Position numbers and translations under genes: made by a program
Notes under the pieces: generated by a model
What the model saw: only the letters and a program-made list of their open reading frames with translations
Database searches by the model: none
Told to the model about the DNA's origin: nothing
Assembly: GCF_001640025.1 (NCBI RefSeq)
Contig: NC_031672.1
Coordinates: 1,116,001-1,180,000, forward strand
Source of the DNA: Sugiyamaella lignohabitans
Lineage: Eukaryota; Ascomycota; Dipodascomycetes; Dipodascales; Trichomonascaceae
Direction: 5' to 3'
Length of the DNA: 64,000 bases
Part shown: positions 1-64,000 of the stretch, piece after piece
How the letters are laid out: the number at the start of each line of letters is the position of its first letter
Numbering within the stretch: the first letter of the stretch is position 1

Positions 1-73
1 GTTTTCGGGGTTCGCCAGTGGTCCAATATACAGGCTCGTTTTTTGATCCCGGTAACGAGGGCACCCCATGCAC

Positions 74-135
74 CGACTCGAGCGCAGCGAGAGGAGCAAC
101 CAGGGTCTGGGGCGGAGCCCCAGCCGCCGGAGGCA
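74..135 (-). repeat. GC-rich element, left half
   Basis: Single left half in reverse orientation, 56 bp past the stop codon of the permease gene. The CGACTCGAGCGCAGCGAG tail and the head are intact. Confidence 0.9.
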
Positions 136-190
136 GTTCGACCCCAGATCGTGGAAAGAAAACAGTGTATAATTTACAGAAGCAAAAAAA

Positions 191-1870
191 TTAGCCGATG
201 AGAGCGCGGGATATGCGGCCGAGGAGGGTTTTTGGCGGCTCGTCGACGAAGCTCGAGGTGTAGTCCTCGATCTCTTTTACGTCGGAGAGCAGATCGATCT
301 CGGTTGCTGAGCGGATTTTGGTGCGTTTGACCAACTTCCAGGACACGTAGATGACGAGGTCGACTGCGATCATGATGTACGAGCAGATGAAGGTGCTGAG
401 ACTCCAGTAGCCGTGGACGAATACTGAGTAGCCCGACAGGAAGGTCATGACTCCGGCACAAATGAGCCCGATGTATCCACAGTATGGTTGGAATGGTCCC
501 TTGTATGGCAGGTTGTCTCGCGACATGTTTTGCGCTTTCATGGCGTAGTAAAAACGAAGATACGTGAGCGACATGATGGCGAAGTTGATGAGTTCCGATG
601 CAGTTGATATGTTTACAATCCAATTGAGCACGGTTTCAGCGGTGTTTCCCAGCTGCAGAAACGACAGAAGACCAAAAGCGAGAACTACTGTCACGGCGTA
701 GATGGGCACTCCGTTCTTGGTACATTTGCTAAAGATCTTGGGTGCGTGGCCGTCAAGAGCCATGCCGTAGAGTGATCTCGAGGCACAGTAAACATACGAG
801 TTACCAGCAGAGAAACTGGCCGTCAGAACAAGTACATTGACAATGTGTGGAAGCACAGGGATACCCAGTCGTTGCATGGCAATGATATATGGAGAAGCAG
901 CAGCACCGGGAGCTCCAGTGTTGATAGCAGTCAGAAGCTCGGGGTCGTTGTATGGGCATACAATTCCCATTGACAAGGCGCCAAATACAAAGAAACACAC
1001 AAGTCGTACAATCACACCTCTATATGCTCGAGGCATGACTCCCCGAGGATTTTCTGCTTCTCCAGCTGCCATAGACACGTATTCAGGACCAGAAATGGTG
1101 TAACAGGCTTGAACAAGACAGGTGAAGAACCCTAGGAACCGACCTAGAGACCCGGTCTCTTGGTACTCGGCAAATGCACCGGGGTTCTGCCAGTATCTGA
1201 ATCCATAGGCATCATGTTTTGGATTTCCACCAACCATGGTGACGAAAGTAAAGACGATGAGTCCTACTGCCAGCAGTACTTTACCGAAAGAAAGCCAGAA
1301 TTCAGACTCTCCATAATACCGTACTGCAAAGAAGTTGATGAGAACATACAAAAAAATCTGGACTACAATAGGAATAGCAGGACTAAACCCATCGGCCCAG
1401 AAATGGATAATGATGTTTACAGCAGTGATTTCAAAAGGGACTAAAGTAGCTTCAAGAATGAAAAAGTTCCATCCTGCCATGACCTCCAATGCAGGATCCA
1501 CGCATCGACCTGCCAGTCTGATGAACGGTGATGGCAGGGGGAGATAGGTGACCATCTCGGCCGTTGAGTTCGTGATACATAATATGGGGAAACACCAAAT
1601 GAAGAATGCCAAAAATAATGAACCTGGACCTCCTTTTGACAAAGCAGAACCAAGTTGAACAAAAAGGACTGTACCAATAGTACCACCAATGCCAATCAGT
1701 TGGATATGCCTGGATTTTAATTTTCTATGCGTCGAATGGTAGCTTGGGGGAGGAGTCTCACTGCTGATGGACTCGGGGTACCCGGGTAATGTTTCTTCTA
1801 ACTGGGAACCAGACGGACCCTGGTCTATCGCCGTAGTCACGCCGACACTCTTCTCTTCAGATGCTATCAT
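191..1870 (-). CDS. Amino-acid permease (APC superfamily, fungal YAT type)
   Basis: This 559-residue plasma-membrane protein should import amino acids by proton symport. It has a hydrophilic N-terminal tail of about 55 residues, then RHIQLIGIGGTIGTVLF, the conserved first transmembrane segment of fungal amino-acid permeases with the GGTIGT substrate/backbone motif. About 12 hydrophobic segments follow, including the conserved SGPEYVSMAAGEAENPRG stretch between segments 5 and 6, and a short cytosolic C-terminus. The first ATG on this strand is at 1870; in-frame codons above it lack an ATG. Length fits the family (about 550-600 residues). The substrate cannot be told from sequence alone. No intron is visible. 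A left half-element lies just past its stop. Family assignment is firm; the exact orthologue is not. Confidence 0.93.
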   Translation of the reverse strand: MIASEEKSVGVTTAIDQGPSGSQLEETLPGYPESISSETPPPSYHSTHRKLKSRHIQLIGIGGTIGTVLFVQLGSALSKGGPGSLFLAFFIWCFPILCITNSTAEMVTYLPLPSPFIRLAGRCVDPALEVMAGWNFFILEATLVPFEITAVNIIIHFWADGFSPAIPIVVQIFLYVLINFFAVRYYGESEFWLSFGKVLLAVGLIVFTFVTMVGGNPKHDAYGFRYWQNPGAFAEYQETGSLGRFLGFFTCLVQACYTISGPEYVSMAAGEAENPRGVMPRAYRGVIVRLVCFFVFGALSMGIVCPYNDPELLTAINTGAPGAAASPYIIAMQRLGIPVLPHIVNVLVLTASFSAGNSYVYCASRSLYGMALDGHAPKIFSKCTKNGVPIYAVTVVLAFGLLSFLQLGNTAETVLNWIVNISTASELINFAIMSLTYLRFYYAMKAQNMSRDNLPYKGPFQPYCGYIGLICAGVMTFLSGYSVFVHGYWSLSTFICSYIMIAVDLVIYVSWKLVKRTKIRSATEIDLLSDVKEIEDYTSSFVDEPPKTLLGRISRALIG

Positions 1871-3859
1871 TTTAAATTGTACCAAATTGTGTGACAGCTA
1901 GACCGAAATGCCTATGAATGCTAATTAAAAACAGAAAACGATGCTAGGAAAGGTGGTATGAAGCTGTGAAAACTGTAATAGAAGAATCTTCAGAATTTGC
2001 CAATAACAAAAAAAAACCAATAATGCAACTGGTGTAACTGTGTAGATGTGGAAGTGAAAGTGGAAGTGGAAATGGAAATGGAAGTCCAAGATTGGACGTG
2101 TGGATTTGTAATGTATGGATGTGAATGACTATAGCCAAGTTCCTTGACTGTTCGTTTAAAATTCTGATTATCTCTGGTGTGTATTCGTACGACTATTCTG
2201 AATCATTAGGTGGACTGTCTGCTGAAATATTAGTGAAACAACCTTTGAACCAATTTTAAATTACCAATCAATATTAATATAAAAAACTTTATACACGCAA
2301 AAATATTATTTTATAATATTATAAATTGGCGATGTGAAAAAGTTGGAAACAAGTCGGTCGAGTCAAACAAGTCGAAGTCGGTAAACCAGTATCAGTAGTT
2401 GATCTCGGTCCTCGGTCGGTGCAGCGTCGCTTTATGATCCGAGAGTATATTAAAAAGCTCGGTTTAAAAATCCTTGGATTGATTTATGCGTTTTCGTATG
2501 AATTTACACCAGGTCGAATCCTTTTTTTTAAAATCCTCGCACACGACAATCGTGTCTCTATTTATCCTATTTGATGCTCGGTGATATTTGCTAATATACA
2601 CTTAAAACATCGTTACAGGCGGGATTAATTAGATCCATATGCAGAAACGCATTGTCGATGACGTCGAACATACCACACTGGCAGTGGGGGAGGGAAATGC
2701 TGTCTGGAGTTGACGTGACCTAAATCGTACGTCGAAACTTTATTAAATTTTCGGTGCATGCACGGCAAAGGGAATCGGAATATGGAAAATCATTTCTCAA
2801 TAAAATTCGCCAGGAATAACTATCACAAACTAACTACCTATTTAAGTAGCTAACTAACTACCTAGCTTGTTAGCTAGCTACTGATTAACCTACTGACTAT
2901 TCAAAATGTGGACGTAATAGGCAGGTACCATCCGGCCCAAACAATAGTTAAATTAGAAACTAATAAATAGAACAAATAAAAATAAATAAAAGCAGAATGA
3001 AAATAAAAATAATTAATAAAAGGCGTTAACATCACCGGTGGTGACAACTGAAAGCACACACTAACCAACACTCCTATAAGATACTATATGAACCGTGGAA
3101 TTACTGGCAATTCTAGAAATAATACGTCATGCCCTAATTAACTGAAAGAGCGAGCACAGAAATATACAGCACACGAGCGGCAGCCGTCGTGACGTAGACA
3201 TTTTTTCCTCCCACTGCCCCAAATATGTACCCCGCTTTGGTCCAATAATGTCTTACTCAAGACCGTGCCAAGCCCCGCAGTCACATCAGCTCATTTTATT
3301 TTATTTTATTTTATCCTGCAAATAATCTTCCGAATAACCAATGAATGTCACTTATTCCTGAGTCGACTGCCGCTTCCAGCCAAATGTCTATCTTCTCCTA
3401 AAAACTAGCGACCTCTTAGACATGCAGGGGGTGGGGCCCGAGGCGGGGAAAGGTCTGGCTGCTGTAAGGGGGATTTGCCTCCGGCGGCTGGGGCTCCGCC
3501 CCAGACCCCGCTGCTCCTCTCGCTCCGCTCGAGTCGGATCCCCCGCTGTGGTTTTAATTTTTGGTGGTGGGATATGGCTGACTTCGATCTCGAATGTTGA
3601 CTCGGGTTGGGGTGGTCCCTGTAGGTTAATGCATGGCTGCAGTGCTTCTGGGGTTGATTCTGGGGACCGATTCAGGGGGCCGATTCAGGGGTTCACGCTG
3701 AGGCTGATGCTGAGGCTGACTCTAGGTTAATAGTGGGATTTGTTTACTTCTGTTGTTTACCTCTGTTGTTCACCTCTCTTTACTTTTCGTGCTTATTACG
3801 ATTATTTATCTCTGTTTCTCTGCACACTTAATCTTCTGTTGAAAGTCATACTCTCAACA
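1871..3859. other. Divergent intergenic region
   Basis: About 2 kb between the permease and the unknown membrane-protein gene. It is AT-rich, with short purine tracts (2048-2090), repeated CTAAC/TAGCTA words around 2818-2890, a TTTTA microsatellite at 3294-3314 and one GC-rich half-element. I see no convincing gene. Both promoters must lie here. Confidence 0.6.
3476..3536 (+). repeat. GC-rich element, left half
   Basis: Lone left half (hairpin loop TCC, tail CTCGCTCCGCTCGAGTCG), about 320 bp upstream of the next start codon. Confidence 0.9.
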
Positions 3860-6816
3860 ATGGTTGACCGCAAAATGAAAGCTCGTGTCTCAAACACAAA
3901 TTGTGAACCAGCTCATGGTGGTCATTGTATACAGAGTCCCCCTGAGTATCATGACAGTCCAATTGTAATGGAGTTCAGTCCTAATCTTAGATCAGATGGT
4001 GGTTATAGCGAAGATATTCAGGATGATATTGGTGATAACGATTTGGTTACTCATTCTAAAGGATGTTCAGAAGGTGGTTTTCAGAATCCTAAGTTGTATG
4101 AGATGATGGAGATGAATCCCGGTCCAAGTACTCTATCATCATATCAGAGTGGTTCACCACAGCTAATGTTTGATGACCCTCTAAGTTCGGAAACAATTCG
4201 AACATCTGGTCGTTGCCGTGACTTGAATAGACAGTTGTCTGGTTCAGGAACTGATATTGAGGCGGAGAATGAACATGAACATGAATACCAACCTGTGATA
4301 TCTACAGGAGAAACTAGCTTTTCTCATCGTAAACCATACCATTCTGATGATAATGCGATCCCATTTCCTGCTGTTAATTTAGAGACTATGGGTTTACTTC
4401 CCAAATTGCCTTGTGAATATACTCTATCTGCACCTGTTCCAGGAGAATTCGAGGTGAGCTCAGAGCAAATGGAACATGAAATCGAGACTTCACCAGGAAC
4501 CCGTGTGGAAATGCTACATAATTCCGACGGTTTCCCATATCACAGATCTGTTAATGACTCAGGTCTTGTTCCCACCGTTGATTTCCATCCACAGCTACTG
4601 CCAGATTCAGACGAAGATACGGAATCTGAAGTAGTTGTTTCGAACAACGATAATCGAGGCGAATCTGAAACAAGTCTTGTCGTTTCAGGCGAGACATCAA
4701 CATCTACGTCTACTTCGATAATTATTGCGATGCCTTATACCTCTCAGAACCGAAATCATGGCCAACATCAGGGCCAGCAAACTGAATACAGAGGCTATAC
4801 TTTTATCTATTCGACCATTGCTGGGTCAATAGTGGCTTCTATAGTATGGGTGATTGTGGGATTCTTACTAGATATCTTTGGATTTACTAGATTCAACCAG
4901 TTTATTGGTTATAACAAGTCTCTTGGTGAAACGCCAGGTGACGAACTGAGACTATTACGGTTTGTGGAACTATGCTCAGGATAACTGATTCCTTGCCTTC
5001 TACGCCAGGCCGAGCTTTTTCTTTTTGATGCACAAAGTATAAACAGAAGAACAAGTTACTAACTAACGATAGATTAGAATTAGAAAGTTTAAAGTCACAG
5101 TTTGACTGGGCATCCAAACAGCTAAAATATGCTGGCGACAAGACTGCAAAGACTATCTTCGAGAATACTTCAAGAGTTGTTCAGAGAGAGTCTGATTATT
5201 ATGTCTTGGTTCTAGGTCTCATCTGTGGAATCTGCTTTGTAATACTCATTGTTATGAGTACTGATATTGTTGGTAGTGGTGATAAAAAGAGTCCAGATGT
5301 TGACAACACATTGTCGAGCCTTCAGGAAATGATTTCTTATATGAACGAAACCATTCTAGCTATAGAAAGAGATGTCAAAGAACTGAAACGAAGTACTCTG
5401 ATCAACGATAATATACTGGCCACCAACATTGCTGACATCAAGAATGAGCAGCTTCATTTCAATGTCTCTATAGCTGATTCTATTCAAGCGTTGGAGGAAG
5501 AGGCTGATTGCCTAAAAAGCGACTTGATGGAGCAGAAGGATTCGATTCGTGAGATTGTCAAGAAATTGAACAAACGCCCTGAGAGTGTTAACGATCAGTT
5601 AAAAGCGGCATCTAGCTGGCCATATCCGATATCCAGTTCTCAAAATTCAACAATAATCAAGACTACAAATGGGCAGTTTGACCTGGGAACTAAAGAAGGA
5701 AGAGAGAAATGGCGAGCAACGATCAAGCAGACCTTGAATCAGGAAAGGTCTAAATCAGCTACTAAACATGGTGACTCAGCTACAAACAGCAACGAGAATA
5801 CAACCAAAGCTCAAATAGAGGATCATAAACTCAATGATGACGATGCTGACGATGATATCAGCATTGGCCAGGTTAACATGTCCTTACATCAAGGAAAAGT
5901 AGATGTTGGTAGGAATGTCGAAGATAGTTCCAAGAATGGAAATAGGGAAACAGGCGAGGTAGATGGTATAAATCCTGAAGATACCACTCAGCAGCTGCCG
6001 AACAACCAAAAGGAACAAAGTAAAGAATCTGCGGAAAGAGGTACTTCTGTGGGAAACAAGATCCTAGCAGATGTCAATACATCATTTTTGACCAGTAGCA
6101 AGGGCAAAGACCGTTTATTTACCACGAAATCAAGAGGCAGTCAAGTTAGCTCACCTCGCTATATCACCGGAGATAAATATGGTGTCCAATTTAAAAAGGA
6201 GAACGAGGAACCTATCACACCTCCGGTTAGCATTGGCACCAGCCCTTTTAAGATTCGACTAAACAGGTTACGGCTAGTTACTAATCAAGCTAGTAAGCCG
6301 AATAATCAAAATAGAGCCAGGATTAGAGGTACAGATCAAGGTTCTAAACTTGCTATGGTGTATGTGGGATACCAAGCTAAGCCAGATAGACGCCATAGTT
6401 TGAAGAGAACGTTCGACAAAACTGATCAGCGAGAGGATTTAAACCGAAACCTTGCAAGAGATAGAGAGCCTACAGTGTCATCAGTGAGATTTGTTCGAGA
6501 AGAAGATGCTCGTAAACACGAGGCACTTCTCAGACCGCAGACTAGTGTCATACCGACAGAATCGGCCATGACAATGCTGGCCAAATCCATGTTTAAAGCA
6601 GGAGAAGTTCCGGGATTTATCCTGATTGGTCCCCAGCAGACGAGTTTCACAGTGGCCGAAGTAAAGGCCAAGATTGCCGAGGGTCAGCAAAAGAGACAAC
6701 GGCGTCTGTTCATGGGAAAAGCTGGATGGTTTTCAACCAAGAAGGCCAAGGCAGCTATCGACCAGATGGAACGAGACTGGCAGGTGAATAAACAGTGGTC
6801 TATAGTGAGGATCTAG
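3860..6816 (+). CDS. Unknown two-exon membrane protein
   Basis: I do not recognise this gene. Exon 1 starts at ATG 3860 and encodes about 360 acidic, Ser-rich residues, ending with a strong transmembrane segment near 4797-4870 (around residues 313-338). That frame stops at 4982. A second long frame runs to 6816 and opens with a helical charged stretch and a second transmembrane segment (5203-5262). Its own first ATG lies inside that segment. Between them is TACTAACTAAC (5058-5068) followed by AG at 5072 and 5077, the layout of a yeast branch site and acceptor. Frame-compatible donors are 4938 (GTGACG, with 5077) or 4960 (GTTTGT, with 5072). Either join gives about 940 residues. The C-terminal part is basic and low-complexity with coiled-coil-like stretches. 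Two closely spaced membrane segments suggest an organelle or nuclear-envelope protein, which is a guess. A frameshift instead of an intron is possible. Confidence 0.7.
4938..5077 (+). other. Probable intron (boundaries uncertain)
   Basis: TACTAAC at 5058-5064 lies 7-12 bases before two possible AG acceptors. No GTAAGT donor is present, so the 5' boundary is unsettled (4926, 4938 or 4960 keep frame). Stop codons occur in the downstream frame at 5026. Confidence 0.55.
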
Positions 6817-7980
6817 GGTGTAGGGTGTGCTAGAACTTGTACTACTATTAAATTATGACCACTACTATCAAGCACTATACTATGCTACTTCCACCATACT
6901 ACTGCGACCCTACTACGACGACCATACAACTCTACTTTATTATATTATACGAAATTACACAGTGATTATATGATAAGATCACGATGGGAATTGGATAACG
7001 ATTTACGAAACAAGAATGAATTACGAGGAAAGATAACGACTAATACCCGGCTCAGCACCAAAGATAACACCGATGATAACGATAATAACGATGATAACGA
7101 CTAAAGTTAACAACGACTAGCGATAACGACTAAAGATTACAACAAAGATAACGACTAAAACAACGACTTAACACTAAAATTAAACAATGAACGACTGGGA
7201 TACGAACTGCACGCACAGATAGTGATATCTTGTCCTCCAACGGCTGCCACCTCTACAATCTCTCCTCCTACCAGTAAAAACAACGACTTAGACAAGCACA
7301 CATCGACATAATTCCGCGCCAATTCGCAATTAGCGTGTCATCCCTGTCAGGAGATTTCTATAATTAGTTTAGTGTACTAAAATAAAACCAGTTAACCAAT
7401 GCCAGATAAGCAGCGGGTTTTGCGGGGAAATCGCATTATACAAAGAACCACACCCCCATTGGCGCGGCCAAGGAGCACTAAATGACAAACTACAATAAAA
7501 AAACAAAAATAAAATAAAATAAAAACACGTGAAAAATATAAATTAAAGTAAAAATAAATCCAAAGCCGTGACGAATGCGCGCCATGCACAGGGACGAATT
7601 TTTAATAGAAATAAATTACCGCATAAAATAAACAATTAAAAAAAATACACAACAAGAATGAGGGCCAAGGAACTCTGGCGGCGACGGGAGGCCCGAAACA
7701 AGAAGCAAGGTAAAAATAAACTAGCAAGCAGCGACCAGTTTGGGAATAAGCCGTAGTCATTTCTGCGATCGGTTTAGGTAACCAGACTGCCAAAACGCAC
7801 ACAAACCAACCTGGAAAGAAGCATAAATTGGTAGGTCGCAGGTCCGGCCGGAAAAAGGCCCCGGGCCCTTACAGCAGCAGCACCAGCCTGGTCAGCAGGC
7901 CACATAAAAATAGAACCTGTCAGGTACGGGGTGGGGTGGTGCTGGCGCTCGAGTCGGTTGGTAGACGCCACCCCCCCCAC
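6817..7980. other. Gene-free 3' region with GATAACGAC-type repeats
   Basis: AT-rich. It begins with repeated CTACTAC/ACTATG words (6835-6950), then a loose array of GATAACGACTAAA-like words from about 7043 to 7165. Nothing coding is evident. Confidence 0.5.
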
Positions 7981-8118
7981 TGCCTCCGGCGGCTGGGGCT
8001 CCGCCCCAGACCCCGCTGCTCCTCTCGCTGCGCTCGAGTCGGTTCGTGTACGGTCCCAGCCAACTCCTGCGAAGCAGGAGCAACGGGGTCTGGGGCGCAG
8101 CCCCAGCCGCCGGAGGCA
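7981..8118 (+). repeat. GC-rich element, complete
   Basis: Complete copy: left tail, core GTACGGTCCCAGCC, right tail hairpin. The right half has loop variant GCA. Confidence 0.93.
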
Positions 8119-8475
8119 GACCCCCCAAAAGAATTTGAAAGCAAAATAAATAAATTAAAAAAGTCCTATCTATTACAGGCCGGCGGCTACAAATGTACCG
8201 GCACCTGTAACCACGTCGGGGCCTTCCGGTAGGAGGCGGGCGGGTCTAGTCATAATAGAAATATCCATCCGTATACACATAAAATCGTACAATCATTAAC
8301 ATAAAACATGCTCAGGCATCCGTCGAGCGTGTGTGTGTGTGTAGCAGACACACAGGTCGCTTGATGCATGAGACACATTTGGGGGCGGCGGCGTCTCTAA
8401 AGTCTAGTGTCGGTCGGGGCGAGTCTAGCAAGTGGACGAGGGGCAGTGTTTAAAAAAAAAATTCCACATGCTCAT

Positions 8476-8754
8476 TCACATTCTTCGGGCGCCAGATGAC
8501 ATGGGTCCACCTGCCTCAGCCACTGCGTTCCTGTGTAATGCTAATAATTGGTGTTGTTGCAACCAGTCTTCAATGTAATCGTCGGACAGTTTCTGTTCTC
8601 GCAGGTATGAACACCATAGTTTCCAGTTGTTCAGATGTCGGGCAGTGCGGAAATGATTATACATTTCGGCTCGGGGAAACGTCGTGTTTTTGCGATGACT
8701 TTCAGACCATTCGCAAACGACGCATGAAGAGTGGCCAGCCCAGCTTGATCCCAT
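8476..8754 (-). CDS. Possible small protein, unknown
   Basis: An ATG-initiated 92-residue frame with mixed, protein-like composition: a CVVC pair near the N-terminus and a Trp/Tyr/Leu-rich helical middle (NNWKLWCSYLREQKLSDDY). I see no known family. It overlaps none of the GC-rich repeats and sits alone in a long gene-poor stretch, so it could be a small gene, a last exon or chance. Confidence 0.3.
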   Translation of the reverse strand: MGSSWAGHSSCVVCEWSESHRKNTTFPRAEMYNHFRTARHLNNWKLWCSYLREQKLSDDYIEDWLQQHQLLALHRNAVAEAGGPMSSGARRM

Positions 8755-10928
8755 TGTATATTCAGTGCGTGTGCGTGTGCGAGAAAAAATAATAAAACAA
8801 TTAATTCAGCGGTACCGGGGTATGTGAAATGTAAATGCAAGTATGAGATCGGGAGTCGATCAGGTACAATAGTCAGTAGGTTAGTAGCGGTAGTCAGTAG
8901 CCAGTCAAACGGTAGATTGTAGATTATCGAGCTGCTGCTGCTAAGGCTAATAAGAGGAGACTAGTGACAGTAGTGACAAGAGACAGTGACAATCAGTAGA
9001 GAGAGTGAAGTCAGTAGTGTCAGATGCTTAGAAAGTCAGAGAGTCAGAGAGTCAGTAATGTCTGTAGTGTGCTAGAGGGCGACTACTACTAGGACAGTGA
9101 CAGAGGTCAATGTGACCAAAGGGATAGTAGAGACAGCAGCTGTAGAATCTAGACAGTAGCTGTCAGTCGAGCGTTTATGTGGTAGCCTCTAATACACTGG
9201 AACCAATATATTATCAGACTAGATCGCAATGAAGATATTAAAACCAAAAATAATAACAACAAATATCCAGAATATTCAGAAGAATCGAAAATTTAAAATC
9301 GAATATATGACAGTCTGAATACCTGAAATCGAGTACTAAGTTAAGCTAATATACAACCAGAAAATAGCAAGACTTAGTAGTAGCAGTACTAGCAGTAGTA
9401 AAAAGAGATCGGGAATAATAGCAGTAGTAAAAGAGATCGGGGAATAATACGATGGATCTTCTTTGTAGCGCAAACGGTTAAAAAATAGCGGCCAACCCGT
9501 TAAAAAAGTAGATAGAGAGATGTAAAAGCAACCAAGCAAGAAGTCACCAAGAATTAATTAATAGAGATAAAAGGGTGAGAAAAAAAATTATTATCACACG
9601 AGAAAATATAAATGCCAGGTAAAGACAAAAAAAAAACCAAATATAAAAAAAAACATAAAAGAGATATGATCTAATATTTATATGATCCAAAAGCAAGACC
9701 CAGTGACACTATGCAGGCACCCCACCTTGAGCAAAAGGCGCCGGCGACGAGGGATTGTCTCACAGTGACACGCGTTTGACGGGGAAAAATTACCGTTTCT
9801 TTTTGCGGATTGTGGTATCTGGTGGGAAAAAAATAAAAAAAACCCAGAGACCTTCAGGGGCAGCAATGCAAGACAAAGTACAACAAAAGAAATATAAACG
9901 AAACAGGAGAAGGGGTTAGGAGGTCATGAAACACACAGGCAGGATAAAAGTGACTAGTGGCATGTCACAAAATAGCCTAGTAACAACACGCATTTCGCAA
10001 GAGGCGGCCACGACTAGGACTAGGAACTACGAGACTGGGACTAACGAAGACCAGGGCCAGGGCCAGGGACTACCTATAAGGGTAGGGTAGGGTGGTAGGG
10101 TGGTAGCGAACTAACTCACTAGATCGATAGCGAGAGAAGGTGGAGACATGTCCGTTTTCGGGATGGCCTGGGTCAGTAGGTGCCTCGAGACAGAGAGCAA
10201 AGATGGGTAGTACGAAGCGCCAAAATAAACGACAACTGACCCGAAACAAGACTTAGCAAATGGCGAACCCGAGCTAATATCCAAACGGTTTAACACCGCA
10301 CCCCGATATCGAGTCATTCCGAGTTGAGCTAAGCACGGACCTGAAACATCTCCACCTATCCACTATTACTCAGTTCAGAGCACCAGCACCAGCAACATCA
10401 GCGGCCCGATCACTGAACAGGAGTCGATTCCACTTTGCTTTGCTGCTGCTACAGCTGCTGCTACCACTACTGCTACTGCCACGGCCAGTTGGGCTACTCC
10501 TCTTTGAGGCCGCACGACTCCGCTTTTACTCCGCTCCAAAACCACCTGAGTCCGTTTCAGGTCCGTTTTCAAAGGCGTCTGCTCCGAGTCAAACAAACCT
10601 GATTGTGCTTGGCAAATCAGGCCAGGTCTGCCCAGGCGGCCATCCTTCCCTTGCACGCTGCCTGCCCTGCTTCTGCTTCCCTGCTGGCAGTCAAGCAATC
10701 AGTCACAACTGGCACCCCACATATATGCCCACCGTGCACGCTACGGCCTGCCAGCCCGGGCCAGCCAGGATTACCGTCCTGGGGGTAGCCCACCCAGGAA
10801 TGACAAGCTGGCACCACCGCAACCGACGTAGGACGCCCAAACGCGATTAGCCTCTCCCAACTGAGCCAAGCATCGGGCCCATGTCACAGATTATAGCACA
10901 CGGCAGCCACTGCTACACTCCCCACGCC
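8755..10928. other. Gene-free region, low-complexity CAGTAG/GTCAG words
   Basis: From 8850 to 9190 the sequence is built of loosely repeated AGTAGTCAGT, AGTGACAG and GTCAGAGA words. A G-rich GGGTAGGGTAGGGTGG stretch lies at about 10080-10104. The 10400-10880 part becomes GC-rich. No supportable gene. Confidence 0.45.
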
Positions 10929-10990
10929 CGACTCGAGCGAAGCGAGAGGAGCAACCAGGGTCTGGGGCGGAGCCCCAGCCGCCGGAGGCA
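10929..10990 (-). repeat. GC-rich element, left half (reversed)
   Basis: Left half whose head faces the head of the next copy 17 bp away, the opposite of the complete-element arrangement. Confidence 0.9.
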
Positions 10991-11007
10991 AAGTGGGGCC
11001 GGGGGTA

Positions 11008-11069
11008 TGCCTCCGGCGGCTGGGGCTCCGCCCCAGACCCTGGTTGCTCCTCTCGCTTCGCTCGAGTCG
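11008..11069 (+). repeat. GC-rich element, left half
   Basis: Forms a head-to-head pair with 10929-10990. Loop TCC, tail intact. Confidence 0.9.
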
Positions 11070-11392
11070 AGTGTGGGGCCCCCGGGCAGTCCGGCGAGGT
11101 TGCCCGGGGCCCTTGACTGGGTGACAGGGCAGCGGTGGTGGTGACAGCGGCATGTGACACAGGGCCACTGGTCAGTCCAGGCGGGACTAGCCCGAATGCA
11201 GCGTCGAACCCAGGCTTAGTTCGTATTAAGGTTAGCGTACAGGAGGGTAGTAAACAGCACAAACAATCGGCCGCGCTCCCAAACTCGCTTTCTCGCTGGC
11301 TCCGAAAAAAGCAAACCTCGCAATCTTTCGGGCGATCCATTCATCGGCCGCCGCCTGGGTCCGGCCAAGCGGTTCCGAGTGGGTGGTAGGTG

Positions 11393-11454
11393 TGCCTCCG
11401 GCGGCTGGGGCTCCGCCCCAGACCCGGGTTGCTCCTCTCGCTTCGCTCGAGTCG
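11393..11454 (+). repeat. GC-rich element, left half
   Basis: Lone left half followed by a run of ten C residues. Confidence 0.9.
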
Positions 11455-11995
11455 GGCTTGGCCCCCCCCCCCATCAGCTCTCAGTGCCAGCAGCACCAGC
11501 ACCAGCGGCAGCAAAGTCAGCAACCAGCAGCAGCAGCAGCTGCTGCAAGCACCTGGCCATGAACGGCCAGGCCTGAAAAAGGCTGGCCTGATTGGGGGTT
11601 CTGAATGTTGCTGGCTCGAGGTCCTTTGTGGCCTGGCCGTTGGCCTAAACGGATTCCGGGAGCCCGTGAGTGGGCAGTTTTTTGTTTCGTTCCTTGCTGT
11701 GGCCCTTTTTTGTTCCTTTGGGGGGACTTGGCTTGCTTGCTGGGTCCGCTCACTCGATGGCGTGTTTTTGCTGGCTCGTGCTTGCTGCCTGTCTGTCACA
11801 ACCGGACGCTGCTGCCCATGCTCATTACTCGCTGGCTGTGACCTATCGCACAAGGAGCAGCAGTGCGCCGAGCACTCAGCGCACCGAACAGTGGTGCAGC
11901 AGAAGATCGGGGCCAAGCCCATTCCTCCAGAACCGAATTCCAAACAACGCCCTCCACCAACCAAAACACGGCTCAACAGGGTCACCCCCCACGCC

Positions 11996-12057
11996 CGACT
12001 CGAGCGCAGCGAGAGGAGCAACCAGGGTCTGGGGCGGAGCCCCAGCCGCCGGAGGCA
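11996..12057 (-). repeat. GC-rich element, left half (reversed)
   Basis: Reverse left half. With 11393-11454 it brackets about 540 bp of GC-rich non-coding sequence, tails facing inward. Confidence 0.9.
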
Positions 12058-12393
12058 GACACCCACCCCCCAGCCAGCAGTGGGCCCGATCGCAGACCCC
12101 CCCCCGGATTGGCTGTGGTGCCTGTATATCTCTGTACATGCTTTCCATACAAACTTGCAGGGGCCTTGGGACCTGTTTCACCGGGGTCGTTTCAGCTGCA
12201 CAGGGTCGCTCATGACGTCACCGCTGATACACGCGCGGGCTGGCCTGATCGCAGCGTGCCTGAAGGACTGCCAATTGGCCCGTGCAGCACTTTCTACTCC
12301 GGGCTCGTCTCTCTACTTCGCTGGCCCCACCAGATCGCTGGTGACGGCAATTGCGGGGTCGATGATACAGATCTGCTCACCGGGGAGGGGTTC

Positions 12394-12527
12394 TGCCTCC
12401 GGCGGCTGGGGCTCCGCCCCAGACCCTGGTAGCTCCTCTCGCTGCGCTCGAGTCGGTCCATCGACGGTCGCGGCCGCTCGCGAAGCGAGCACAACCCGGT
12501 CTGGGCGGAGCCCAGCCGCCGGAGGCA
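12394..12527 (+). repeat. GC-rich element, complete, third tail type
   Basis: Left half, core ATCGACGGTC, then a right half whose tail is the hairpin GCTCGC-GAA-GCGAGC. Its inner hairpin has lost one G and the pairing C (GGGC-GGA-GCCC). Confidence 0.88.
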
Positions 12528-12796
12528 CGTGGCCCCACCCCGTGGACCCCCGCCAACACCTGCAGCCCGTCATGGAGAGGAGGGGTAGCTGTCAGACCCA
12601 ATTGAGGAGGGCGATAAGGTATGGTGGTTATCGCTGATTTCGCCGTTGTAATCCCCCTGAACCGATCACCGATCGGTTGCTGCTGCATGGAACTAGCGTC
12701 GGTGCCGCCAGCCACCACAGTTTCCGCACGAATTATTATTTTTCTCGCTGGAATTGCTCGCACTCTCCTTGTCCTGTCGTCCGGGGTCACGGGGTG

Positions 12797-12939
12797 TGCC
12801 TCCGGCGGCTGGGGCTCCGCCCCAGACCCTGGTTGCTCCTGCTTCGCAGGAGATTTCGGCCGGGGCCCCGACCCAACCACTCAAGCGAAGCGAGAGGAGC
12901 CATCTGGGGTTTGAGGCGGAGAACCAGTCGCCAGAGGCA
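12797..12939 (-). repeat. GC-rich element, complete but decaying
   Basis: Reverse orientation. The right half is intact. The other half carries several substitutions that break both the tail and the inner hairpin. Confidence 0.8.
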
Positions 12940-13202
12940 CACCCCTCCCTCTCTCCCCGTTTCAGGCTCCCGTATAGCATGCATCACTCGAAACACGCAG
13001 AGTGTAACTGAATCAAAGAACTGGATCTGATACTGCATGGTTCAATGCCGGCTGCATTATCGGCCTTTGGCCAGCAGCGACGCTAGTTTTTGTTAGTGCC
13101 CGTCTGTTGCATCATCCCACGGCATCGCGGCCGGTCAACTGACGTTCTCGCACCACGGATTTCAAGCTAATTCGTAGGACAAGGGTGCATGGGGACGGAG
13201 TG

Positions 13203-13346
13203 TGCCTCCGGCGGCTGGGGCTCCGCCCCAGACCCTGGTTGCTCCTGCTTCGCAGGAGTTGGTAGGTGGGGGGAAGGGGGGTGAACGACTCGAGCGGAGC
13301 GAGAGGAGCAGGGGGGTCTGGGGCGCAGCCCCAGCCGCCGGAGGCA
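13203..13346 (-). repeat. GC-rich element, complete
   Basis: Reverse orientation, with a G-rich unrelated spacer in place of the usual core. It ends about 170 bp upstream of the ETP1 start. Confidence 0.9.
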
Positions 13347-13516
13347 GGTTTGGCCCCTGGATGGGTGCTCGGACGGATGAGGAAATGTCAGGGGGGTCAC
13401 GTGCGGGCCCTTGCCCAGATGGTGGCTGATTAGATAAGGTGAACATGCGAGAGAGAGAAATGAGATGAAGTGTGAAAGGAGCAAGTGGACTGAGAGACGT
13501 GTGTCCACAGCGAGGA

Positions 13517-15691
13517 ATGGTGAGGTATCACATAATCGTGGAAACGGATAGCAGTGTCGACAAAGAAAAGAATAGTGGTCGTATCGAAGAGAGTTTTCAG
13601 ACCGAGAGTTCGGGGTTTGGCGTCAAATATTGCAGCTGGTCAAGCGCTGCGAAGAGTGTAGGAGACATATTTCTACCGGTGGAGAACTGGGAACGAGATT
13701 CGAGTTTGGGAGGTCAGAAGGAGAAGGAACGGAGATTTAGCGAAGTTGCTAGTAAGGTCAGTGAAGGCCGAATTAGCAGACCGGGAGAGGGACGATTACG
13801 AGCGACGAGCCTCTCACAGCAGCAGCTAGTGACTGGTGAGAGTGCCGGTAACGCCAACCCCGCCAGTGGAATCAGTTTGGGGCCTGGGAACTTTTTGAGC
13901 AGGAGACGTAGAAGTACACTTTCTGGAGAAGCCAGACCTGTGGATCCAGCTATCCATATTGCAAGAACAAGAAAAGATCAAAGCGGTCCGAAACCAGGGT
14001 CGAAGGAGTACTATAGTATCCATACCTCACGGGATTATAGATTTGGCCGAGTAGAGATTCAGGGGTTTGACAACGAAATGGCCAGTGCGAGTGTCACTAG
14101 TACCACAGTGGCAGAAGTGGCACAAGTGGCACAAGTGGCAGGGTCGAGCAGTGTTAACGATGATTTAGTTCCAGTTCCAGAAGCTAAGACGACTGCTACT
14201 CTGAAATCCACCTTCATGGGATATGGAGTGGTCAGACTATACAGAGAACAGGACGAAGGAGAGGAGGAGACTGCTGATACTGATGATGCCACTGTTGTAG
14301 CTATACTGGCTGTTCCAGGATATATGAGTACAGGCGATTTACTGGAATATCTGGGAGAAGATACCAGGAAACGCAGTTCACATATCCGACTGGTCACCAG
14401 CAACGGTGTGCCTAATAGATATATGGTGTTGATTAAGTTTCTGGATGCTAAATTTGCAACCGACTTTTATCTTAATTATAACGGAAAAGTGTTTAACTCT
14501 ATGGAAGCAGAGACTTGTCACGTTGTTTATGTTAAGAGCGTGCAATTCCGGTCTCCTCCACGACGAGGAGACGGCGACGAAATCCCTTATTTGATCAAAG
14601 ATCCGTTTACCGGAATAGGAATAGGAGCCGAAACAGACGACAAAACGGCAACCGAGTCATCAGCAACGGCAGTATCATCATCTCTAGTATCAAATTCTGC
14701 ATCAACATCATCAGCCATTCAACATAATAAACTGTCGTCGCTACAAGAACTCCCCACCTGCCCAGTGTGTTTGGAAAGAATGGATGCGACCATCACCGGA
14801 CTGCTGACTATTCTATGTCAACACACGTTTCACTGCCAATGTCTACAGAAATGGGGCGACTCGTCGTGTCCCGTGTGTCGTCATACAAACGCTGATTCAT
14901 ACGGAACATACGAGCAAGCCGACAGCAGCAGTGCTCTGCCTGCTCTGTCCAGTAAGTGCTATGTTTGCGAAGCAGGATCCAATCTATGGGCATGTCTTAT
15001 TTGTGGTCATGTAGGCTGTGGTCGGTACGACAAAGCCCATGCTTACGACCATTATGTGGCTACAGGACACTGTTTCTCCATGGATATCACTACTCAAAGA
15101 GTATGGGATTACTCGTCGGACGGCTATGTCCACCGACTGATTCAAAACCAGTCTGACGGCAAGCTCGTCGAGCTTCCATCGGGGTCTTCGTCTACAGCAG
15201 ACGGTAAAAAGGACATTGAAAACGACTTGTCCCTACAGTACACGTATTTATTAACTTCACAACTTGAGTCACAACGAGAGTACTATGAAAGCTTACTTGC
15301 CGAAGCCGAGGGTGCATTACTGCAATACAGGACACTCGACGACCGAATTGATCGTATTAAGCAAGAAAATGAGGCCAAGTTCCAGACCGACCATGCTCGA
15401 TTACTTGAAAAAGTGAAAACGATCTCTGAATCCGTGACCCAAGCCAATCGGCAAATCGAAGAAGAAAAAGCGTTCAGCCTCGGTTTAGTGACCAAAGTGG
15501 ACAGTCTCGTTGAAACAATCAAACAAAAAGACCAGGAAATCAACGACCTGAACGACCAGATCCGCGATCTCATGTTCTTCCTGGACGCCAAAGAAAAACT
15601 CGCCAACGCTGACGAAGACGTGCAACAAGGAACCGTCTCAGTGGCCCCCGCACCCTCCAAAAAGAAACCCAAACGCAAACCCAAAAAATAG
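13517..15691 (+). CDS. ETP1: BRAP2/Etp1-type RING-UBP zinc-finger protein
   Basis: Orthologue of yeast Etp1 and animal BRAP2/IMP, cytosolic RING E3-like proteins. Etp1 acts in ethanol tolerance. The 724-residue protein begins MVRYHIIVE, like fungal relatives; an in-frame stop (13466) lies above, so ATG 13517 is the first start. Domains in order: a variable 220-residue N-terminus; BRAP2 RRM-like domain at about 225-343; RING-H2 finger from C415 (CPVCLERM) to CPVCRH near 453; UBP-type zinc finger from C481 (CYVC, WACLICGHVGCGRY, AHAYDHYVATGH), which in the family binds free ubiquitin C-termini; a coiled coil at about 575-700; and a Lys-rich tail (KKKPKRKPKK). All zinc ligands are present. No intron. 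The next half-element starts 37 bp past the stop. Strong identification. Confidence 0.96.
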   Translation: MVRYHIIVETDSSVDKEKNSGRIEESFQTESSGFGVKYCSWSSAAKSVGDIFLPVENWERDSSLGGQKEKERRFSEVASKVSEGRISRPGEGRLRATSLSQQQLVTGESAGNANPASGISLGPGNFLSRRRRSTLSGEARPVDPAIHIARTRKDQSGPKPGSKEYYSIHTSRDYRFGRVEIQGFDNEMASASVTSTTVAEVAQVAQVAGSSSVNDDLVPVPEAKTTATLKSTFMGYGVVRLYREQDEGEEETADTDDATVVAILAVPGYMSTGDLLEYLGEDTRKRSSHIRLVTSNGVPNRYMVLIKFLDAKFATDFYLNYNGKVFNSMEAETCHVVYVKSVQFRSPPRRGDGDEIPYLIKDPFTGIGIGAETDDKTATESSATAVSSSLVSNSASTSSAIQHNKLSSLQELPTCPVCLERMDATITGLLTILCQHTFHCQCLQKWGDSSCPVCRHTNADSYGTYEQADSSSALPALSSKCYVCEAGSNLWACLICGHVGCGRYDKAHAYDHYVATGHCFSMDITTQRVWDYSSDGYVHRLIQNQSDGKLVELPSGSSSTADGKKDIENDLSLQYTYLLTSQLESQREYYESLLAEAEGALLQYRTLDDRIDRIKQENEAKFQTDHARLLEKVKTISESVTQANRQIEEEKAFSLGLVTKVDSLVETIKQKDQEINDLNDQIRDLMFFLDAKEKLANADEDVQQGTVSVAPAPSKKKPKRKPKK

Positions 15692-15727
15692 CACTCTCCA
15701 CTCACACTAATCCACGGGGCGGGGGTG

Positions 15728-15789
15728 TGCCTCCGGCGGCTGGGGCTCCGCCCCAGACCCTGGTTGCTCCTCTCGCTTCGCTCGAGTCG
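15728..15789 (+). repeat. GC-rich element, left half
   Basis: Begins 37 bp after the ETP1 stop codon, in the same strand sense as the gene. Confidence 0.92.
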
Positions 15790-15811
15790 TTGTACTTTCG
15801 GGCGGGGGTTG

Positions 15812-15954
15812 TGCCTCCGGCGGCTGGGGCTCCGCCCCAGACCCTGGCTGCTCCTCTCGCTTCGCTCGAGTCGTTACGTCGACGGACCCAGCAGAAAACT
15901 CCTGCGAAGCAGGAGCAACCAGGGTCTGGGGCGGAGCCCCAGCCGCCGGAGGCA
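15812..15954 (+). repeat. GC-rich element, complete
   Basis: Near-consensus copy with core GTCGACGGACCCAGCAG. It follows the previous half after 22 bp. Confidence 0.95.
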
Positions 15955-16136
15955 GCGAATCCAGGACCCTGGCTCGGACCCTGCGTCAGGGTGCGGCGCA
16001 CGTGGGGCGTCGATAGCCAATTTTTTTTTATTATGACTTGCAGGAGCGAGGGGAGGGAGCGAGTTTGCAGGTCAGATCATTGGTCGAGCTCGAGTCGTTC
16101 ATTTGGGCCGTTTTATCTGAACAAACAGGGACAAAA

Positions 16137-17436
16137 ATGTCAATGAACTCGATTAAGCTGTTGGCGGGCGATGTCCACAGGGACCTGGCTGTTCTGGTCA
16201 GCAAAACGTAAGTGGAACTGCGGTTGTTTCATGTCTTCAACAGAGGAAGACCAGGAGACGAGAACCGAGCAGACGAAGCGGTTTCTGGCTTGATCTGGTG
16301 GACTGGCTGGTGGTTTCATTTGCTGGCGAAGTAATTTGCCCGCAATACTTGCAGGGGGGTCTGCCTCCGGCGGCTGGGGCTCCGCCCCAGACCCTGGTTG
16401 CTCCTCTCGCTTCGCTCGAGTCGTTGTGTCGACGGACCCAGGCAGAAAACTCCTGCGAAGCAGGAGCAACCAGGGTCTGGGGCGGAGCCCCAGCCGCCGG
16501 AGGCAGACCCCGACCCAGGAGTGTGGTACTAACGGTGTTGGCAGGCTTGGAATCCCGCTGTCGAAGGTGAATATCTCGCGAGATTCGAATAGAGAGATCT
16601 CGCTGACGATTGGCGAGTCGGTGCGAGACGAGGATGTGTATATTTTGACACAGATTGGGTCAGGAGACGTCAACGACCGTATTTTGGAGCTTCTGATTAT
16701 GATAAATGCATGTAAAACAGCGTCGGCCAGACGGATCACGGCGGTGATCCCCAATTTCCCGTATGCTCGTCAGGACCGTAAAGACAAGTCGCGGGCTCCT
16801 ATTACCGCCAAACTCATGGCCAACATGCTGGAGACTGCTGGGTGTAACCATGTGATTACTATGGACCTCCATGCATCCCAGATCCAGGGCTTTTTCGACG
16901 TTCCTGTCGATAATTTATACGCAGAACCCAGTGTTGTCAATTATATCAAGAACAATGTGGATTATAAGAACGCTATTATCGTGTCACCCGACGCAGGAGG
17001 TGCTAAACGAGCTGCTTCTTTGGCTGATAGATTAGACCTGAACTTTGCCCTGATTCATAAGGAACGAGCTCGTGCTAATGAAGTGTCGCGAATGGTGCTT
17101 GTGGGTGATGTTTCGGACAAAGTGTGTATTCTTGTCGACGACATGGCCGATACTTGTGGAACACTTGCCAAAGCCGCCGATACACTTTTGGGCCACGGAG
17201 CGCAGTCGGTGATTGCCATTGTCACGCACGGAATTCTGTCTGGCAAAGCCACCGAAATCATCAACAAAAGCAAACTGCACCGAGTCGTGTGCACAAACAC
17301 TGTTCCCCTCGAAGGCAAAGAGCTGGTGTGCGACCGGCTCCAACTTCTCGACGTCAGCCCGGTGCTGGCCGAGAGTATAAGACGGCTCCACAACGGTGAG
17401 TCCGTGTCGTACCTGTTCCGCAACGCACCTGTTTAA
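16137..17436 (+). CDS. PRS3: Ribose-phosphate pyrophosphokinase subunit (two exons)
   Basis: CDS is join(16137..16207, 16545..17436), 320 residues, the length of yeast Prs3. It makes 5-phosphoribosyl-1-pyrophosphate from ribose-5-phosphate and ATP for nucleotide, His and Trp synthesis; yeast Prs subunits work as hetero-oligomers in the cytosol. Exon 1 encodes [17 protein letters not shown] and continues to SK plus two bases of a split Thr codon. Exon 2 resumes with [13 protein letters not shown]. Key motifs: [19 protein letters not shown] (ATP-binding loop), [19 protein letters not shown], and the PRPP signature [19 protein letters not shown]. The alignment to Prs3 is nearly gapless across the splice junction, supporting the intron. 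CTG in exon 1 reads as a conserved Leu. It is convergent with the HAD gene downstream. Confidence 0.97.
16208..16544 (+). other. PRS3: PRS3 intron carrying a complete GC-rich element
   Basis: 337 bp, donor GTAAGT at 16208, branch site TACTAAC at 16527-16533, acceptor CAG ending at 16544. The GC-rich element fills 144 bp and ends 21 bp before the branch site. Confidence 0.95.
16362..16505 (+). repeat. GC-rich element, complete (intronic)
   Basis: Near-consensus, core GTCGACGGACCCAG. Flanked by GGGGTC on the left and GACCCC on the right, extending the inverted repeat by 6 bp. No clear direct target duplication. Confidence 0.96.
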
Positions 17437-17473
17437 CGAGTTATATATTATTTTATTTTGGGATGGGGGGGGT

Positions 17474-17619
17474 TGCCTCCGGCGGCTGGGGCTCCGCCCC
17501 AGACCCTGGTTGCTCCTGCTTCGCAGGAGTTTTTTTGCTACTGGGTCCGTCACGCAACGACTCGAGCGAAGCGAGAGGAGCAACCAGGGTCTGGGGCGGA
17601 GCCCCAGCCGCCGGAGGCA
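17474..17619 (-). repeat. GC-rich element, complete
   Basis: Fills most of the 194 bp between the convergent PRS3 and HAD genes: 37 bp after one stop and 11 bp from the other. Confidence 0.95.
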
Positions 17620-17630
17620 GTGCCACCCCT

Positions 17631-18443
17631 TTACAGACCCGTCAGCGTCGGTTTCTCGAGCCCGTATTTGGCTTTGTCGAAGTGGTGGAGACTTTCGAGG
17701 AGTTCGTGGTCACCAACGAGGTCGACCACCTCGTTTTGGTCGAGAACTTCGAGAGCTCGTGAGTCGGGCACCCAGATCACACGGCATCCGGCTGCTTTGC
17801 CAGCGATGACGCCAGGGACACCGTCTTCGAAAACGAGACATTCTTCGGGCTTGATTTCTGGCAGGTTTTTGGCCCGTTGCACGGAATTTAGTGATTCGAG
17901 AGCCACGTGCCAGATGTCGGGGTGTGGTTTGCCACGACCGGGTGGGATTCGTTTGTCGTCGCCGACTACGACGTGGTCGCCAAACAGATCAAACCCGTGT
18001 CGCAGGTGTTTGGTCTTGAGAAGATAATTGGCATGGTGGGATGATGTGGCCAGTGCAAACGGAACTTTGATATCTTCCAGGTGCTGCAGCAACTCTAATG
18101 CTCCGGGCATAAACGTTGTTTTGTTCCAACGGGTCTTTTGTCGCTCGCTCGTCATTTTGAAGTATTCCTCGGGCGTGTATGGCAATTGTGCCCATTCGAG
18201 AAGTTTTCTCGACGCATCCGGTCCTGGTCGGCCTTGTAATTGAACTTTGACTTCCCAGGGAAGACTGGGTTTGCCGTGCTCGTGAAGAATCTCATTGGTG
18301 ATTTCGGTATAAATATCCTCAGAGTTAATCAGGAGCCCGTCCATATCAAACAGACAGGCTTTGATCTGGATGTGAGCGTGTGCTGGTGTGGAGGAGCTCG
18401 TGGTGCTCGTGGAGGAGCTGGTGTTAGCGGTGGTGCTGGCCAT
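17631..18443 (-). CDS. HAD-family sugar/nucleotide phosphatase (YKL033W-A/HDHD1 type)
   Basis: A 270-residue HAD hydrolase closest to yeast YKL033W-A and the HDHD1 pseudouridine-5'-phosphatase group; DOG1-like sugar phosphatases are more distant. Ser/Thr-rich N-terminal extension of about 22 residues, then motif I FDMDGLL (nucleophile D33, acid D35), cap domain with TEITNEILHEHGK and QGRPGPDAS, motif II ATSSH, motif III Lys in GRGKPHPDIW, motif IV FEDGVPG. All catalytic residues are present, so it should be an active magnesium-dependent phosphatase. The natural substrate is not determined by sequence. ATG at 18443 is the first in frame. The 5' extension could be low-complexity tail rather than a targeting signal. 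Confidence 0.93.
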   Translation of the reverse strand: MASTTANTSSSTSTTSSSTPAHAHIQIKACLFDMDGLLINSEDIYTEITNEILHEHGKPSLPWEVKVQLQGRPGPDASRKLLEWAQLPYTPEEYFKMTSERQKTRWNKTTFMPGALELLQHLEDIKVPFALATSSHHANYLLKTKHLRHGFDLFGDHVVVGDDKRIPPGRGKPHPDIWHVALESLNSVQRAKNLPEIKPEECLVFEDGVPGVIAGKAAGCRVIWVPDSRALEVLDQNEVVDLVGDHELLESLHHFDKAKYGLEKPTLTGL

Positions 18444-19920
18444 GGTGACTGTTTTTAGGTTTGTGAATAATTGCAGTGTGGTTTGTATACAAAGTATTTT
18501 TCTAATTCGTGGTTAAGGTTTGGTTACACAATGTATCACAAGCGGTTATTTTTTTTTTTGTTTCTTGACGGATGTAGGTTCGAGATCGAATAAAATAAAA
18601 TAAAATAACCTACAAAAGAGCAAATGCAGCCTGTCAATGGCGGGTAAATAACCGCAATTGATTCTTGCTAAAGATAGATTTATCAGACCCACGTCTGATC
18701 CTGTCGATTTACACGTCGATAGTACAATCTATAAGAATATATTATGACAGCTAGAAAAAAACAACTGCGACGCTGTTTTTCATGAAGTAGCACTTTTTCT
18801 GCTCGTTAGCTCTCTTTAGTCGGACCTAATTACATGTGGTGAGGTGCAGGGGTACCGCGCTAACGTGCATGATCTGCCTCAGGGATCAAACCTTAAATAG
18901 AGATCGTCGATACAGCAAGTCTTTTCCAAACATTGGCTTAACGCTTAACAGGTTTTGAGACAAAGTTTAAAATAGAAGGTATTTGACCTTCCGATTCCCG
19001 CAAATAGCAATACCTGAAAACATGACTAGCTGGAAAACGTCTTCACGGATACGTCGTCCCTAGGGGAGATCTACTATGGATCTTGCCTATAACCGTTGAT
19101 ATTTATAAATATAGTATCTGACTGTTTAGGAAGCAGCTGCGAAAAAAAGTTGTCGAGTTCTTCAAGTTGAAACATTGGCTGGAACTTGCATGTATATTAT
19201 TCATATATTATTCCCGTGGCATTTGGATGAATGTTAAAAAAGGACTGCCCGGTTTAATAGAGTTCAGAGGAAAGAATACGACATGATCTGTGTTTGTTGT
19301 AGAGTTGTCTACTATTTTTTATTCAGTTGAGTATAGACCAGGAACTGGAGGATAGAGTAGTGACCCTGTGTGACCCTGTGCTGTAAGAACATTTGTGACC
19401 TACCAACTGGAACAGAAAGTAGTCGTGTAACATTGAAGTGAAAGAGATAGACCAGAAGCTAGTCTTGTCACCATTTCAACTGGAAGTGATAGAGTATAGT
19501 GGTACAGTTCAGTAATTTTCATCCAGTGAGAGAGTACTCGTGTGGTTTATTCAACTAGAAGTTAAACCGGAAGCTAGTAATATATCCACCTGGAATAGAT
19601 AGACAAGATCAAGTGGAAGAGAGAGATCAGAAGCTAGTGCTGTGATACATTCAAAATTAGTCCTGCAATTCATCCAACTGGAAGAGATAAAAGACAATAA
19701 GCTACTCCTGTAACGCTATTCAAGTGGATGAGATAGATCAGAAGCTTAGATAGCAGACGACTTTTCTAACTCGTAAAAGCATTTCGCATTTCGCATTCAC
19801 ATTTTGCATTCCATACTGTTACAATTTTATAATCTCGGACGAGCATTTATAAACAAAACATCATCGGGCTGTAAACGAACGGTCTCGCTCGGTCTTCTGT
19901 GTCACTTCAACATCCACCCT
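18444..19920. other. Divergent intergenic region with degenerate tandem array
   Basis: Upstream region shared by the HAD and GT31 genes. It contains a TAAAA microsatellite at about 18590-18606 and a degenerate tandem array from 19325 to 19760 (listed separately). There is no GC-rich element here, which is unusual for a gap this long. Confidence 0.6.
19325..19760. repeat. Degenerate tandem repeat, unit roughly 50-60 bp
   Basis: Repeated words CAACTGGAAGAGATAGA, GACCAGAAGCTAGT and CTTGTAAC/CCTGTAAC recur in order about seven times with many substitutions. It lies 160-600 bp upstream of the GT31 start codon. Confidence 0.6.
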
Positions 19921-21705
19921 ATGAGATTACTACCGGTCTCTTTTCGCAGTAGGAGAAGGGTCACCAGTCAGATCAAAGATGTTATAATTATAGCTCTGGC
20001 TACCGGTATTGCGGGTCTGATCTTCTTTCGACCGCACTATCGTCATGAGAAAAGAATAATCCAGAGCCAGGATCCGAACCTTGAGCACCGTCGCCAGGAT
20101 GGTGATGGAACTAATACCCAGAAGATATTCACACTTCGACCGGACCAGACGTTCTTCCATACTTATCCAGATAACAATAGATACATATCTGGGGACACAT
20201 GGAGACCACCACAGTCGTTTGGCCCGCAAGTGGTCAAGTATGATGACAACAAAGATGGTCAGTTTGGCAAGATTAATCTTCAACAGCGCCTCACAGCAGA
20301 TCATACTGTCAATGCTAATAAGATACTGTTGCTTCTTAAAACTGGATCCAAAACTCTATGGGACCGTGTGCCAGTGCACTTTTTCACCACCCTTACGAGG
20401 TTCCCAAATTTTGCATTATATTCAGACGCAGCTGATTCGATAGCTGGCTACGAAGTGGTCGACATTCTTGCCAATGTATCACAGTCGCTGCTCCTGGAAA
20501 GCGATCAATTTTCTGTATATAGATCCTACCGGCAACTACGATCCAAGCATAACTATCTCAGAACTAGCGATGTCGACGACATTCCTGGAGGCTGGGAATT
20601 GGACAAATTCAAAAACATCAGAATGTTCTATCATGCCTATAAAGAAGCACCAGATATGGAATGGTATGTCATGATAGATGATGACACTATTATTCTCGCA
20701 GACAATCTGTCTAAATACCTCCGTACGTTAGACCCTCGCAAGGAATACTATCTTGGCAGTGCAGTTGCTGGTCTGAAACATATATTTGCCCATGGTGGGT
20801 CTGGTATCGTCCTGTCACAGGGTGCTATGAAAAAGGCATTTGGCAGTCCATCCTCAGAAGACTGGGTAGAACAGTATACCCTGAAAGCAGAGAATGAATG
20901 CTGTGGTGATTACATGGTTGCCATGTATCTTAAAGAGACGGCCGATATATCTCTAGACTTTTCAGCTTCCGGTGGTCGGTTTCAAGGAGAACCTATCTGG
21001 GCAGTTCCATGTAGTGCCAACAACTGGTGCCAGGAAATAATCACACTACACCACCAAGGACCAGCGGATTTCGAGCTTCTTTGGGAGTACGAACGAGTGC
21101 GCAAATCGTCTGGCAATAAAGGACCCATTCTATACCGGGATATCTACAACGACTTTGCCAAACCGTACCTGTCCAAAGACCCCCAAAAGAACTGGGACAA
21201 CGGAGCCAAAGACGTCGAATACTCTTGGGCAATCGAGTACGATAAAGCTCAATCTGAAGGCAGTAAACAACTGCCACTTCCACAAGATGCTTCGTCTGAA
21301 CCGTACGCATCCTTCGACCTGTGTAAACGCGAATGCGAGGCCAAAACCGACTGTATCATGTATCGCTACGACCCGTACTCTCGCTACTGTGGACTCAGCT
21401 CATCAACCATAGCACTCGGTCGTCCCGTAATCAAATATGATGACGACGGGTATCACGACCGATGTCGCGGTCTCGAAATCAACTGTCCACCACGCGACAC
21501 CAAACAAGACTCCCATCAAATGATATCTGGCTGGTACCTCGACCGAGCCATCGCCATGCGAAAGGCCATCCCGTGCGATAAACTTCACAAAACGCCCGAC
21601 GCCGACGGTCAAGTCAACGGAGTCCGCGACCAAGTCGAGGGCTGGTATATCCGCGCCAAATCACGCTACCCGGACTCGTTCCCCGACCCCCTAAAACACC
21701 TGTAA
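19921..21705 (+). CDS. GT31-like type II membrane glycosyltransferase with PAN/apple-like domain
   Basis: 594 residues from ATG 19921, the first ATG in frame. A short basic cytosolic tail (FRSRRR) precedes one signal-anchor (VIIIALATGIAGLIFF, about residues 20-36), giving a Golgi/ER type II topology. The catalytic region has WYVMIDDDTIILADN at about 245-260, the DDD metal/UDP-sugar motif of Fringe/GT31 enzymes, followed by HGGSGIVLS and ENECCGDYMVAMY. A Cys-rich C-terminal region (LCKRECEAKTDCIMYRYD, near 463-490) resembles a PAN/apple fold. Fungal proteins of this architecture are usually annotated as family 31 glycosyltransferases of unknown acceptor. Convergent with TUB1. Confidence 0.88.
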   Translation: MRLLPVSFRSRRRVTSQIKDVIIIALATGIAGLIFFRPHYRHEKRIIQSQDPNLEHRRQDGDGTNTQKIFTLRPDQTFFHTYPDNNRYISGDTWRPPQSFGPQVVKYDDNKDGQFGKINLQQRLTADHTVNANKILLLLKTGSKTLWDRVPVHFFTTLTRFPNFALYSDAADSIAGYEVVDILANVSQSLLLESDQFSVYRSYRQLRSKHNYLRTSDVDDIPGGWELDKFKNIRMFYHAYKEAPDMEWYVMIDDDTIILADNLSKYLRTLDPRKEYYLGSAVAGLKHIFAHGGSGIVLSQGAMKKAFGSPSSEDWVEQYTLKAENECCGDYMVAMYLKETADISLDFSASGGRFQGEPIWAVPCSANNWCQEIITLHHQGPADFELLWEYERVRKSSGNKGPILYRDIYNDFAKPYLSKDPQKNWDNGAKDVEYSWAIEYDKAQSEGSKQLPLPQDASSEPYASFDLCKRECEAKTDCIMYRYDPYSRYCGLSSSTIALGRPVIKYDDDGYHDRCRGLEINCPPRDTKQDSHQMISGWYLDRAIAMRKAIPCDKLHKTPDADGQVNGVRDQVEGWYIRAKSRYPDSFPDPLKHL

Positions 21706-21740
21706 TCACTTAATCCACACACTCTCGTTGACAGTCCTCG

Positions 21741-21905
21741 TGCCTCCGGCGGCTGGGGCTCCGCCCCAGACCCTGGTTGCTCCTCTCGCTTCGCTCGAGT
21801 CGGGCGTGGGGGTCCAACATGTGCTAGGGGTTTTCCCGCTGCTCGACTGGAGCGAAGCGAGAGGAGCAACCAGGGTCTGGGGCGGAGCCCCAGCCGCCGG
21901 AGGCA
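21741..21905. repeat. Inverted pair of left half-elements
   Basis: Two left halves, tails inward, separated by 40 bp of unrelated sequence, filling the gap between convergent GT31 and TUB1 (36 bp and 72 bp from the two stops). The second tail reads CGACTGGAGCG, a one-base variant. Confidence 0.92.
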
Positions 21906-21977
21906 GCAGCAGCACCAAAACACAGGTATTACATCACATTAATTAGGCAAAAAAGCGGCAGCAGCAGGAGGTATTGT

Positions 21978-23324
21978 TTAGTATTCGGCTTCTTCCTCGT
22001 CGTAGGTGGAGTCGGCGCCGACTTCTTCGTAGTCGCGCTCGAGGGCCGCGAGGTCTTCACGGGCCTCGGAGAACTCGCCTTCTTCCATGCCCTCGCCAAC
22101 GTACCAGTGGACAAAAGCACGTTTGGAGAACATGAGGTCGAACTTGTGGTCGAGTCTGCTCCAGGCGTCGGCAATGGCAGTGGTGTTGGACAACATACAC
22201 ACGGCACGGTCGACCTTGGCAAGGTCTCCTCCGGGAACGTATTGGGGAGGTTGGTAGCAGATTCCGATCTTGAATCCGGTGGGACACCAGTCGACCAATT
22301 GGATGGATTTCTTGGCCTTAATGGTAGCAACAGCCTGCTGCACGTCCTTGTTAACAACATCTCCTCTGTAAAGAAGACAAGTGGCCATGTATTTACCGTT
22401 ACGCAGGTCACACTTGACCATTTGATGCGATGGCTCGAAACAGGCGTTTGTGATTTCTTGAACAGTATTGGCCTCGTGGTTGGCCTTGGCAGCAGAACTA
22501 ACTGGGGCATAGGTCACAAGAGGGAAATGGATACGGGGATAAGGAACCAAGTTGGTTTGGAACTCGTTCAAATCGACGTTCAAAGATCCGTCAAAACGCA
22601 ACGAAGCAGTAACTGAAGAAACGACTTGAGCAATCAATCGGTTCAAATTGTCGTAAGAAGGACGGGCAATGTCCAAACTACGGCGACACATATCGTAAAT
22701 AGCCTCGTTATCGACCATAAAAGTACAGTCCGAGTGCTCAAGAGTGGTGTGGGTAGTAAGAACCGAGTTATAAGGCTCGACAACCGAAGTCGAATTTTGA
22801 GGAGCTGGGTAAACGGCGAATTCGAGCTTCGATTTCTTGCCATAGTCAACCGACAAACGCTCCAAAAGAAGAGCGCCGAATCCGGAACCAGTACCACCAC
22901 CAAACGAATGGGTGAACAAGAATCCTTGCAAACCATTACAGTTATCAGCCACGCGCCTCACACGGTCCATGACCTGATCAATCAACTCCTTACCAATGGT
23001 ATAATGACCACGAGCATAGTTATTAGCAGCATCTTCTTTTCCAGTAATCAATTGCTCGGGATGGAACAAGTTACGATAAGTACCGGTACGGACCTCGTCA
23101 ACCACATTGGGCTCTAAATCAACATAAATAGTACGGGGCACATATTTTCCCGATCCAGTCTCGGAAAAAAAGGTCGAAAAACCCTCGTCTCTAGGACCAT
23201 CTTTCTTGTCAGCAGAAAGGAATCCATCAGGTTGGATTCCGTGTTCCAAACAGTACAGTTCCCAGCACGAGTTACCAATTTGGCAACCAGCTTGTCCAAC
23301 GTTGATACTGATAACTTCTCTCAT
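21978..23324 (-). CDS. TUB1: Alpha-tubulin
   Basis: 448 residues, starting [18 protein letters not shown] and ending EEEAEY. Alpha subunit of the tubulin heterodimer that builds spindle and cytoplasmic microtubules. The GTP-binding signature GGGTGSG is at 142-148, and the catalytic-Glu region [14 protein letters not shown] is typical of alpha rather than beta tubulin. The acidic tail ends in Tyr, whereas budding-yeast alpha-tubulins usually end in Phe. S. cerevisiae TUB1 has an intron near codon 9; here the N-terminus is uninterrupted. Single exon, full length, no anomalies. Only one alpha-tubulin is seen in this window. Confidence 0.99.
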
Positions 23325-23999
23325 TTTGCAATAATTTAGTCCGTTGAAATAGTTTTAGGGGTATGAAATAACAATAGAATACGAACGAACCGAAACGAAC
23401 ACGAAAAACGAATCAAATCAAATCAAATCAAATCACTAATCAACTCGAGTTACGACAAATCAAGTGATGCCACAACCAACCAATCAATCAACAATGAAAA
23501 AAACGTATACAAACAATCGACCGAATCAATCAGACTACGCGGTATTCACAATGACACACTCGAAAGCACTAAAAGAACATGTTAAAACGCTGTTTTCCAA
23601 CAAACAATCACAACCACCTCCTTTGACCACCAGCACCAGCACCAACCGCGGCAGTATAAACAGAACTTGCCACGAAGTAAACCCATACAAAACACCCGAA
23701 AAAACGCAATCTCCTACCGAATCCGAGTCCAATTCAGCATCCAACTGCGTTTTCCCGACCAAAACCACCGTGGTCCACCCGTTTCATACCTACACTCGCT
23801 GTTTGTTTGTTGTGGTTCTAGTGATGATTTGTCAAAAAAGTTCAGGAGTCGGCTAAGCTTAGGGTTGGCGGCTTTTATCCCTAACTGTACGCGTTTTTCT
23901 CCCTTTTGTTTACAACGCGTTGCCATACCAACACCCCCAACCCCACCCGCGCCCGCGCCTCACCCCCTGATATTTCAATTACCCCTGAATAAACAGACG

Positions 24000-24060
24000 G
24001 CCTCCGGCGGCTGGGGCTCCGCCCCAGACCCTGGTAGCTCCTCTCGCTCCGCTCGAGTCG
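24000..24060 (+). repeat. GC-rich element, left half
   Basis: Left half lacking the first T; tail variant with CTCC. Confidence 0.88.
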
Positions 24061-24119
24061 TTTCTTCTCGGGTCATGGGAGGTTTCTACGGAGTCTGGGG
24101 TGTGGACTGGGGGTCGGAC

Positions 24120-24181
24120 TGCCTCCGGCGGCTGGGGCTCCGCCCCAGACCCTGGCTGCTCCTCTCGCTCCGCTCGAGTCG
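24120..24181 (+). repeat. GC-rich element, left half
   Basis: Direct repeat of the preceding half, about 120 bp apart. Both are followed by GTTTC and a short G-rich stretch, suggesting local duplication. Confidence 0.9.
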
Positions 24182-24412
24182 TTTCGTCGGGGACCCCAGA
24201 AATCTCCTACTTCGGTATTATTTTCTTATCTTTATCATTATGAAGAAGATAAATTTGAAATTAGATCATATGTAGGAATATATTCACCATTAGTGATATT
24301 TCTGGATTAGGTTTAAGAACGTTTAGTGGTGAAACTGTACAATTAGAATCATATATTGTACCCGGTGATTTATTAGAAGTTGGACAATTAATTACGTTTA
24401 GTAGATGTTGAT

Positions 24413-24459
24413 TGGCAGGAGACACGGGGTCTGGGGCAGAGCCCCAGTCGCCGGAGGCA
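24413..24459 (+). repeat. GC-rich element, truncated right half
   Basis: Right half with most of its tail hairpin missing. Inner loop variant AGA, head with one substitution. Confidence 0.75.
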
Positions 24460-24508
24460 CAGTCCCCCGCCAGAAACTCTCCTCCGGGGTCAGAAACACG
24501 GGAAACAG

Positions 24509-24615
24509 ACTGCCCAGACCTTGGCTCCGCCTCAGTCGTTTCGTCAGGGGCCCCAGTCAACTCCTGCGAAGCAGGAGCAACGGGGTCTGGGGCGGAGCCC
24601 CAGCCGCCGGAGGCA
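24509..24615 (+). repeat. GC-rich element with eroded left half
   Basis: Remnants CAGACCTTGGCTCCGC and TCAGTCGTTTCGTC precede an intact right half. It ends 86 bp from the ALDH stop codon. Confidence 0.8.
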
Positions 24616-24700
24616 AGAACCCCTCAGACAGGAGCTCCCTCAGGAAGAACGCGTCAGGAAACATAAAAAATAATGCGATTTGGTTATATATAAAGAAGAC

Positions 24701-26104
24701 CTAGAGGAGAGACTTGGCAGAGATAACTTTCTTGTTGACGAACTCGGTCATGCCCAGCTCGCCGAGCTCACGGCCGAACCCGCTGTTTTTGACACCGCCG
24801 AATGGGACGTGGGGCAACGATTGCGCGGGTTGGTTGATGAAGACCATGCCACTGTCAATTTGCTTAGCGACCTCTTGGGCTTTGGCAATGTCTTTGCTGA
24901 AGATGGATGCGCCGAGTCCGTACGAGGTGTCGTTGGCAAGTCGGATGGCTTCTTCCTCAGTGTCGACAATGTAAAAACTGGCAACGGGACCAAAGGTCTC
25001 TTCGCGGTAAAGTGGGTTGTCGGGCTTGATGTTGGTGATGACAGTGGGCTCGAGGTACCAGCCAGGTCGGTTAATTCGCTTGCCGCCAGCAAGAATAGTG
25101 GCTCCGTGCTTCTTAGCACTCTCGATCTGGCTCAACAACCCATTTAGAGCTTGTTCACTGACAAGTGGGCCAATAGAGGTCTTCTCGTCATTGGGATCAC
25201 CAACGGCTTTGCTGAGACTCTTGATAGCTTCGGTGTATCGCTTGATAAACTCGTCACCTCTCTCCTTGCCAATAACAATAATTCTCTTAGAAGCAACACA
25301 GGCTTGACCGGTGTTCATCAAACGGCCAATAAGAGCCAGGTTCAGAGTAGGCTCAAAATCAGCATCGGGGAATACAATCAAAGGATCCGAACCGCCAAGT
25401 TCAAGAACAACCTTCTTCAAGTTCTTACCAGCGCGTTCAGCAACAGCAGCACCAGCCCGCTCGGATCCGGTCAAGGTCACACCTCGCACTCTAAAGTCGT
25501 CAATAATAGTTCCAGACTGGGTAATAGAAGCAAACACATTAGTGTATACCCCGGCAGGAGCACCTGCTTCCTCGAACAATCTGGCAAAAGCAAGCGCACA
25601 TTGAGGAACTGAAGGGGCATGTTTGGCTAGCATCACATTACCAGTAACCAATTGAGGACCAGCAACTCTGGCCAATTGGTAATATGGGAAGTTCCATGGC
25701 TCAATAGCGAAGATTATACCAATAGGTTCGTTATTGACTTGGATGGCGCCATTACTACCAGCAATAGGACTTGGTGCAAGTAGTCTCTCACCGTTGTCAG
25801 CATAGTACTTGAGGATTCGAACTGACAAAGTGACTTCCATACGAGCCTGAGTAAGAAGCTTGCCCATCTCCAAAGTGACTAATTTAGCGTACTCTTCCGA
25901 CTTGCTTTCGAGGATATCAGCAGCTTTGCGAACAATGTCAGCTCTTTCCTTGACAGAACGGAATCTCCAGTCCTTCTGGAAAACCTCGTCAGCCACTGCA
26001 AGTGCCTTTTGGATCTCCTCGTCAGTAGCAGTAGGGAAGGTCTTGACGACCTCGCCAGTGGCTGGGTTGATGGTTTGGTAGACTTCTCTCTTGTCGGCGG
26101 ACAT
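24701..26104 (-). CDS. NAD(P)-dependent aldehyde dehydrogenase, Sad/succinate-semialdehyde type
   Basis: 467 residues. Oxidises an aldehyde to the acid; the closest remembered relatives are the compact bacterial Sad/GabD-like succinate-semialdehyde dehydrogenases. Key residues: N138 in EPWNFP, K161 in LAKHAP, general base E235 in LELGGSDP, nucleophile C269 in NTGQACVASKR, and FGPVA plus FGGVKNSGFGRE near the end. The KHAP, GGSDP and C-terminal VNKK features match the Sad group rather than fungal Uga2, which is about 30 residues longer. No mitochondrial presequence; likely cytosolic. Possibly acquired from bacteria. Substrate is inferred from family only. The start ATG is at 26104, with a TGAAT/AAGTGA repeat array immediately upstream. 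Confidence 0.93.
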   Translation of the reverse strand: MSADKREVYQTINPATGEVVKTFPTATDEEIQKALAVADEVFQKDWRFRSVKERADIVRKAADILESKSEEYAKLVTLEMGKLLTQARMEVTLSVRILKYYADNGERLLAPSPIAGSNGAIQVNNEPIGIIFAIEPWNFPYYQLARVAGPQLVTGNVMLAKHAPSVPQCALAFARLFEEAGAPAGVYTNVFASITQSGTIIDDFRVRGVTLTGSERAGAAVAERAGKNLKKVVLELGGSDPLIVFPDADFEPTLNLALIGRLMNTGQACVASKRIIVIGKERGDEFIKRYTEAIKSLSKAVGDPNDEKTSIGPLVSEQALNGLLSQIESAKKHGATILAGGKRINRPGWYLEPTVITNIKPDNPLYREETFGPVASFYIVDTEEEAIRLANDTSYGLGASIFSKDIAKAQEVAKQIDSGMVFINQPAQSLPHVPFGGVKNSGFGRELGELGMTEFVNKKVISAKSLL

Positions 26105-26107
26105 GTT

Positions 26108-26240
26108 AGGCTAATGAATTGTGTCTGAGTGAACTGAGTAAATCAAGTGAATTGAGTGAACTAATGAATCAAGTGAACTGAGTGAATTAATGAAACAAGT
26201 GAACTGGGTGAATCAAGTGAATCGAGTGAGTTGAGTGACC
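26108..26240. repeat. AAGTGAACTGAGTGAAT-type array in the ALDH promoter
   Basis: About 130 bp made of alternating words AAGTGAAC/T, GAGTGAA and TGAATCAAG, directly abutting the ATG of the aldehyde dehydrogenase. Unit of about 16-18 bp, imperfect. Confidence 0.7.
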
Positions 26241-26701
26241 TTCAAATCAATGGAATAAATAAACTGTTTGTTGAGAAATATCGACTCAATGACTACCCCA
26301 CAGACCTGTTTAAATAGAAATCGGAACCACCCCCAAACCACAAGTGCGGAACCTAAAATAGACCGGCAGCCGATCGAACCGCTTTGCTGACTACTCTTCG
26401 GACCCTTCAGATGAATAAGCTCCGCACCCACGGCCTGAATATACTCCTGTTTACCCCACCTTTGCCGCCGAGCAAGCGATCCAGTCCATCATCACCTGCA
26501 AACGTGCATGCATATCAAAACCAGCACGAATCTCGGAATTGCGTCTCCAATCCCCACATTAAAGTTACAAGTCCGTACTTTTCCGTGGCCGTTCAAAAGA
26601 GGGGCTATTCCTGGGTGATTCATCTTCCGGACTCTAAAACTCATCATCACAAATCAAAAAAAAATGAAATCTGGGTAGCGTTAGTTCGGGGAAGGGGGGT
26701 G

Positions 26702-26762
26702 TGCCTCCGGCGGCTGGGGCTCTGCCCCAGACCCCGTGGCTCCTCTCGCTTCGCTCGAGTCG
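26702..26762 (+). repeat. GC-rich element, left half
   Basis: Inner loop TCT; body has GACCCCGTGGCTCC instead of the TGGTTG form. Confidence 0.9.
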
Positions 26763-27027
26763 TTTTCGTGGTGGTGAAGATTGGCGACTTGTGACCTGTG
26801 ACTTGTGATGTGCGGTTTATGTTCTGTTACTGGTGGTTTTTGACGGATGACTTGTGCTTTGTAATTGAACTACAACTGCGACACGCCAGGTCGGGCAATT
26901 TGCGATTGATTCCCGTTCCTGAATCATTTTGCGGACGGACCAACGGCCGTTTGGGAGATACAATCCTGTCCAGTTGACATTTATTTCTCCTTTCGGACAA
27001 CCCCCGAAATCATAGCTCCGATCCAAC

Positions 27028-27100
27028 GTCGACGGTCCCAGCAGCCTCCTGCGAAGCAGGAGCCACGGGGTCTGGGGCGAAGCCCCAGCCGCCGGAGGCA
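27028..27100 (+). repeat. GC-rich element, right half plus core
   Basis: Starts at the core GTCGACGGTCCCAGCAG, so it is a complete element that has lost exactly its left half. Confidence 0.88.
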
Positions 27101-27564
27101 CCTGACCCGGCCCCAGCGGTCAGGATTTGGCCAGTATCTCCGTAATCTCCCTCGGAGGAAAGCCCAATGTCCGTAATTCCTTGTCTTTCTGCAAGCACGG
27201 CCGTAGATAAACAGACTTTGACACCATTGAACGCCCTAAAACAGCCAACTGCGAGCTAATTAATAAAATTAATAAGCGAGCCATGACAGATAACGCCTGC
27301 GATGCAAAAATTATGGGCAGGATCTCGACATCCCAACGGCGCCGATGTTCCATATTACTTTTTCCCCTGATAACATGTCATATCGAGCCGCTAAGGTGTC
27401 GGCACGGCAAAACTGCGATGTCTAGTCCCGCCGAAAACATGGGCACACACCACCCAAATGCACTAATAAAGCTTCCCTGCAGCCGGCGTCGCTTCTTACT
27501 AATGCCGACTGCCGCTCAGGGGGGACATCACCCCCTGCCGATCCTCAGATTTTTCGGGGAGTAC

Positions 27565-27718
27565 TGCCTCCGGCGGCTGGGGCCCTGCCCCAGACCCCGT
27601 GGCTCCTCTCGCTACGCTCGAGTCGGGCGTCCGGGTGTCCAGTTTGGTCGGCAGATCGCAGATGGCTCGCGAAGCGAGCACAACGGGGTCTGGGGCAGCG
27701 CCCCAGCCGCCGGAGGCA
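27565..27718 (+). repeat. GC-rich element, complete, third tail type
   Basis: Left half plus a right half ending in GCTCGC-GAA-GCGAGC. Inner hairpin loop AGC. Confidence 0.88.
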
Positions 27719-27741
27719 CACCGCGTCCCCGAAGACAAAGT

Positions 27742-27802
27742 CGACTCGAGCGAAGCGAGAGGAGCCACGGGGTCTGGGGCAGAGCCCCAGCCGCCGGAGG
27801 CA
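27742..27802 (-). repeat. GC-rich element, left half (reversed)
   Basis: 58 bp past the stop of the ADH6-like gene. Loop AGA. Confidence 0.92.
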
Positions 27803-27859
27803 GCAGAGTACCCAGAAGTCAGGGAATTAGTATATTGAGTCTATAGAGAGGGGGTGTGT

Positions 27860-28945
27860 TTAGAGAGTGAAGCCCTGCTCGTAGTTGGTGAGGACGTATC
27901 TGTACTTGGGAGTGCCCCTTTTGCAGCCGTCGAGGGCTTTGTAGACACCCTCCTCGTTGACGGGGATGGTCGAGTGCCAGGCCTCGAGTTTCTGTTCAGA
28001 GGCCAGTTTGAGCATGTCTTGGATCTCTTTTCTGCTGCCGAGTAAGGAGGAACCGAGGAAACTGGCGTTCTTGAGGAAACTGGTGGGGTGGACAGTGTAA
28101 TTGTCCTCGGGGAGACCGACGTTGATGAAATGTCCACCGACCTTCAAGGTCTTGAGGTACGAGTTAAGATCGAAATTGTCAGCAGAGTTGGCACAACAGA
28201 GAATGAAATCAAACTTTCTCTCAACAGTCTTGTGCCATCCGTCAACTCCAGTAGCGACGTAGTGGTCGGCTCCAAGCTTGATAGCATCGGCTTTCTTCGA
28301 CTCGGATCGAGAAAGAGCATAAACTTCAGCTCCAAGAGCCTTGGCCCACATAAGACCGAAATGGCCAAGACCACCGATACCAACAATACCAACAGTCTTA
28401 CCAGGACCAGCTCCGTGTCTAACCAAAGGAGAGTAAGTAGTGATACCAGCACACAAAAGAGGAGCAGCTCCCTCGAAAGAAAGATTATCGGGAATAGTGA
28501 AAACAAAGTGTTCGTGAACACGAGCATAGTCAGAGTAACCACCGTAACTCTTGTCACCGTTTTCGTACTTTCCACCATAAGTACCAACCGAGTTCAAACA
28601 GTAGGGCTCGTTATCGGCCAAACAGTCGGGACATTCTAAACAAGAGAAACTTTGAGCACCAACTCCAACTCTGTCACCAACCTTGACAGTAGTGACTTTC
28701 GAACCGACTCTGACGACATGGCCGACGATTTCGTGACCGGGAATCAAGGGGTAGTCGGTGGATCCCCACTCTCCACAAACAGAGTGGACATCCGATCCAC
28801 AAACACCACAGGCAACAACCTTGATATCAACGTCGTGCTCGGCGAAAACCTTGGGCTTGAACTCAATCTCCTTGAGAACTGGAACCACGTTCTTAGTGCC
28901 CTCTTTGGTGTGGGCGTAACCTCTGAAAGTATCGGGATAGACCAT
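27860..28945 (-). CDS. ADH6: NADP-dependent alcohol dehydrogenase, Adh6/Adh7 (CAD) type
   Basis: 361-residue zinc-dependent medium-chain dehydrogenase of the cinnamyl-alcohol/Adh6 group. It reduces medium-chain and aromatic aldehydes with NADPH in the cytosol (fusel alcohol and aldehyde detoxification). Catalytic zinc ligands: C46 (ACGVCGSDVH), H71 with E72 (GHEIVGH) and C165 (PLLCAGIT). Structural zinc: C102, C105, C108, C116. Rossmann motif GIGGLGHFG, then SRSESKK, where Ser-Arg marks NADP preference. VGVGAQSFSCLEC and VRVHEHFVF match Adh6 closely. Full length; ATG at 28945. Adh6 versus Adh7 cannot be separated, since the paralogues are specific to S. cerevisiae relatives. Confidence 0.95.
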   Translation of the reverse strand: MVYPDTFRGYAHTKEGTKNVVPVLKEIEFKPKVFAEHDVDIKVVACGVCGSDVHSVCGEWGSTDYPLIPGHEIVGHVVRVGSKVTTVKVGDRVGVGAQSFSCLECPDCLADNEPYCLNSVGTYGGKYENGDKSYGGYSDYARVHEHFVFTIPDNLSFEGAAPLLCAGITTYSPLVRHGAGPGKTVGIVGIGGLGHFGLMWAKALGAEVYALSRSESKKADAIKLGADHYVATGVDGWHKTVERKFDFILCCANSADNFDLNSYLKTLKVGGHFINVGLPEDNYTVHPTSFLKNASFLGSSLLGSRKEIQDMLKLASEQKLEAWHSTIPVNEEGVYKALDGCKRGTPKYRYVLTNYEQGFTL

Positions 28946-29108
28946 TTTGTACGGTGTTTAAATTTGAAATTTGATCCGGGTTTAATAAATAGAGTCTTAA
29001 ATCAATTGAATGGGTTGATTAAACAGTAAATATCAGTTTAATCAGTTGCAATTAATTTAAATAAATTAACAGAATATATATCACAGCAACACATTGCAGC
29101 ATCTCTCA

Positions 29109-29117
29109 TATATATAG
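29109..29117 (-). promoter_or_regulatory. Possible TATA box for ADH6-like gene
   Basis: CTATATATA on the minus strand, about 165 bp upstream of the ATG, a normal yeast TATA distance. A second AT run is at 29073-29081. Confidence 0.4.
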
Positions 29118-29912
29118 ACGGATCCCGATGGTTTGTTTATCTTATCCACCGAGGTCACCTACCAAGAACCCACTATTGGGTAATTGATAACAGCAAGCCT
29201 GTAGGAGCCAGAGTCCCGGAATAGGCGGTGTATTAGATAAGCCAATTAATAATGGTCTTCGGAATAACGTGGTTAGGTAGCACCGTTGGATGTCCATGAA
29301 ACGCTCGACTGCAGATATAGCATTTATTCCATTACCAGGGGAGAGTGTCAGTGTCACGCCTACCAGCAACAGATCCAGCCACAGTACACCCCTCACAAAC
29401 CACCCCAAAACCCACAAATTTCACCATTCCTTCGCTTAATATCCACACTATACCCCTAGGAATACCCAAAAACACTCAAAACCCGCTAATTTTCATACTT
29501 TTCAGCAACCTTGCTTGTCACCTTACACCACTCACCACCTCCTCACCTGATACTCAGAATTCCATTAACGAGTCAACGACCGCCTGGAAAAACCTTCTCG
29601 CCGTGAAAATTCTGCACAAACACATCCTGAAAAGGGAATGAACATGCGTCTCGCGATGCTCGGCTGCAAAGAAAAACTCGGCTTAATAAAACCGGAATTT
29701 CCTATTCTGCCGGGACGGACATGAACTTGACTTTCTCCCGCCAACCTTCGCCAAGCACGGCCCACAATTCCAAATCATGGGCCGCGTAGTCCGCGGTCTG
29801 ACAAACCTTCCTGACTCAGTTCTCCTCTGTTTAACCTCCACTCTCGCCACCTCCTCTCTCTTCTTTGCACCGCTGACATGGCTTATTTATCCGCTGCTCG
29901 CACGGCTGGGGT

Positions 29913-29950
29913 GTGCCTCAGGCGGCTGTGGCTCCGCCCCAGACCCCCGT
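29913..29950 (+). repeat. GC-rich element, head fragment
   Basis: Head and inner hairpin with three substitutions; the tail is absent. Confidence 0.7.
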
Positions 29951-29972
29951 GGGAGATGGCTGGGTCCCTTGC

Positions 29973-30027
29973 TGCCTCCGGCGGCTGGGGCTGCGCCCCA
30001 GACCCCGCGGCTCCTGCTTCGCAGGAG
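29973..30027 (-). repeat. GC-rich element, right half (reversed)
   Basis: Inner loop TGC and intact tail hairpin CTCCTGC-TTC-GCAGGAG. Confidence 0.9.
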
Positions 30028-30272
30028 ATTGCATTGTGAGCCGCGGACGGCGCTACCCTTACCTCCGAGACAGCGCGAGAATTTCTCGGGTGCAGTTGGT
30101 GGTATGTTGTAACAGGCGTGTTTTCTAGCCAAAAAAAACGAGGTCCTAATTCGGCTGCTGAGGAGCTGGTTTCCCGCGCTTACGGGTCGTCACCAGGCAC
30201 CAGAAAGCAGGACTGACGGCCCCGAACCCCCAGCCACACCCGCGACACCCCCGTATCACCACCCACCCCCTC

Positions 30273-30342
30273 CACGGTCCCAGCCAACTCCTGCGAAGCA
30301 GGAGCCACGGGGTCTGGGGCAGAGCCCCAGCCGCCGGAGGCA
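30273..30342 (+). repeat. GC-rich element, right half plus core
   Basis: Begins with ACGGTCCCAGCCAA, like 27028-27100; the left half is lost. Loop AGA. Confidence 0.88.
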
Positions 30343-30511
30343 CATCCACCACCCCCGCCAGCCACCTGTTGGGCCGGAGAAACTCGTGCATGTTTTTCCG
30401 GCAGTTTTCCCGAACCAAGCAGATATGTTACATATGCAGTCGGGGAGGTGCGGAGAGGCCCCCCGCGCCGGGTGACGGCATCTACAGTCACACGAGGCAT
30501 GGGGTGACTGC

Positions 30512-30652
30512 TGCCTCCGGCGGCTGGGGCTCTGCCCCAGACCCCGTGGCTCCTGCTTCGCAGGAGTTGGCTGGGGGACCGTCGACAAAACCGACTCGAG
30601 CGCAGCGAGAGGAGCAGCGGGGTCTGGGGCGGAGCCCCAGCCGCCGGAGGCA
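30512..30652 (-). repeat. GC-rich element, complete
   Basis: Reverse orientation, core GACCGTCGAC. The two halves have different loops (TCT and GGA), so they were not recently homogenised. Confidence 0.94.
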
Positions 30653-31693
30653 GACCCCCCCCCCTCCCTCGCTGAGGTGGGCTCACACAGAGTTTGCTGT
30701 GAGTGCAGGCAAGGGCAAGGAGAATGACGTAGATTAGGACGAACGGTAGACCGGTGTGAATGGCAGGAACACAACAGACAGTTTTGGTGGTGGTGGTGGG
30801 GGTGGAAAAGACAGGTGACTTTTCGCTAGTGAATCAATCGAAGAGCACGTTTCAGCCCGAATGTTACATTGGCTGACGTTGTAAGCTTGGATTCTATAAA
30901 TCGGGGTAGCTCATAGCGCCCGGCTAGTCAGCCCGGCTGATCAGATGGTTTAGGGAGATCTTGCACGAAAACTGCCATGGGGGAGGGACTTTGTTCATGC
31001 ATAAAAGATGAGACAATCCCAATTAAGAGTAGGAACAACGTCTTTTTTTCCGCTGTGCGACTGATAAATTGGACTTTTTGCTAGTGTCATTTTTTGGTAG
31101 CTTTAGTACTGAGTCTCGGCTTTTTGTTGTTGTTGTTCTTCTTCTTCAATCCTATCATATCTCATTTTTTTATTAGTGTGATAAAGTGTTGTTGAAGTGT
31201 TTTGAAGTGGTTAAACTCTTCAATTGATTATTATTTTTGCATTGTAAAGTTCACTCTTTTTTTTTTCTTTGAAGTTTATTGTTTTTGTCTTTAAAGTGGG
31301 AGTGTTCTTTATTGGTTTCTTGTTCTTTATTAGTTCTGTGAGATTTCGGTTTGGATTTTGTTCTTGTGTTTTCACTACATTGAACAAAAATTGAGATTGA
31401 ATTGAATTGAACTTATTGAATTATTAAAAAAAAACCGAATTAAACGAATCAAACGAATTGAATTGAATTAATTGTCAGTTGTTTTCTGCTGATTGGTTGT
31501 TGTACTGATACTTGTGAATCGTATTTAGCTTTTCACTTTTACTTGTCTTTTTTCGTTCTTGTACTCGTTCTTGTTATTATCAACTATTAACGACATAGGG
31601 ACATTGCGTTTTTGTTATTATTATTGTTATTGTCTTTTTTTTTTGACTGATCAGCTTTTTTGACGTTCGACTAAGATCAACCGATTTATCGTA

Positions 31694-33109
31694 ATGACTT
31701 CTACTTCTCTTGTTACTGCAGTCAACGACCTTGTCGAGGAATTCGCCGTTTCTGACAAGGTTCTTAATGACAGTGTCAATTACTTTGTTGAACAGTCTGT
31801 TCACGGTTTGGCTGAAACTGCCGACTCTTCCGCTCGTGGTTTACCCATGATCCCCACTTTCGTCACTTCGGTTCCTACTGGTGAAGAAAAGGGAACCTTT
31901 TTGGCTGTTGATTTGGGTGGTACTAACTTCAGAGTGTGTTCTTTGAAACTCAATGGAGATTCTACTTATGACATGGTTCAAGACAAGGCGCCCATTCCTC
32001 AAGAATTGATGGTCGGCAATTGCAGTGACTTTTTCGGTCATTTGGCAGACAGAATCCAACAATTCTTAGAAACTCATCATTCCGAGACTATTAGCTGTGC
32101 TTTCGAAGAAGAAGGTGCTGGCAAGCCTGTACTGTTTAAGATGGGGTTCACTTTCTCGTTCCCTGTTGATCAGACTGCTCTTAACCGGGGTAAACTGATT
32201 CGTTGGACAAAGGGTTTTGATATTAAGGACGCTGTTGGCAAGGATATCTGTCTTGAGTTGCAGAATGCCATTGACGCAAGAAACCTGCCTGTTCATGTGG
32301 CTGCTCTTGTTAATGACACTGTTGGCACCCTGATGTCCAGAGCTTATACCAAGCCCTCAGACGGCCGTACTTTGATTGGATGTATCTTTGGTACTGGTAC
32401 TAATGGAGCTTATTCCGAGAGAATCAAGAAGATCCCCAAGTTCGATGCTCAAGCCCACCCTGAAGTCACTGAGAAGATCATGGTTATTAACACCGAATGG
32501 GGTTCTTTTGACAACGATTTGAAGGTCATTCCCAACACCCGATTCGACAAACAGGTAAATGAGAACACTCCTAACAAGGGATTCCACATGTTTGAAAAGA
32601 GAATCAGTGGCATGTTCCTTGGCGAGCTACTTCGTCTTGTTCTTACCGAATTGCAGTCCAAGAAACTGCTTTTCACGTCTGGCTCTGGTAATGGTAAATT
32701 GAGTGTTGCCTGGTCGGCCGACTCGTCGGTTCCTGCTCTCATTGACGGCGACTCTTCGAGCGACCTTTCTCTTGCTGGCAACACCATTAAAGAAGCATTT
32801 GGCTATGAAACGACTCTTGAAGAGCGCAAGCAGATCCAAAGAGTGGCCCGAGCCATTGGCAAACGATCCGGATACCTGTCTGCCATCCCACTCGCCGGAC
32901 TCATCATCCACACCAAAGCATTGGAGAAGTTCGACAAAATCGATATTGGCGCCGACGGCTCGGTCGTCGAGTTCTACCCACACTTTCAAGAGTACATCCA
33001 CGACGCTCTCCGCAAGACCGTCATCGGCGACGACGAGAAGCGCGTCGCCATCGGCATCGCCAAAGATGGCTCCGGCGTCGGTGCCGCCCTCTGTGCCCTC
33101 GTCGCCTAG
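31694..33109 (+). CDS. GLK1: Glucokinase
   Basis: 471-residue cytosolic hexokinase-family enzyme phosphorylating glucose at C6, the entry step of glycolysis. Motifs: LAVDLGGTNFRVC (phosphate-1, from about residue 70), sugar-binding GFTFSFPVDQTALNRG with IRWTKGF at 151-175, catalytic D208 in NDTVG, IFGTGTNGAY, EWGSFDN, and a C-terminus KDGSGVGAALCALVA identical in form to S. cerevisiae Glk1. It lacks the N-terminal MIG-interacting features of Hxk2. Slightly shorter than yeast Glk1 (500) through loop deletions after the FEKRISGMFLGE motif. ATG at 31694 matches family starts. The 5' flank is very T-rich for about 700 bp. Convergent with the homeodomain gene. Confidence 0.97.
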   Translation: MTSTSLVTAVNDLVEEFAVSDKVLNDSVNYFVEQSVHGLAETADSSARGLPMIPTFVTSVPTGEEKGTFLAVDLGGTNFRVCSLKLNGDSTYDMVQDKAPIPQELMVGNCSDFFGHLADRIQQFLETHHSETISCAFEEEGAGKPVLFKMGFTFSFPVDQTALNRGKLIRWTKGFDIKDAVGKDICLELQNAIDARNLPVHVAALVNDTVGTLMSRAYTKPSDGRTLIGCIFGTGTNGAYSERIKKIPKFDAQAHPEVTEKIMVINTEWGSFDNDLKVIPNTRFDKQVNENTPNKGFHMFEKRISGMFLGELLRLVLTELQSKKLLFTSGSGNGKLSVAWSADSSVPALIDGDSSSDLSLAGNTIKEAFGYETTLEERKQIQRVARAIGKRSGYLSAIPLAGLIIHTKALEKFDKIDIGADGSVVEFYPHFQEYIHDALRKTVIGDDEKRVAIGIAKDGSGVGAALCALVA

Positions 33110-33169
33110 ATATATTGTATATATACCAAAATGTGTTAACTTATTAGGGCCACCACCACCATTCCCCAC

Positions 33170-33308
33170 TGCCTCCGGCGGCTGGGGCTCCGCCCCAGAC
33201 CCTGGTTGCTCCTGCTTCGCAGGAGTTGACTGGGACCGTCGACGAAACGACTCGAGCGGAGCGAGAGGAGCAGCGGGGTCTGGGGCGGAGCCCCAGCCGT
33301 CGGAGGCA
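33170..33308 (-). repeat. GC-rich element, complete
   Basis: Occupies the gap between convergent GLK1 and homeodomain genes: 60 bp and 130 bp from the two stops. Core GACCGTCGACG. Confidence 0.95.
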
Positions 33309-33438
33309 GCGGGGGACCCGTGAAGTAAGGGGAAATGCAATAATTTAAATATATCGTTACAAATGACAGTTGCAGGGTGTGCTTTCTGCTCGGTCACGGA
33401 GAAGAAATAAATAATTTTGATAGTACACGGGCCACACT

Positions 33439-36048
33439 TTAGGGGCGGTGTGGGGGAGCGTCGCCAGGGGGTCGTGGGGGTTCGTCGTCCGACATGTCTC
33501 CGTAGTCTTCGTCGGGTTCCTCGCTGTCGTCATCGTCATCTTCGTCTCCGTCGTCGTCGTCTTCTTCTTCCTCTTCGTCTTCTTCGTCTTCTTGCATGTA
33601 ATCTCCTCGGGTTGAAGGGGGGTATGGCTTTGAAAAGTCAATGACTCCGGTACCGGCAATGGGTCGTCGACTGGCACTGGAAGACGGTTTGCCAGGAACG
33701 TCAATACCTTCTTCTGACCATGGGTTAACACCTTCGCGGGGAATTGTACGGTTGTTTTCTGATCTCCAGCCTTGACGTCGGTTCTGAAACCAGATTTGAA
33801 CGGTTCGTGGCGTCATTCCTAGTTCCATGGCAAGGTGGAGTCGCAACTCGGACGATGGGAAAAACGTCTGTTGGAACACCTCGTTCAGTCTCGTCACTTG
33901 ATATGAAGTAGCTCTTTTTCTCTTGGGTTTAACAGCTCGTGTTGGTCTCTGTCCTTTGAGATGTGGTGGGCGAGGTTGTAATGGTTGAGGAAGTGTTCGG
34001 GATGAGGGTCCAGCAATCGGTTCTCGAATGGGCATTCTTGGAGTGTGACGAAGTCCCTGAGGTTGGAGAGGTGGTCGAAACTTGAGTGGGCTGCTTTTTG
34101 GTGGTTTGACGGGCATCTTTCCTCGGGATCCTAATGGTTCGGGAGGAATATGATGTTGGAACCGCTGAGAAGGAACTAACTGAGGATGAGACTGTGGAGG
34201 TTGTTCTTTCACTTGAACTTGATACTGTGGCTGAGGATGGACGAGAGGTGGCTGGTGATACTGGCTTTCACGAGGAATTCCTATTTGGAGCTGGGGTCTC
34301 ATTCTCGGCGACACTTGTCCTAGTGGTCCGGACGGTGGAGGTGGTGGTGGGATTACGGGGGACACACCAAATGGTTGAACGGAATGAGATGGAGGAATCC
34401 GTCTTTGAGATGGATGAGGAGGAGGTGGTGGTGGTGGTGGTACCTGAGATGGAGCAGGTGGTGGACCGGGATGGTTATGGGAAAGATGAGGTGGTGCGTG
34501 TTGAGGAGGAGGAGGAGGAGACCGGGGATACGATTGTCGACGAATGGGCGAGTATTGCGAACCTGACACTGAACCTCTGGAAGGATTGATTTGAGACGAG
34601 CCTGATCCTGTACCATGAATGATAGGACTGGTGTATGGAGAAGATGCTTTACCATATGTGTAGTAAGTATTGGGAGACTGAGGATAGCTATGGGGTTGTG
34701 GCTGCGAACTCTGGATAGGGTACGCTGGTTGCAGTTGCGGTGGAGCTTGAAGTGGAGCTGGAGCTGGAGTTGGAGCTTGCTCGTGTTGCAAAGGAGGTTG
34801 TCGTACGGGAACCTGTTGCTGACGTGGATGCAAAGGATGTTGGAGAGTGGTTGATTGTTGAACATGAGCTGGAGGTGGAGGTGGTGGTGGAACTTGTTGA
34901 CGATGGGGTGGACCCAGTTGCGAAGGTTGCAATTGTGACGGTTGGGTAGGTGGTGGTGGAAGTTGCTGAGAGTGAACAGGACGCGGTGGTGGAGGTGGAG
35001 GATGTTGTTGTGGATGCTCTGGATACACTGGTTGAAATCCCGGCGCAAAATGAACTGGTGGCTGGTGTTCAAGTGGTTTGGATGGAGCTTCTGGTATCGA
35101 AGGTGTATAATAAAAGGTTCTCCGGGGTTCCAAGGGAGAGCTCTGTAATGCAGAAGTTTGTTGTTGTCGTGACGACTCGGGGATAGTAAATGAGCTATAG
35201 AGACTTCTTGGTCTGTCTCGTGTAGCTGGAGGTAGAGGACTAGGTACACTACGTCTGTTTTCTCTTAACTTTTCCCGCTGTGAAGTAGGATATTCATGCG
35301 ACACCCGTCGTCTAGGAGGTGGAGAGATGGATGCAAGGAGACTTTGTACAGATGGAAGAACGGTTTTTTGGGTTGGATTTTGTGCTGGATGAGTCGAAGT
35401 AGGAGAAACATTTGTAGATGGACCACTTAGAGGAGATCCCAAAGACGAGGTCGACTCTTTTCTGGTACTGCTACTGGTGGAGCTGAAAATATCTTTCATG
35501 GACTCAGCAGGAGACTCGGGAACTGATATAACAGTAGAATGTCCTGGACCATGTCCTGGACCATGTCCTGGACCAACAACTTGACCATGAGGGTCGCGGT
35601 CCCTAATATCCCGAGACCGTAAATCTGGCTGAGGCGGGCCTCGAACACTCGGAGATGTAGCACTTGGAGGACTAGGAGGAGTGGAAAATGATGTCAAAGG
35701 AGGTGGAGCAGGAAAGGATTGTTCTCGACGTTGTTGAACAGCATGTCGTAACCGGTATATTTGATATAATTGATTGTTCTCAAAAGCCTCGGGTGGAGGA
35801 GGCTGCTGGTCATAACCTGCAGGTAGAATTGGTGGTAATCCTGCAACATTAGACGAGTGAGATGCTGAACTAGGTCCTGATAATGGTACAGGTACTGAAC
35901 CAGTTCTACTTCTATTCAACGGAGGTTGAAGAGCAACAGCACCTACAGATGGAGCCATATTCACTTGTTGCCTGCTCGCCGTATCAGATGCAGTTGCTGA
36001 ACCACTACCAGAAGACTCTTGTTTGGTGGTAGAAGAACCAGCATTCAT
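33439..36048 (-). CDS. Homeodomain transcription factor
   Basis: 869 residues; nuclear DNA-binding regulator. Homeodomain at about 705-765: basic arm KPKRKRATSY, helix 3 RTVQIWFQNRRQGWR with Q50, N51 and R53, which favours TAAT-type sites. N-terminal 700 residues are Pro/Gln/Ser/His-rich, with polyproline runs and a PGHG triplet repeat (about 35545-35575). The C-terminus is a long Asp/Glu run (EEDEEEEEDDDDGDEDD) ending in a Pro-rich tail. Fungal candidates with a WFQNRRQ or similar helix include Yox1/Yhp1 cell-cycle repressors and Yarrowia Hoy1 (hyphal growth). I cannot choose between them. Single exon; ATG at 36048. The gene-free upstream region is exceptionally long. Confidence 0.88.
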   Translation of the reverse strand: MNAGSSTTKQESSGSGSATASDTASRQQVNMAPSVGAVALQPPLNRSRTGSVPVPLSGPSSASHSSNVAGLPPILPAGYDQQPPPPEAFENNQLYQIYRLRHAVQQRREQSFPAPPPLTSFSTPPSPPSATSPSVRGPPQPDLRSRDIRDRDPHGQVVGPGHGPGHGPGHSTVISVPESPAESMKDIFSSTSSSTRKESTSSLGSPLSGPSTNVSPTSTHPAQNPTQKTVLPSVQSLLASISPPPRRRVSHEYPTSQREKLRENRRSVPSPLPPATRDRPRSLYSSFTIPESSRQQQTSALQSSPLEPRRTFYYTPSIPEAPSKPLEHQPPVHFAPGFQPVYPEHPQQHPPPPPPRPVHSQQLPPPPTQPSQLQPSQLGPPHRQQVPPPPPPPAHVQQSTTLQHPLHPRQQQVPVRQPPLQHEQAPTPAPAPLQAPPQLQPAYPIQSSQPQPHSYPQSPNTYYTYGKASSPYTSPIIHGTGSGSSQINPSRGSVSGSQYSPIRRQSYPRSPPPPPQHAPPHLSHNHPGPPPAPSQVPPPPPPPPHPSQRRIPPSHSVQPFGVSPVIPPPPPPSGPLGQVSPRMRPQLQIGIPRESQYHQPPLVHPQPQYQVQVKEQPPQSHPQLVPSQRFQHHIPPEPLGSRGKMPVKPPKSSPLKFRPPLQPQGLRHTPRMPIREPIAGPSSRTLPQPLQPRPPHLKGQRPTRAVKPKRKRATSYQVTRLNEVFQQTFFPSSELRLHLAMELGMTPRTVQIWFQNRRQGWRSENNRTIPREGVNPWSEEGIDVPGKPSSSASRRPIAGTGVIDFSKPYPPSTRGDYMQEDEEDEEEEEDDDDGDEDDDDDSEEPDEDYGDMSDDEPPRPPGDAPPHRP

Positions 36049-39000
36049 TTATTATTGAGTCCAATAAGTCAGAGGTTAATATCAGAACTATCCAACAATA
36101 TGAATTCAACTGGTGACTATTGAACAGTATGAGATTGGCATGGATAGAGAATGTGTAGCAAACGGACTGATATGTACAAGAGTCAACCAAAAGATATAAC
36201 AAAAAGGAATGCTGAAGAGTCGCCGACCAGCAGCTTAGAATAAAACAAAAAATGGAATAAAAAAAAAACCTATAATACAAAGTAATGGAAGGAAAAAGTC
36301 AAAAGGGATAATTAAAATTCAAACGGGATCAAATGGACAACTGATATGAATTGATTGATATGACAGTTGTAATGAACCTGGTAACTAATCCAAAATATCA
36401 ATAAGAATATGCAAGATGGATCACAAGTAGACAAACTTTACATTCTCCAGTGGTGGATAATCAGGTACTTATATAAAAGTTCACCAACAAGAATTATATG
36501 AAGTTTATAAATATTAACGAAAAGGGTGTACGAAGTTGTAAATGTGTGAAGTATGTTTATGTATGCGTAAAATTGCTTTTTATTCTGTGTATAATTTATT
36601 TTAAAAGGATTTGCTTTTTGCAGTATGCAAATTGCAAGGATAATCGCTTGTTACGCTTTCAAGGCTAACCCAACGGGTTAACCTGCAATTTTATGCACTG
36701 ACTATCAAAATGGGTAAAAGCAATGAGGGAGACGAGGGGAAGGAGGGGCTATAAACTTGGGGTATAAAATTGACTCTATTGAAAAAGTAACGATAACAAA
36801 AAAAAAAGCATAACCTCAAGGGGGACCTGGTTGGAAGAAAAAGAAAAAGAAATGCGATAGTACCGTCTGGCGGCGGGTGGTCAATGGAATATTATATTGG
36901 CTTGAAGATGGAACTGGCTGGTTCGAAGATTGTCGTCAACACAAGTGATAGGCACCGACCGTTTAGAAACCGTTTTGATCAAGTTAACAACGTCTATTAG
37001 CAATTGAGGTGGCTGGGACAGGTATCAACTTTTGACGGTGACCTTGTCTAAGAAATCTGAAACGGTACTTGCTCTCTCTCTCTTTATATCCACAGTAGGG
37101 TAAATTTCAGGTAATGACGGCATCAGATGTACCCACTTTGACTTGCCCGCAACCTGTATTGGTAGCTAGCTAGACCACCTGTAGATAGAAGCTTGTTAGT
37201 ATAGGGTAAGTGACTAGACCCGTCTGTCTGTACTACTATTATGCAGCTGTTTACACTTTGTAGGTGAGTCTCACTTCTCACTTTGACTTTCGACTTGGTC
37301 TGTCGATAATACTGTTATGTGCTCTACCTTGGCCATGTCATGCTATGCTATGCTGTGTCAGTGGTGGCCATACTAAGAACCTCGGAGTCCTAATTATACC
37401 GCTATGTTTTGTAGTAGCACCATTATATTCTGTACCTGTACCCTATATTTTCTAGCAGCATGGCCATATACTATAGTACGGTCATATTCTATAGCAGTTC
37501 GCCATATTCTCTAGCGGGGTTTGGTAGAGTACACAGCTGGCAGTGTGCCAGAGACAACTCAATTTCCCCTATCGCTTAATATAATAAGGTACGCCTAGTG
37601 TCTCGTCTCGATAAGCTGAGTTTGAAGGCTAAAACAATTTCATTCTGCTTGGTATAAACATTGTTCATACAAACTTTATTGGTTCAGAGTGTCGACTGGG
37701 ACCGTCATGCTTCTTATCTGGTCACTTGGTCACTTGATCAGTCCAACGAGCTGAAAGTCGAGCCATTGAACCCGCTATCTACGACAATAACGACATAACA
37801 AACTTAACAAACTTAACAAACAAAATAATTAGAATAATAATACTCTATTTTTATAAATTCACACTCGTTTACTTAGACTGATACTCACTGATATTCCAGT
37901 GACTATTCTCTATCAGCATTAGTATATTCACTTATCGATTAGTGGGGTTTCTCGCCAAATTTAGACGGAATATCTTAACTAGTAGTGAATATGCAACAAC
38001 AGAGCAGCGCAGCAGCATTGCTTTTCTAGCAGCCAGGATGGTTTCTTTTTACGCTTGAATCACAGGAAGTTATTTCTATCTTACCAAAGAAGCGTAAATG
38101 AATGAAAGCTTCGTATAGGAACGACAACAAACAGCTATGGAGGTAGTACAATTGGGGGGTGTATAATAGAAATGCAAGTGTGATCAAAGTTTCATAGTAT
38201 GAAAAACTATGAACATATCCAGCATTTAGATAGGCAGGGATATAGATGAAATAAAGTTATCAAAAGCTAAGAAAGTGGACAATATGAGCAGCCCTTCCCG
38301 ATAACCAAGCTTGCTAACCCCACCTAGTTAGGCAGTTGGCTCGCTATATACATTTATTATTTGTCAATTGCTTGTAAGTCGTTATTTGTAGCGGTTGGTC
38401 GGTAGATCAGGGGATGATGGGTACCTACCTAAGTGCAGATTACTCTAAGAGGAGCCAGCCCATTTAGTCAAGTCTCAAAGTATTCAAAACAACAGAGATA
38501 GGCAAGCAAAATAGGGCTATTAGTAGTACTACTAGTCAATAGCTATAGCAAAATCATTCGGTCATTCCTCAGGCCAGTCTAGGAAATTAAAAATCGAAAT
38601 TAAAAATTAGAAATTAGAATAAGCTCAAGGTATAAGAAACGAGCTACGAAAAAAAAAAAAAAAAAAGAGCTATGAAAAAAGAGCTATGAGGAAATGAATG
38701 CTAATAGGAAGTAACTTTGCAGCTAGCGTTTGTAGCCTAGACATAGCATAGGCAAGGTAGACGAGGGGGTAGACGAGAATTGTTTCGGCAGTTGCCTGCC
38801 AAGATACTCTACTCCTATACCTATACACTCTCTCAGAACGAGCCTGTTAGGACGAGCCTGTCAATTCCTCATATCTGTCACATGCTGTCAGTGTATGTGT
38901 ATTCAACGGTTCCAGGAACCGTTTGTGGTTCTTTGATGGTACCTCACCTACCCCTGTTCCCCGGCATAAGCATTACAGAGAGCCAATCAAAGATAGTTGT

Positions 39001-40627
39001 GGCGGTGATTAATTAAATTTCATACAACAGATTCTCAATTAGTCAAGTCAAAGCGTACTTGTGTTTATACACTAAGACCCTTATTTAATAAGTTCCTGCC
39101 ATGTTTGGACATTGGCAAAGTTCCAAATGAACAATATCCAACTCGAGTTGGCTGCATATGGTTCCGGTAATGTGGGTTTGTTTCAAGTCTGCACTGGCAT
39201 GCAACGATCACCTCTGTTTACAACTGACCAACCTCACGATCTTCCTAACGTCATTTTTATAGGTGTCTCCCGTCGAGGAATAGTTCAGTACCAACTGGGA
39301 CAAGACCGAGCCGCTTCGAAAATGAACGACAACCAAGCCAGTTTTTAAAATAGTCTAGTTTTTTCGTAGCAGCGAAAATTACATTGCTTATTCATTTCTT
39401 ATTCACAATTAATTAGCAAGCGGAAAGAAATATACAAGAACAAAGAACCGCGAACCGCGAACCAAGAACTATAAGTTCGCACGTCCAGTAAAACTAAAAA
39501 AAAAAAAAAAAAGAGCGTTTGCAAATTCATTTCCCCGAGTTTTCTTGGCTAAACGGTCGGTGGGTCTTGGTGCCTATCATTCAACTATAAATTCATTTCA
39601 AATTCTCGCTCATGCATACACCACACCAAATAGGAAAGCCAAACAGTAACAGAGTTATAGTGGTGGTGCATACATGGGCGATCTAAGTTTGTTAGCTGAT
39701 GGGGGATTGTCGATAGAAAACGGTTGCAAATATACTAATTAAGTAAGAGATGACATGCTGGATTTAGCCTTGTTGTAGATCTCCATGACCAGTTATAGAA
39801 AAGAGTATCGCAGAAAAGAAATGGGACCGTTGGTCAGTGAGGTATGAGCGCTATGAGCAAAGCAAAGCACCAGATGGCTGGTAGCGAATTTTATGTGAAA
39901 CACAGGAACTAGCGAACAAGAATATTTCAGGAAATGAGCAAACAGATAGACACTGCTAACAAGTGAAGACATGGCTGACTAGTATGCAACTAATTGTTTT
40001 TTGCCTTAGACTTGCATGGACAATATTCGGCGAACTTTTGTTAGTGAGCTATAGAACTATTGCATTTAATTTACGGACCAATTGATTCGAGGAAAACAAA
40101 AATAGATTAGTGGCATTGATATTCGACACCCTCCTTATTATTTGGATCCTTCTTAGTCTGGGAGAATCCATGCTGTCGCTGCAGCCAACCGTTAAATTCA
40201 AAATCAAATAATTATTATTATCCCGTCCAGCCGCACGATTTCCAAAGAGGCTGACTAACATGACTGGCTAATAGCAGGGTTGACTCTTGCCTAACTAGCG
40301 GGAAGATTAGCAGAATCCATACTGCAAAAGCGGCGCGACAGAAACAAGCTGGAGGCAAGCGTCCATAGCAGGTAATTGACCAACGAGTCTTTCAGGAACC
40401 AAAAATGTAGCACAATGTGCGACGAGATGGAAGGGGGAATTCCAAAAGCATGCAGATACAGGACAAACAAGCCTATCCCTGTACATATCCGCATCAGTTC
40501 GTACCTGGTGCCTTATTGCTGCTTATCTCTAGGGAACTTCCGGCTGAGATCAAACATTCGTCTCACCACACAAAACCACACTAACAAATCCAAGACCACT
40601 AAACCCAACCAGAGACCCCCACACAAA
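36049..40627. other. Long upstream region of the homeodomain gene, free of GC-rich elements
   Basis: 4.6 kb with no supportable ORF, tRNA or GC-rich element. Features seen: A17-18 run at about 38648, A16 near 39496, TAGCTA-rich patch 37160-37180, and repeated CATA/TCTAGCAG words at 37440-37515. Probably regulatory DNA and leader, by analogy with large promoters of fungal morphogenesis regulators. Confidence 0.45.
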
Positions 40628-40689
40628 CTCCTCGAGCAGAGCTCGAGGAGCAACCAGGGTCTGGGGCGGAGCCCCAGCCGCCGGAGGCA
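40628..40689 (+). repeat. GC-rich element half with a fourth tail
   Basis: The tail is a perfect hairpin, CTCCTCGAGC-AGA-GCTCGAGGAG, blending the left (CTCGAG) and right (CTCC...GGAG) tail types. Confidence 0.88.
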
Positions 40690-41247
40690 GACCACACCCC
40701 CCGGGCCCCTGACATCCCCCAGACATTCCGTGTAATAAACGACCAACCTCCTCGAGGTACAGCACAAGGGATTGACAGGTGTGCTGCAATGTATGATTGT
40801 AACAGATATGCAGGTTGCAGCAGTGATGGTCATAAACGATAGACAAAGCATGGATGCCGTTGTAAACTCACATGCTTCTCCTGTAATATCAGCGCCGATC
40901 GCGGCAGTATTTGTTGTGGAATCCGGTAACTTATTAACCACATTGGGCCGGGCGCTGTGCATTGGCAGCGAGCGATCGCTTATCCTGAAACAAGGTTGCA
41001 TACACACACAAACAAGGACGTCCACCATTCCCACCACCACGGGCCAGCACCTCCAACACGGCACTGGGACCAATGTTTCATTCATATCAGGTCTATTCTC
41101 GCTCGCTTTTGCTGCTGCTGCTGCTGCTGCTGCCGACCACAACAAACAAACAGGACCCAGCCGACACGCGGGACGGACCAATGCATGTTTTAGACACGGA
41201 CCGACCTCCGGGTGCTCATCCAATCTTAACTTTAAAGTCCCCGGACA

Positions 41248-41395
41248 TGCCTCCGGCGGCTGGGGCTCCGCCCCAGACCCTGGTTGCTCCTCTCGCTTCG
41301 CTCGAGTCGTCTCGTCGAGGGGTCCAGTCAGCGAAAAAACTCCTGCGAAGCAGGAGCAACCAGGGTCTGGGGCGGAGCCCCAGCCGCCGGAGGCA
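41248..41395 (+). repeat. GC-rich element, complete
   Basis: Core reads GTCGAGGGGTCCAGTC, slightly diverged; both tails intact. Confidence 0.94.
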
Positions 41396-42185
41396 CACAC
41401 CCACCCCCTCCCCAGTGGTCCATCCCCGCCATGTGCTGGTTAGACCTCGGCACCAGCACGAATTGAACGACGGGCTGGTTGCCATGTCTCACATTCATTC
41501 TTGGTCTGTTGCTACCCCTGACAGTCGAAACGCTAAATGCATCAAACGTTCGCGGCCTGCTGACAGCAGAACTGCTGATCAACTTTAAAATATTATCACC
41601 CCCTTGCTCGCCAGCTGCCAGCAGTCGGTTCATGTATCGGATGTGGCTGGTAGAGGTAGCGGTAGTGGGGGACGGACGGGATGGGCACGTTTTGATAGTG
41701 GGTGGTTTGATCAATGTGCGGTAAATAGACCCATCGGAGCTGCAATGATCATTGGCCCCGCCAGCATTAGTCCCGACTGCTGGCTGGAAAAGTTGGGGTC
41801 AAGGCGTTTTCCTACATGGACATGAGCTATCTCTAAAGTGCATTGCCAGTGGGTTTCTGCGCAGCGTCGCCTTATCAGGACTGATTGAAAACTCAAATAT
41901 CTCCGGCCGCCGAATGTTAGAGTTTCCCACACAATGGTCCGGTTTCACCTGTGTCCGAGATAGTCGAGTTGCGGAAGTAATTCGAGCAATTGGACCCGGT
42001 GCATGACAAAGTGAATTATCCCGCAAAAAAAAAATAATCACCCCATTTGTTTACTCACTGCCGTTTTTTTTGTTTGTTTCTCTACAGCAACCTGATTCAT
42101 ATTACCCGTGAGTTCGTCCACTCACCGACCGACCGACAGACCGACAGATACATTCATTGATCGCATGTATCGACAATTGCACTTC

Positions 42186-42355
42186 TGCTGCTCTGCTGCT
42201 CTGCTGCTCCTGCTGCTCCTGCTCCTACTACTGCTGCCTCTGCTCCTGCTCCTGCTCCTGCTGCTGCTGCCAGAATATATCCTCGGCAAGTTCACCTTCT
42301 CATGGCTGCTTCTGGAGGTGCTGCTGCTCCTGCTCCTGCTCCTGCTGCTGATTGA
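42186..42355 (+). repeat. CTG/CTC trinucleotide-rich microsatellite
   Basis: Two blocks of imperfect (CTG)n/(CTC)n separated by about 60 bp. They produce Leu-rich and Ser/Arg-rich spurious frames. Confidence 0.75.
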
Positions 42356-42706
42356 CAAATGAACTGCAATTGACGGCCGGATCTGCTTGCAACCAAGTGC
42401 CAAGTGTGTGTTTCCATTGGACATACACCGTCTGCGGTAGCGCGATTGGCAGACTTGATACCATGTCTCCAACATACTTGGATTGTCGCTAATTATTACA
42501 GACACGCATGATACATGCAGCTATCCGTGTCGCGGCCCCAGCCCTTGCTAACCGACCTGCGGAACCTCAGTCCTCAAGCAGGTCCTGTATTATCAGACAT
42601 GCTTACACCTGGTCTATCAGGTCTGCATCAAATAATATTACCATATTATTTCCCTGGCAGACCGGTCCTAGGACTGTGGTGCCGGGTGTGAGACGGGGTG
42701 TGGGCC

Positions 42707-42767
42707 TGCCTCCGGCGGCTGGGACTCTGCCCCAGACCCCGTGGCTCCTCTCGCTGCGCTCGAGTCG
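42707..42767 (+). repeat. GC-rich element, left half
   Basis: One inner-stem mismatch (GGGAC opposite GCCCC). Tail with CTGCG. Confidence 0.85.
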
Positions 42768-43391
42768 GGTTTGGGGGGTCCAGCAGTGTCTGGGATGGTG
42801 AGTTGGAGGTGGTTTTGGGGGAGTAGAGAGGAGGGAAGAGGGATTTGGGGCCCGATCGTAGGGGAGCTGGGTCTGCATGTGGTATCAGTCAGATCGTGAA
42901 GTGACCGGCTGTTTTGCTGTGGTTTTGGTAATATTTTTGCAATTGTGTCTATGGATATCCGTCTGTGCGGTGGTAGTTCCTGCTCGTGCTCGTGCTTGTG
43001 CTACCTGTGCAATCCACTGATCTCGCGACTTCTCCTCTGATTTATTATTTGCTGTACTCACAGCAAATCTCACTCACTCAAATCTCAGAATCAACCTGCA
43101 GATTCAACTCACCTATCCAGCGGCTCTATTTTACTGCCTCACAAGATGAAATTTCATTTTTACCAGGAAGGAAATCTTCTAGCCACAACCAGACGGCGCC
43201 CTTTCAACGATATTTCCTATTCGAGGTCGGGCTGCATCGGCCGAATCCAGCAGGGATTTACACCCTATCCAAACCGGTCGACGCACCTAAATCACCGTCG
43301 ATGAAGACAGGGATTGGATAGACTCTGCCACCACTTCCTCAACAAAGGCCCGTCCTCTTCCGATGCGGTTTTAGCTAGGGGGACGGGGGTC

Positions 43392-43579
43392 TGCCTCCGG
43401 CGGCTGGGGCTGCGCCCCAGACCCCCCTGCTCCTCTCGCTTCGCTCGAGTCGTTTGCGTGGGGGGACCCCTCGACTCAGCAAACCCCTGAGCCCCAAACC
43501 GCTGGCACCCCCCTCGCAACGACTCGAGCGAAGCGAGAGGAGCCGGGGGTCTGGGGCGCAGCCCCAGCCGCCGGAGGCA
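43392..43579. repeat. Inverted pair of left half-elements
   Basis: Two left halves, tails inward, about 64 bp of unrelated C-rich sequence between them. 203 bp past the stop of the GPI-protein gene. Confidence 0.9.
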
Positions 43580-43781
43580 GACCCTGTATCCCAGAAAATA
43601 CCCAGTCTATTAAAAAATCTATCTATGTAAAACCCGACCAGCTGCTCGAAGTGTGCCTGCACGACGAGAGCGTAATATATAATAAAAATACACAGACACC
43701 GAGCCCGGTCTGCTGGTGGTCCTGCCGGCAGTGGGTCGGTCGGTGTCTAGGAGAGGTTACCGTGATGCTTGGTTTGGTGGT

Positions 43782-44318
43782 TTACAGCAAAACGGCGGCG
43801 GCAGCGAGGACGGGCACCAGGAGACCGGCTTGCAGGTACGAGGCTCCGTTGGACTGCTCGACGTTGGTGGGTTGCACGATGGTGGTGTTGTCGGTGGCAG
43901 TGGCATTGGTGGTGGAGTTGGAGACGGCGCTGGTGGTGGCAGCGGCGGTGGCAGAGGCAGCCAAAGTGGAGTTGACGATGGCGACAATGTCGTTGGGGGT
44001 AGGGGCAATGGTGGCCGAGGTGACCTCAGTAGAAGAAGAGGCGGCGCTGGAGGAGGTGGTGGTGGTGGTCACAGCAGAAGAAGAGGGGGAGGAAGATGAA
44101 GAAGAGGAAGAAGAGGAGGAAGAGGAAGAGGAGGTGGTGGCCTCAACAGAAGAAGAAGAGGACTCCTCAGAAGTGGTGGTGGCAGCAGCAATGGTGCTGA
44201 CAACGTTGGTAGAGAGAACGTGGGTGACAACAATGGTGCTGGTCAAGGTGGTGGTGGCAGATTGGGCCATAACAGAGGCAACAGCGGCGGCTGAGAGAGC
44301 GACGGTCTTGAATTGCAT
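43782..44318 (-). CDS. Ser/Thr-rich GPI-anchored cell-surface protein
   Basis: 178 residues. N-terminal signal peptide, about 19 residues (MQFKTVALSAAAVASVMAQ), then a Ser/Thr-rich stalk with a long uninterrupted Ser run, several Asn-Ser/Thr sequons, and a C-terminal GPI signal: small residues around NGASYLQAG followed by LLVPVLAAAAVLL. It should be O-mannosylated and fixed to plasma membrane or wall glucan. No catalytic or adhesin domain is visible, so the role is structural or spacer by inference. The gene uses strongly biased GCC/ACC/TCT codons on its own strand. A TATA box lies about 125 bp upstream of ATG 44318, suggesting high expression. Confidence 0.9.
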   Translation of the reverse strand: MQFKTVALSAAAVASVMAQSATTTLTSTIVVTHVLSTNVVSTIAAATTTSEESSSSSVEATTSSSSSSSSSSSSSSSPSSSAVTTTTTSSSAASSSTEVTSATIAPTPNDIVAIVNSTLAASATAAATTSAVSNSTTNATATDNTTIVQPTNVEQSNGASYLQAGLLVPVLAAAAVLL

Positions 44319-46375
44319 TTTTAAAAGATTGTTGGTTTTTAAAGAGTTGTGAAGTAAAAGAATGGACGTCTGTAAGACTTTTGGTGAACCTGGTTGATTT
44401 TCGAAAAAGTTTTCACTTTTTTTAGTGCAGTGTCTGTTTCTTATATAATTTCAGGTGTGGGATGGCCATTTCGCTTTCTGTCTTCTTCTTCCCCCGGGCA
44501 AAATCTCAATTAAGGACTACACACTGAACAAATCCGCTTTTTTTTTTTCTTTTCACTGGTTTTTCTTGTTTAAGATTTTCATGCAATGCACTACAACACT
44601 ACTCTATTTCGCTATCCGAAAGCTGGCTCCCACTCAAATGTGCAAATTGACAATTAAATTGTCACCATTATTGCCGTTTAAGGTAGCAGTCCATGCACTG
44701 TTCAACGTTCGATAGGTACCTTTGACATCCCAGATAACCTTTCGCATTGCAGTCTATGCCGCTGTCAACTCCACATGTTATACCTTATCTACTACAACGA
44801 ACACATTCAAATAACAAAAATTCTTTCAGTTTTAATTTTGTCATTGGAATTTGGAGAATACTTCGCAAATTGCCATGAATTTGTCAGTTGAAAATATCTT
44901 CACCATATGTCGCATACATCTTCCTCGAGCGATCAATCACCGTAGATCCTGAAAATCTTTTCCATATAACAACACCAGTAGGACCTGGCCCAATTGAGGA
45001 TACATATGCAATGCGCAATTAAATTGAAATTTTGTGAGGCCTGCTTCTCTCAAGCCTATGTATGTACAGTAGGCTATTCGACCTGATATTAGGGTCGCTG
45101 TGAGCCGCTAGAGCCTGCTTAATGGGGAAATTCAATCTCTAAATCAAGACGGCCCCCGATTCTATTGGGTAGCTCAGTTGCCCAAAGCCCAATGTCTAGC
45201 ATTGCCCTAAACTGGTCTCCGAACGAGTCATTTCCAAGACTGGGAGGTGACCTAGGCAACCATCTGCTTGACACAGACCCACAGGCTCGAGGAAACCAGA
45301 AAATTATTTGTAGTAGTAGCAGGGTAATTAGCCGCAGTCGAAACCGCAATATTACCAGAAAAAATAACAGTAGAAGTCAGGCTGTGTTAATTGTTTAGTT
45401 TATGTACTGGTACTGGTGCGATATCAGACCAGTGCAGATATAAATCTAGTTATAGTTATAGTTTTGAGGTAAAAGTAAAAGCAGTTCTTACAGTTTGTAA
45501 AAATCAGAACTGCCGTACTTGTGAAGTGCTTGTGAAGTGCCTTTGAAGTGCCTTCGAAGTGCTTGCAGAAGTGCTTGCAGAAATACTTGCAGAAGTCCTC
45601 CTAGCAGTACCCTCACAAGTCCCCCCTCCCCCCCCCCCCCCCCCCACTCATAGTAAAAGTGCCGTAGAAGTAGTAGATCAGGATGCAGCTACGGCGAGTG
45701 CCAGGGTAGTAAGGATAACCAGTAACAGCTTCGGGAACCGCTCCGCCAGCAGGCAAGCAGGCCGCCGGGCCCAGCGGGACGTCTGGCGCCTCTTTCTGCT
45801 GCAGCCTTCCTTCCTAGGCAACCACATCTCAGACCACCCATCTCAGACATACCGTGATAGCGCCGTGGCCAAGTCCAAACTCCCAATAGCGAACTCATTT
45901 CGCCGATAAAGTTTCAACTCCCGAAGCTTAATCCACACAGTCATCCCCACCCTGCTCTTATCTGTTTCCCCCCCTGGAGCCCACTCCGCATCACCCATGT
46001 CGGCAATTTCTGAACCAGCAATTGCTTCATAAAATCTCGCCACCATCTTCGCTTGCTCAAACCAGACCAGCTGCCCGGCTCTATTGCCTTGCCACTTATT
46101 TCTTTTGTTGAAAAAATTTTGCACTGTGCTTCTACCGCCAAACGAATCAAGACAAATACCCTAGCTTCTAAAGCCCTTTCCCAGCGCCAATTCAACCCCG
46201 ACTAATCCTAACTATTACCCTAACATCCACACAATTTTCAGTCACCTACTAACTCGGGCTTTTTGCCCTAACCTAGAAAAATATTTTCCTGTCCTTACCC
46301 GGATGCACCTCTCGCTGACCCGATACTATTGCGTCGGGCGAGTGGTCCCCGGGCTCTCTCCGGGTCCTGCCGGTG
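44319..46375. other. Gene-poor region
   Basis: Holds the GPI-gene promoter, repeated GAAGTGC words at 45524-45595 and a 20-base C run at about 45627-45646. Weak open frames near 45843-46124 lack an ATG and family signature. Confidence 0.45.
44441..44450 (-). promoter_or_regulatory. TATA box of the GPI-protein gene
   Basis: TTATATAAG motif on the minus strand, about 125 bp before the start codon. Confidence 0.6.
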
Positions 46376-46436
46376 TGCCTCCGGCGGCTGGGGCTCCGCC
46401 CCAGACCCCGCGGCTCCTCTCGCTGCGCTCGAGTCG
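46376..46436 (+). repeat. GC-rich element, left half
   Basis: Lone left half; GACCCCGCGGCTCC body. Confidence 0.9.
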
Positions 46437-46539
46437 TTGCGTGGGGGCCTTGTGTGGAATAGTGCTTGTGGATGATGTGCTTTGTATGGTGCATATTTAC
46501 AAACTGTAAATGTGATTTTGGTGTAAATAAACCAACAAT

Positions 46540-47368
46540 CAGGGTCATTGTTTTGAGTGCCAAAGACAGAGGGTGCTACTAACTCAGTAATTTTGGAGTG
46601 GCAATTGAGGTTTCCACTGACGTATTTCAAATACAGTCCAGTCAAGTCATTACTCTTGATACTAAATAAAATTAATGGCCAGACCACTGGTATCACCCAG
46701 GCTCTAGACTTCGGTTTCAAGTTGTTCTCGGTTATAACAATGCAGATCTTTTCATTTACCCCAGTGAAAACAACATTCCCGAAATCTCAGCTGTCCAAAA
46801 ACTGGATTGCTTTAAACTAGGTCATATACTGATAAAATTGAAGCTACCACTGTTATAATTGAGTGTCTTTATTTGCGATGAGAGTGGTACGAAAATGATG
46901 ATACCCCGTTAGAAGTATACACCTAGATTGAACATCTAGGCCGGGTAACATGGACCTCTTATCCTCTCAGAAGAGAGCTCGTACGATTCCTGAGCGCCGG
47001 GTAACATACGGTCTCCCAACAGTTGTCCCTGCTACCAATTATCATAACGATTTAGATAGAGTATATGAACACTCTGTAATTATATCACCATCCATTCTTA
47101 CACCCCTTATTCGCATTATATAGTCACATTGTCTGGCTCTGATTTTATTTCCCTGGGAATCTAGCCAGACATTAACACCCAATTGACCCTCTGGACACTT
47201 TACATTGACCACGGCAGAGACTCTCTCAAACGGCCAAGTCATTCCGTAGCAAGGAAGCCACCAGATCACAAGCTCCGACAAGCGACTGAGAGCGAGATGG
47301 CGATGCACTGGCGTCATAGTGCTTGGTGCATAGGCAAGCGAGGTTCGTGATCTCGTCATCTCGCTCAT
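46540..47368 (-). pseudogene. Possible decayed gene, unknown family
   Basis: Two minus-strand open stretches have protein-like composition. One is 47042-47368 (108 residues from ATG 47368, including VNVWLDSQGNKIRARQCDY). The other is roughly 46540-46786, without an ATG (including KSNDLTGLYLKYVSG and ITELVAPSVFGTQNNDPD). They are separated by stops and a 250 bp structured patch. They may be exons or a broken gene; no family recognised. Low confidence. Confidence 0.2.
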
Positions 47369-47409
47369 AGCATGTACAGCTCAGGGGGTAAAAGCCAGGG
47401 GGCACATAT

Positions 47410-47549
47410 TGCCTCCGGCGGCTGGGGCTCCGCCCCAGACCCTGGTTGCTCCTGCTTCGCAGGAGATTTCAGAGTCCCCAGACGAAAACGACTCGAGCGA
47501 AGCGAGAGGAGCAGCGGGGTCTGGGGCGGAGCCCCAGCCGCCGGAGGCA
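47410..47549 (-). repeat. GC-rich element, complete
   Basis: Reverse orientation; core eroded to GTCCCCAGACGAAAACG. Confidence 0.93.
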
Positions 47550-48043
47550 AACGCCGGGCAAAGAGTTTTGCCGGTGGAATGCCGACCGAGCCGGCTTGGA
47601 CCAATAGTTTTTTCACAGGTAACAAAGTAAGGCCACTTAACTTAATTTTAGTTAGAGTTGGTTGGGTGTGCAGTGTCTCCAGCACGTTGAAGCATGTGAT
47701 AGCAAGCTACCAGCAGCGACCCTGCAGAACAATCTGAACATGAAACCGAGCGGGTGGTACCGCGGCAGCTGGCTCTGATGCCAGTTCTATTCGGGACTTA
47801 TGAGAAAGAGCCATTCGGTAACTAAAGAATCAAGAGTTGGGTCGTTTACCAGCTGGTCAGAATACAATGGAAACGAAAGGGGGATATTACAGTTGAAACA
47901 ATAGGCCAGAGAAGGGCAAAAGTGCAGCCAATCCATCTGCCGATCAGTGAACCCGCCAATCTGTGTTTACCAACGCCCTTTCTAAGTAAACAGTCTTCTT
48001 CTTTATTCTTTACAAAAATAGAAATCGCTAATGGTGGGGTGGC

Positions 48044-48104
48044 AGCCTCCGGCGGCTGGGGCTCCGCCCCAGACCCCGCAGCTCCTCTCGCTTCGCTCGA
48101 GTCG
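48044..48104 (+). repeat. GC-rich element, left half
   Basis: First base is A-G-C-C rather than T-G-C-C. Confidence 0.88.
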
Positions 48105-48210
48105 GGCGAGGGGCATGCGGCGCCGTTTTCCATCCTTGGAAAATAGACCCCATTACAACCCCTCGAATCTCCATCTCCCGAAAAACCCAGCTTTACACCG
48201 TCCCCTCGCT

Positions 48211-48271
48211 CGACTCGAGCGCAGCGAGAGGAGCAGCGGGGTCTGGGGCGGAGCCCCAGCCGCCGGAGGCA
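48211..48271 (-). repeat. GC-rich element, left half (reversed)
   Basis: Pairs, tails inward, with 48044-48104 across a 106 bp spacer. Confidence 0.9.
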
Positions 48272-48624
48272 ACACCACCCCCAGAACCCGAGCCGTGAGG
48301 ATTGTTTCCAGTGGGTTCTAGCGACGCAGGTTCCCCAACTTTAAAATCGGCATCGGCGTTTGGTGTCGCATGGAGACAAGCGTGGATTGCTATGCATGGC
48401 AAGTCTGGTGCACATCGGTGTCTGTATGTGTGCGGTTATGACGAGATGGAGACTAATTTGTTTGCTATAATGAACTTTATTCATCATACCCCGTTCCGAA
48501 TAGGTTAGAGAATGCCAGGAGGTGGTGGCAATAGCAATCAAATCGTTGCCTTCTCTGGCAGTTACTGGAGACGCTAAGCCCTTCTGTCCATGTGTTTAGT
48601 GTTTAATACTCGTCTTTTCATTAG

Positions 48625-48632
48625 TATATAAG
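48625..48632 (+). promoter_or_regulatory. TATA box of HSP12
   Basis: TATATAAG, 150 bp upstream of the ATG. Confidence 0.65.
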
Positions 48633-48774
48633 GTGATTGATTTCCCGTCTTGTCTTTATTTTTAATTCATCATCATCATCTTCTCTGATTGTATTAACTC
48701 ATTTGTCTGTTACTACAATTAAATACTACTTCGCATTCACATCTCAACTCAAACTACACTAAACTACTACTACA

Positions 48775-49140
48775 ATGTCTGACGCTGGAAGAAAGAACTT
48801 TGGTGACAAGGTCAGTGAGAGCTTGACCCCTGACTCCCAAAAGACTACCTACGACTCTGTCAAGGAGACTGCCACTGATGCCTATGACAAGGCCGCTGCC
48901 AACCTCACTCCTGACTCTCAGAAGTCTGTCTCCCAAAAGGCCGGTGACGAGTTCACCGGTGCCAAGAACGACCTCTCTTCTGCCACCTCCAAGCAATCCT
49001 CTGAGACCTCTAGCTCTGCCTCCGAGGGCTTGAAGGGCATTGTCGACACTGCTGCCGACTATGCCCACCAAGCTGCTGACTACATCCGTGGCACCGGTGA
49101 CTCCACCACCACCACCGGCTCTACCGGTACCACCAAATAA
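48775..49140 (+). CDS. HSP12: Hsp12/Hsp9-family stress protein
   Basis: 121 residues beginning MSDAGRKNFGDKVSESLTPD, the hallmark N-terminus of the Hsp12/Wh11 family. This small, disordered, highly charged protein associates with membranes and stabilises them under heat, osmotic, ethanol or stationary-phase stress. Two SLTPDSQK/NLTPDSQK repeats are visible; the C-terminal part is Ser/Thr-rich with a short amphipathic stretch (VDTAADYAHQAADYI). It has no Cys or Trp. Codon use is strongly biased toward GCC/CTC/AAG, consistent with high expression. A TATA box precedes it. I looked for CCCCT stress elements just upstream and saw none convincing. Confidence 0.96.
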   Translation: MSDAGRKNFGDKVSESLTPDSQKTTYDSVKETATDAYDKAAANLTPDSQKSVSQKAGDEFTGAKNDLSSATSKQSSETSSSASEGLKGIVDTAADYAHQAADYIRGTGDSTTTTGSTGTTK

Positions 49141-49258
49141 ACTGGTTCACTGGCATGACGTGTGAACAGGTTCGCTCAGGCCCCTGAGGCTGCCTCTTCA
49201 TGTTATATAAGTTATTAATAAATATTTTCGCGCGAACTATACTCGAGGGAGGGAGTTC

Positions 49259-49320
49259 TGCCTCCGGCGGCTGGGGCTGCGCCCCAGACCCTGGTTGCTC
49301 CTCTCGCTGCGCTCGAGTCG
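49259..49320 (+). repeat. GC-rich element, left half (duplication unit 1)
   Basis: Loop TGC, tail with CTGCG. 119 bp past the HSP12 stop. Confidence 0.92.
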
Positions 49321-49544
49321 GGCTTCGGGAATGACAGAATAGCATTTTCTGGAGGATGGTTGCAAGTTTTTCACCGGCTGTTGGTTCACACCCCCCTGGA
49401 TGCCCCGCCAACTCAGGGGAACGTACCCCGCAGAGTGCATGCTATCACCAACCGTTCCTTATCTTGCGTAATCACAGCTCCGACTACGGAGTCAGCGCAT
49501 ATACTACCACCCTCCTCCCAGAACAAACCCAATCCCCTCGCAAT

Positions 49545-49599
49545 CTCCTGCGAAGCAGGAGCCACGGGGTCTGGGGCGGAGCCCCAGCTGCCGGAGGCA
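49545..49599 (+). repeat. GC-rich element, right half (unit 1)
   Basis: Tail hairpin intact; head has one substitution (CAGCTGCCGG). Confidence 0.9.
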
Positions 49600-49618
49600 G
49601 GTACTGGTAGTGGGGTTG

Positions 49619-49680
49619 TGCCTCCGGCGGCTGGGGCTCCGCCCCAGACCCTGGTTGCTCCTCTCGCTACGCTCGAGTCG
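49619..49680 (+). repeat. GC-rich element, left half (unit 2)
   Basis: Loop TCC and tail CTACG, so it differs from its unit-1 partner at both variable positions. Confidence 0.92.
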
Positions 49681-49905
49681 GGCGTCGGGAGTGGCAGATA
49701 GCATTTTCTGGAGGATGGTTACAAGTTTTTTCACCGGCCGTTGGTTCACACCCCCCTGGATGCCCCGCCAACTCAGGGGAACGTACCCCGCAGAGTGCAT
49801 GCTATCACCAACCGGTCCTTATCTTGCGTAATCACAGCTCCGACTACGGATTCAACGCACACACCACCATCCTCCTCCCAGAACAAACCCAATCCCCTCT
49901 GCAAT

Positions 49906-49960
49906 CTCCTGCGAAGCAGGAGCCACGGGGTCTGGGGCGGAGCCCCAGCCGCCGGAGGCA
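49906..49960 (+). repeat. GC-rich element, right half (unit 2)
   Basis: Consensus head, unlike unit 1. Confidence 0.9.
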
Positions 49961-49979
49961 GGTGCTGGTAGTGGGGTTG

Positions 49980-50034
49980 TGCCTCCGGCGGATGGGGCTC
50001 CGCCCCAGACCCCGTGGCTCCTGCTTCGCAGGAG
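49980..50034 (-). repeat. GC-rich element, right half (reversed)
   Basis: Abuts unit 2; one head substitution (GGCGGATGGGG). Confidence 0.88.
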
Positions 50035-50433
50035 AGTATGAGTAGGTCGGAGGCAGCTGGGTTTTTGACAGGTGGGATTTGACGGGCTTTCGCCGGTCCG
50101 AATGTGGGTGCTCCCTCCCACGCTGGGGGAGAGTTGGGCGGTGGGGGATGTGGGGGCGGCTGGGATGGAATCGGATGAGGGTGATGACTCGGATGCGAGC
50201 CCGGAATGGCCCGACTGTGCTCGCTTATCCTCCAATGGGCGGAGCGGAGAGTGGAAACTGTGCAGGTGTTGTTTGGGTCGTCGATCGCGTTTGATAGATT
50301 GGCTCTTATCCAGCCAATAGAAGGCTGCATAGATAAGAGACGTTATCTGCATTTGGCACTGATCGGCTCCACTAATATTCAGCGATGAACTGGCCGGCTA
50401 TTGGCGTTGCAAAAATGTCACGTCAAACTAGAA

Positions 50434-50805
50434 TTATTGAGATGATATGGGTATCGTTGGATAGGGGGTGTTATGGTTTAGAGATCTGGGTAGAAAACTC
50501 TGAGAAATTGTGTGACCTAGACCGGAAAATAGAGTGTTGGTTGCGGCAGAACAATGTTGGGTCCCCTGTGAGACAGGAATATCATACATAGATCGGCGGT
50601 GACGATCTACGGTTTGAACACGCATAAGTCCGTGTCCACCTGTAAGGGTCAACACTAGTCCGTTTGCCAACGGTAGAGTTTTGACAGTAAAATCGGCTAT
50701 GGGTAAAGGAATTACCTCAGAATCCGAGAAATGCACCACCAACCCCGTCTTAGTTGCGCACGATTGCCGTCCGTTTAGTTTACACGGGTAAAATCCCAGT
50801 AATAA
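50434..50805 (-). pseudogene. Possible gene remnant, unknown
   Basis: An uninterrupted minus-strand frame of about 120 codons with no ATG near its beginning but protein-like composition (VVHFSDSEVIPLPIADFT, LPLANGLVLTLTGGHGL). It could be an internal exon, a decayed gene or chance. No family recognised. Confidence 0.15.
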
Positions 50806-51990
50806 TTACTGACTCGTTCGTCACCTGTTTTTCTTTTTCTCACAGTTTATGCTCCGAGACATAACATAATAGGTACCGACCGATTTAGCCCGCCCCATCG
50901 CCATCTAATTCGACTACAGGTACACTGAGATCATCTCCTATCCGATATTTAATAGACCAATGGGTTAAACCGTAAAAAGGGTAAACAACAGCGAGCATAA
51001 TACATAACGGGATTAAGTTTAGAAGTACGTTAGTTAGTTAGTTAAGAGATAATTACTTGCCTCCTTTGGATTACCTGTTTATCCAGTTACTAGCTGACAC
51101 TGGTATACGAAACGATTTAACTATTTTTTTTTTTTTTTGTTTTTCTGTTTTACTGTTCATCTCTTTATCATTTTTGTTACACTATTTTTTGATCTAGCAC
51201 CACATCTGCACCGATTTGTGCTTAGAGGGGGAGCTCTGTTACTACTGTAAGTATCACTATGGATTAGTGGTGAGTTCACTGTTATTACCGGGTTATATGC
51301 ACTTGCTTGCCGGCCCGCTGGTAATTGTGTGTGAGATCTTTAGATGATTTGTTCTGTATTTACTTGTTGTCTTTGATTTGACTTGTTACTAACTTTTGAG
51401 TATTGAAATTCACTGCAGACCACTGTCTGAATATTGTTACCACTACTTTCAACGCGATAAATACTTGTCATTGAGGTTGTTGGTTGTTTAAATTGATTAT
51501 AAATTGGAGTTGGCCGAGGGATTTATTAATCGACATCAGTCAGTTTGATAGTACCACTTCCAGTAACGACACCGAGCACAAACTATCAACTACCAACTAC
51601 CAACTTGGAATCTTGTAAATTACTATCACCAAATACCAGTATTACCGACTGCCACTACTGCCGACAGTCACTACCAACAATTCCTACTGCCAAGTGCCAG
51701 TTCTAACTTCTACTATCGACTGTTTCTACTTTCGACTACCAATACACCTTCTGACTGGCGTTTCCGTTGGCACTTTTCGCTGGCACATAGTGCGACCTGT
51801 ATCGATTCAATTGACATTTCCCTTGCTGAGCTGCTGTTCGATACATAGCATCATAGCATAGCAATCAGCAAACCCACTTTTCAATTCTTTAGTAATTCTG
51901 CCTTTTTTTGCCCTTCACACTGCAGTCGACTCTAGTCTTGCCACAAATTACGCCCTACAATCTATATAATAACACATCTCATCCACTTTT

Positions 51991-54957
51991 ATGCTGCCTG
52001 GTCTGCTTAAAATGATGATAATGGATGACATAGGCCCATCTTTTGGCGGCGACGACACCAGCTCATCGTCACCTCTTCCGAACAATATGCACCATGGTCA
52101 CATTCGCGCTGCTTTAGACTTTATCGGCAGTAATACCACTGATCCATTAGTAAAGAAAGAATCTGCCGAAGACACTTTTCAACTACCGAGTGCTCTATAT
52201 TTTGGAAACGGTGAGATGACCGACGACGATATGAACATCACTGATGAAAATACTGCTTCAAATGCAGCCACTGCTGCAGTATCGTCATCATCTACCTCGG
52301 TGTCGGGTCAAGGTTCATCATCGTCTTCTTCCTCTACATCGGATATTTGGAAAATGTACTCTAAAGCGAGGTTTTCAATGCTTCCCAATCGAAGTCGTAT
52401 TGAAAATCTCACTTGGAGAATGATGTCCATGGATATTGTGAATGCTAGAGCTAATAACAATCTTACACTAGCATCGGCTCATCCTATATCCATGTCATCC
52501 GGTGTCGATAATTTACAGTCTGGATACCAGCTTGCTGACGGATATCCGCAATTCAACTCAGTTTCCAGTTCTATCAGAAACATGCCTACAAATCACCAGG
52601 TGCCAAACATGAACACGTCAGGTGCACCCGATTCAAACGAATGGAGCGCTTATAACCAGCATCGTCGCAGCCAGTCGATTGACACGTCACAGCGACCCTT
52701 TCAACCTGCAAATGGCCAGGGTCAAATGGGTCAGTTCAGTGTAAACGACAACCAGCAATCCCATCTTCAGCATCAGCATCAACAACAGCAACTACAACAA
52801 CAACACCATCACCAACAACAGCAACAGCAGCAGCATCAACAACATCAACAACAACTTCAGCAGCAACAACAACAACAGCAACAGCTATCATATCGGTCGC
52901 AATCAAATAGCAACCTTCATAGCCAAGCTCAACAACCATCACGACTTCAATATCAGCCAACAGCAGCTGATCTGTCATCTTTACAACCCCAGAAACCCCA
53001 TGGAAGTCCGTCTTTTGCTGCTCTGTCGCCAAGTCCATCCGCAAGTCAAAGTGGTCCTGGTTCTTTCGACTATGCTGCTCATATCAAGAAGTTGAACAAC
53101 ACTATACATCAAAGAGAACATGCTCCACCATTATCACGAGGAACTTCGTTCTCCCGTAAGAGACAGGCAAACTCCCCACTAGCACTGGCTGCCGAGGGTG
53201 TTTCTCCCGCTGCTACTAGCAGCAACCATGATATGCAAAATGAGGACGGATTGGTGTTTGGATTTGCTACTCCCGAAGAAGAGGATAACCGGTTTAGATT
53301 CTCACTGGATCCGTTGGTTATTGAAGGTTTGGATGGAGGACTATTTGGCCCGTCTCGACCGGTATCTCCAAAACCATCGTCTAATGCCCACAGTTTGACC
53401 ACTGCATCACCTTCGGTTCTCAACAGCCAGCATCAGCATCATCACCAACAAAGACATCATTCCTCTTCATCCAATAGCATTCAACAATTCAACTCATCTT
53501 CCTACTCATTCCATTCTACTGCCAACCCACGAGACATTCTCACACATTCCCATTCATCATCCACTGCTTCTATTTCTGACATGTACCAACTTCCTTCATC
53601 AATCCCATCTTCAGCTATTTCCAGTGGAGCCACTACTCCGACCTTTTCAGTTGCCAATGGACGAGAATCGATCTTTTTCGACTCTATTGCTAAACCAAGA
53701 GATGACCGACGAGCACGATTTTCAGTTGGCATGGCATCGTCTCCAGTTGGCAATGGTTGGCAAGACTCGGTACCACATCCACGGTCATATTCTGATGTCA
53801 ACAATACTCTTCCAGGATCATGGCATGGAGGTGAACACAGTCAAAACGCAAGCAACACGAGTCTTAGTAGCAGCATGTTTCAACAGCGCCAGCTCCAAAA
53901 TGCTCGTCATGAGTCTGCCATGTCTCTAGACATCAACAACAATCCCATGGCCGATTCGTCTGGTGCAAACAATCCAAACTCTAACAACCCATCTTCGTTC
54001 CAGCATATCCATCCATCGCAACTTCACAACGGGTCCCCATCTCTTCAAAGCGAATTATTCCAAATTGGAAGTTTGCCAAACAAGTCTTCTACTTTCTTCT
54101 CTTTGGATACACACGATGAGATGGACGAGGTTCAGTTCAACCAACCTCAAGGTTGGAAACCCAAGCTCACCAAGACCAACTCCGCTACTACCACATCTGT
54201 CCTATCACAACGTCTGGCTAACAGTCGGAAATCGACAGTTGCTGGTGGTGCAACGGGAGTAGCTCCATCTTTAGCTGCTGCTGCTAGTGCTGCTATCGCT
54301 TCGACAGCAGTTGCGACACCCGAGAGTGAATACAGTTCACCGACATCCACGCCTTCAGGAACAGCAACTCCAGGAGCATCCGAGTCCAGAACAGATTCAC
54401 CATCTGCCGCCAGCAAACAAACAACCTCCAAACCTGCTAAAGAAACCAAACCTGCTGTTAGCTCATCCTCGACTTCAACTCCCATGTCCTGTACCAACTG
54501 TCTTACCCAGACAACACCACTGTGGAGACGTAACACCGAGGGTCAACCGCTCTGTAACGCCTGTGGACTGTTCTTAAAACTCCACGGAGTCGTAAGACCA
54601 CTTTCCCTGAAGACCGACGTGATCAAGAAACGAAACCGGGGTAATGGAGAAGAAGAAACCACCACTACTAGCGGCAACAAACCACGGAAATCCAGCTCCC
54701 GTCGCGGATCCATGGTTTCTGAGCGAGGATCTGGCAGTGCACCTGGATCACGACGTCAATCGATGACCAAAGCACGACCCAAGGTCACCCCAACCGTAGT
54801 AGCCGAGCAACTTCCCGCAACCGAGAAACAGCCCCGACAGACCACCAAAGTCAAACAAGAGCCCTCCGTTACCGTCACCTCGGCCATCGAAGACACCCCC
54901 ACAACATCCCCCGAAAGACGCACCGGCCAGTGGGACTGGCTGACCATGACACTATAG
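51991..54957 (+). CDS. areA: AreA/Gat1-type GATA nitrogen regulator
   Basis: 988-residue nuclear activator of nitrogen-catabolite genes. It has three diagnostic parts. Residues about 116-146 ([25 protein letters not shown]) are the fungal GATA-factor N-terminal domain. One GATA zinc finger has C834-x2-C837-x17-C855-x2-C858 ([28 protein letters not shown]) and a basic tail that reads AGATAA-type sites. The C-terminus WDWLTMTL corresponds to the AreA/NIT2 end that binds the NmrA/Nmr1 repressor. A Gln/His tract lies near 52760-52880 (about residues 257-297), with Ser/Asn-rich stretches between. Gln3 lacks the C-terminal box, so AreA/Gat1 type is preferred. Single exon. Regulation by nitrogen is inferred from family. 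Confidence 0.94.
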
Positions 54958-55033
54958 ACTATGATTTACGACTGTACGTTTAATTTTTTATTTCTAATCT
55001 AATAATACATCCATTTTTCGCCTGATTCCTGCC

Positions 55034-55357
55034 TGCCTCCGGCGGCTGGGGCACTGCCCCAGACCCCGTAGCTCGCTTCGCTCGTTTGATACGGGTCCCC
55101 TGAGTCGGTCCAGACGTGCCTCCGGCGGCTGGGGCGCTGCCCCAGACCCCGTGGCTCGCTTCGCTCGTTAGCTAGGGGTCTCCAGTCGCAGCGAGCCCAG
55201 CCGCCGGAGGCACACTTCAGAGCCACTCCAGACATGCCTCTGACGGCTGGGACGCTGCCCCAGACCCCGTATCTCGCTTCGCTCGTTCGCTAGCGGTCCC
55301 CAGTCGCTCGCGAAGCGAGCACAACCAGGTCTGGGCGGAGCCCAGCCGCCGGAGGCA
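55034..55357. repeat. Cluster of short-tailed GC-rich element variants
   Basis: Five degenerate half-units: 55034-55084 (+), 55117-55168 (+), 55184-55212 (-, fragment), 55233-55286 (+) and 55300-55357 (with tail GCTCGC-GAA-GCGAGC). Their tails are the shortened GCTCGCTTCGCTCG form and the inner loops are ACT, GCT or GGA. It lies in the gap between convergent areA and SVL3-like genes. Confidence 0.88.
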
Positions 55358-55768
55358 GACCCCACTACCGGTTCGCGAAGCTAGAGCGGGTTCCAGAGGC
55401 ACCAGAGCTTAAATGCCAGATGTGGCCTATGGTTTGCGACCATGATGGCGATCTAATAATACAGACCCGGCTATGTTGCTAGCAGAACGAGTAAATTATG
55501 TTATTGGGGTTATATGTATAGAGATCATATTACTTGAGAGAATAAATAAATAGACCAAAATCCTCAGCTCGTGGTTATTAGATAATAAATTAGGATTCTA
55601 GCAGCAGAAAAAGAATTACACGGTTTTTTAGTATGACAAATATTCGAGACTTGTTTCATCGCTCGGCTCCAGCACCCACGGGATGGCGGCGGGTGTGGCC
55701 GTTTCATAGATCGAAAAAGAATATTACAAAGACTGGCGAGATAGACGAGGATATCGAGGCGCGGTGGT
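55358..55768. other. 3' flank of the SVL3-like gene
   Basis: AT-rich, nothing coding seen; eroded repeat fragments continue to about 55400. Confidence 0.5.
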
Positions 55769-58343
55769 TTACTTTCCGTGTACGTGCAAGGTTCCGTTTG
55801 TTGTCCCGTTTATCATGCCGTTGGAGTTAGCGACACCATTGGTATAGGGGCTTGCTCCTCCGCTTCCGTTGACATAGGTATTTGATGAGTTACTTCCATT
55901 TGACGAGGAGCTGTTCTGTGATGAGTATCCGTTCATTTGTGAACAAGGGATCTGGTTGGTAAAAGCATAGGCCGAGGCTGCTTGAGAGCTGATAGAGTTT
56001 GATCTCGATTGCGAAGCTCCGCCACCAGTGCGGAATATCGTCGACGACAGTCTTTTAACAGTGGCAGCTGGTTTGTTTGCAACCATGCTGTATCGGTCAG
56101 TTCCAGATACAATGTCATTCAAGTCAAACTGTTGAGAAAAAGGCTGGGGTCCTCCGGCATTTCCTGCTAATGTCGACAAGGTAGGAGACGACATGCGGTG
56201 GTAACCGGCAGAAGACCCAATTCTGTTCAAATGAAGCTCTGAGTTGTGGGATCCAGGACCGCCCACCGACCGTCTCGACCGTCTAGCAGTAATGTTCATC
56301 ATGTCGATTTCTTTGTTTTTGACAGGTTGTGGCGAACTGAAGTTCAGAACAGGTTCAGTGTATCGTTTAGGTGATGTTCTAATCGATGGTCTGGACAGAG
56401 GTGGTGGTGCAGCAAGGTTGTGTTGTTGTTGTTGGCGTGATGGTGGTCTGTTAGGAACCTGTCCTTGAGGAGCTTGTCCTTGGGGAACTGGTGGTCTTTG
56501 CTGTTGCTGCAGTTGTTGCTGTGATGGATAGTAATATTGTTGCGATGGTTGCTTTTGATGTTGTTGTTGATGCTGCTGTTGATGTTGCTGTTGATACTGT
56601 GGTTGTTGCAATGGCTGCTGCTGTTGTTGTTGCTGATAAGATCCTCTTCGGTTTGGAGGAGGGTGCTGATTGGTTTCGAGACTGTAAACATGCTGTTCGC
56701 GAGCTAGCAGCGCTTGTTCCCGTTTATACAGAGCATCTTCACGAGCTTTTAAAGCAGCAAGAGATGCAGCCGACGCAGGTTTCGAATCGACTACCGAGGT
56801 CGACAGCAGACTATTGCTGCTGCCAGTGTTGCTACTGGCTGGAGAAGATGCTGTAGAGGTAGTAGCAGGAGGAGCGAGTAAAGAACCGGCACCTGAAACG
56901 GTGATATTCTTTCTATGCCACAAAGTCGATGCATCTTCATGGTCGTTGAGCTTGGCTAACTGGGTCATAAACGCAAAAACACATTCTAAATAAGGGGTAG
57001 AAGCAGACAGTCCTAACTCATCAGACAAGAGAATGGGATGAAGCAAAATAATGTCGACAGGAATGTTGAACCGGTAAAAGTACTCGTAATACATGTAAAC
57101 AGACGAAGAATGAGGGAAAACAGGAGATGTCGAGGTGAGGATTTTCGGGGTTACAGACTGAATAAGCATAGGGTGTACAAAATCGTCGAGCGAACCCAAA
57201 CTTTCGCATTCAGGACCACCTTGGCGCTTTGCAATTAGTAATAATTCATTAATAATGCCCTCATAAATGGGTCTGGCAACAACACTAGACGCCAGTTTAG
57301 CCGGATCACTGATATCGAGCATAATAGACAGCGGTTCAAAAGCTATTAACGGAATGGCTCTCTGCCACTGGTGTTTCAAAAAAGCACCTGGACTAGAAAC
57401 AATTGACGCATCCAAGCCCGAGGTTTGTAAGAACAAAACGAGGTCTCTAATCATGGACGAAGCACGCAGTTCAAACGGGTCAGGAGCGGCCGGTTCGAAA
57501 TACACTCTGTTAGACCCATTAGACCCGGAAAAATGGACGTATTTGCAGCCCGATTCTGGAGGGATTTTGTAGACGTTTGAGTCGCTAATAACACAAGATA
57601 CAGGGTTTTTTGGGAATTTCTGGCGAACGTAATTTTGTAGTGGAGGAGATCGCGAAGTGTCGAGAAGAATAAGTGTATGGCCAGAAATAATGAGTTTTTG
57701 CAGCGGTTTGAGAATTCTGTTCAATTGACGCAGCGAGGCCAACGACAATAGCACTATATCAAACCCCAATATACTCGTATCATTATTATTATTCGGCAAA
57801 GAGACGCTTGTCGACGAAGGAGAAACATCGTCTTCATTCGCATTCCCACTCGCATTTCCAACTGGATCCAGTGTATTATAATCCAAAACATGATCAGGAG
57901 TAAACGTACCAGACACGCCAAACGACTCGGACGAAATCAAAACACCGGACTTCTTAGACGACAAATTCGGCCATGCCACAGACACAGAACAAGACTGAGA
58001 CGCCGCCAGCCTCCACGACAAAAACACCGCCGAGGCGCTCGACCCGACTACCCCTGTTAGTTTCTGTTCGTGGGTGTGCCTCCGGCGGCTGGGGCTACGC
58101 CCCAGACCCCTCAGCTCCTCTCGCTTCGCTCGAGTCGGGCGTCGACGACCCCCTACGAAAAAAAACTCCTGCGAAGCAGGAGCAACCAGGGTCTGGGGCG
58201 GAGCCCCAGCCGCCGGAGGCAGTCCCCTCCCCCCAAAACACCCCAGAAAACGAGCTCCCGGTCCAGTTGGACCTAGAAACCAGTCGTCAGGAGTCAGGAG
58301 ACGTAGAATGGTACTTACTGGACAATACTCGCAATCTCGACAT
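55769..58343 (-). CDS. SVL3: Svl3/Pam1-like protein with PanE-type fold (two exons)
   Basis: CDS is complement(join(55769..58047, 58319..58343)), 767 residues. Exon 1 is only 25 bp (MSRLRVLS plus one base); spliced to exon 2 it gives RVLSIGSSASAVFLSWRLA, a Rossmann-like start as in ketopantoate reductases, but with the Gly motif degenerate. PanE-like features continue (GFDIVLLSLASL, HTLILLDTS) to the helical C-terminal domain near ISDPAKLASSVV and YEGIINELLLIAKRQG. The second half is Gln/Ser-rich and disordered with a short basic segment (ITARRSRRSVGG). Yeast Svl3 and Pam1 share a PanE-like N-domain with a long tail, localise to bud tip and neck and have no known enzymatic role. The orthology is my best guess; an enzymatic role looks unlikely. 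Confidence 0.72.
58048..58318 (-). other. SVL3: SVL3-like intron carrying a complete GC-rich element
   Basis: 271 bp on the minus strand: donor GTAAGT at 58318, branch AAACTAAC at 58056-58063, acceptor TAG ending at 58048. Phase matches on both sides. The element fills 145 bp and ends about 14 bp before the branch site. Confidence 0.88.
58077..58221 (+). repeat. GC-rich element, complete (intronic)
   Basis: Core GTCGACGACCCCC; inner loop TAC in the left half, GGA in the right. Its + direction is antisense to the host gene. Confidence 0.95.
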
Positions 58344-59715
58344 GATACAATAGAGGCCCTAGAGCCGGTAGCGATAGTGGTTATATTGGTGCGAGGACAC
58401 GGGGAAATCAGGCGATAGCACCGGGAAAAAAGAGTGTAAGAGTGTCGGGGACAGGAGAATGAAGGCCGCTGAATGAGAATATCGGTGCCCGAGGAAAGAC
58501 GAAAGGGAAAATATTATTATTGGTAACTGCTGTCGCTAACTAAAGTTTTTTTCTTTTTACTTGGAACTGCACACACTCTGCAAGCCAACCTGCTACTCTA
58601 TACATGGACCCTAGCCGTGCTGAAGAGGTGCGTTTGAGGGCAGTTCATGTACTATGTACTATGTACTATGTACTATGTAAGAGGCTTGTACATGTGGAAA
58701 GATAATAATTATCCTAGTAATAAAATTAGGTCTCGAGTGGGCCAGCCAGGTCACTTTTTTTTTTTGCAGACCGACCGGTCGAAAGGCGGACAGGCTGGCA
58801 GGCGGGCGTGTGTCAGTGCTAACGACGACCTGACAGCCAAGCGAGACCGGTGTTCCAGTCGTCTGAAAGCAAAACAAACATTGTCCCCTTGCCGGCGTTA
58901 CCGGAACACCCTATTCTCCGGCCTGGAGATACTTTGTTACTACTTTGTTACTACATTTTCATATGCTTGATAATTTAATACCCGGTCTCCAGGCACTGCA
59001 CTGCCGGCAATACCATTAAATCCGCGATACCTCCACCGCTGGGAATAATTAGTAACATTTAACTAAGTGAAACAGGATGAAAAATAAATAAAATAAAATA
59101 AAAAAAATAAAATAAACAAGCAGATAACAGATTAAACAGACAAAACGATAGACACAGCAGACGACAAAACAGACAAAACAGATAAAACAGAACAGATAAG
59201 AGAGATGAAACGGAAACAGATAAAACACAGCAGATAGAGTATTGTGGTAAGTATAGTGGTACATCCAACATCAAACACAGCCGACTGAGTACGTCAGACA
59301 GCAGGCAGAATACACGCTACATACCACAGCAGATACGGTAACAGAAGCACACACAGCAAAAGCATACACAGCAGATAGCATACACAGCTCAAGACACAGC
59401 AGCAACGACAGACTGATCCGCAGTAAACACGCAGTAACCAGGAGAAACCACGGAGAAACCGCCAGTAACTACAGATACAAAACAAAATAGACTCTCCCAC
59501 ACAAAAACTCACGAACCAGCAACGACGCTACAGACACAATAGAATTAAAGCCCGAAGCTTAACTCACACTAACTCACACTCGAATTCCGGCCCTGTCAGC
59601 CGACATTCTCCTCTGACGTTTAACGATGCCGGAAGATCCAGGCCCGACTGCACCAGAAACCAGGGCGGCATCTCGACCACACCTGAAACCCCGCTGCATT
59701 TCCGAGGGGGGGGTT
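58344..59715. other. Upstream region of the SVL3-like gene
   Basis: Contains the TACTATG microsatellite (58647-58678), an AATAAAA-rich patch at 59079-59116 and ACAGCAGATA words from 59150 to 59410. No gene seen. Confidence 0.45.
58647..58678 (+). repeat. TACTATG heptamer microsatellite
   Basis: Four perfect tandem copies of the heptamer TACTATG. Confidence 0.85.
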
Positions 59716-59777
59716 TGCCTCCGGCGGCTGGGGCTCCGCCCCAGACCCTGGTTGCTCCTCTCGCTGCGCTCGAGTCG
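59716..59777 (+). repeat. GC-rich element, left half
   Basis: Consensus left half with CTGCG tail variant. Confidence 0.92.
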
Positions 59778-59853
59778 GGCGAGGGGGTGCCAAAGAGGGG
59801 GCTGTGCGTGGACTTCTGCGCTACCCCTCCGCCCGGCGGGGAACGCCCCTCGC

Positions 59854-59916
59854 CCGACTCGAGCGCAGCGAGAGGAGCAACCAGGGTCTGGGGCGGAGCC
59901 CCAGCCGCCGGAGGCA
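59854..59916 (-). repeat. GC-rich element, left half (reversed)
   Basis: Tail faces 59716-59777 across a 76 bp spacer; both carry the same CTGCG/CGCAG tail variant. Confidence 0.92.
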
Positions 59917-60284
59917 AGCCCCCCTCCCTGCGCAGTTACGTAAATGGCTGGTGGGTTGTGCAGAGCGGGTGCCTATCGAGGCCGATCAGTGTGCTTGATA
60001 GCCCCCGGTGTTTCAAGCTAGAAATCGATCGTTGCTGTTTTGCGACTGGCGGAAGCCATGTACGAGCCCCCCTTTAGCACATCTGCCCCTCGAACCATGC
60101 CTGTTCAGGAGCCCATCTTCCCACCTCCTCCTGCGTTAGGACCCGCTCAAACTCAAACTGGCACCACCTGACGGACCTGCCCAACCGAACTCACTTGCCC
60201 CTCCCCATCTCTGCTCGTCCATCCCACAAGCCCCATTAGTGGCGGTCTGCATTCTGCTGTTCGGTGCTCTGGTGGGGGGAGGGC

Positions 60285-60346
60285 TGCCTCCGGCGGCTGG
60301 GGCTCCGCCCCAGACCCTGGTTGCTCCTCTCGCTTCGCTCGAGTCG
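60285..60346 (+). repeat. GC-rich element, left half
   Basis: Consensus; tail CTTCG. Confidence 0.92.
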
Positions 60347-60454
60347 GGCGTGGGGGAGCGGGGGAGTTCAGGGGGTGGGGTTGCGGGTGATGTGACAGTG
60401 AGTCCAGTTCATGGCTTTGACCCGTTTCGCAAATTGAGTGGCAGGCCCACGCAA

Positions 60455-60516
60455 CGACTCGAGCGAAGCGAGAGGAGCAACCAGGGTCTGGGGCGGAGCC
60501 CCAGCCGCCGGAGGCA
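60455..60516 (-). repeat. GC-rich element, left half (reversed)
   Basis: Pairs with 60285-60346, tails inward, 108 bp spacer, matching tail variant. Confidence 0.92.
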
Positions 60517-61553
60517 GCGCCACAGCCTCTGGACCCTGGTTACGGGAGCAATTGGTGAGGCCAGTGGGTGTTAAAGACTGGAGTAGAGCCAGTTTATGCT
60601 CTATCTCATGCAATAGAAGGCTGGTGGTGAGTGGTGAAACTCACCGATCGCTGCCGGATATGGTATGAGGTCAATATCAGGGTGATGATATCAGTTGGAT
60701 AACTGAGTTCAATGGTTTGTGAGAATGTTGATTTACTGCTTTTATTGTGTTTGGTGTTTGTTCTTTTGCGGCTGGTGGAGTCTCCGTATTTTTTTTTTTT
60801 GGCAGCATGAGAAGACCAACTTGTCGGTATAAGTCAGTTATCTGTCCAGCATGTACCAGGGAGCCTATGTAGAGTAGAAGGTCAGAGGTCACTTCGAACA
60901 ATTGTTTATAATATTTATGATTATTGTAATTACCGTCATAGTAATTGCAAGCAACTGTAACAAAAGACTACTTTAATGTATATTTAATTGCTTTATCATT
61001 TGGTCTGGTCAGTTCAGCGATTCGGATTAACAGGTATATGTCTCGTACTCTGAGATAGAGAGGGTGTGTGACAGTGGATCACTCACTGCTCATTAATAAT
61101 GGTTGGAAGATATTTGACTAGTCTTGCTTGTTATAGTGCAGTGGTCGAGATGAGAGGACTGTGCCAACTTATTTCAGAAACGAAGATGACCTACTTACTT
61201 CAAATAGAAACGATTCTCTTCATTCGACGGTCAGTTTCTAGCCAATGAGGAGGCTACTTTAACCAGAGCTGAGTGCAACTGGATCACTAATGAAAATTAA
61301 GAGCCACTCTCATGTCTGAGGCGACAGGGCAATTTTATCGACCAAAGTTGTTACAAATAAAAAGATCTATTATTTTTTACTGCAAAATAAGACAACTGGT
61401 TCACGAGAAAATTCATGTCTAGCATTGAATCACTGGTCAAGAGCTTACCGGCCGGCGACCCCGCAATGTAGAACTTGCAAAACAAAAACAAAAAGAGTCT
61501 ACGACCAAACACAACTGATACCACAAACCCACTCCCGAGCCCCGAGTATTAGA

Positions 61554-61605
61554 CCGAGCGAAGCGAGCCACGGGGTCTGGGGCAGAGCCCCAGCCGCCGG
61601 AGGCA
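61554..61605 (-). repeat. GC-rich element, short-tailed half
   Basis: Tail CGAGCGAAGCGAGC as in the 55034-55357 cluster; loop AGA. Confidence 0.85.
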
Positions 61606-62163
61606 GACCCCCATCCCCCCCTGAAACCACCCCTGAGAGACGTTTGGAGTTCACGTGACAAGACGCTTCTCCACAAAAAGTTCCAGTCGCTTCGGCGGTG
61701 AGGGAGCAGCTTATTTGGGAGAAAACAACGCGAGGTCTGCAAAATACGCTTGCTGTGCCACAGACTACGCAGGATATTAGCAGCCAACAAAGCACACTTG
61801 ATTTGACTCTTCCCGAAAATTTCACTGGCATTTTCACCGACCGCCAACCTACACCAGTTGTGAGTTATTAGATCAGAACCAATTGCACACGCACACAATG
61901 TACGTAGCAGGCACAATGGGCGCGACCACCTGGGATTTTACATAGGGGATTCGAAAAAAACGAACAGGGATTGGCTGGCCACGAGCGATTGCGGGATCGC
62001 GAACTTGGGACATGGAACGGCGACTACTCTCGACTCAGTGCGGAGCTGAATCTGGATCATTCGACACACGACACTATCGACTCCTCCCGAATATGGACAA
62101 ACGAAACAGTCAATGACAAAATTTAGGTTTCACCAACAACGAAAAACAACGAAAAACACATTC

Positions 62164-62185
62164 GACCCCACGTCCACGTCCACGT

Positions 62186-62219
<34 letters not shown>

Positions 62220-62220
62220 C
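62164..62220 (+). repeat. CCACGT/CCACGA hexamer array
   Basis: About nine tandem hexamers, the first ones ending in T and the later ones in A. Confidence 0.8.
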
Positions 62221-62461
62221 CCACCATTCTTCATCAGCTCTTCATCAACCCTCAATCAGCGTTGGTGACACAGTCAATGGATCACTGACGGAGGACAGGC
62301 GGGACAGACCGACTGGCGACCACGACCCTGGCGAATCGACTCCTCTAACAACTCTCACCTCGAACTCCAACACCCACCACCGACCACGACCCGGAGCTTG
62401 GATCAGGGTCCTGCAACGACTGCTGTCTCACACGGTCCGCTGGACACGGGACTGGGTGCCG

Positions 62462-62522
62462 TGCCTCCGGCGGCTGGGGCTCCGCCCCAGACCCCGCTGC
62501 TCCTCTCGCTTCGCTCGAGTCG
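62462..62522 (+). repeat. GC-rich element, left half
   Basis: Consensus head, GACCCCGCTGCTCC body. Confidence 0.92.
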
Positions 62523-62843
62523 GGCGTGGGGGTCCCCCGTTTGTTGAAGGACGGTCGTCGTCAGGAACAAGGTGTCCGGCATCAGCACTGGCATCGGAAT
62601 CAGCAGCACCAGAACCGATCCAGACTCGAGAACCATTGGTTCAATGGAGTAATTTTCTGTGATTATGGTTCTTTTCGACAACAGAGAGCCTCGACAGGGC
62701 CTCTTTCCATGAACCAACCCCCTCGACACCCCCCTCCCCCTGATCTGCTCACCATGTCCCCTCCACCCCGCATGTCTCCACCATCCCCCTCCCTCGCCTC
62801 TCCCCGCACCGCCCCTCCCCAACGCTGCCCCTCACCCCACGCA

Positions 62844-62904
62844 CCGACTCGAGCGTAGCGAGAGGAGCCACGGGGTCTGGGGCGGAGCCCCAGCCGCCGG
62901 AGGC
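62844..62904 (-). repeat. GC-rich element, left half (reversed)
   Basis: Ends 55 bp before the EGD1 start codon and 33 bp before a CTAAC branch-like motif, so it may lie in a 5'-UTR intron. Confidence 0.92.
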
Positions 62905-62937
62905 GGGCCCCCCCGCCCCTCCCCCTTAGAGCCGTAG

Positions 62938-62951
62938 ACTAACAGTTACAG
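62938..62951 (+). other. EGD1: Possible 5'-UTR intron acceptor of EGD1
   Basis: GACTAACAGTTACAG: CTAAC branch-like motif followed by a CAG, ending 7 bp before the ATG. The matching donor was not found with confidence. Confidence 0.4.
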
Positions 62952-62958
62952 ATTCATT

Positions 62959-63405
62959 ATGGACGCCGATAAGTTAGCTCGTCTTCAGAAGTCCGTCAGA
63001 ATCGGCGGTAAGGGTACTCCTCGTCGTAAGGTCAAGAGAACCGCCAAGAACACCGAGGGCGATGACAAGAAGCTCCAAGCCGCTCTTCAAAAGGTCCAAG
63101 TTCAACCCATCACCGGTATTGAGTCGGTTAACATGTTCAAGGACGACGGCACTGTTCTGCACTTCCCCCGTGCCTCTGTTCAAGCCTCTGTTCCTTCCAA
63201 CACATTTGCCATCACCGGTAACCCCGTTGAGAAGACCATGAGCGAGATGCTTCCCGAGGTCCTTTCTTCCATGGGTCCTGAGTCTTTGGAGCAATTGCGT
63301 CAACTCACCGAGCAACTCAAGGCCGGTACCGGTGCTAAGGAGGCCGAGGACGACGATATTCCCGAGCTCGTCGAGGGCGAGAACTTCGAGGACCGTGTCG
63401 ACTAA
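62959..63405 (+). CDS. EGD1: Nascent polypeptide-associated complex beta subunit
   Basis: 148-residue BTF3/NAC-beta protein that pairs with NAC-alpha (Egd2) and sits at the ribosomal exit tunnel, shielding nascent chains. N-terminal [19 protein letters not shown] is typical; the ribosome-binding motif is RRKVKR at 22-27. The NAC domain spans about 36-105 ([34 protein letters not shown]). An acidic C-terminal tail ends in EDRVD. Full length. Codon use is strongly biased (AAG, GTC, CTC), as in highly expressed genes. A CTAAC-CAG arrangement just upstream suggests a 5'-UTR intron. Confidence 0.97.
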
Positions 63406-63651
63406 ACACTCCCCCCTCGTCCCCCTCTCTTCTCACGAGCACCACCCCACTTCCCCACTTCTACCACCACCGCGACCATGTCGTGCCCCACTCTACGAAT
63501 AACGAAGTGAAAAAAACTGCAACCCTCGAGAGCTACCTGTTAAGATAATATCTGTATATATATATCTTGTGTACGAAAAGAGCAGCCTGCCGCTGCCTCG
63601 CGAAACCCTCATCTCGGTTCCGGCCCCGGACTCACGGTGGGGGCACGCACC

Positions 63652-63712
63652 TGCCTCCGGCGGCTGGGGCTCTGCCCCAGACCCCGCTGCTCCTCTCGCT
63701 GCGCTCGAGTCG
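63652..63712 (+). repeat. GC-rich element, left half
   Basis: Loop TCT, CTGCG tail. Confidence 0.92.
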
Positions 63713-63750
63713 TTGCGTGGAGGGGTCCCCGTCGCTGGGGGGTGGGGTTC

Positions 63751-63811
63751 TGCCTCCGGCGGCTGGGGCTCCGCCCCAGACCCCGCTGCTCCTCTCGCTG
63801 CGCTCGAGTCG
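63751..63811 (+). repeat. GC-rich element, left half
   Basis: Direct repeat of the previous half after 38 bp; loop TCC. Confidence 0.92.
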
Positions 63812-63877
63812 ATGCGTCGAGGGCCCTCTGCCATCTCCTGCGGAGCACCCCGCTGCGTGGAGGGGTCCCCCCGCCAT

Positions 63878-63933
63878 CTCCTGCGAAGCAGGAGCAACCA
63901 GGGTCTGGGGCGGAGCCCCAGCCGCCGGAGGCA
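63878..63933 (+). repeat. GC-rich element, right half
   Basis: With 63751-63811 it forms a left-to-right element whose 66 bp spacer lacks the usual core. Confidence 0.9.
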
Positions 63934-64000
63934 TGTGCCCCTCCGACAATTGCGGACCGTGGTGGGGCCCCGATGGGAGGAGTAACGGCGTGGTGACAGA

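Follow-up and report, generated by a model that had tools for sequence, protein, structure and literature searches.

Results

The window, the whole stretch of 64,000 nt from Sugiyamaella lignohabitans analysed here (NC_031672.1 positions 1,116,001-1,180,000; GCF_001640025.1), is studded with a repeat whose units begin with the head TGCCTCCGGCGGCTGGGGC. This head has 71 matches in the window at up to 3 mismatches, against 0.02 expected from shuffles, and at up to 1 mismatch 36 heads lie on the plus and 30 on the minus strand. Further copies elsewhere in the genome, for which the preliminary description had proposed to search, are abundant: the whole genome (15.9 Mb, 4 contigs) holds 6,423 heads (control, 0), and all four contigs carry them, with the first 10 kb of each being free of heads. 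For the congener S. novakii, an assembly of four chromosomes is reported (PMC12232646). The repeat is thereby confirmed as real and genome-wide. It is also nuclear, as copies sit amid nuclear genes, such as those for alpha-tubulin and hexokinase. If each head stands for 60 bp, arms make up ~6.7% of the window, and the earlier statement that the repeat dominates the non-coding DNA was too strong. Several detailed counts given below rest on a 316 kb sample of the genome with 258 heads. The head finder worked without indels; an indel-tolerant scan yielded 2 extra heads beyond the 258, which were left out of all counts.

The unit is an arm of 57-61 bp in which the head is followed by a GC hairpin and this by a second one, of type A, B, or the rarer C or D. 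The A tail CTCCTCTCGCTNCGCTCGAGTCG and the B tail CTCCTGCTTCGCAGGAG are distinct and give each copy a direction, as had been proposed, while C arms have a shortened first stem (GTGCTCGC-TTC-GCGAGC). Arms are frequently paired heads-outward as A-spacer-B', and both are alike over about the first 33 bases, the outward heads constituting terminal inverted repeats. Such a doublet is composed of two arms of ~60 bp each and a spacer of ~22 bp; its size is nearly fixed, 1,100 outward doublets with an exact A end and a B hairpin having 8-38 bp in between. Close pairs in general span 96-158 bp and have no coding capacity.

In the window, complete A-spacer-B' doublets lie on the plus strand at 7981..8118 (138 bp), 15812..15954 (143 bp), 16362..16505 (144 bp; this copy served as DNA query), 41248..41395 (148 bp) and 58077..58221 (145 bp). 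Reversed doublets, on the minus strand, are found at 13203..13346, 17474..17619 (between convergent ORFs with stops at 17436 and 17631), 30512..30652, 33170..33308 (139 bp; between convergent genes with stops at 33109 and 33439) and 47410..47549 (140 bp). The seven copies for which a length is given here are those named as complete in the preliminary description, all of which are present, and the five it had listed as reversed are all B-first. Its short core, in contrast, is shared by most copies only in a degenerate form, as among the window's 10 close A-B pairs just three (15812, 16362, and 33170) have the exact GTCGACGGNCCCAG.

Besides A-B pairs, the window contains A-A', B-B', A-C, and C-C combinations. 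For instance, an A-C' doublet whose C arm has the shortened first stem is located at 12394..12527 (plus strand), and an A-A' pair at 21741..21905, with an insert unlike that of the other pairs shown, lies between convergent genes (stops at 21705 and 21978). In wide pairs, some 40-330 bp separate the arms; these include a pair with a degraded right arm (24120..24459) and the A-A' pairs at 43392..43579, 59716..59916, 60285..60516, and 62462..62905, the last with ~330 bp between its arms. At 49259..49998, a wide A-B' pair is duplicated in tandem (49259-49599 and 49619-49960) and followed by a third B head at 49980, with head-to-head spacers of 19 bp; its insert (49321-49537) is present in these two tandem copies, no further copies being found. 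Two facing heads, 17 bp apart, form the rare head-to-head arrangement at 10972..11026, and genome-wide 43 of 49 such pairs are spaced 16-21 bp. This spacing goes beyond the earlier claims, as do the outer G-run, the proximity to stop codons, the confinement of variation to few sites, and the bacterial look-alike described below. True solo arms also occur, such as the A arm at 15728..15789 (plus strand), which lies 36 bp past a stop at 15691, within an 84-bp local tandem repeat, and has the direct repeat GGGCGGGGGT on its flanks.

When the masked flanks of different copies were compared in the 316 kb sample, only 3 head-adjoining alignments appeared, including one from a local tandem duplication. 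Altogether, the picture of a nuclear, directional, non-coding repeat dispersed at sites with non-matching flanks was upheld, and so was its standing as undescribed, no description having been found in the literature searched. An Rfam scan of the window gave nothing at gathering scores; sub-threshold matches of doublets to microRNA precursors fell far under the curated scores and were taken as long-hairpin noise.

Copies are strikingly uniform, except at a few sites. Among A arms chosen at up to 6 mismatches (316 kb sample), 26 of 3,289 fixed cells (0.8%) were off consensus, as opposed to 24% per site in the spacers (23 spacers of 22 bp out of 55). The middle base of the A loop was off consensus in 63 of 143 cases (44%), the 91 A loops that matched the loop pattern all reading T-N-C with every N occurring, and the first loop and the linker are variable too. 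Hypermutation of all loops was nevertheless ruled out by the hardly variable B loops (TTC in 44 of 47) and by the near-invariant inner TCC of the head, although heads were selected by their own sequence. Likewise, variation centred on the spacer middle, as from opening of a hairpin tip, was rejected, since spacer changes spread along the whole length instead. Whole arms were perfect more often in close pairs (91/116) than in solos (49/79; Fisher p 0.015), with wide-pair arms (47/62) showing no clear difference from solos (p 0.10). Between both arms of 42 parsed close pairs, the linker class matched in 27, compared with 19.1 +/- 2.8 after shuffling, whereas agreement of loop 1 showed no excess (27 vs 26.9). 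The two copies of the tandem duplication diverge at 14 of 218 sites of the insert and, in the arms outside their loops, at 1 of 110 (110 being a hand count; p 0.024). Degraded copies are few, as would be expected equally of a maintained function, of homogenisation, or of mobility.

On their outer side, heads are accompanied by a G-run: GGGG was found within 14 bp outside 160 of the 258 heads and CCCC, from the opposite strand, outside 12, while random non-genic positions gave 2.5%. The commonest outer flanks are GGGGTC and GGGGTG, the arm itself starting with TGCC. In the predicted single-strand DNA fold of an A arm to which GGGGTC was added, GGGT pairs with ACCC around two hairpins. Compared with shuffles, folding on the two strands was weak for the A arm (z -1.2 and -1.0) and modest for the B arm (z -2.6 and -1.8), and the arm's ACCCY, whether C or T at its variable base, showed no visible covariation with the outer G-run.

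With respect to genes, a head lies within 150 bp of 34 of 70 stops but of only 3 of 67 starts in the 316 kb sample, the other 36 stops having none. No head out of 258 is inside the 71 genes of a codon-filtered set; unfiltered ORFs of at least 150 aa contain 27 of 181 heads. There are also 45 heads 1-2 kb away from the nearest recognised gene end, in a gene set that is incomplete. Where a solo head has a stop within 300 bp, it faces that stop in 15 cases and points away in 3.

Direct repeats of at least 3 bp abutting both ends were found at none of 58 close pairs. Repeats of 2 bp were present at 7 (2.9 expected) and are of six different kinds, none being AG; an offset search for repeats of at least 7 bp gave 1 against 0.3 expected. 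At solo and half units, target duplications did not exceed those of shuffled pairs, aside from 10-bp direct repeats at two solo arms (15728 in the window and 3105 in a second locus, L010), where 1.0 was expected by chance. The repeat is MITE-like in being inverted-ended, non-coding, and dispersed, but its standing as a MITE in the strict sense is not supported. An autonomous partner, which had also been proposed as a search target, was not found among the enzymes covered, namely Y1, MULE, and Helitron. The Y1 (REP-type, RAYT) transposase PF01797 had 0 genome matches with a control positive in 5 of 14, and MULE transposase 0 with a positive control; the Helitron Rep/helicase search, also without matches, is uninformative because its control matched nowhere. 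L010, in which two recognised heads 4 kb apart enclose two open frames (394 and 527 aa), was rejected as an autonomous copy, because an additional A head at 6954, which carries one extra base, makes its right-hand head part of an ordinary close doublet.

Discussion

By analogy, the repeat appears to resemble the REPINs of bacteria or the GC clusters of yeast mitochondria most, yet it is nuclear, and its mobility is something we infer. The much stronger conservation of its arms than of its spacer fits either type better than a decaying MITE. REPINs of Pseudomonas and other bacteria are, according to PMC3116915, inverted doublets of short conserved palindromic ends around a less conserved spacer; they are extragenic, and doublets are better conserved than the decayed singlets, all of which is reminiscent of our repeat. 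Unlike REPINs, the yeast repeat resides in a eukaryotic nucleus, has arms of ~60 bp that might form two or three hairpins, and starts with TGCC in place of GTAG/CGTC tags, and no Y1/RAYT gene was found in the genome.

We give an even chance to the view that the repeat is a REPIN-like family in the yeast nucleus, made up of mobile hairpin elements that are non-autonomous and have the doublet as their main replicative unit. GC hairpins would form from each arm in its single-stranded DNA (or RNA) state, the outer GGGT could pair with the arm's own ACCC, and a trans-supplied enzyme, none being tied to the repeat here, might copy the folded form into single-stranded stretches rich in G, which would probably lie in the 3' flanks of genes that are transcribed. 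Solos and wide pairs would then represent by-products or single-arm insertions. This reading draws on the high copy number, the non-matching flanks, the nearly fixed doublet size, the conserved arms with their variable spacer, the better conservation of doublets than of solos, the outer G-run, the GGGT-ACCC fold, and the lack of a clear target duplication. Counting against it are the absence of Y1 from the genome, the weak-to-modest folds, a G-run that does not track the ACCCY variant, the scarcity of degraded copies, and wide pairs not clearly different from solos.

Alternatively, the arms could be a host hairpin signal in 3' flanks, acting in transcription end, mRNA 3' protection, or as a convergent-gene boundary, and kept by selection at each place. 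Their closeness to stops rather than starts, their absence from the filtered genes, the orientation of solo heads toward stops, and the conserved arms beside a drifting spacer, also within the tandem duplication, all agree with such a signal. However, avoidance of promoters and coding DNA would alone yield the same position bias, and outward pairing already turns the nearest head toward the gene. Furthermore, about half of the sampled stops lack a head, 45 heads lie 1-2 kb from the nearest gene end recognised in the incomplete gene set, and all four contigs are free of heads over their first 10 kb. We regard this explanation as unlikely.

Somewhat less credit is due to a classical MITE, belonging to a DNA transposon with an autonomous partner that was lost or falls outside the families searched. 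Like MITEs, the repeat is non-coding and inverted-ended and exists as thousands of near-identical heads, and the two 10-bp direct repeats at solo arms as well as the modest excess of 2-bp repeats could be read as target duplications. Yet the close pairs lack longer end repeats, the 2-bp repeats are of six kinds, MULE is absent, and the strong G-run sits on the outer side. Moreover, the arms are modular, combining freely (A-A', B-B', A-C) rather than behaving as one unit.

Double-hairpin elements of fungal mitochondria carry two hairpins per unit, and the yeast repeat can be likened to them by description. It strikes us as rather improbable that the repeat is the nuclear equivalent of the GC clusters of fungal mitochondria, spreading by RNA copying or template switching, with gene conversion keeping the copies identical. 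The mobile GC42 clusters of yeast mitochondria are, as characterised in PMC4478555, intergenic GC-rich palindromes with changes concentrated in loops, a likeness of description that extends to the A loop and the first loop here, while the B loop hardly varies and the linker does. Agreement of the linker class between arms would suit gene conversion; loop 1 shows no such excess. In addition, GC42 is tied to AG target nucleotides in that source, whereas none of the seven two-base repeats here is AG, and our repeat differs in its nuclear setting, ~140 bp doublets, and outer G-run. Finally, an assembly or vector artefact, which the near-identity of the arms might suggest and which would have undone the preliminary description, is exceedingly improbable because heads occur on all four contigs and only 3 flank alignments were seen in 316 kb; variable spacers and linkers and the gene-end bias are equally at odds with it.

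Mobility would make the repeat a dense REPIN-like family of a eukaryotic nucleus that leaves no clear target duplication and lacks a known enzyme. Selection would instead mean that a hairpin at gene ends, close to roughly half of the sampled stops, has stayed almost letter-perfect beside a drifting spacer. The small yeast genome makes presence/absence and deletion tests simple.

A similar head is also found in bacteria. Desulfovibrionaceae carry dispersed GCCTCCGGCGGC hairpins with an identical 12-base head, and GCCTCCGGCGGCNNGGGG had 189 and 99 matches in two of their genomes (control, 0); a limited literature search found no paper plainly devoted to these hairpins. As in the yeast arm, the head is followed by a GC hairpin and ACCCC in most loci retrieved. 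In contrast, their stem is mostly CCGGGGG or CCAGGGG, a pattern that the yeast CTGGGGC does not fit, most loci have no G-run outside the head, and there are no A/B tails. The common head is a likeness of sequence, by which descent from one source is not implied. A full nuclear REPIN counterpart, namely a single-stranded hairpin targeting G-runs via its own ACCCC, moved by a non-Y1-like enzyme, still active, and sharing its head with bacteria by horizontal transfer, seems to us quite doubtful. Still, the shared head raises the question why distant organisms have in common 12 bases that lead into a GC hairpin and ACCCC. Four retrieved Y1 loci of the two bacterial genomes contained 0-3 head-core-like sites each at up to 1 mismatch. 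Against plasmids and phages, a 34-base consensus gave partial matches, including the hairpin with ACCCC in Streptomyces plasmids, which indicates that part of the motif recurs widely.

Structure and genomic distribution of the repeat family

The nuclear genome of S. lignohabitans harbours a genuine, genome-wide repeat family resembling REPINs, the paired REP hairpin elements of bacteria. The window, which spans 1,116,001-1,180,000 of contig C1 and whose long single frames encode alpha-tubulin, hexokinase, a GATA factor, aldehyde dehydrogenase and other eukaryotic genes, contains 71 matches to the 19-base head, the outer end of the repeat arm beginning with TGCC, at up to 3 mismatches (shuffled expectation 0.02). 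Throughout the genome (15,932,016 bases, 4 contigs), 3,207 + 3,216 head matches were found at no more than 1 mismatch, with 0 in the control, and the arms account for ~2.4% of the genome if reckoned at 60 bp per head. Furthermore, a DNA query with one doublet retrieved full-length relatives with 92-97% identity on all four contigs among the 40 of 2,141 candidates that were scored. The open-access papers searched, among which the genome paper (Bellasio 2016) was not, and passages of papers that mention this yeast gave no earlier description of the repeat.

The common arm is composed of TGCCTCCGGCGG, the hairpin CTGGGGC-NNN-GCCCCAG, ACCC followed by a variable linker, and a second hairpin that defines the arm types A to D. 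In a 316-kb sample, comprising the window and 26 further stretches, several of them picked for high head density, a strict parse of 210 of the 258 heads yielded 124 A, 63 B, 17 C and 6 D arms, counts which exclude the 48 heads failing it. Close outward pairs (doublets) with both arms parsed were A-B in 38 of 42 cases, A-C in 3 and C-C in 1; wide pairs, with other DNA separating the arms, were frequently A-A' (the prime marking a reversed arm). In 553 + 547 doublets across the genome, the A end and the B hairpin are both exact and lie 8-38 bp apart. Neighbouring heads less than 500 bp apart, close pairs excluded, were oriented outward in 31, inward in 12 and the same way in 17 cases. Two A-like units at positions 8390 and 8563 of another yeast stretch (L013), sharing a CCGGGC stem, a length of 58 bp and related flanks, look like a separate subfamily or an older local duplication. 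Decayed arms are few, one being the strongly degraded partner (window 12880-12940) that lies opposite the B head at 12797.

Outer flanks and predicted folding

GGGG occurs within 14 bp outside the head in 160/258 cases and CCCC in 12/258, as opposed to 13 and 32, respectively, farther out from the same heads (-40 to -27), and to a background of 2.5% in random non-genic stretches (n=5,563); the most frequent outer flanks are GGGGTC (21) and GGGGTG (17). A genome-wide search for exact heads facing inward with spacers of 3-33 bp identified 49 places, 43 of them at 16-21 bp and none below 16, as counted by hand with exclusion of pairs with a mutated head (e.g. 49581/49619). This head-to-head spacing, together with the outer G-run, suggests that each unit extends ~8 bp past TGCC.

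In the predicted single-strand DNA fold of an A arm to which GGGGTC was typed, GGGT pairs with the arm's own ACCC, thereby closing a junction round two hairpins with the stems GCC-TCC-GGC and CTGGGGC-TCC-GCCCCAG. Because the A-arm fold overall barely beats shuffles (z -1.2), we put forward a guide-like pairing of the arm with its target as a hypothesis; the flanks of ACCCC and ACCCT arms displayed no visible difference.

Conservation of arms, loops and spacers

Over the 30 fixed bases of head and first hairpin, 202 matches had 0 mismatches, 31 had 1 and 21 had 2-7. Similarly, 131 of 143 A arms, picked at no more than 6 mismatches, were perfect over 23 fixed bases, only 26/3,289 fixed cells differing. 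The middle base of the A loop varied in these 143 arms (T80 G46 C10 A7), and all 91 triplets caught by a free-triplet pattern fit T-N-C, which the opposite strand reads as G-N-A. DNA mini-hairpins with G-N-A triloops closed by GC are known to be extraordinarily stable; d(GCGAAGC) is named as such a case among the references of PMC10527192. B loops carried TTC in 44/47. Deviation from consensus amounted to 24% of sites in the spacers (23 of 22 bp, from 55) and to 3.9% in columns 22-32 of all heads, shortened C stems and degraded arms included. Whole arms were perfect in 91/116 instances in close pairs, 47/62 in wide pairs and 49/79 among unpaired (solo) arms (close vs solo, p 0.015; wide vs solo, p 0.10).

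A tandemly duplicated wide A-B' pair at 49259-49960 of the window allowed arms and insert to be compared directly: the two A arms are identical apart from the central base of each loop, and the B arms have a single difference, in the head. Outside the loops this makes 1 of 110 arm sites, vs 14/218 differing positions between the insert copies (p 0.024). The low arm divergence at this one locus fits selection and conversion alike.

Position relative to genes

None of the 258 heads in the sample lies inside a gene of a codon-filtered set, which is incomplete (71 genes, 34% of bases); 34/70 stops but only 3/67 starts of this set have a head within 150 bp. Without codon filtering, 27/181 heads were enclosed by ORFs ≥150 aa, and most ORFs holding heads are taken to be spurious. 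Of the 18 solo heads no farther than 300 bp from a stop, 15 point towards it. The first 10 kb of all four contigs are devoid of heads; the four contig starts (L009, L014, L019 and L024, positions 1-1350) share ~1 kb of subtelomeric repeat at 84-94% identity. An AT-richer stretch of 4.6 kb in the window (36050-40670), lacking heads and selected ORFs of at least 150 aa, is perhaps an intron-containing or non-coding locus.

Dispersal and comparison with known elements

Masked copy flanks from the 316-kb sample hardly match one another (25 alignments in all, of which 3 adjoin a head and 1 of these is the tandem duplication), which shows that copies were dispersed to unrelated sites. Among 58 close pairs, no target duplication of at least 3 bp was detected, and 2-bp repeats at their ends were in slight excess (7 vs 2.9 expected, six kinds). 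Searches for Y1 (REP-type) and MULE transposases each gave 0 matches, with the respective control recovered; for Helitrons, search and control were both silent. A mobile origin of the family is likely, and a function is possible. One solo A arm in AT-rich surroundings without a G-run (L010, 3105-3190) has the 10-bp direct repeat ATATCTTATT on both sides, with 17 additional bases following the arm, and may represent a fresh or atypical insertion.

According to PMC3116915 and PMC3733652, REPINs consist of two REPs in inverted orientation, the ends being conserved and the spacer less so; Y1 transposases are associated with them, and singlets are decayed relative to doublets. In the yeast mitochondrial GC cluster GC42, changes are concentrated in the loops (PMC4478555). 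By analogy, the nuclear repeat would work like REPINs and GC42, without full membership of either.

Bacterial look-alikes

The exact 28-base head and first-hairpin pattern was absent from viral contigs and occurred in 4 records of an 84,980-species collection, three from Desulfovibrionaceae and one from Acetobacteraceae. In the genomes behind them, GCCTCCGGCGGCNNGGGG, a pattern fitted to the bacterial stems, was present 189, 99, 11 and 0 times (control 0), the two highest numbers belonging to the Desulfovibrionaceae genomes G001 and G004. The majority of bacterial loci examined show a head, then a stem of variable sequence, then ACCCC, as in the dispersed repeat GCCTCCGGCGGC + variable GC hairpin + ACCCC of G001 (loci L028, L040, L043, L046) and G004 (L041, L044). 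In some loci the head follows closely on an open frame, at ~2 bp in L029 and 30 bp in L043, to name two instances. A scan of five loci against Rfam was without a match at the repeat, and a literature search turned up nothing plainly about this bacterial family. Since hairpin and ACCCC are present in Streptomyces plasmids too, transfer and convergence towards a stable GC hairpin are equally likely explanations. A c-di-GMP-I riboswitch (Rfam RF01051, 51.7 bits), unrelated to the bacterial repeat, resides at 5536-5620 of the Solidesulfovibrio locus L028.
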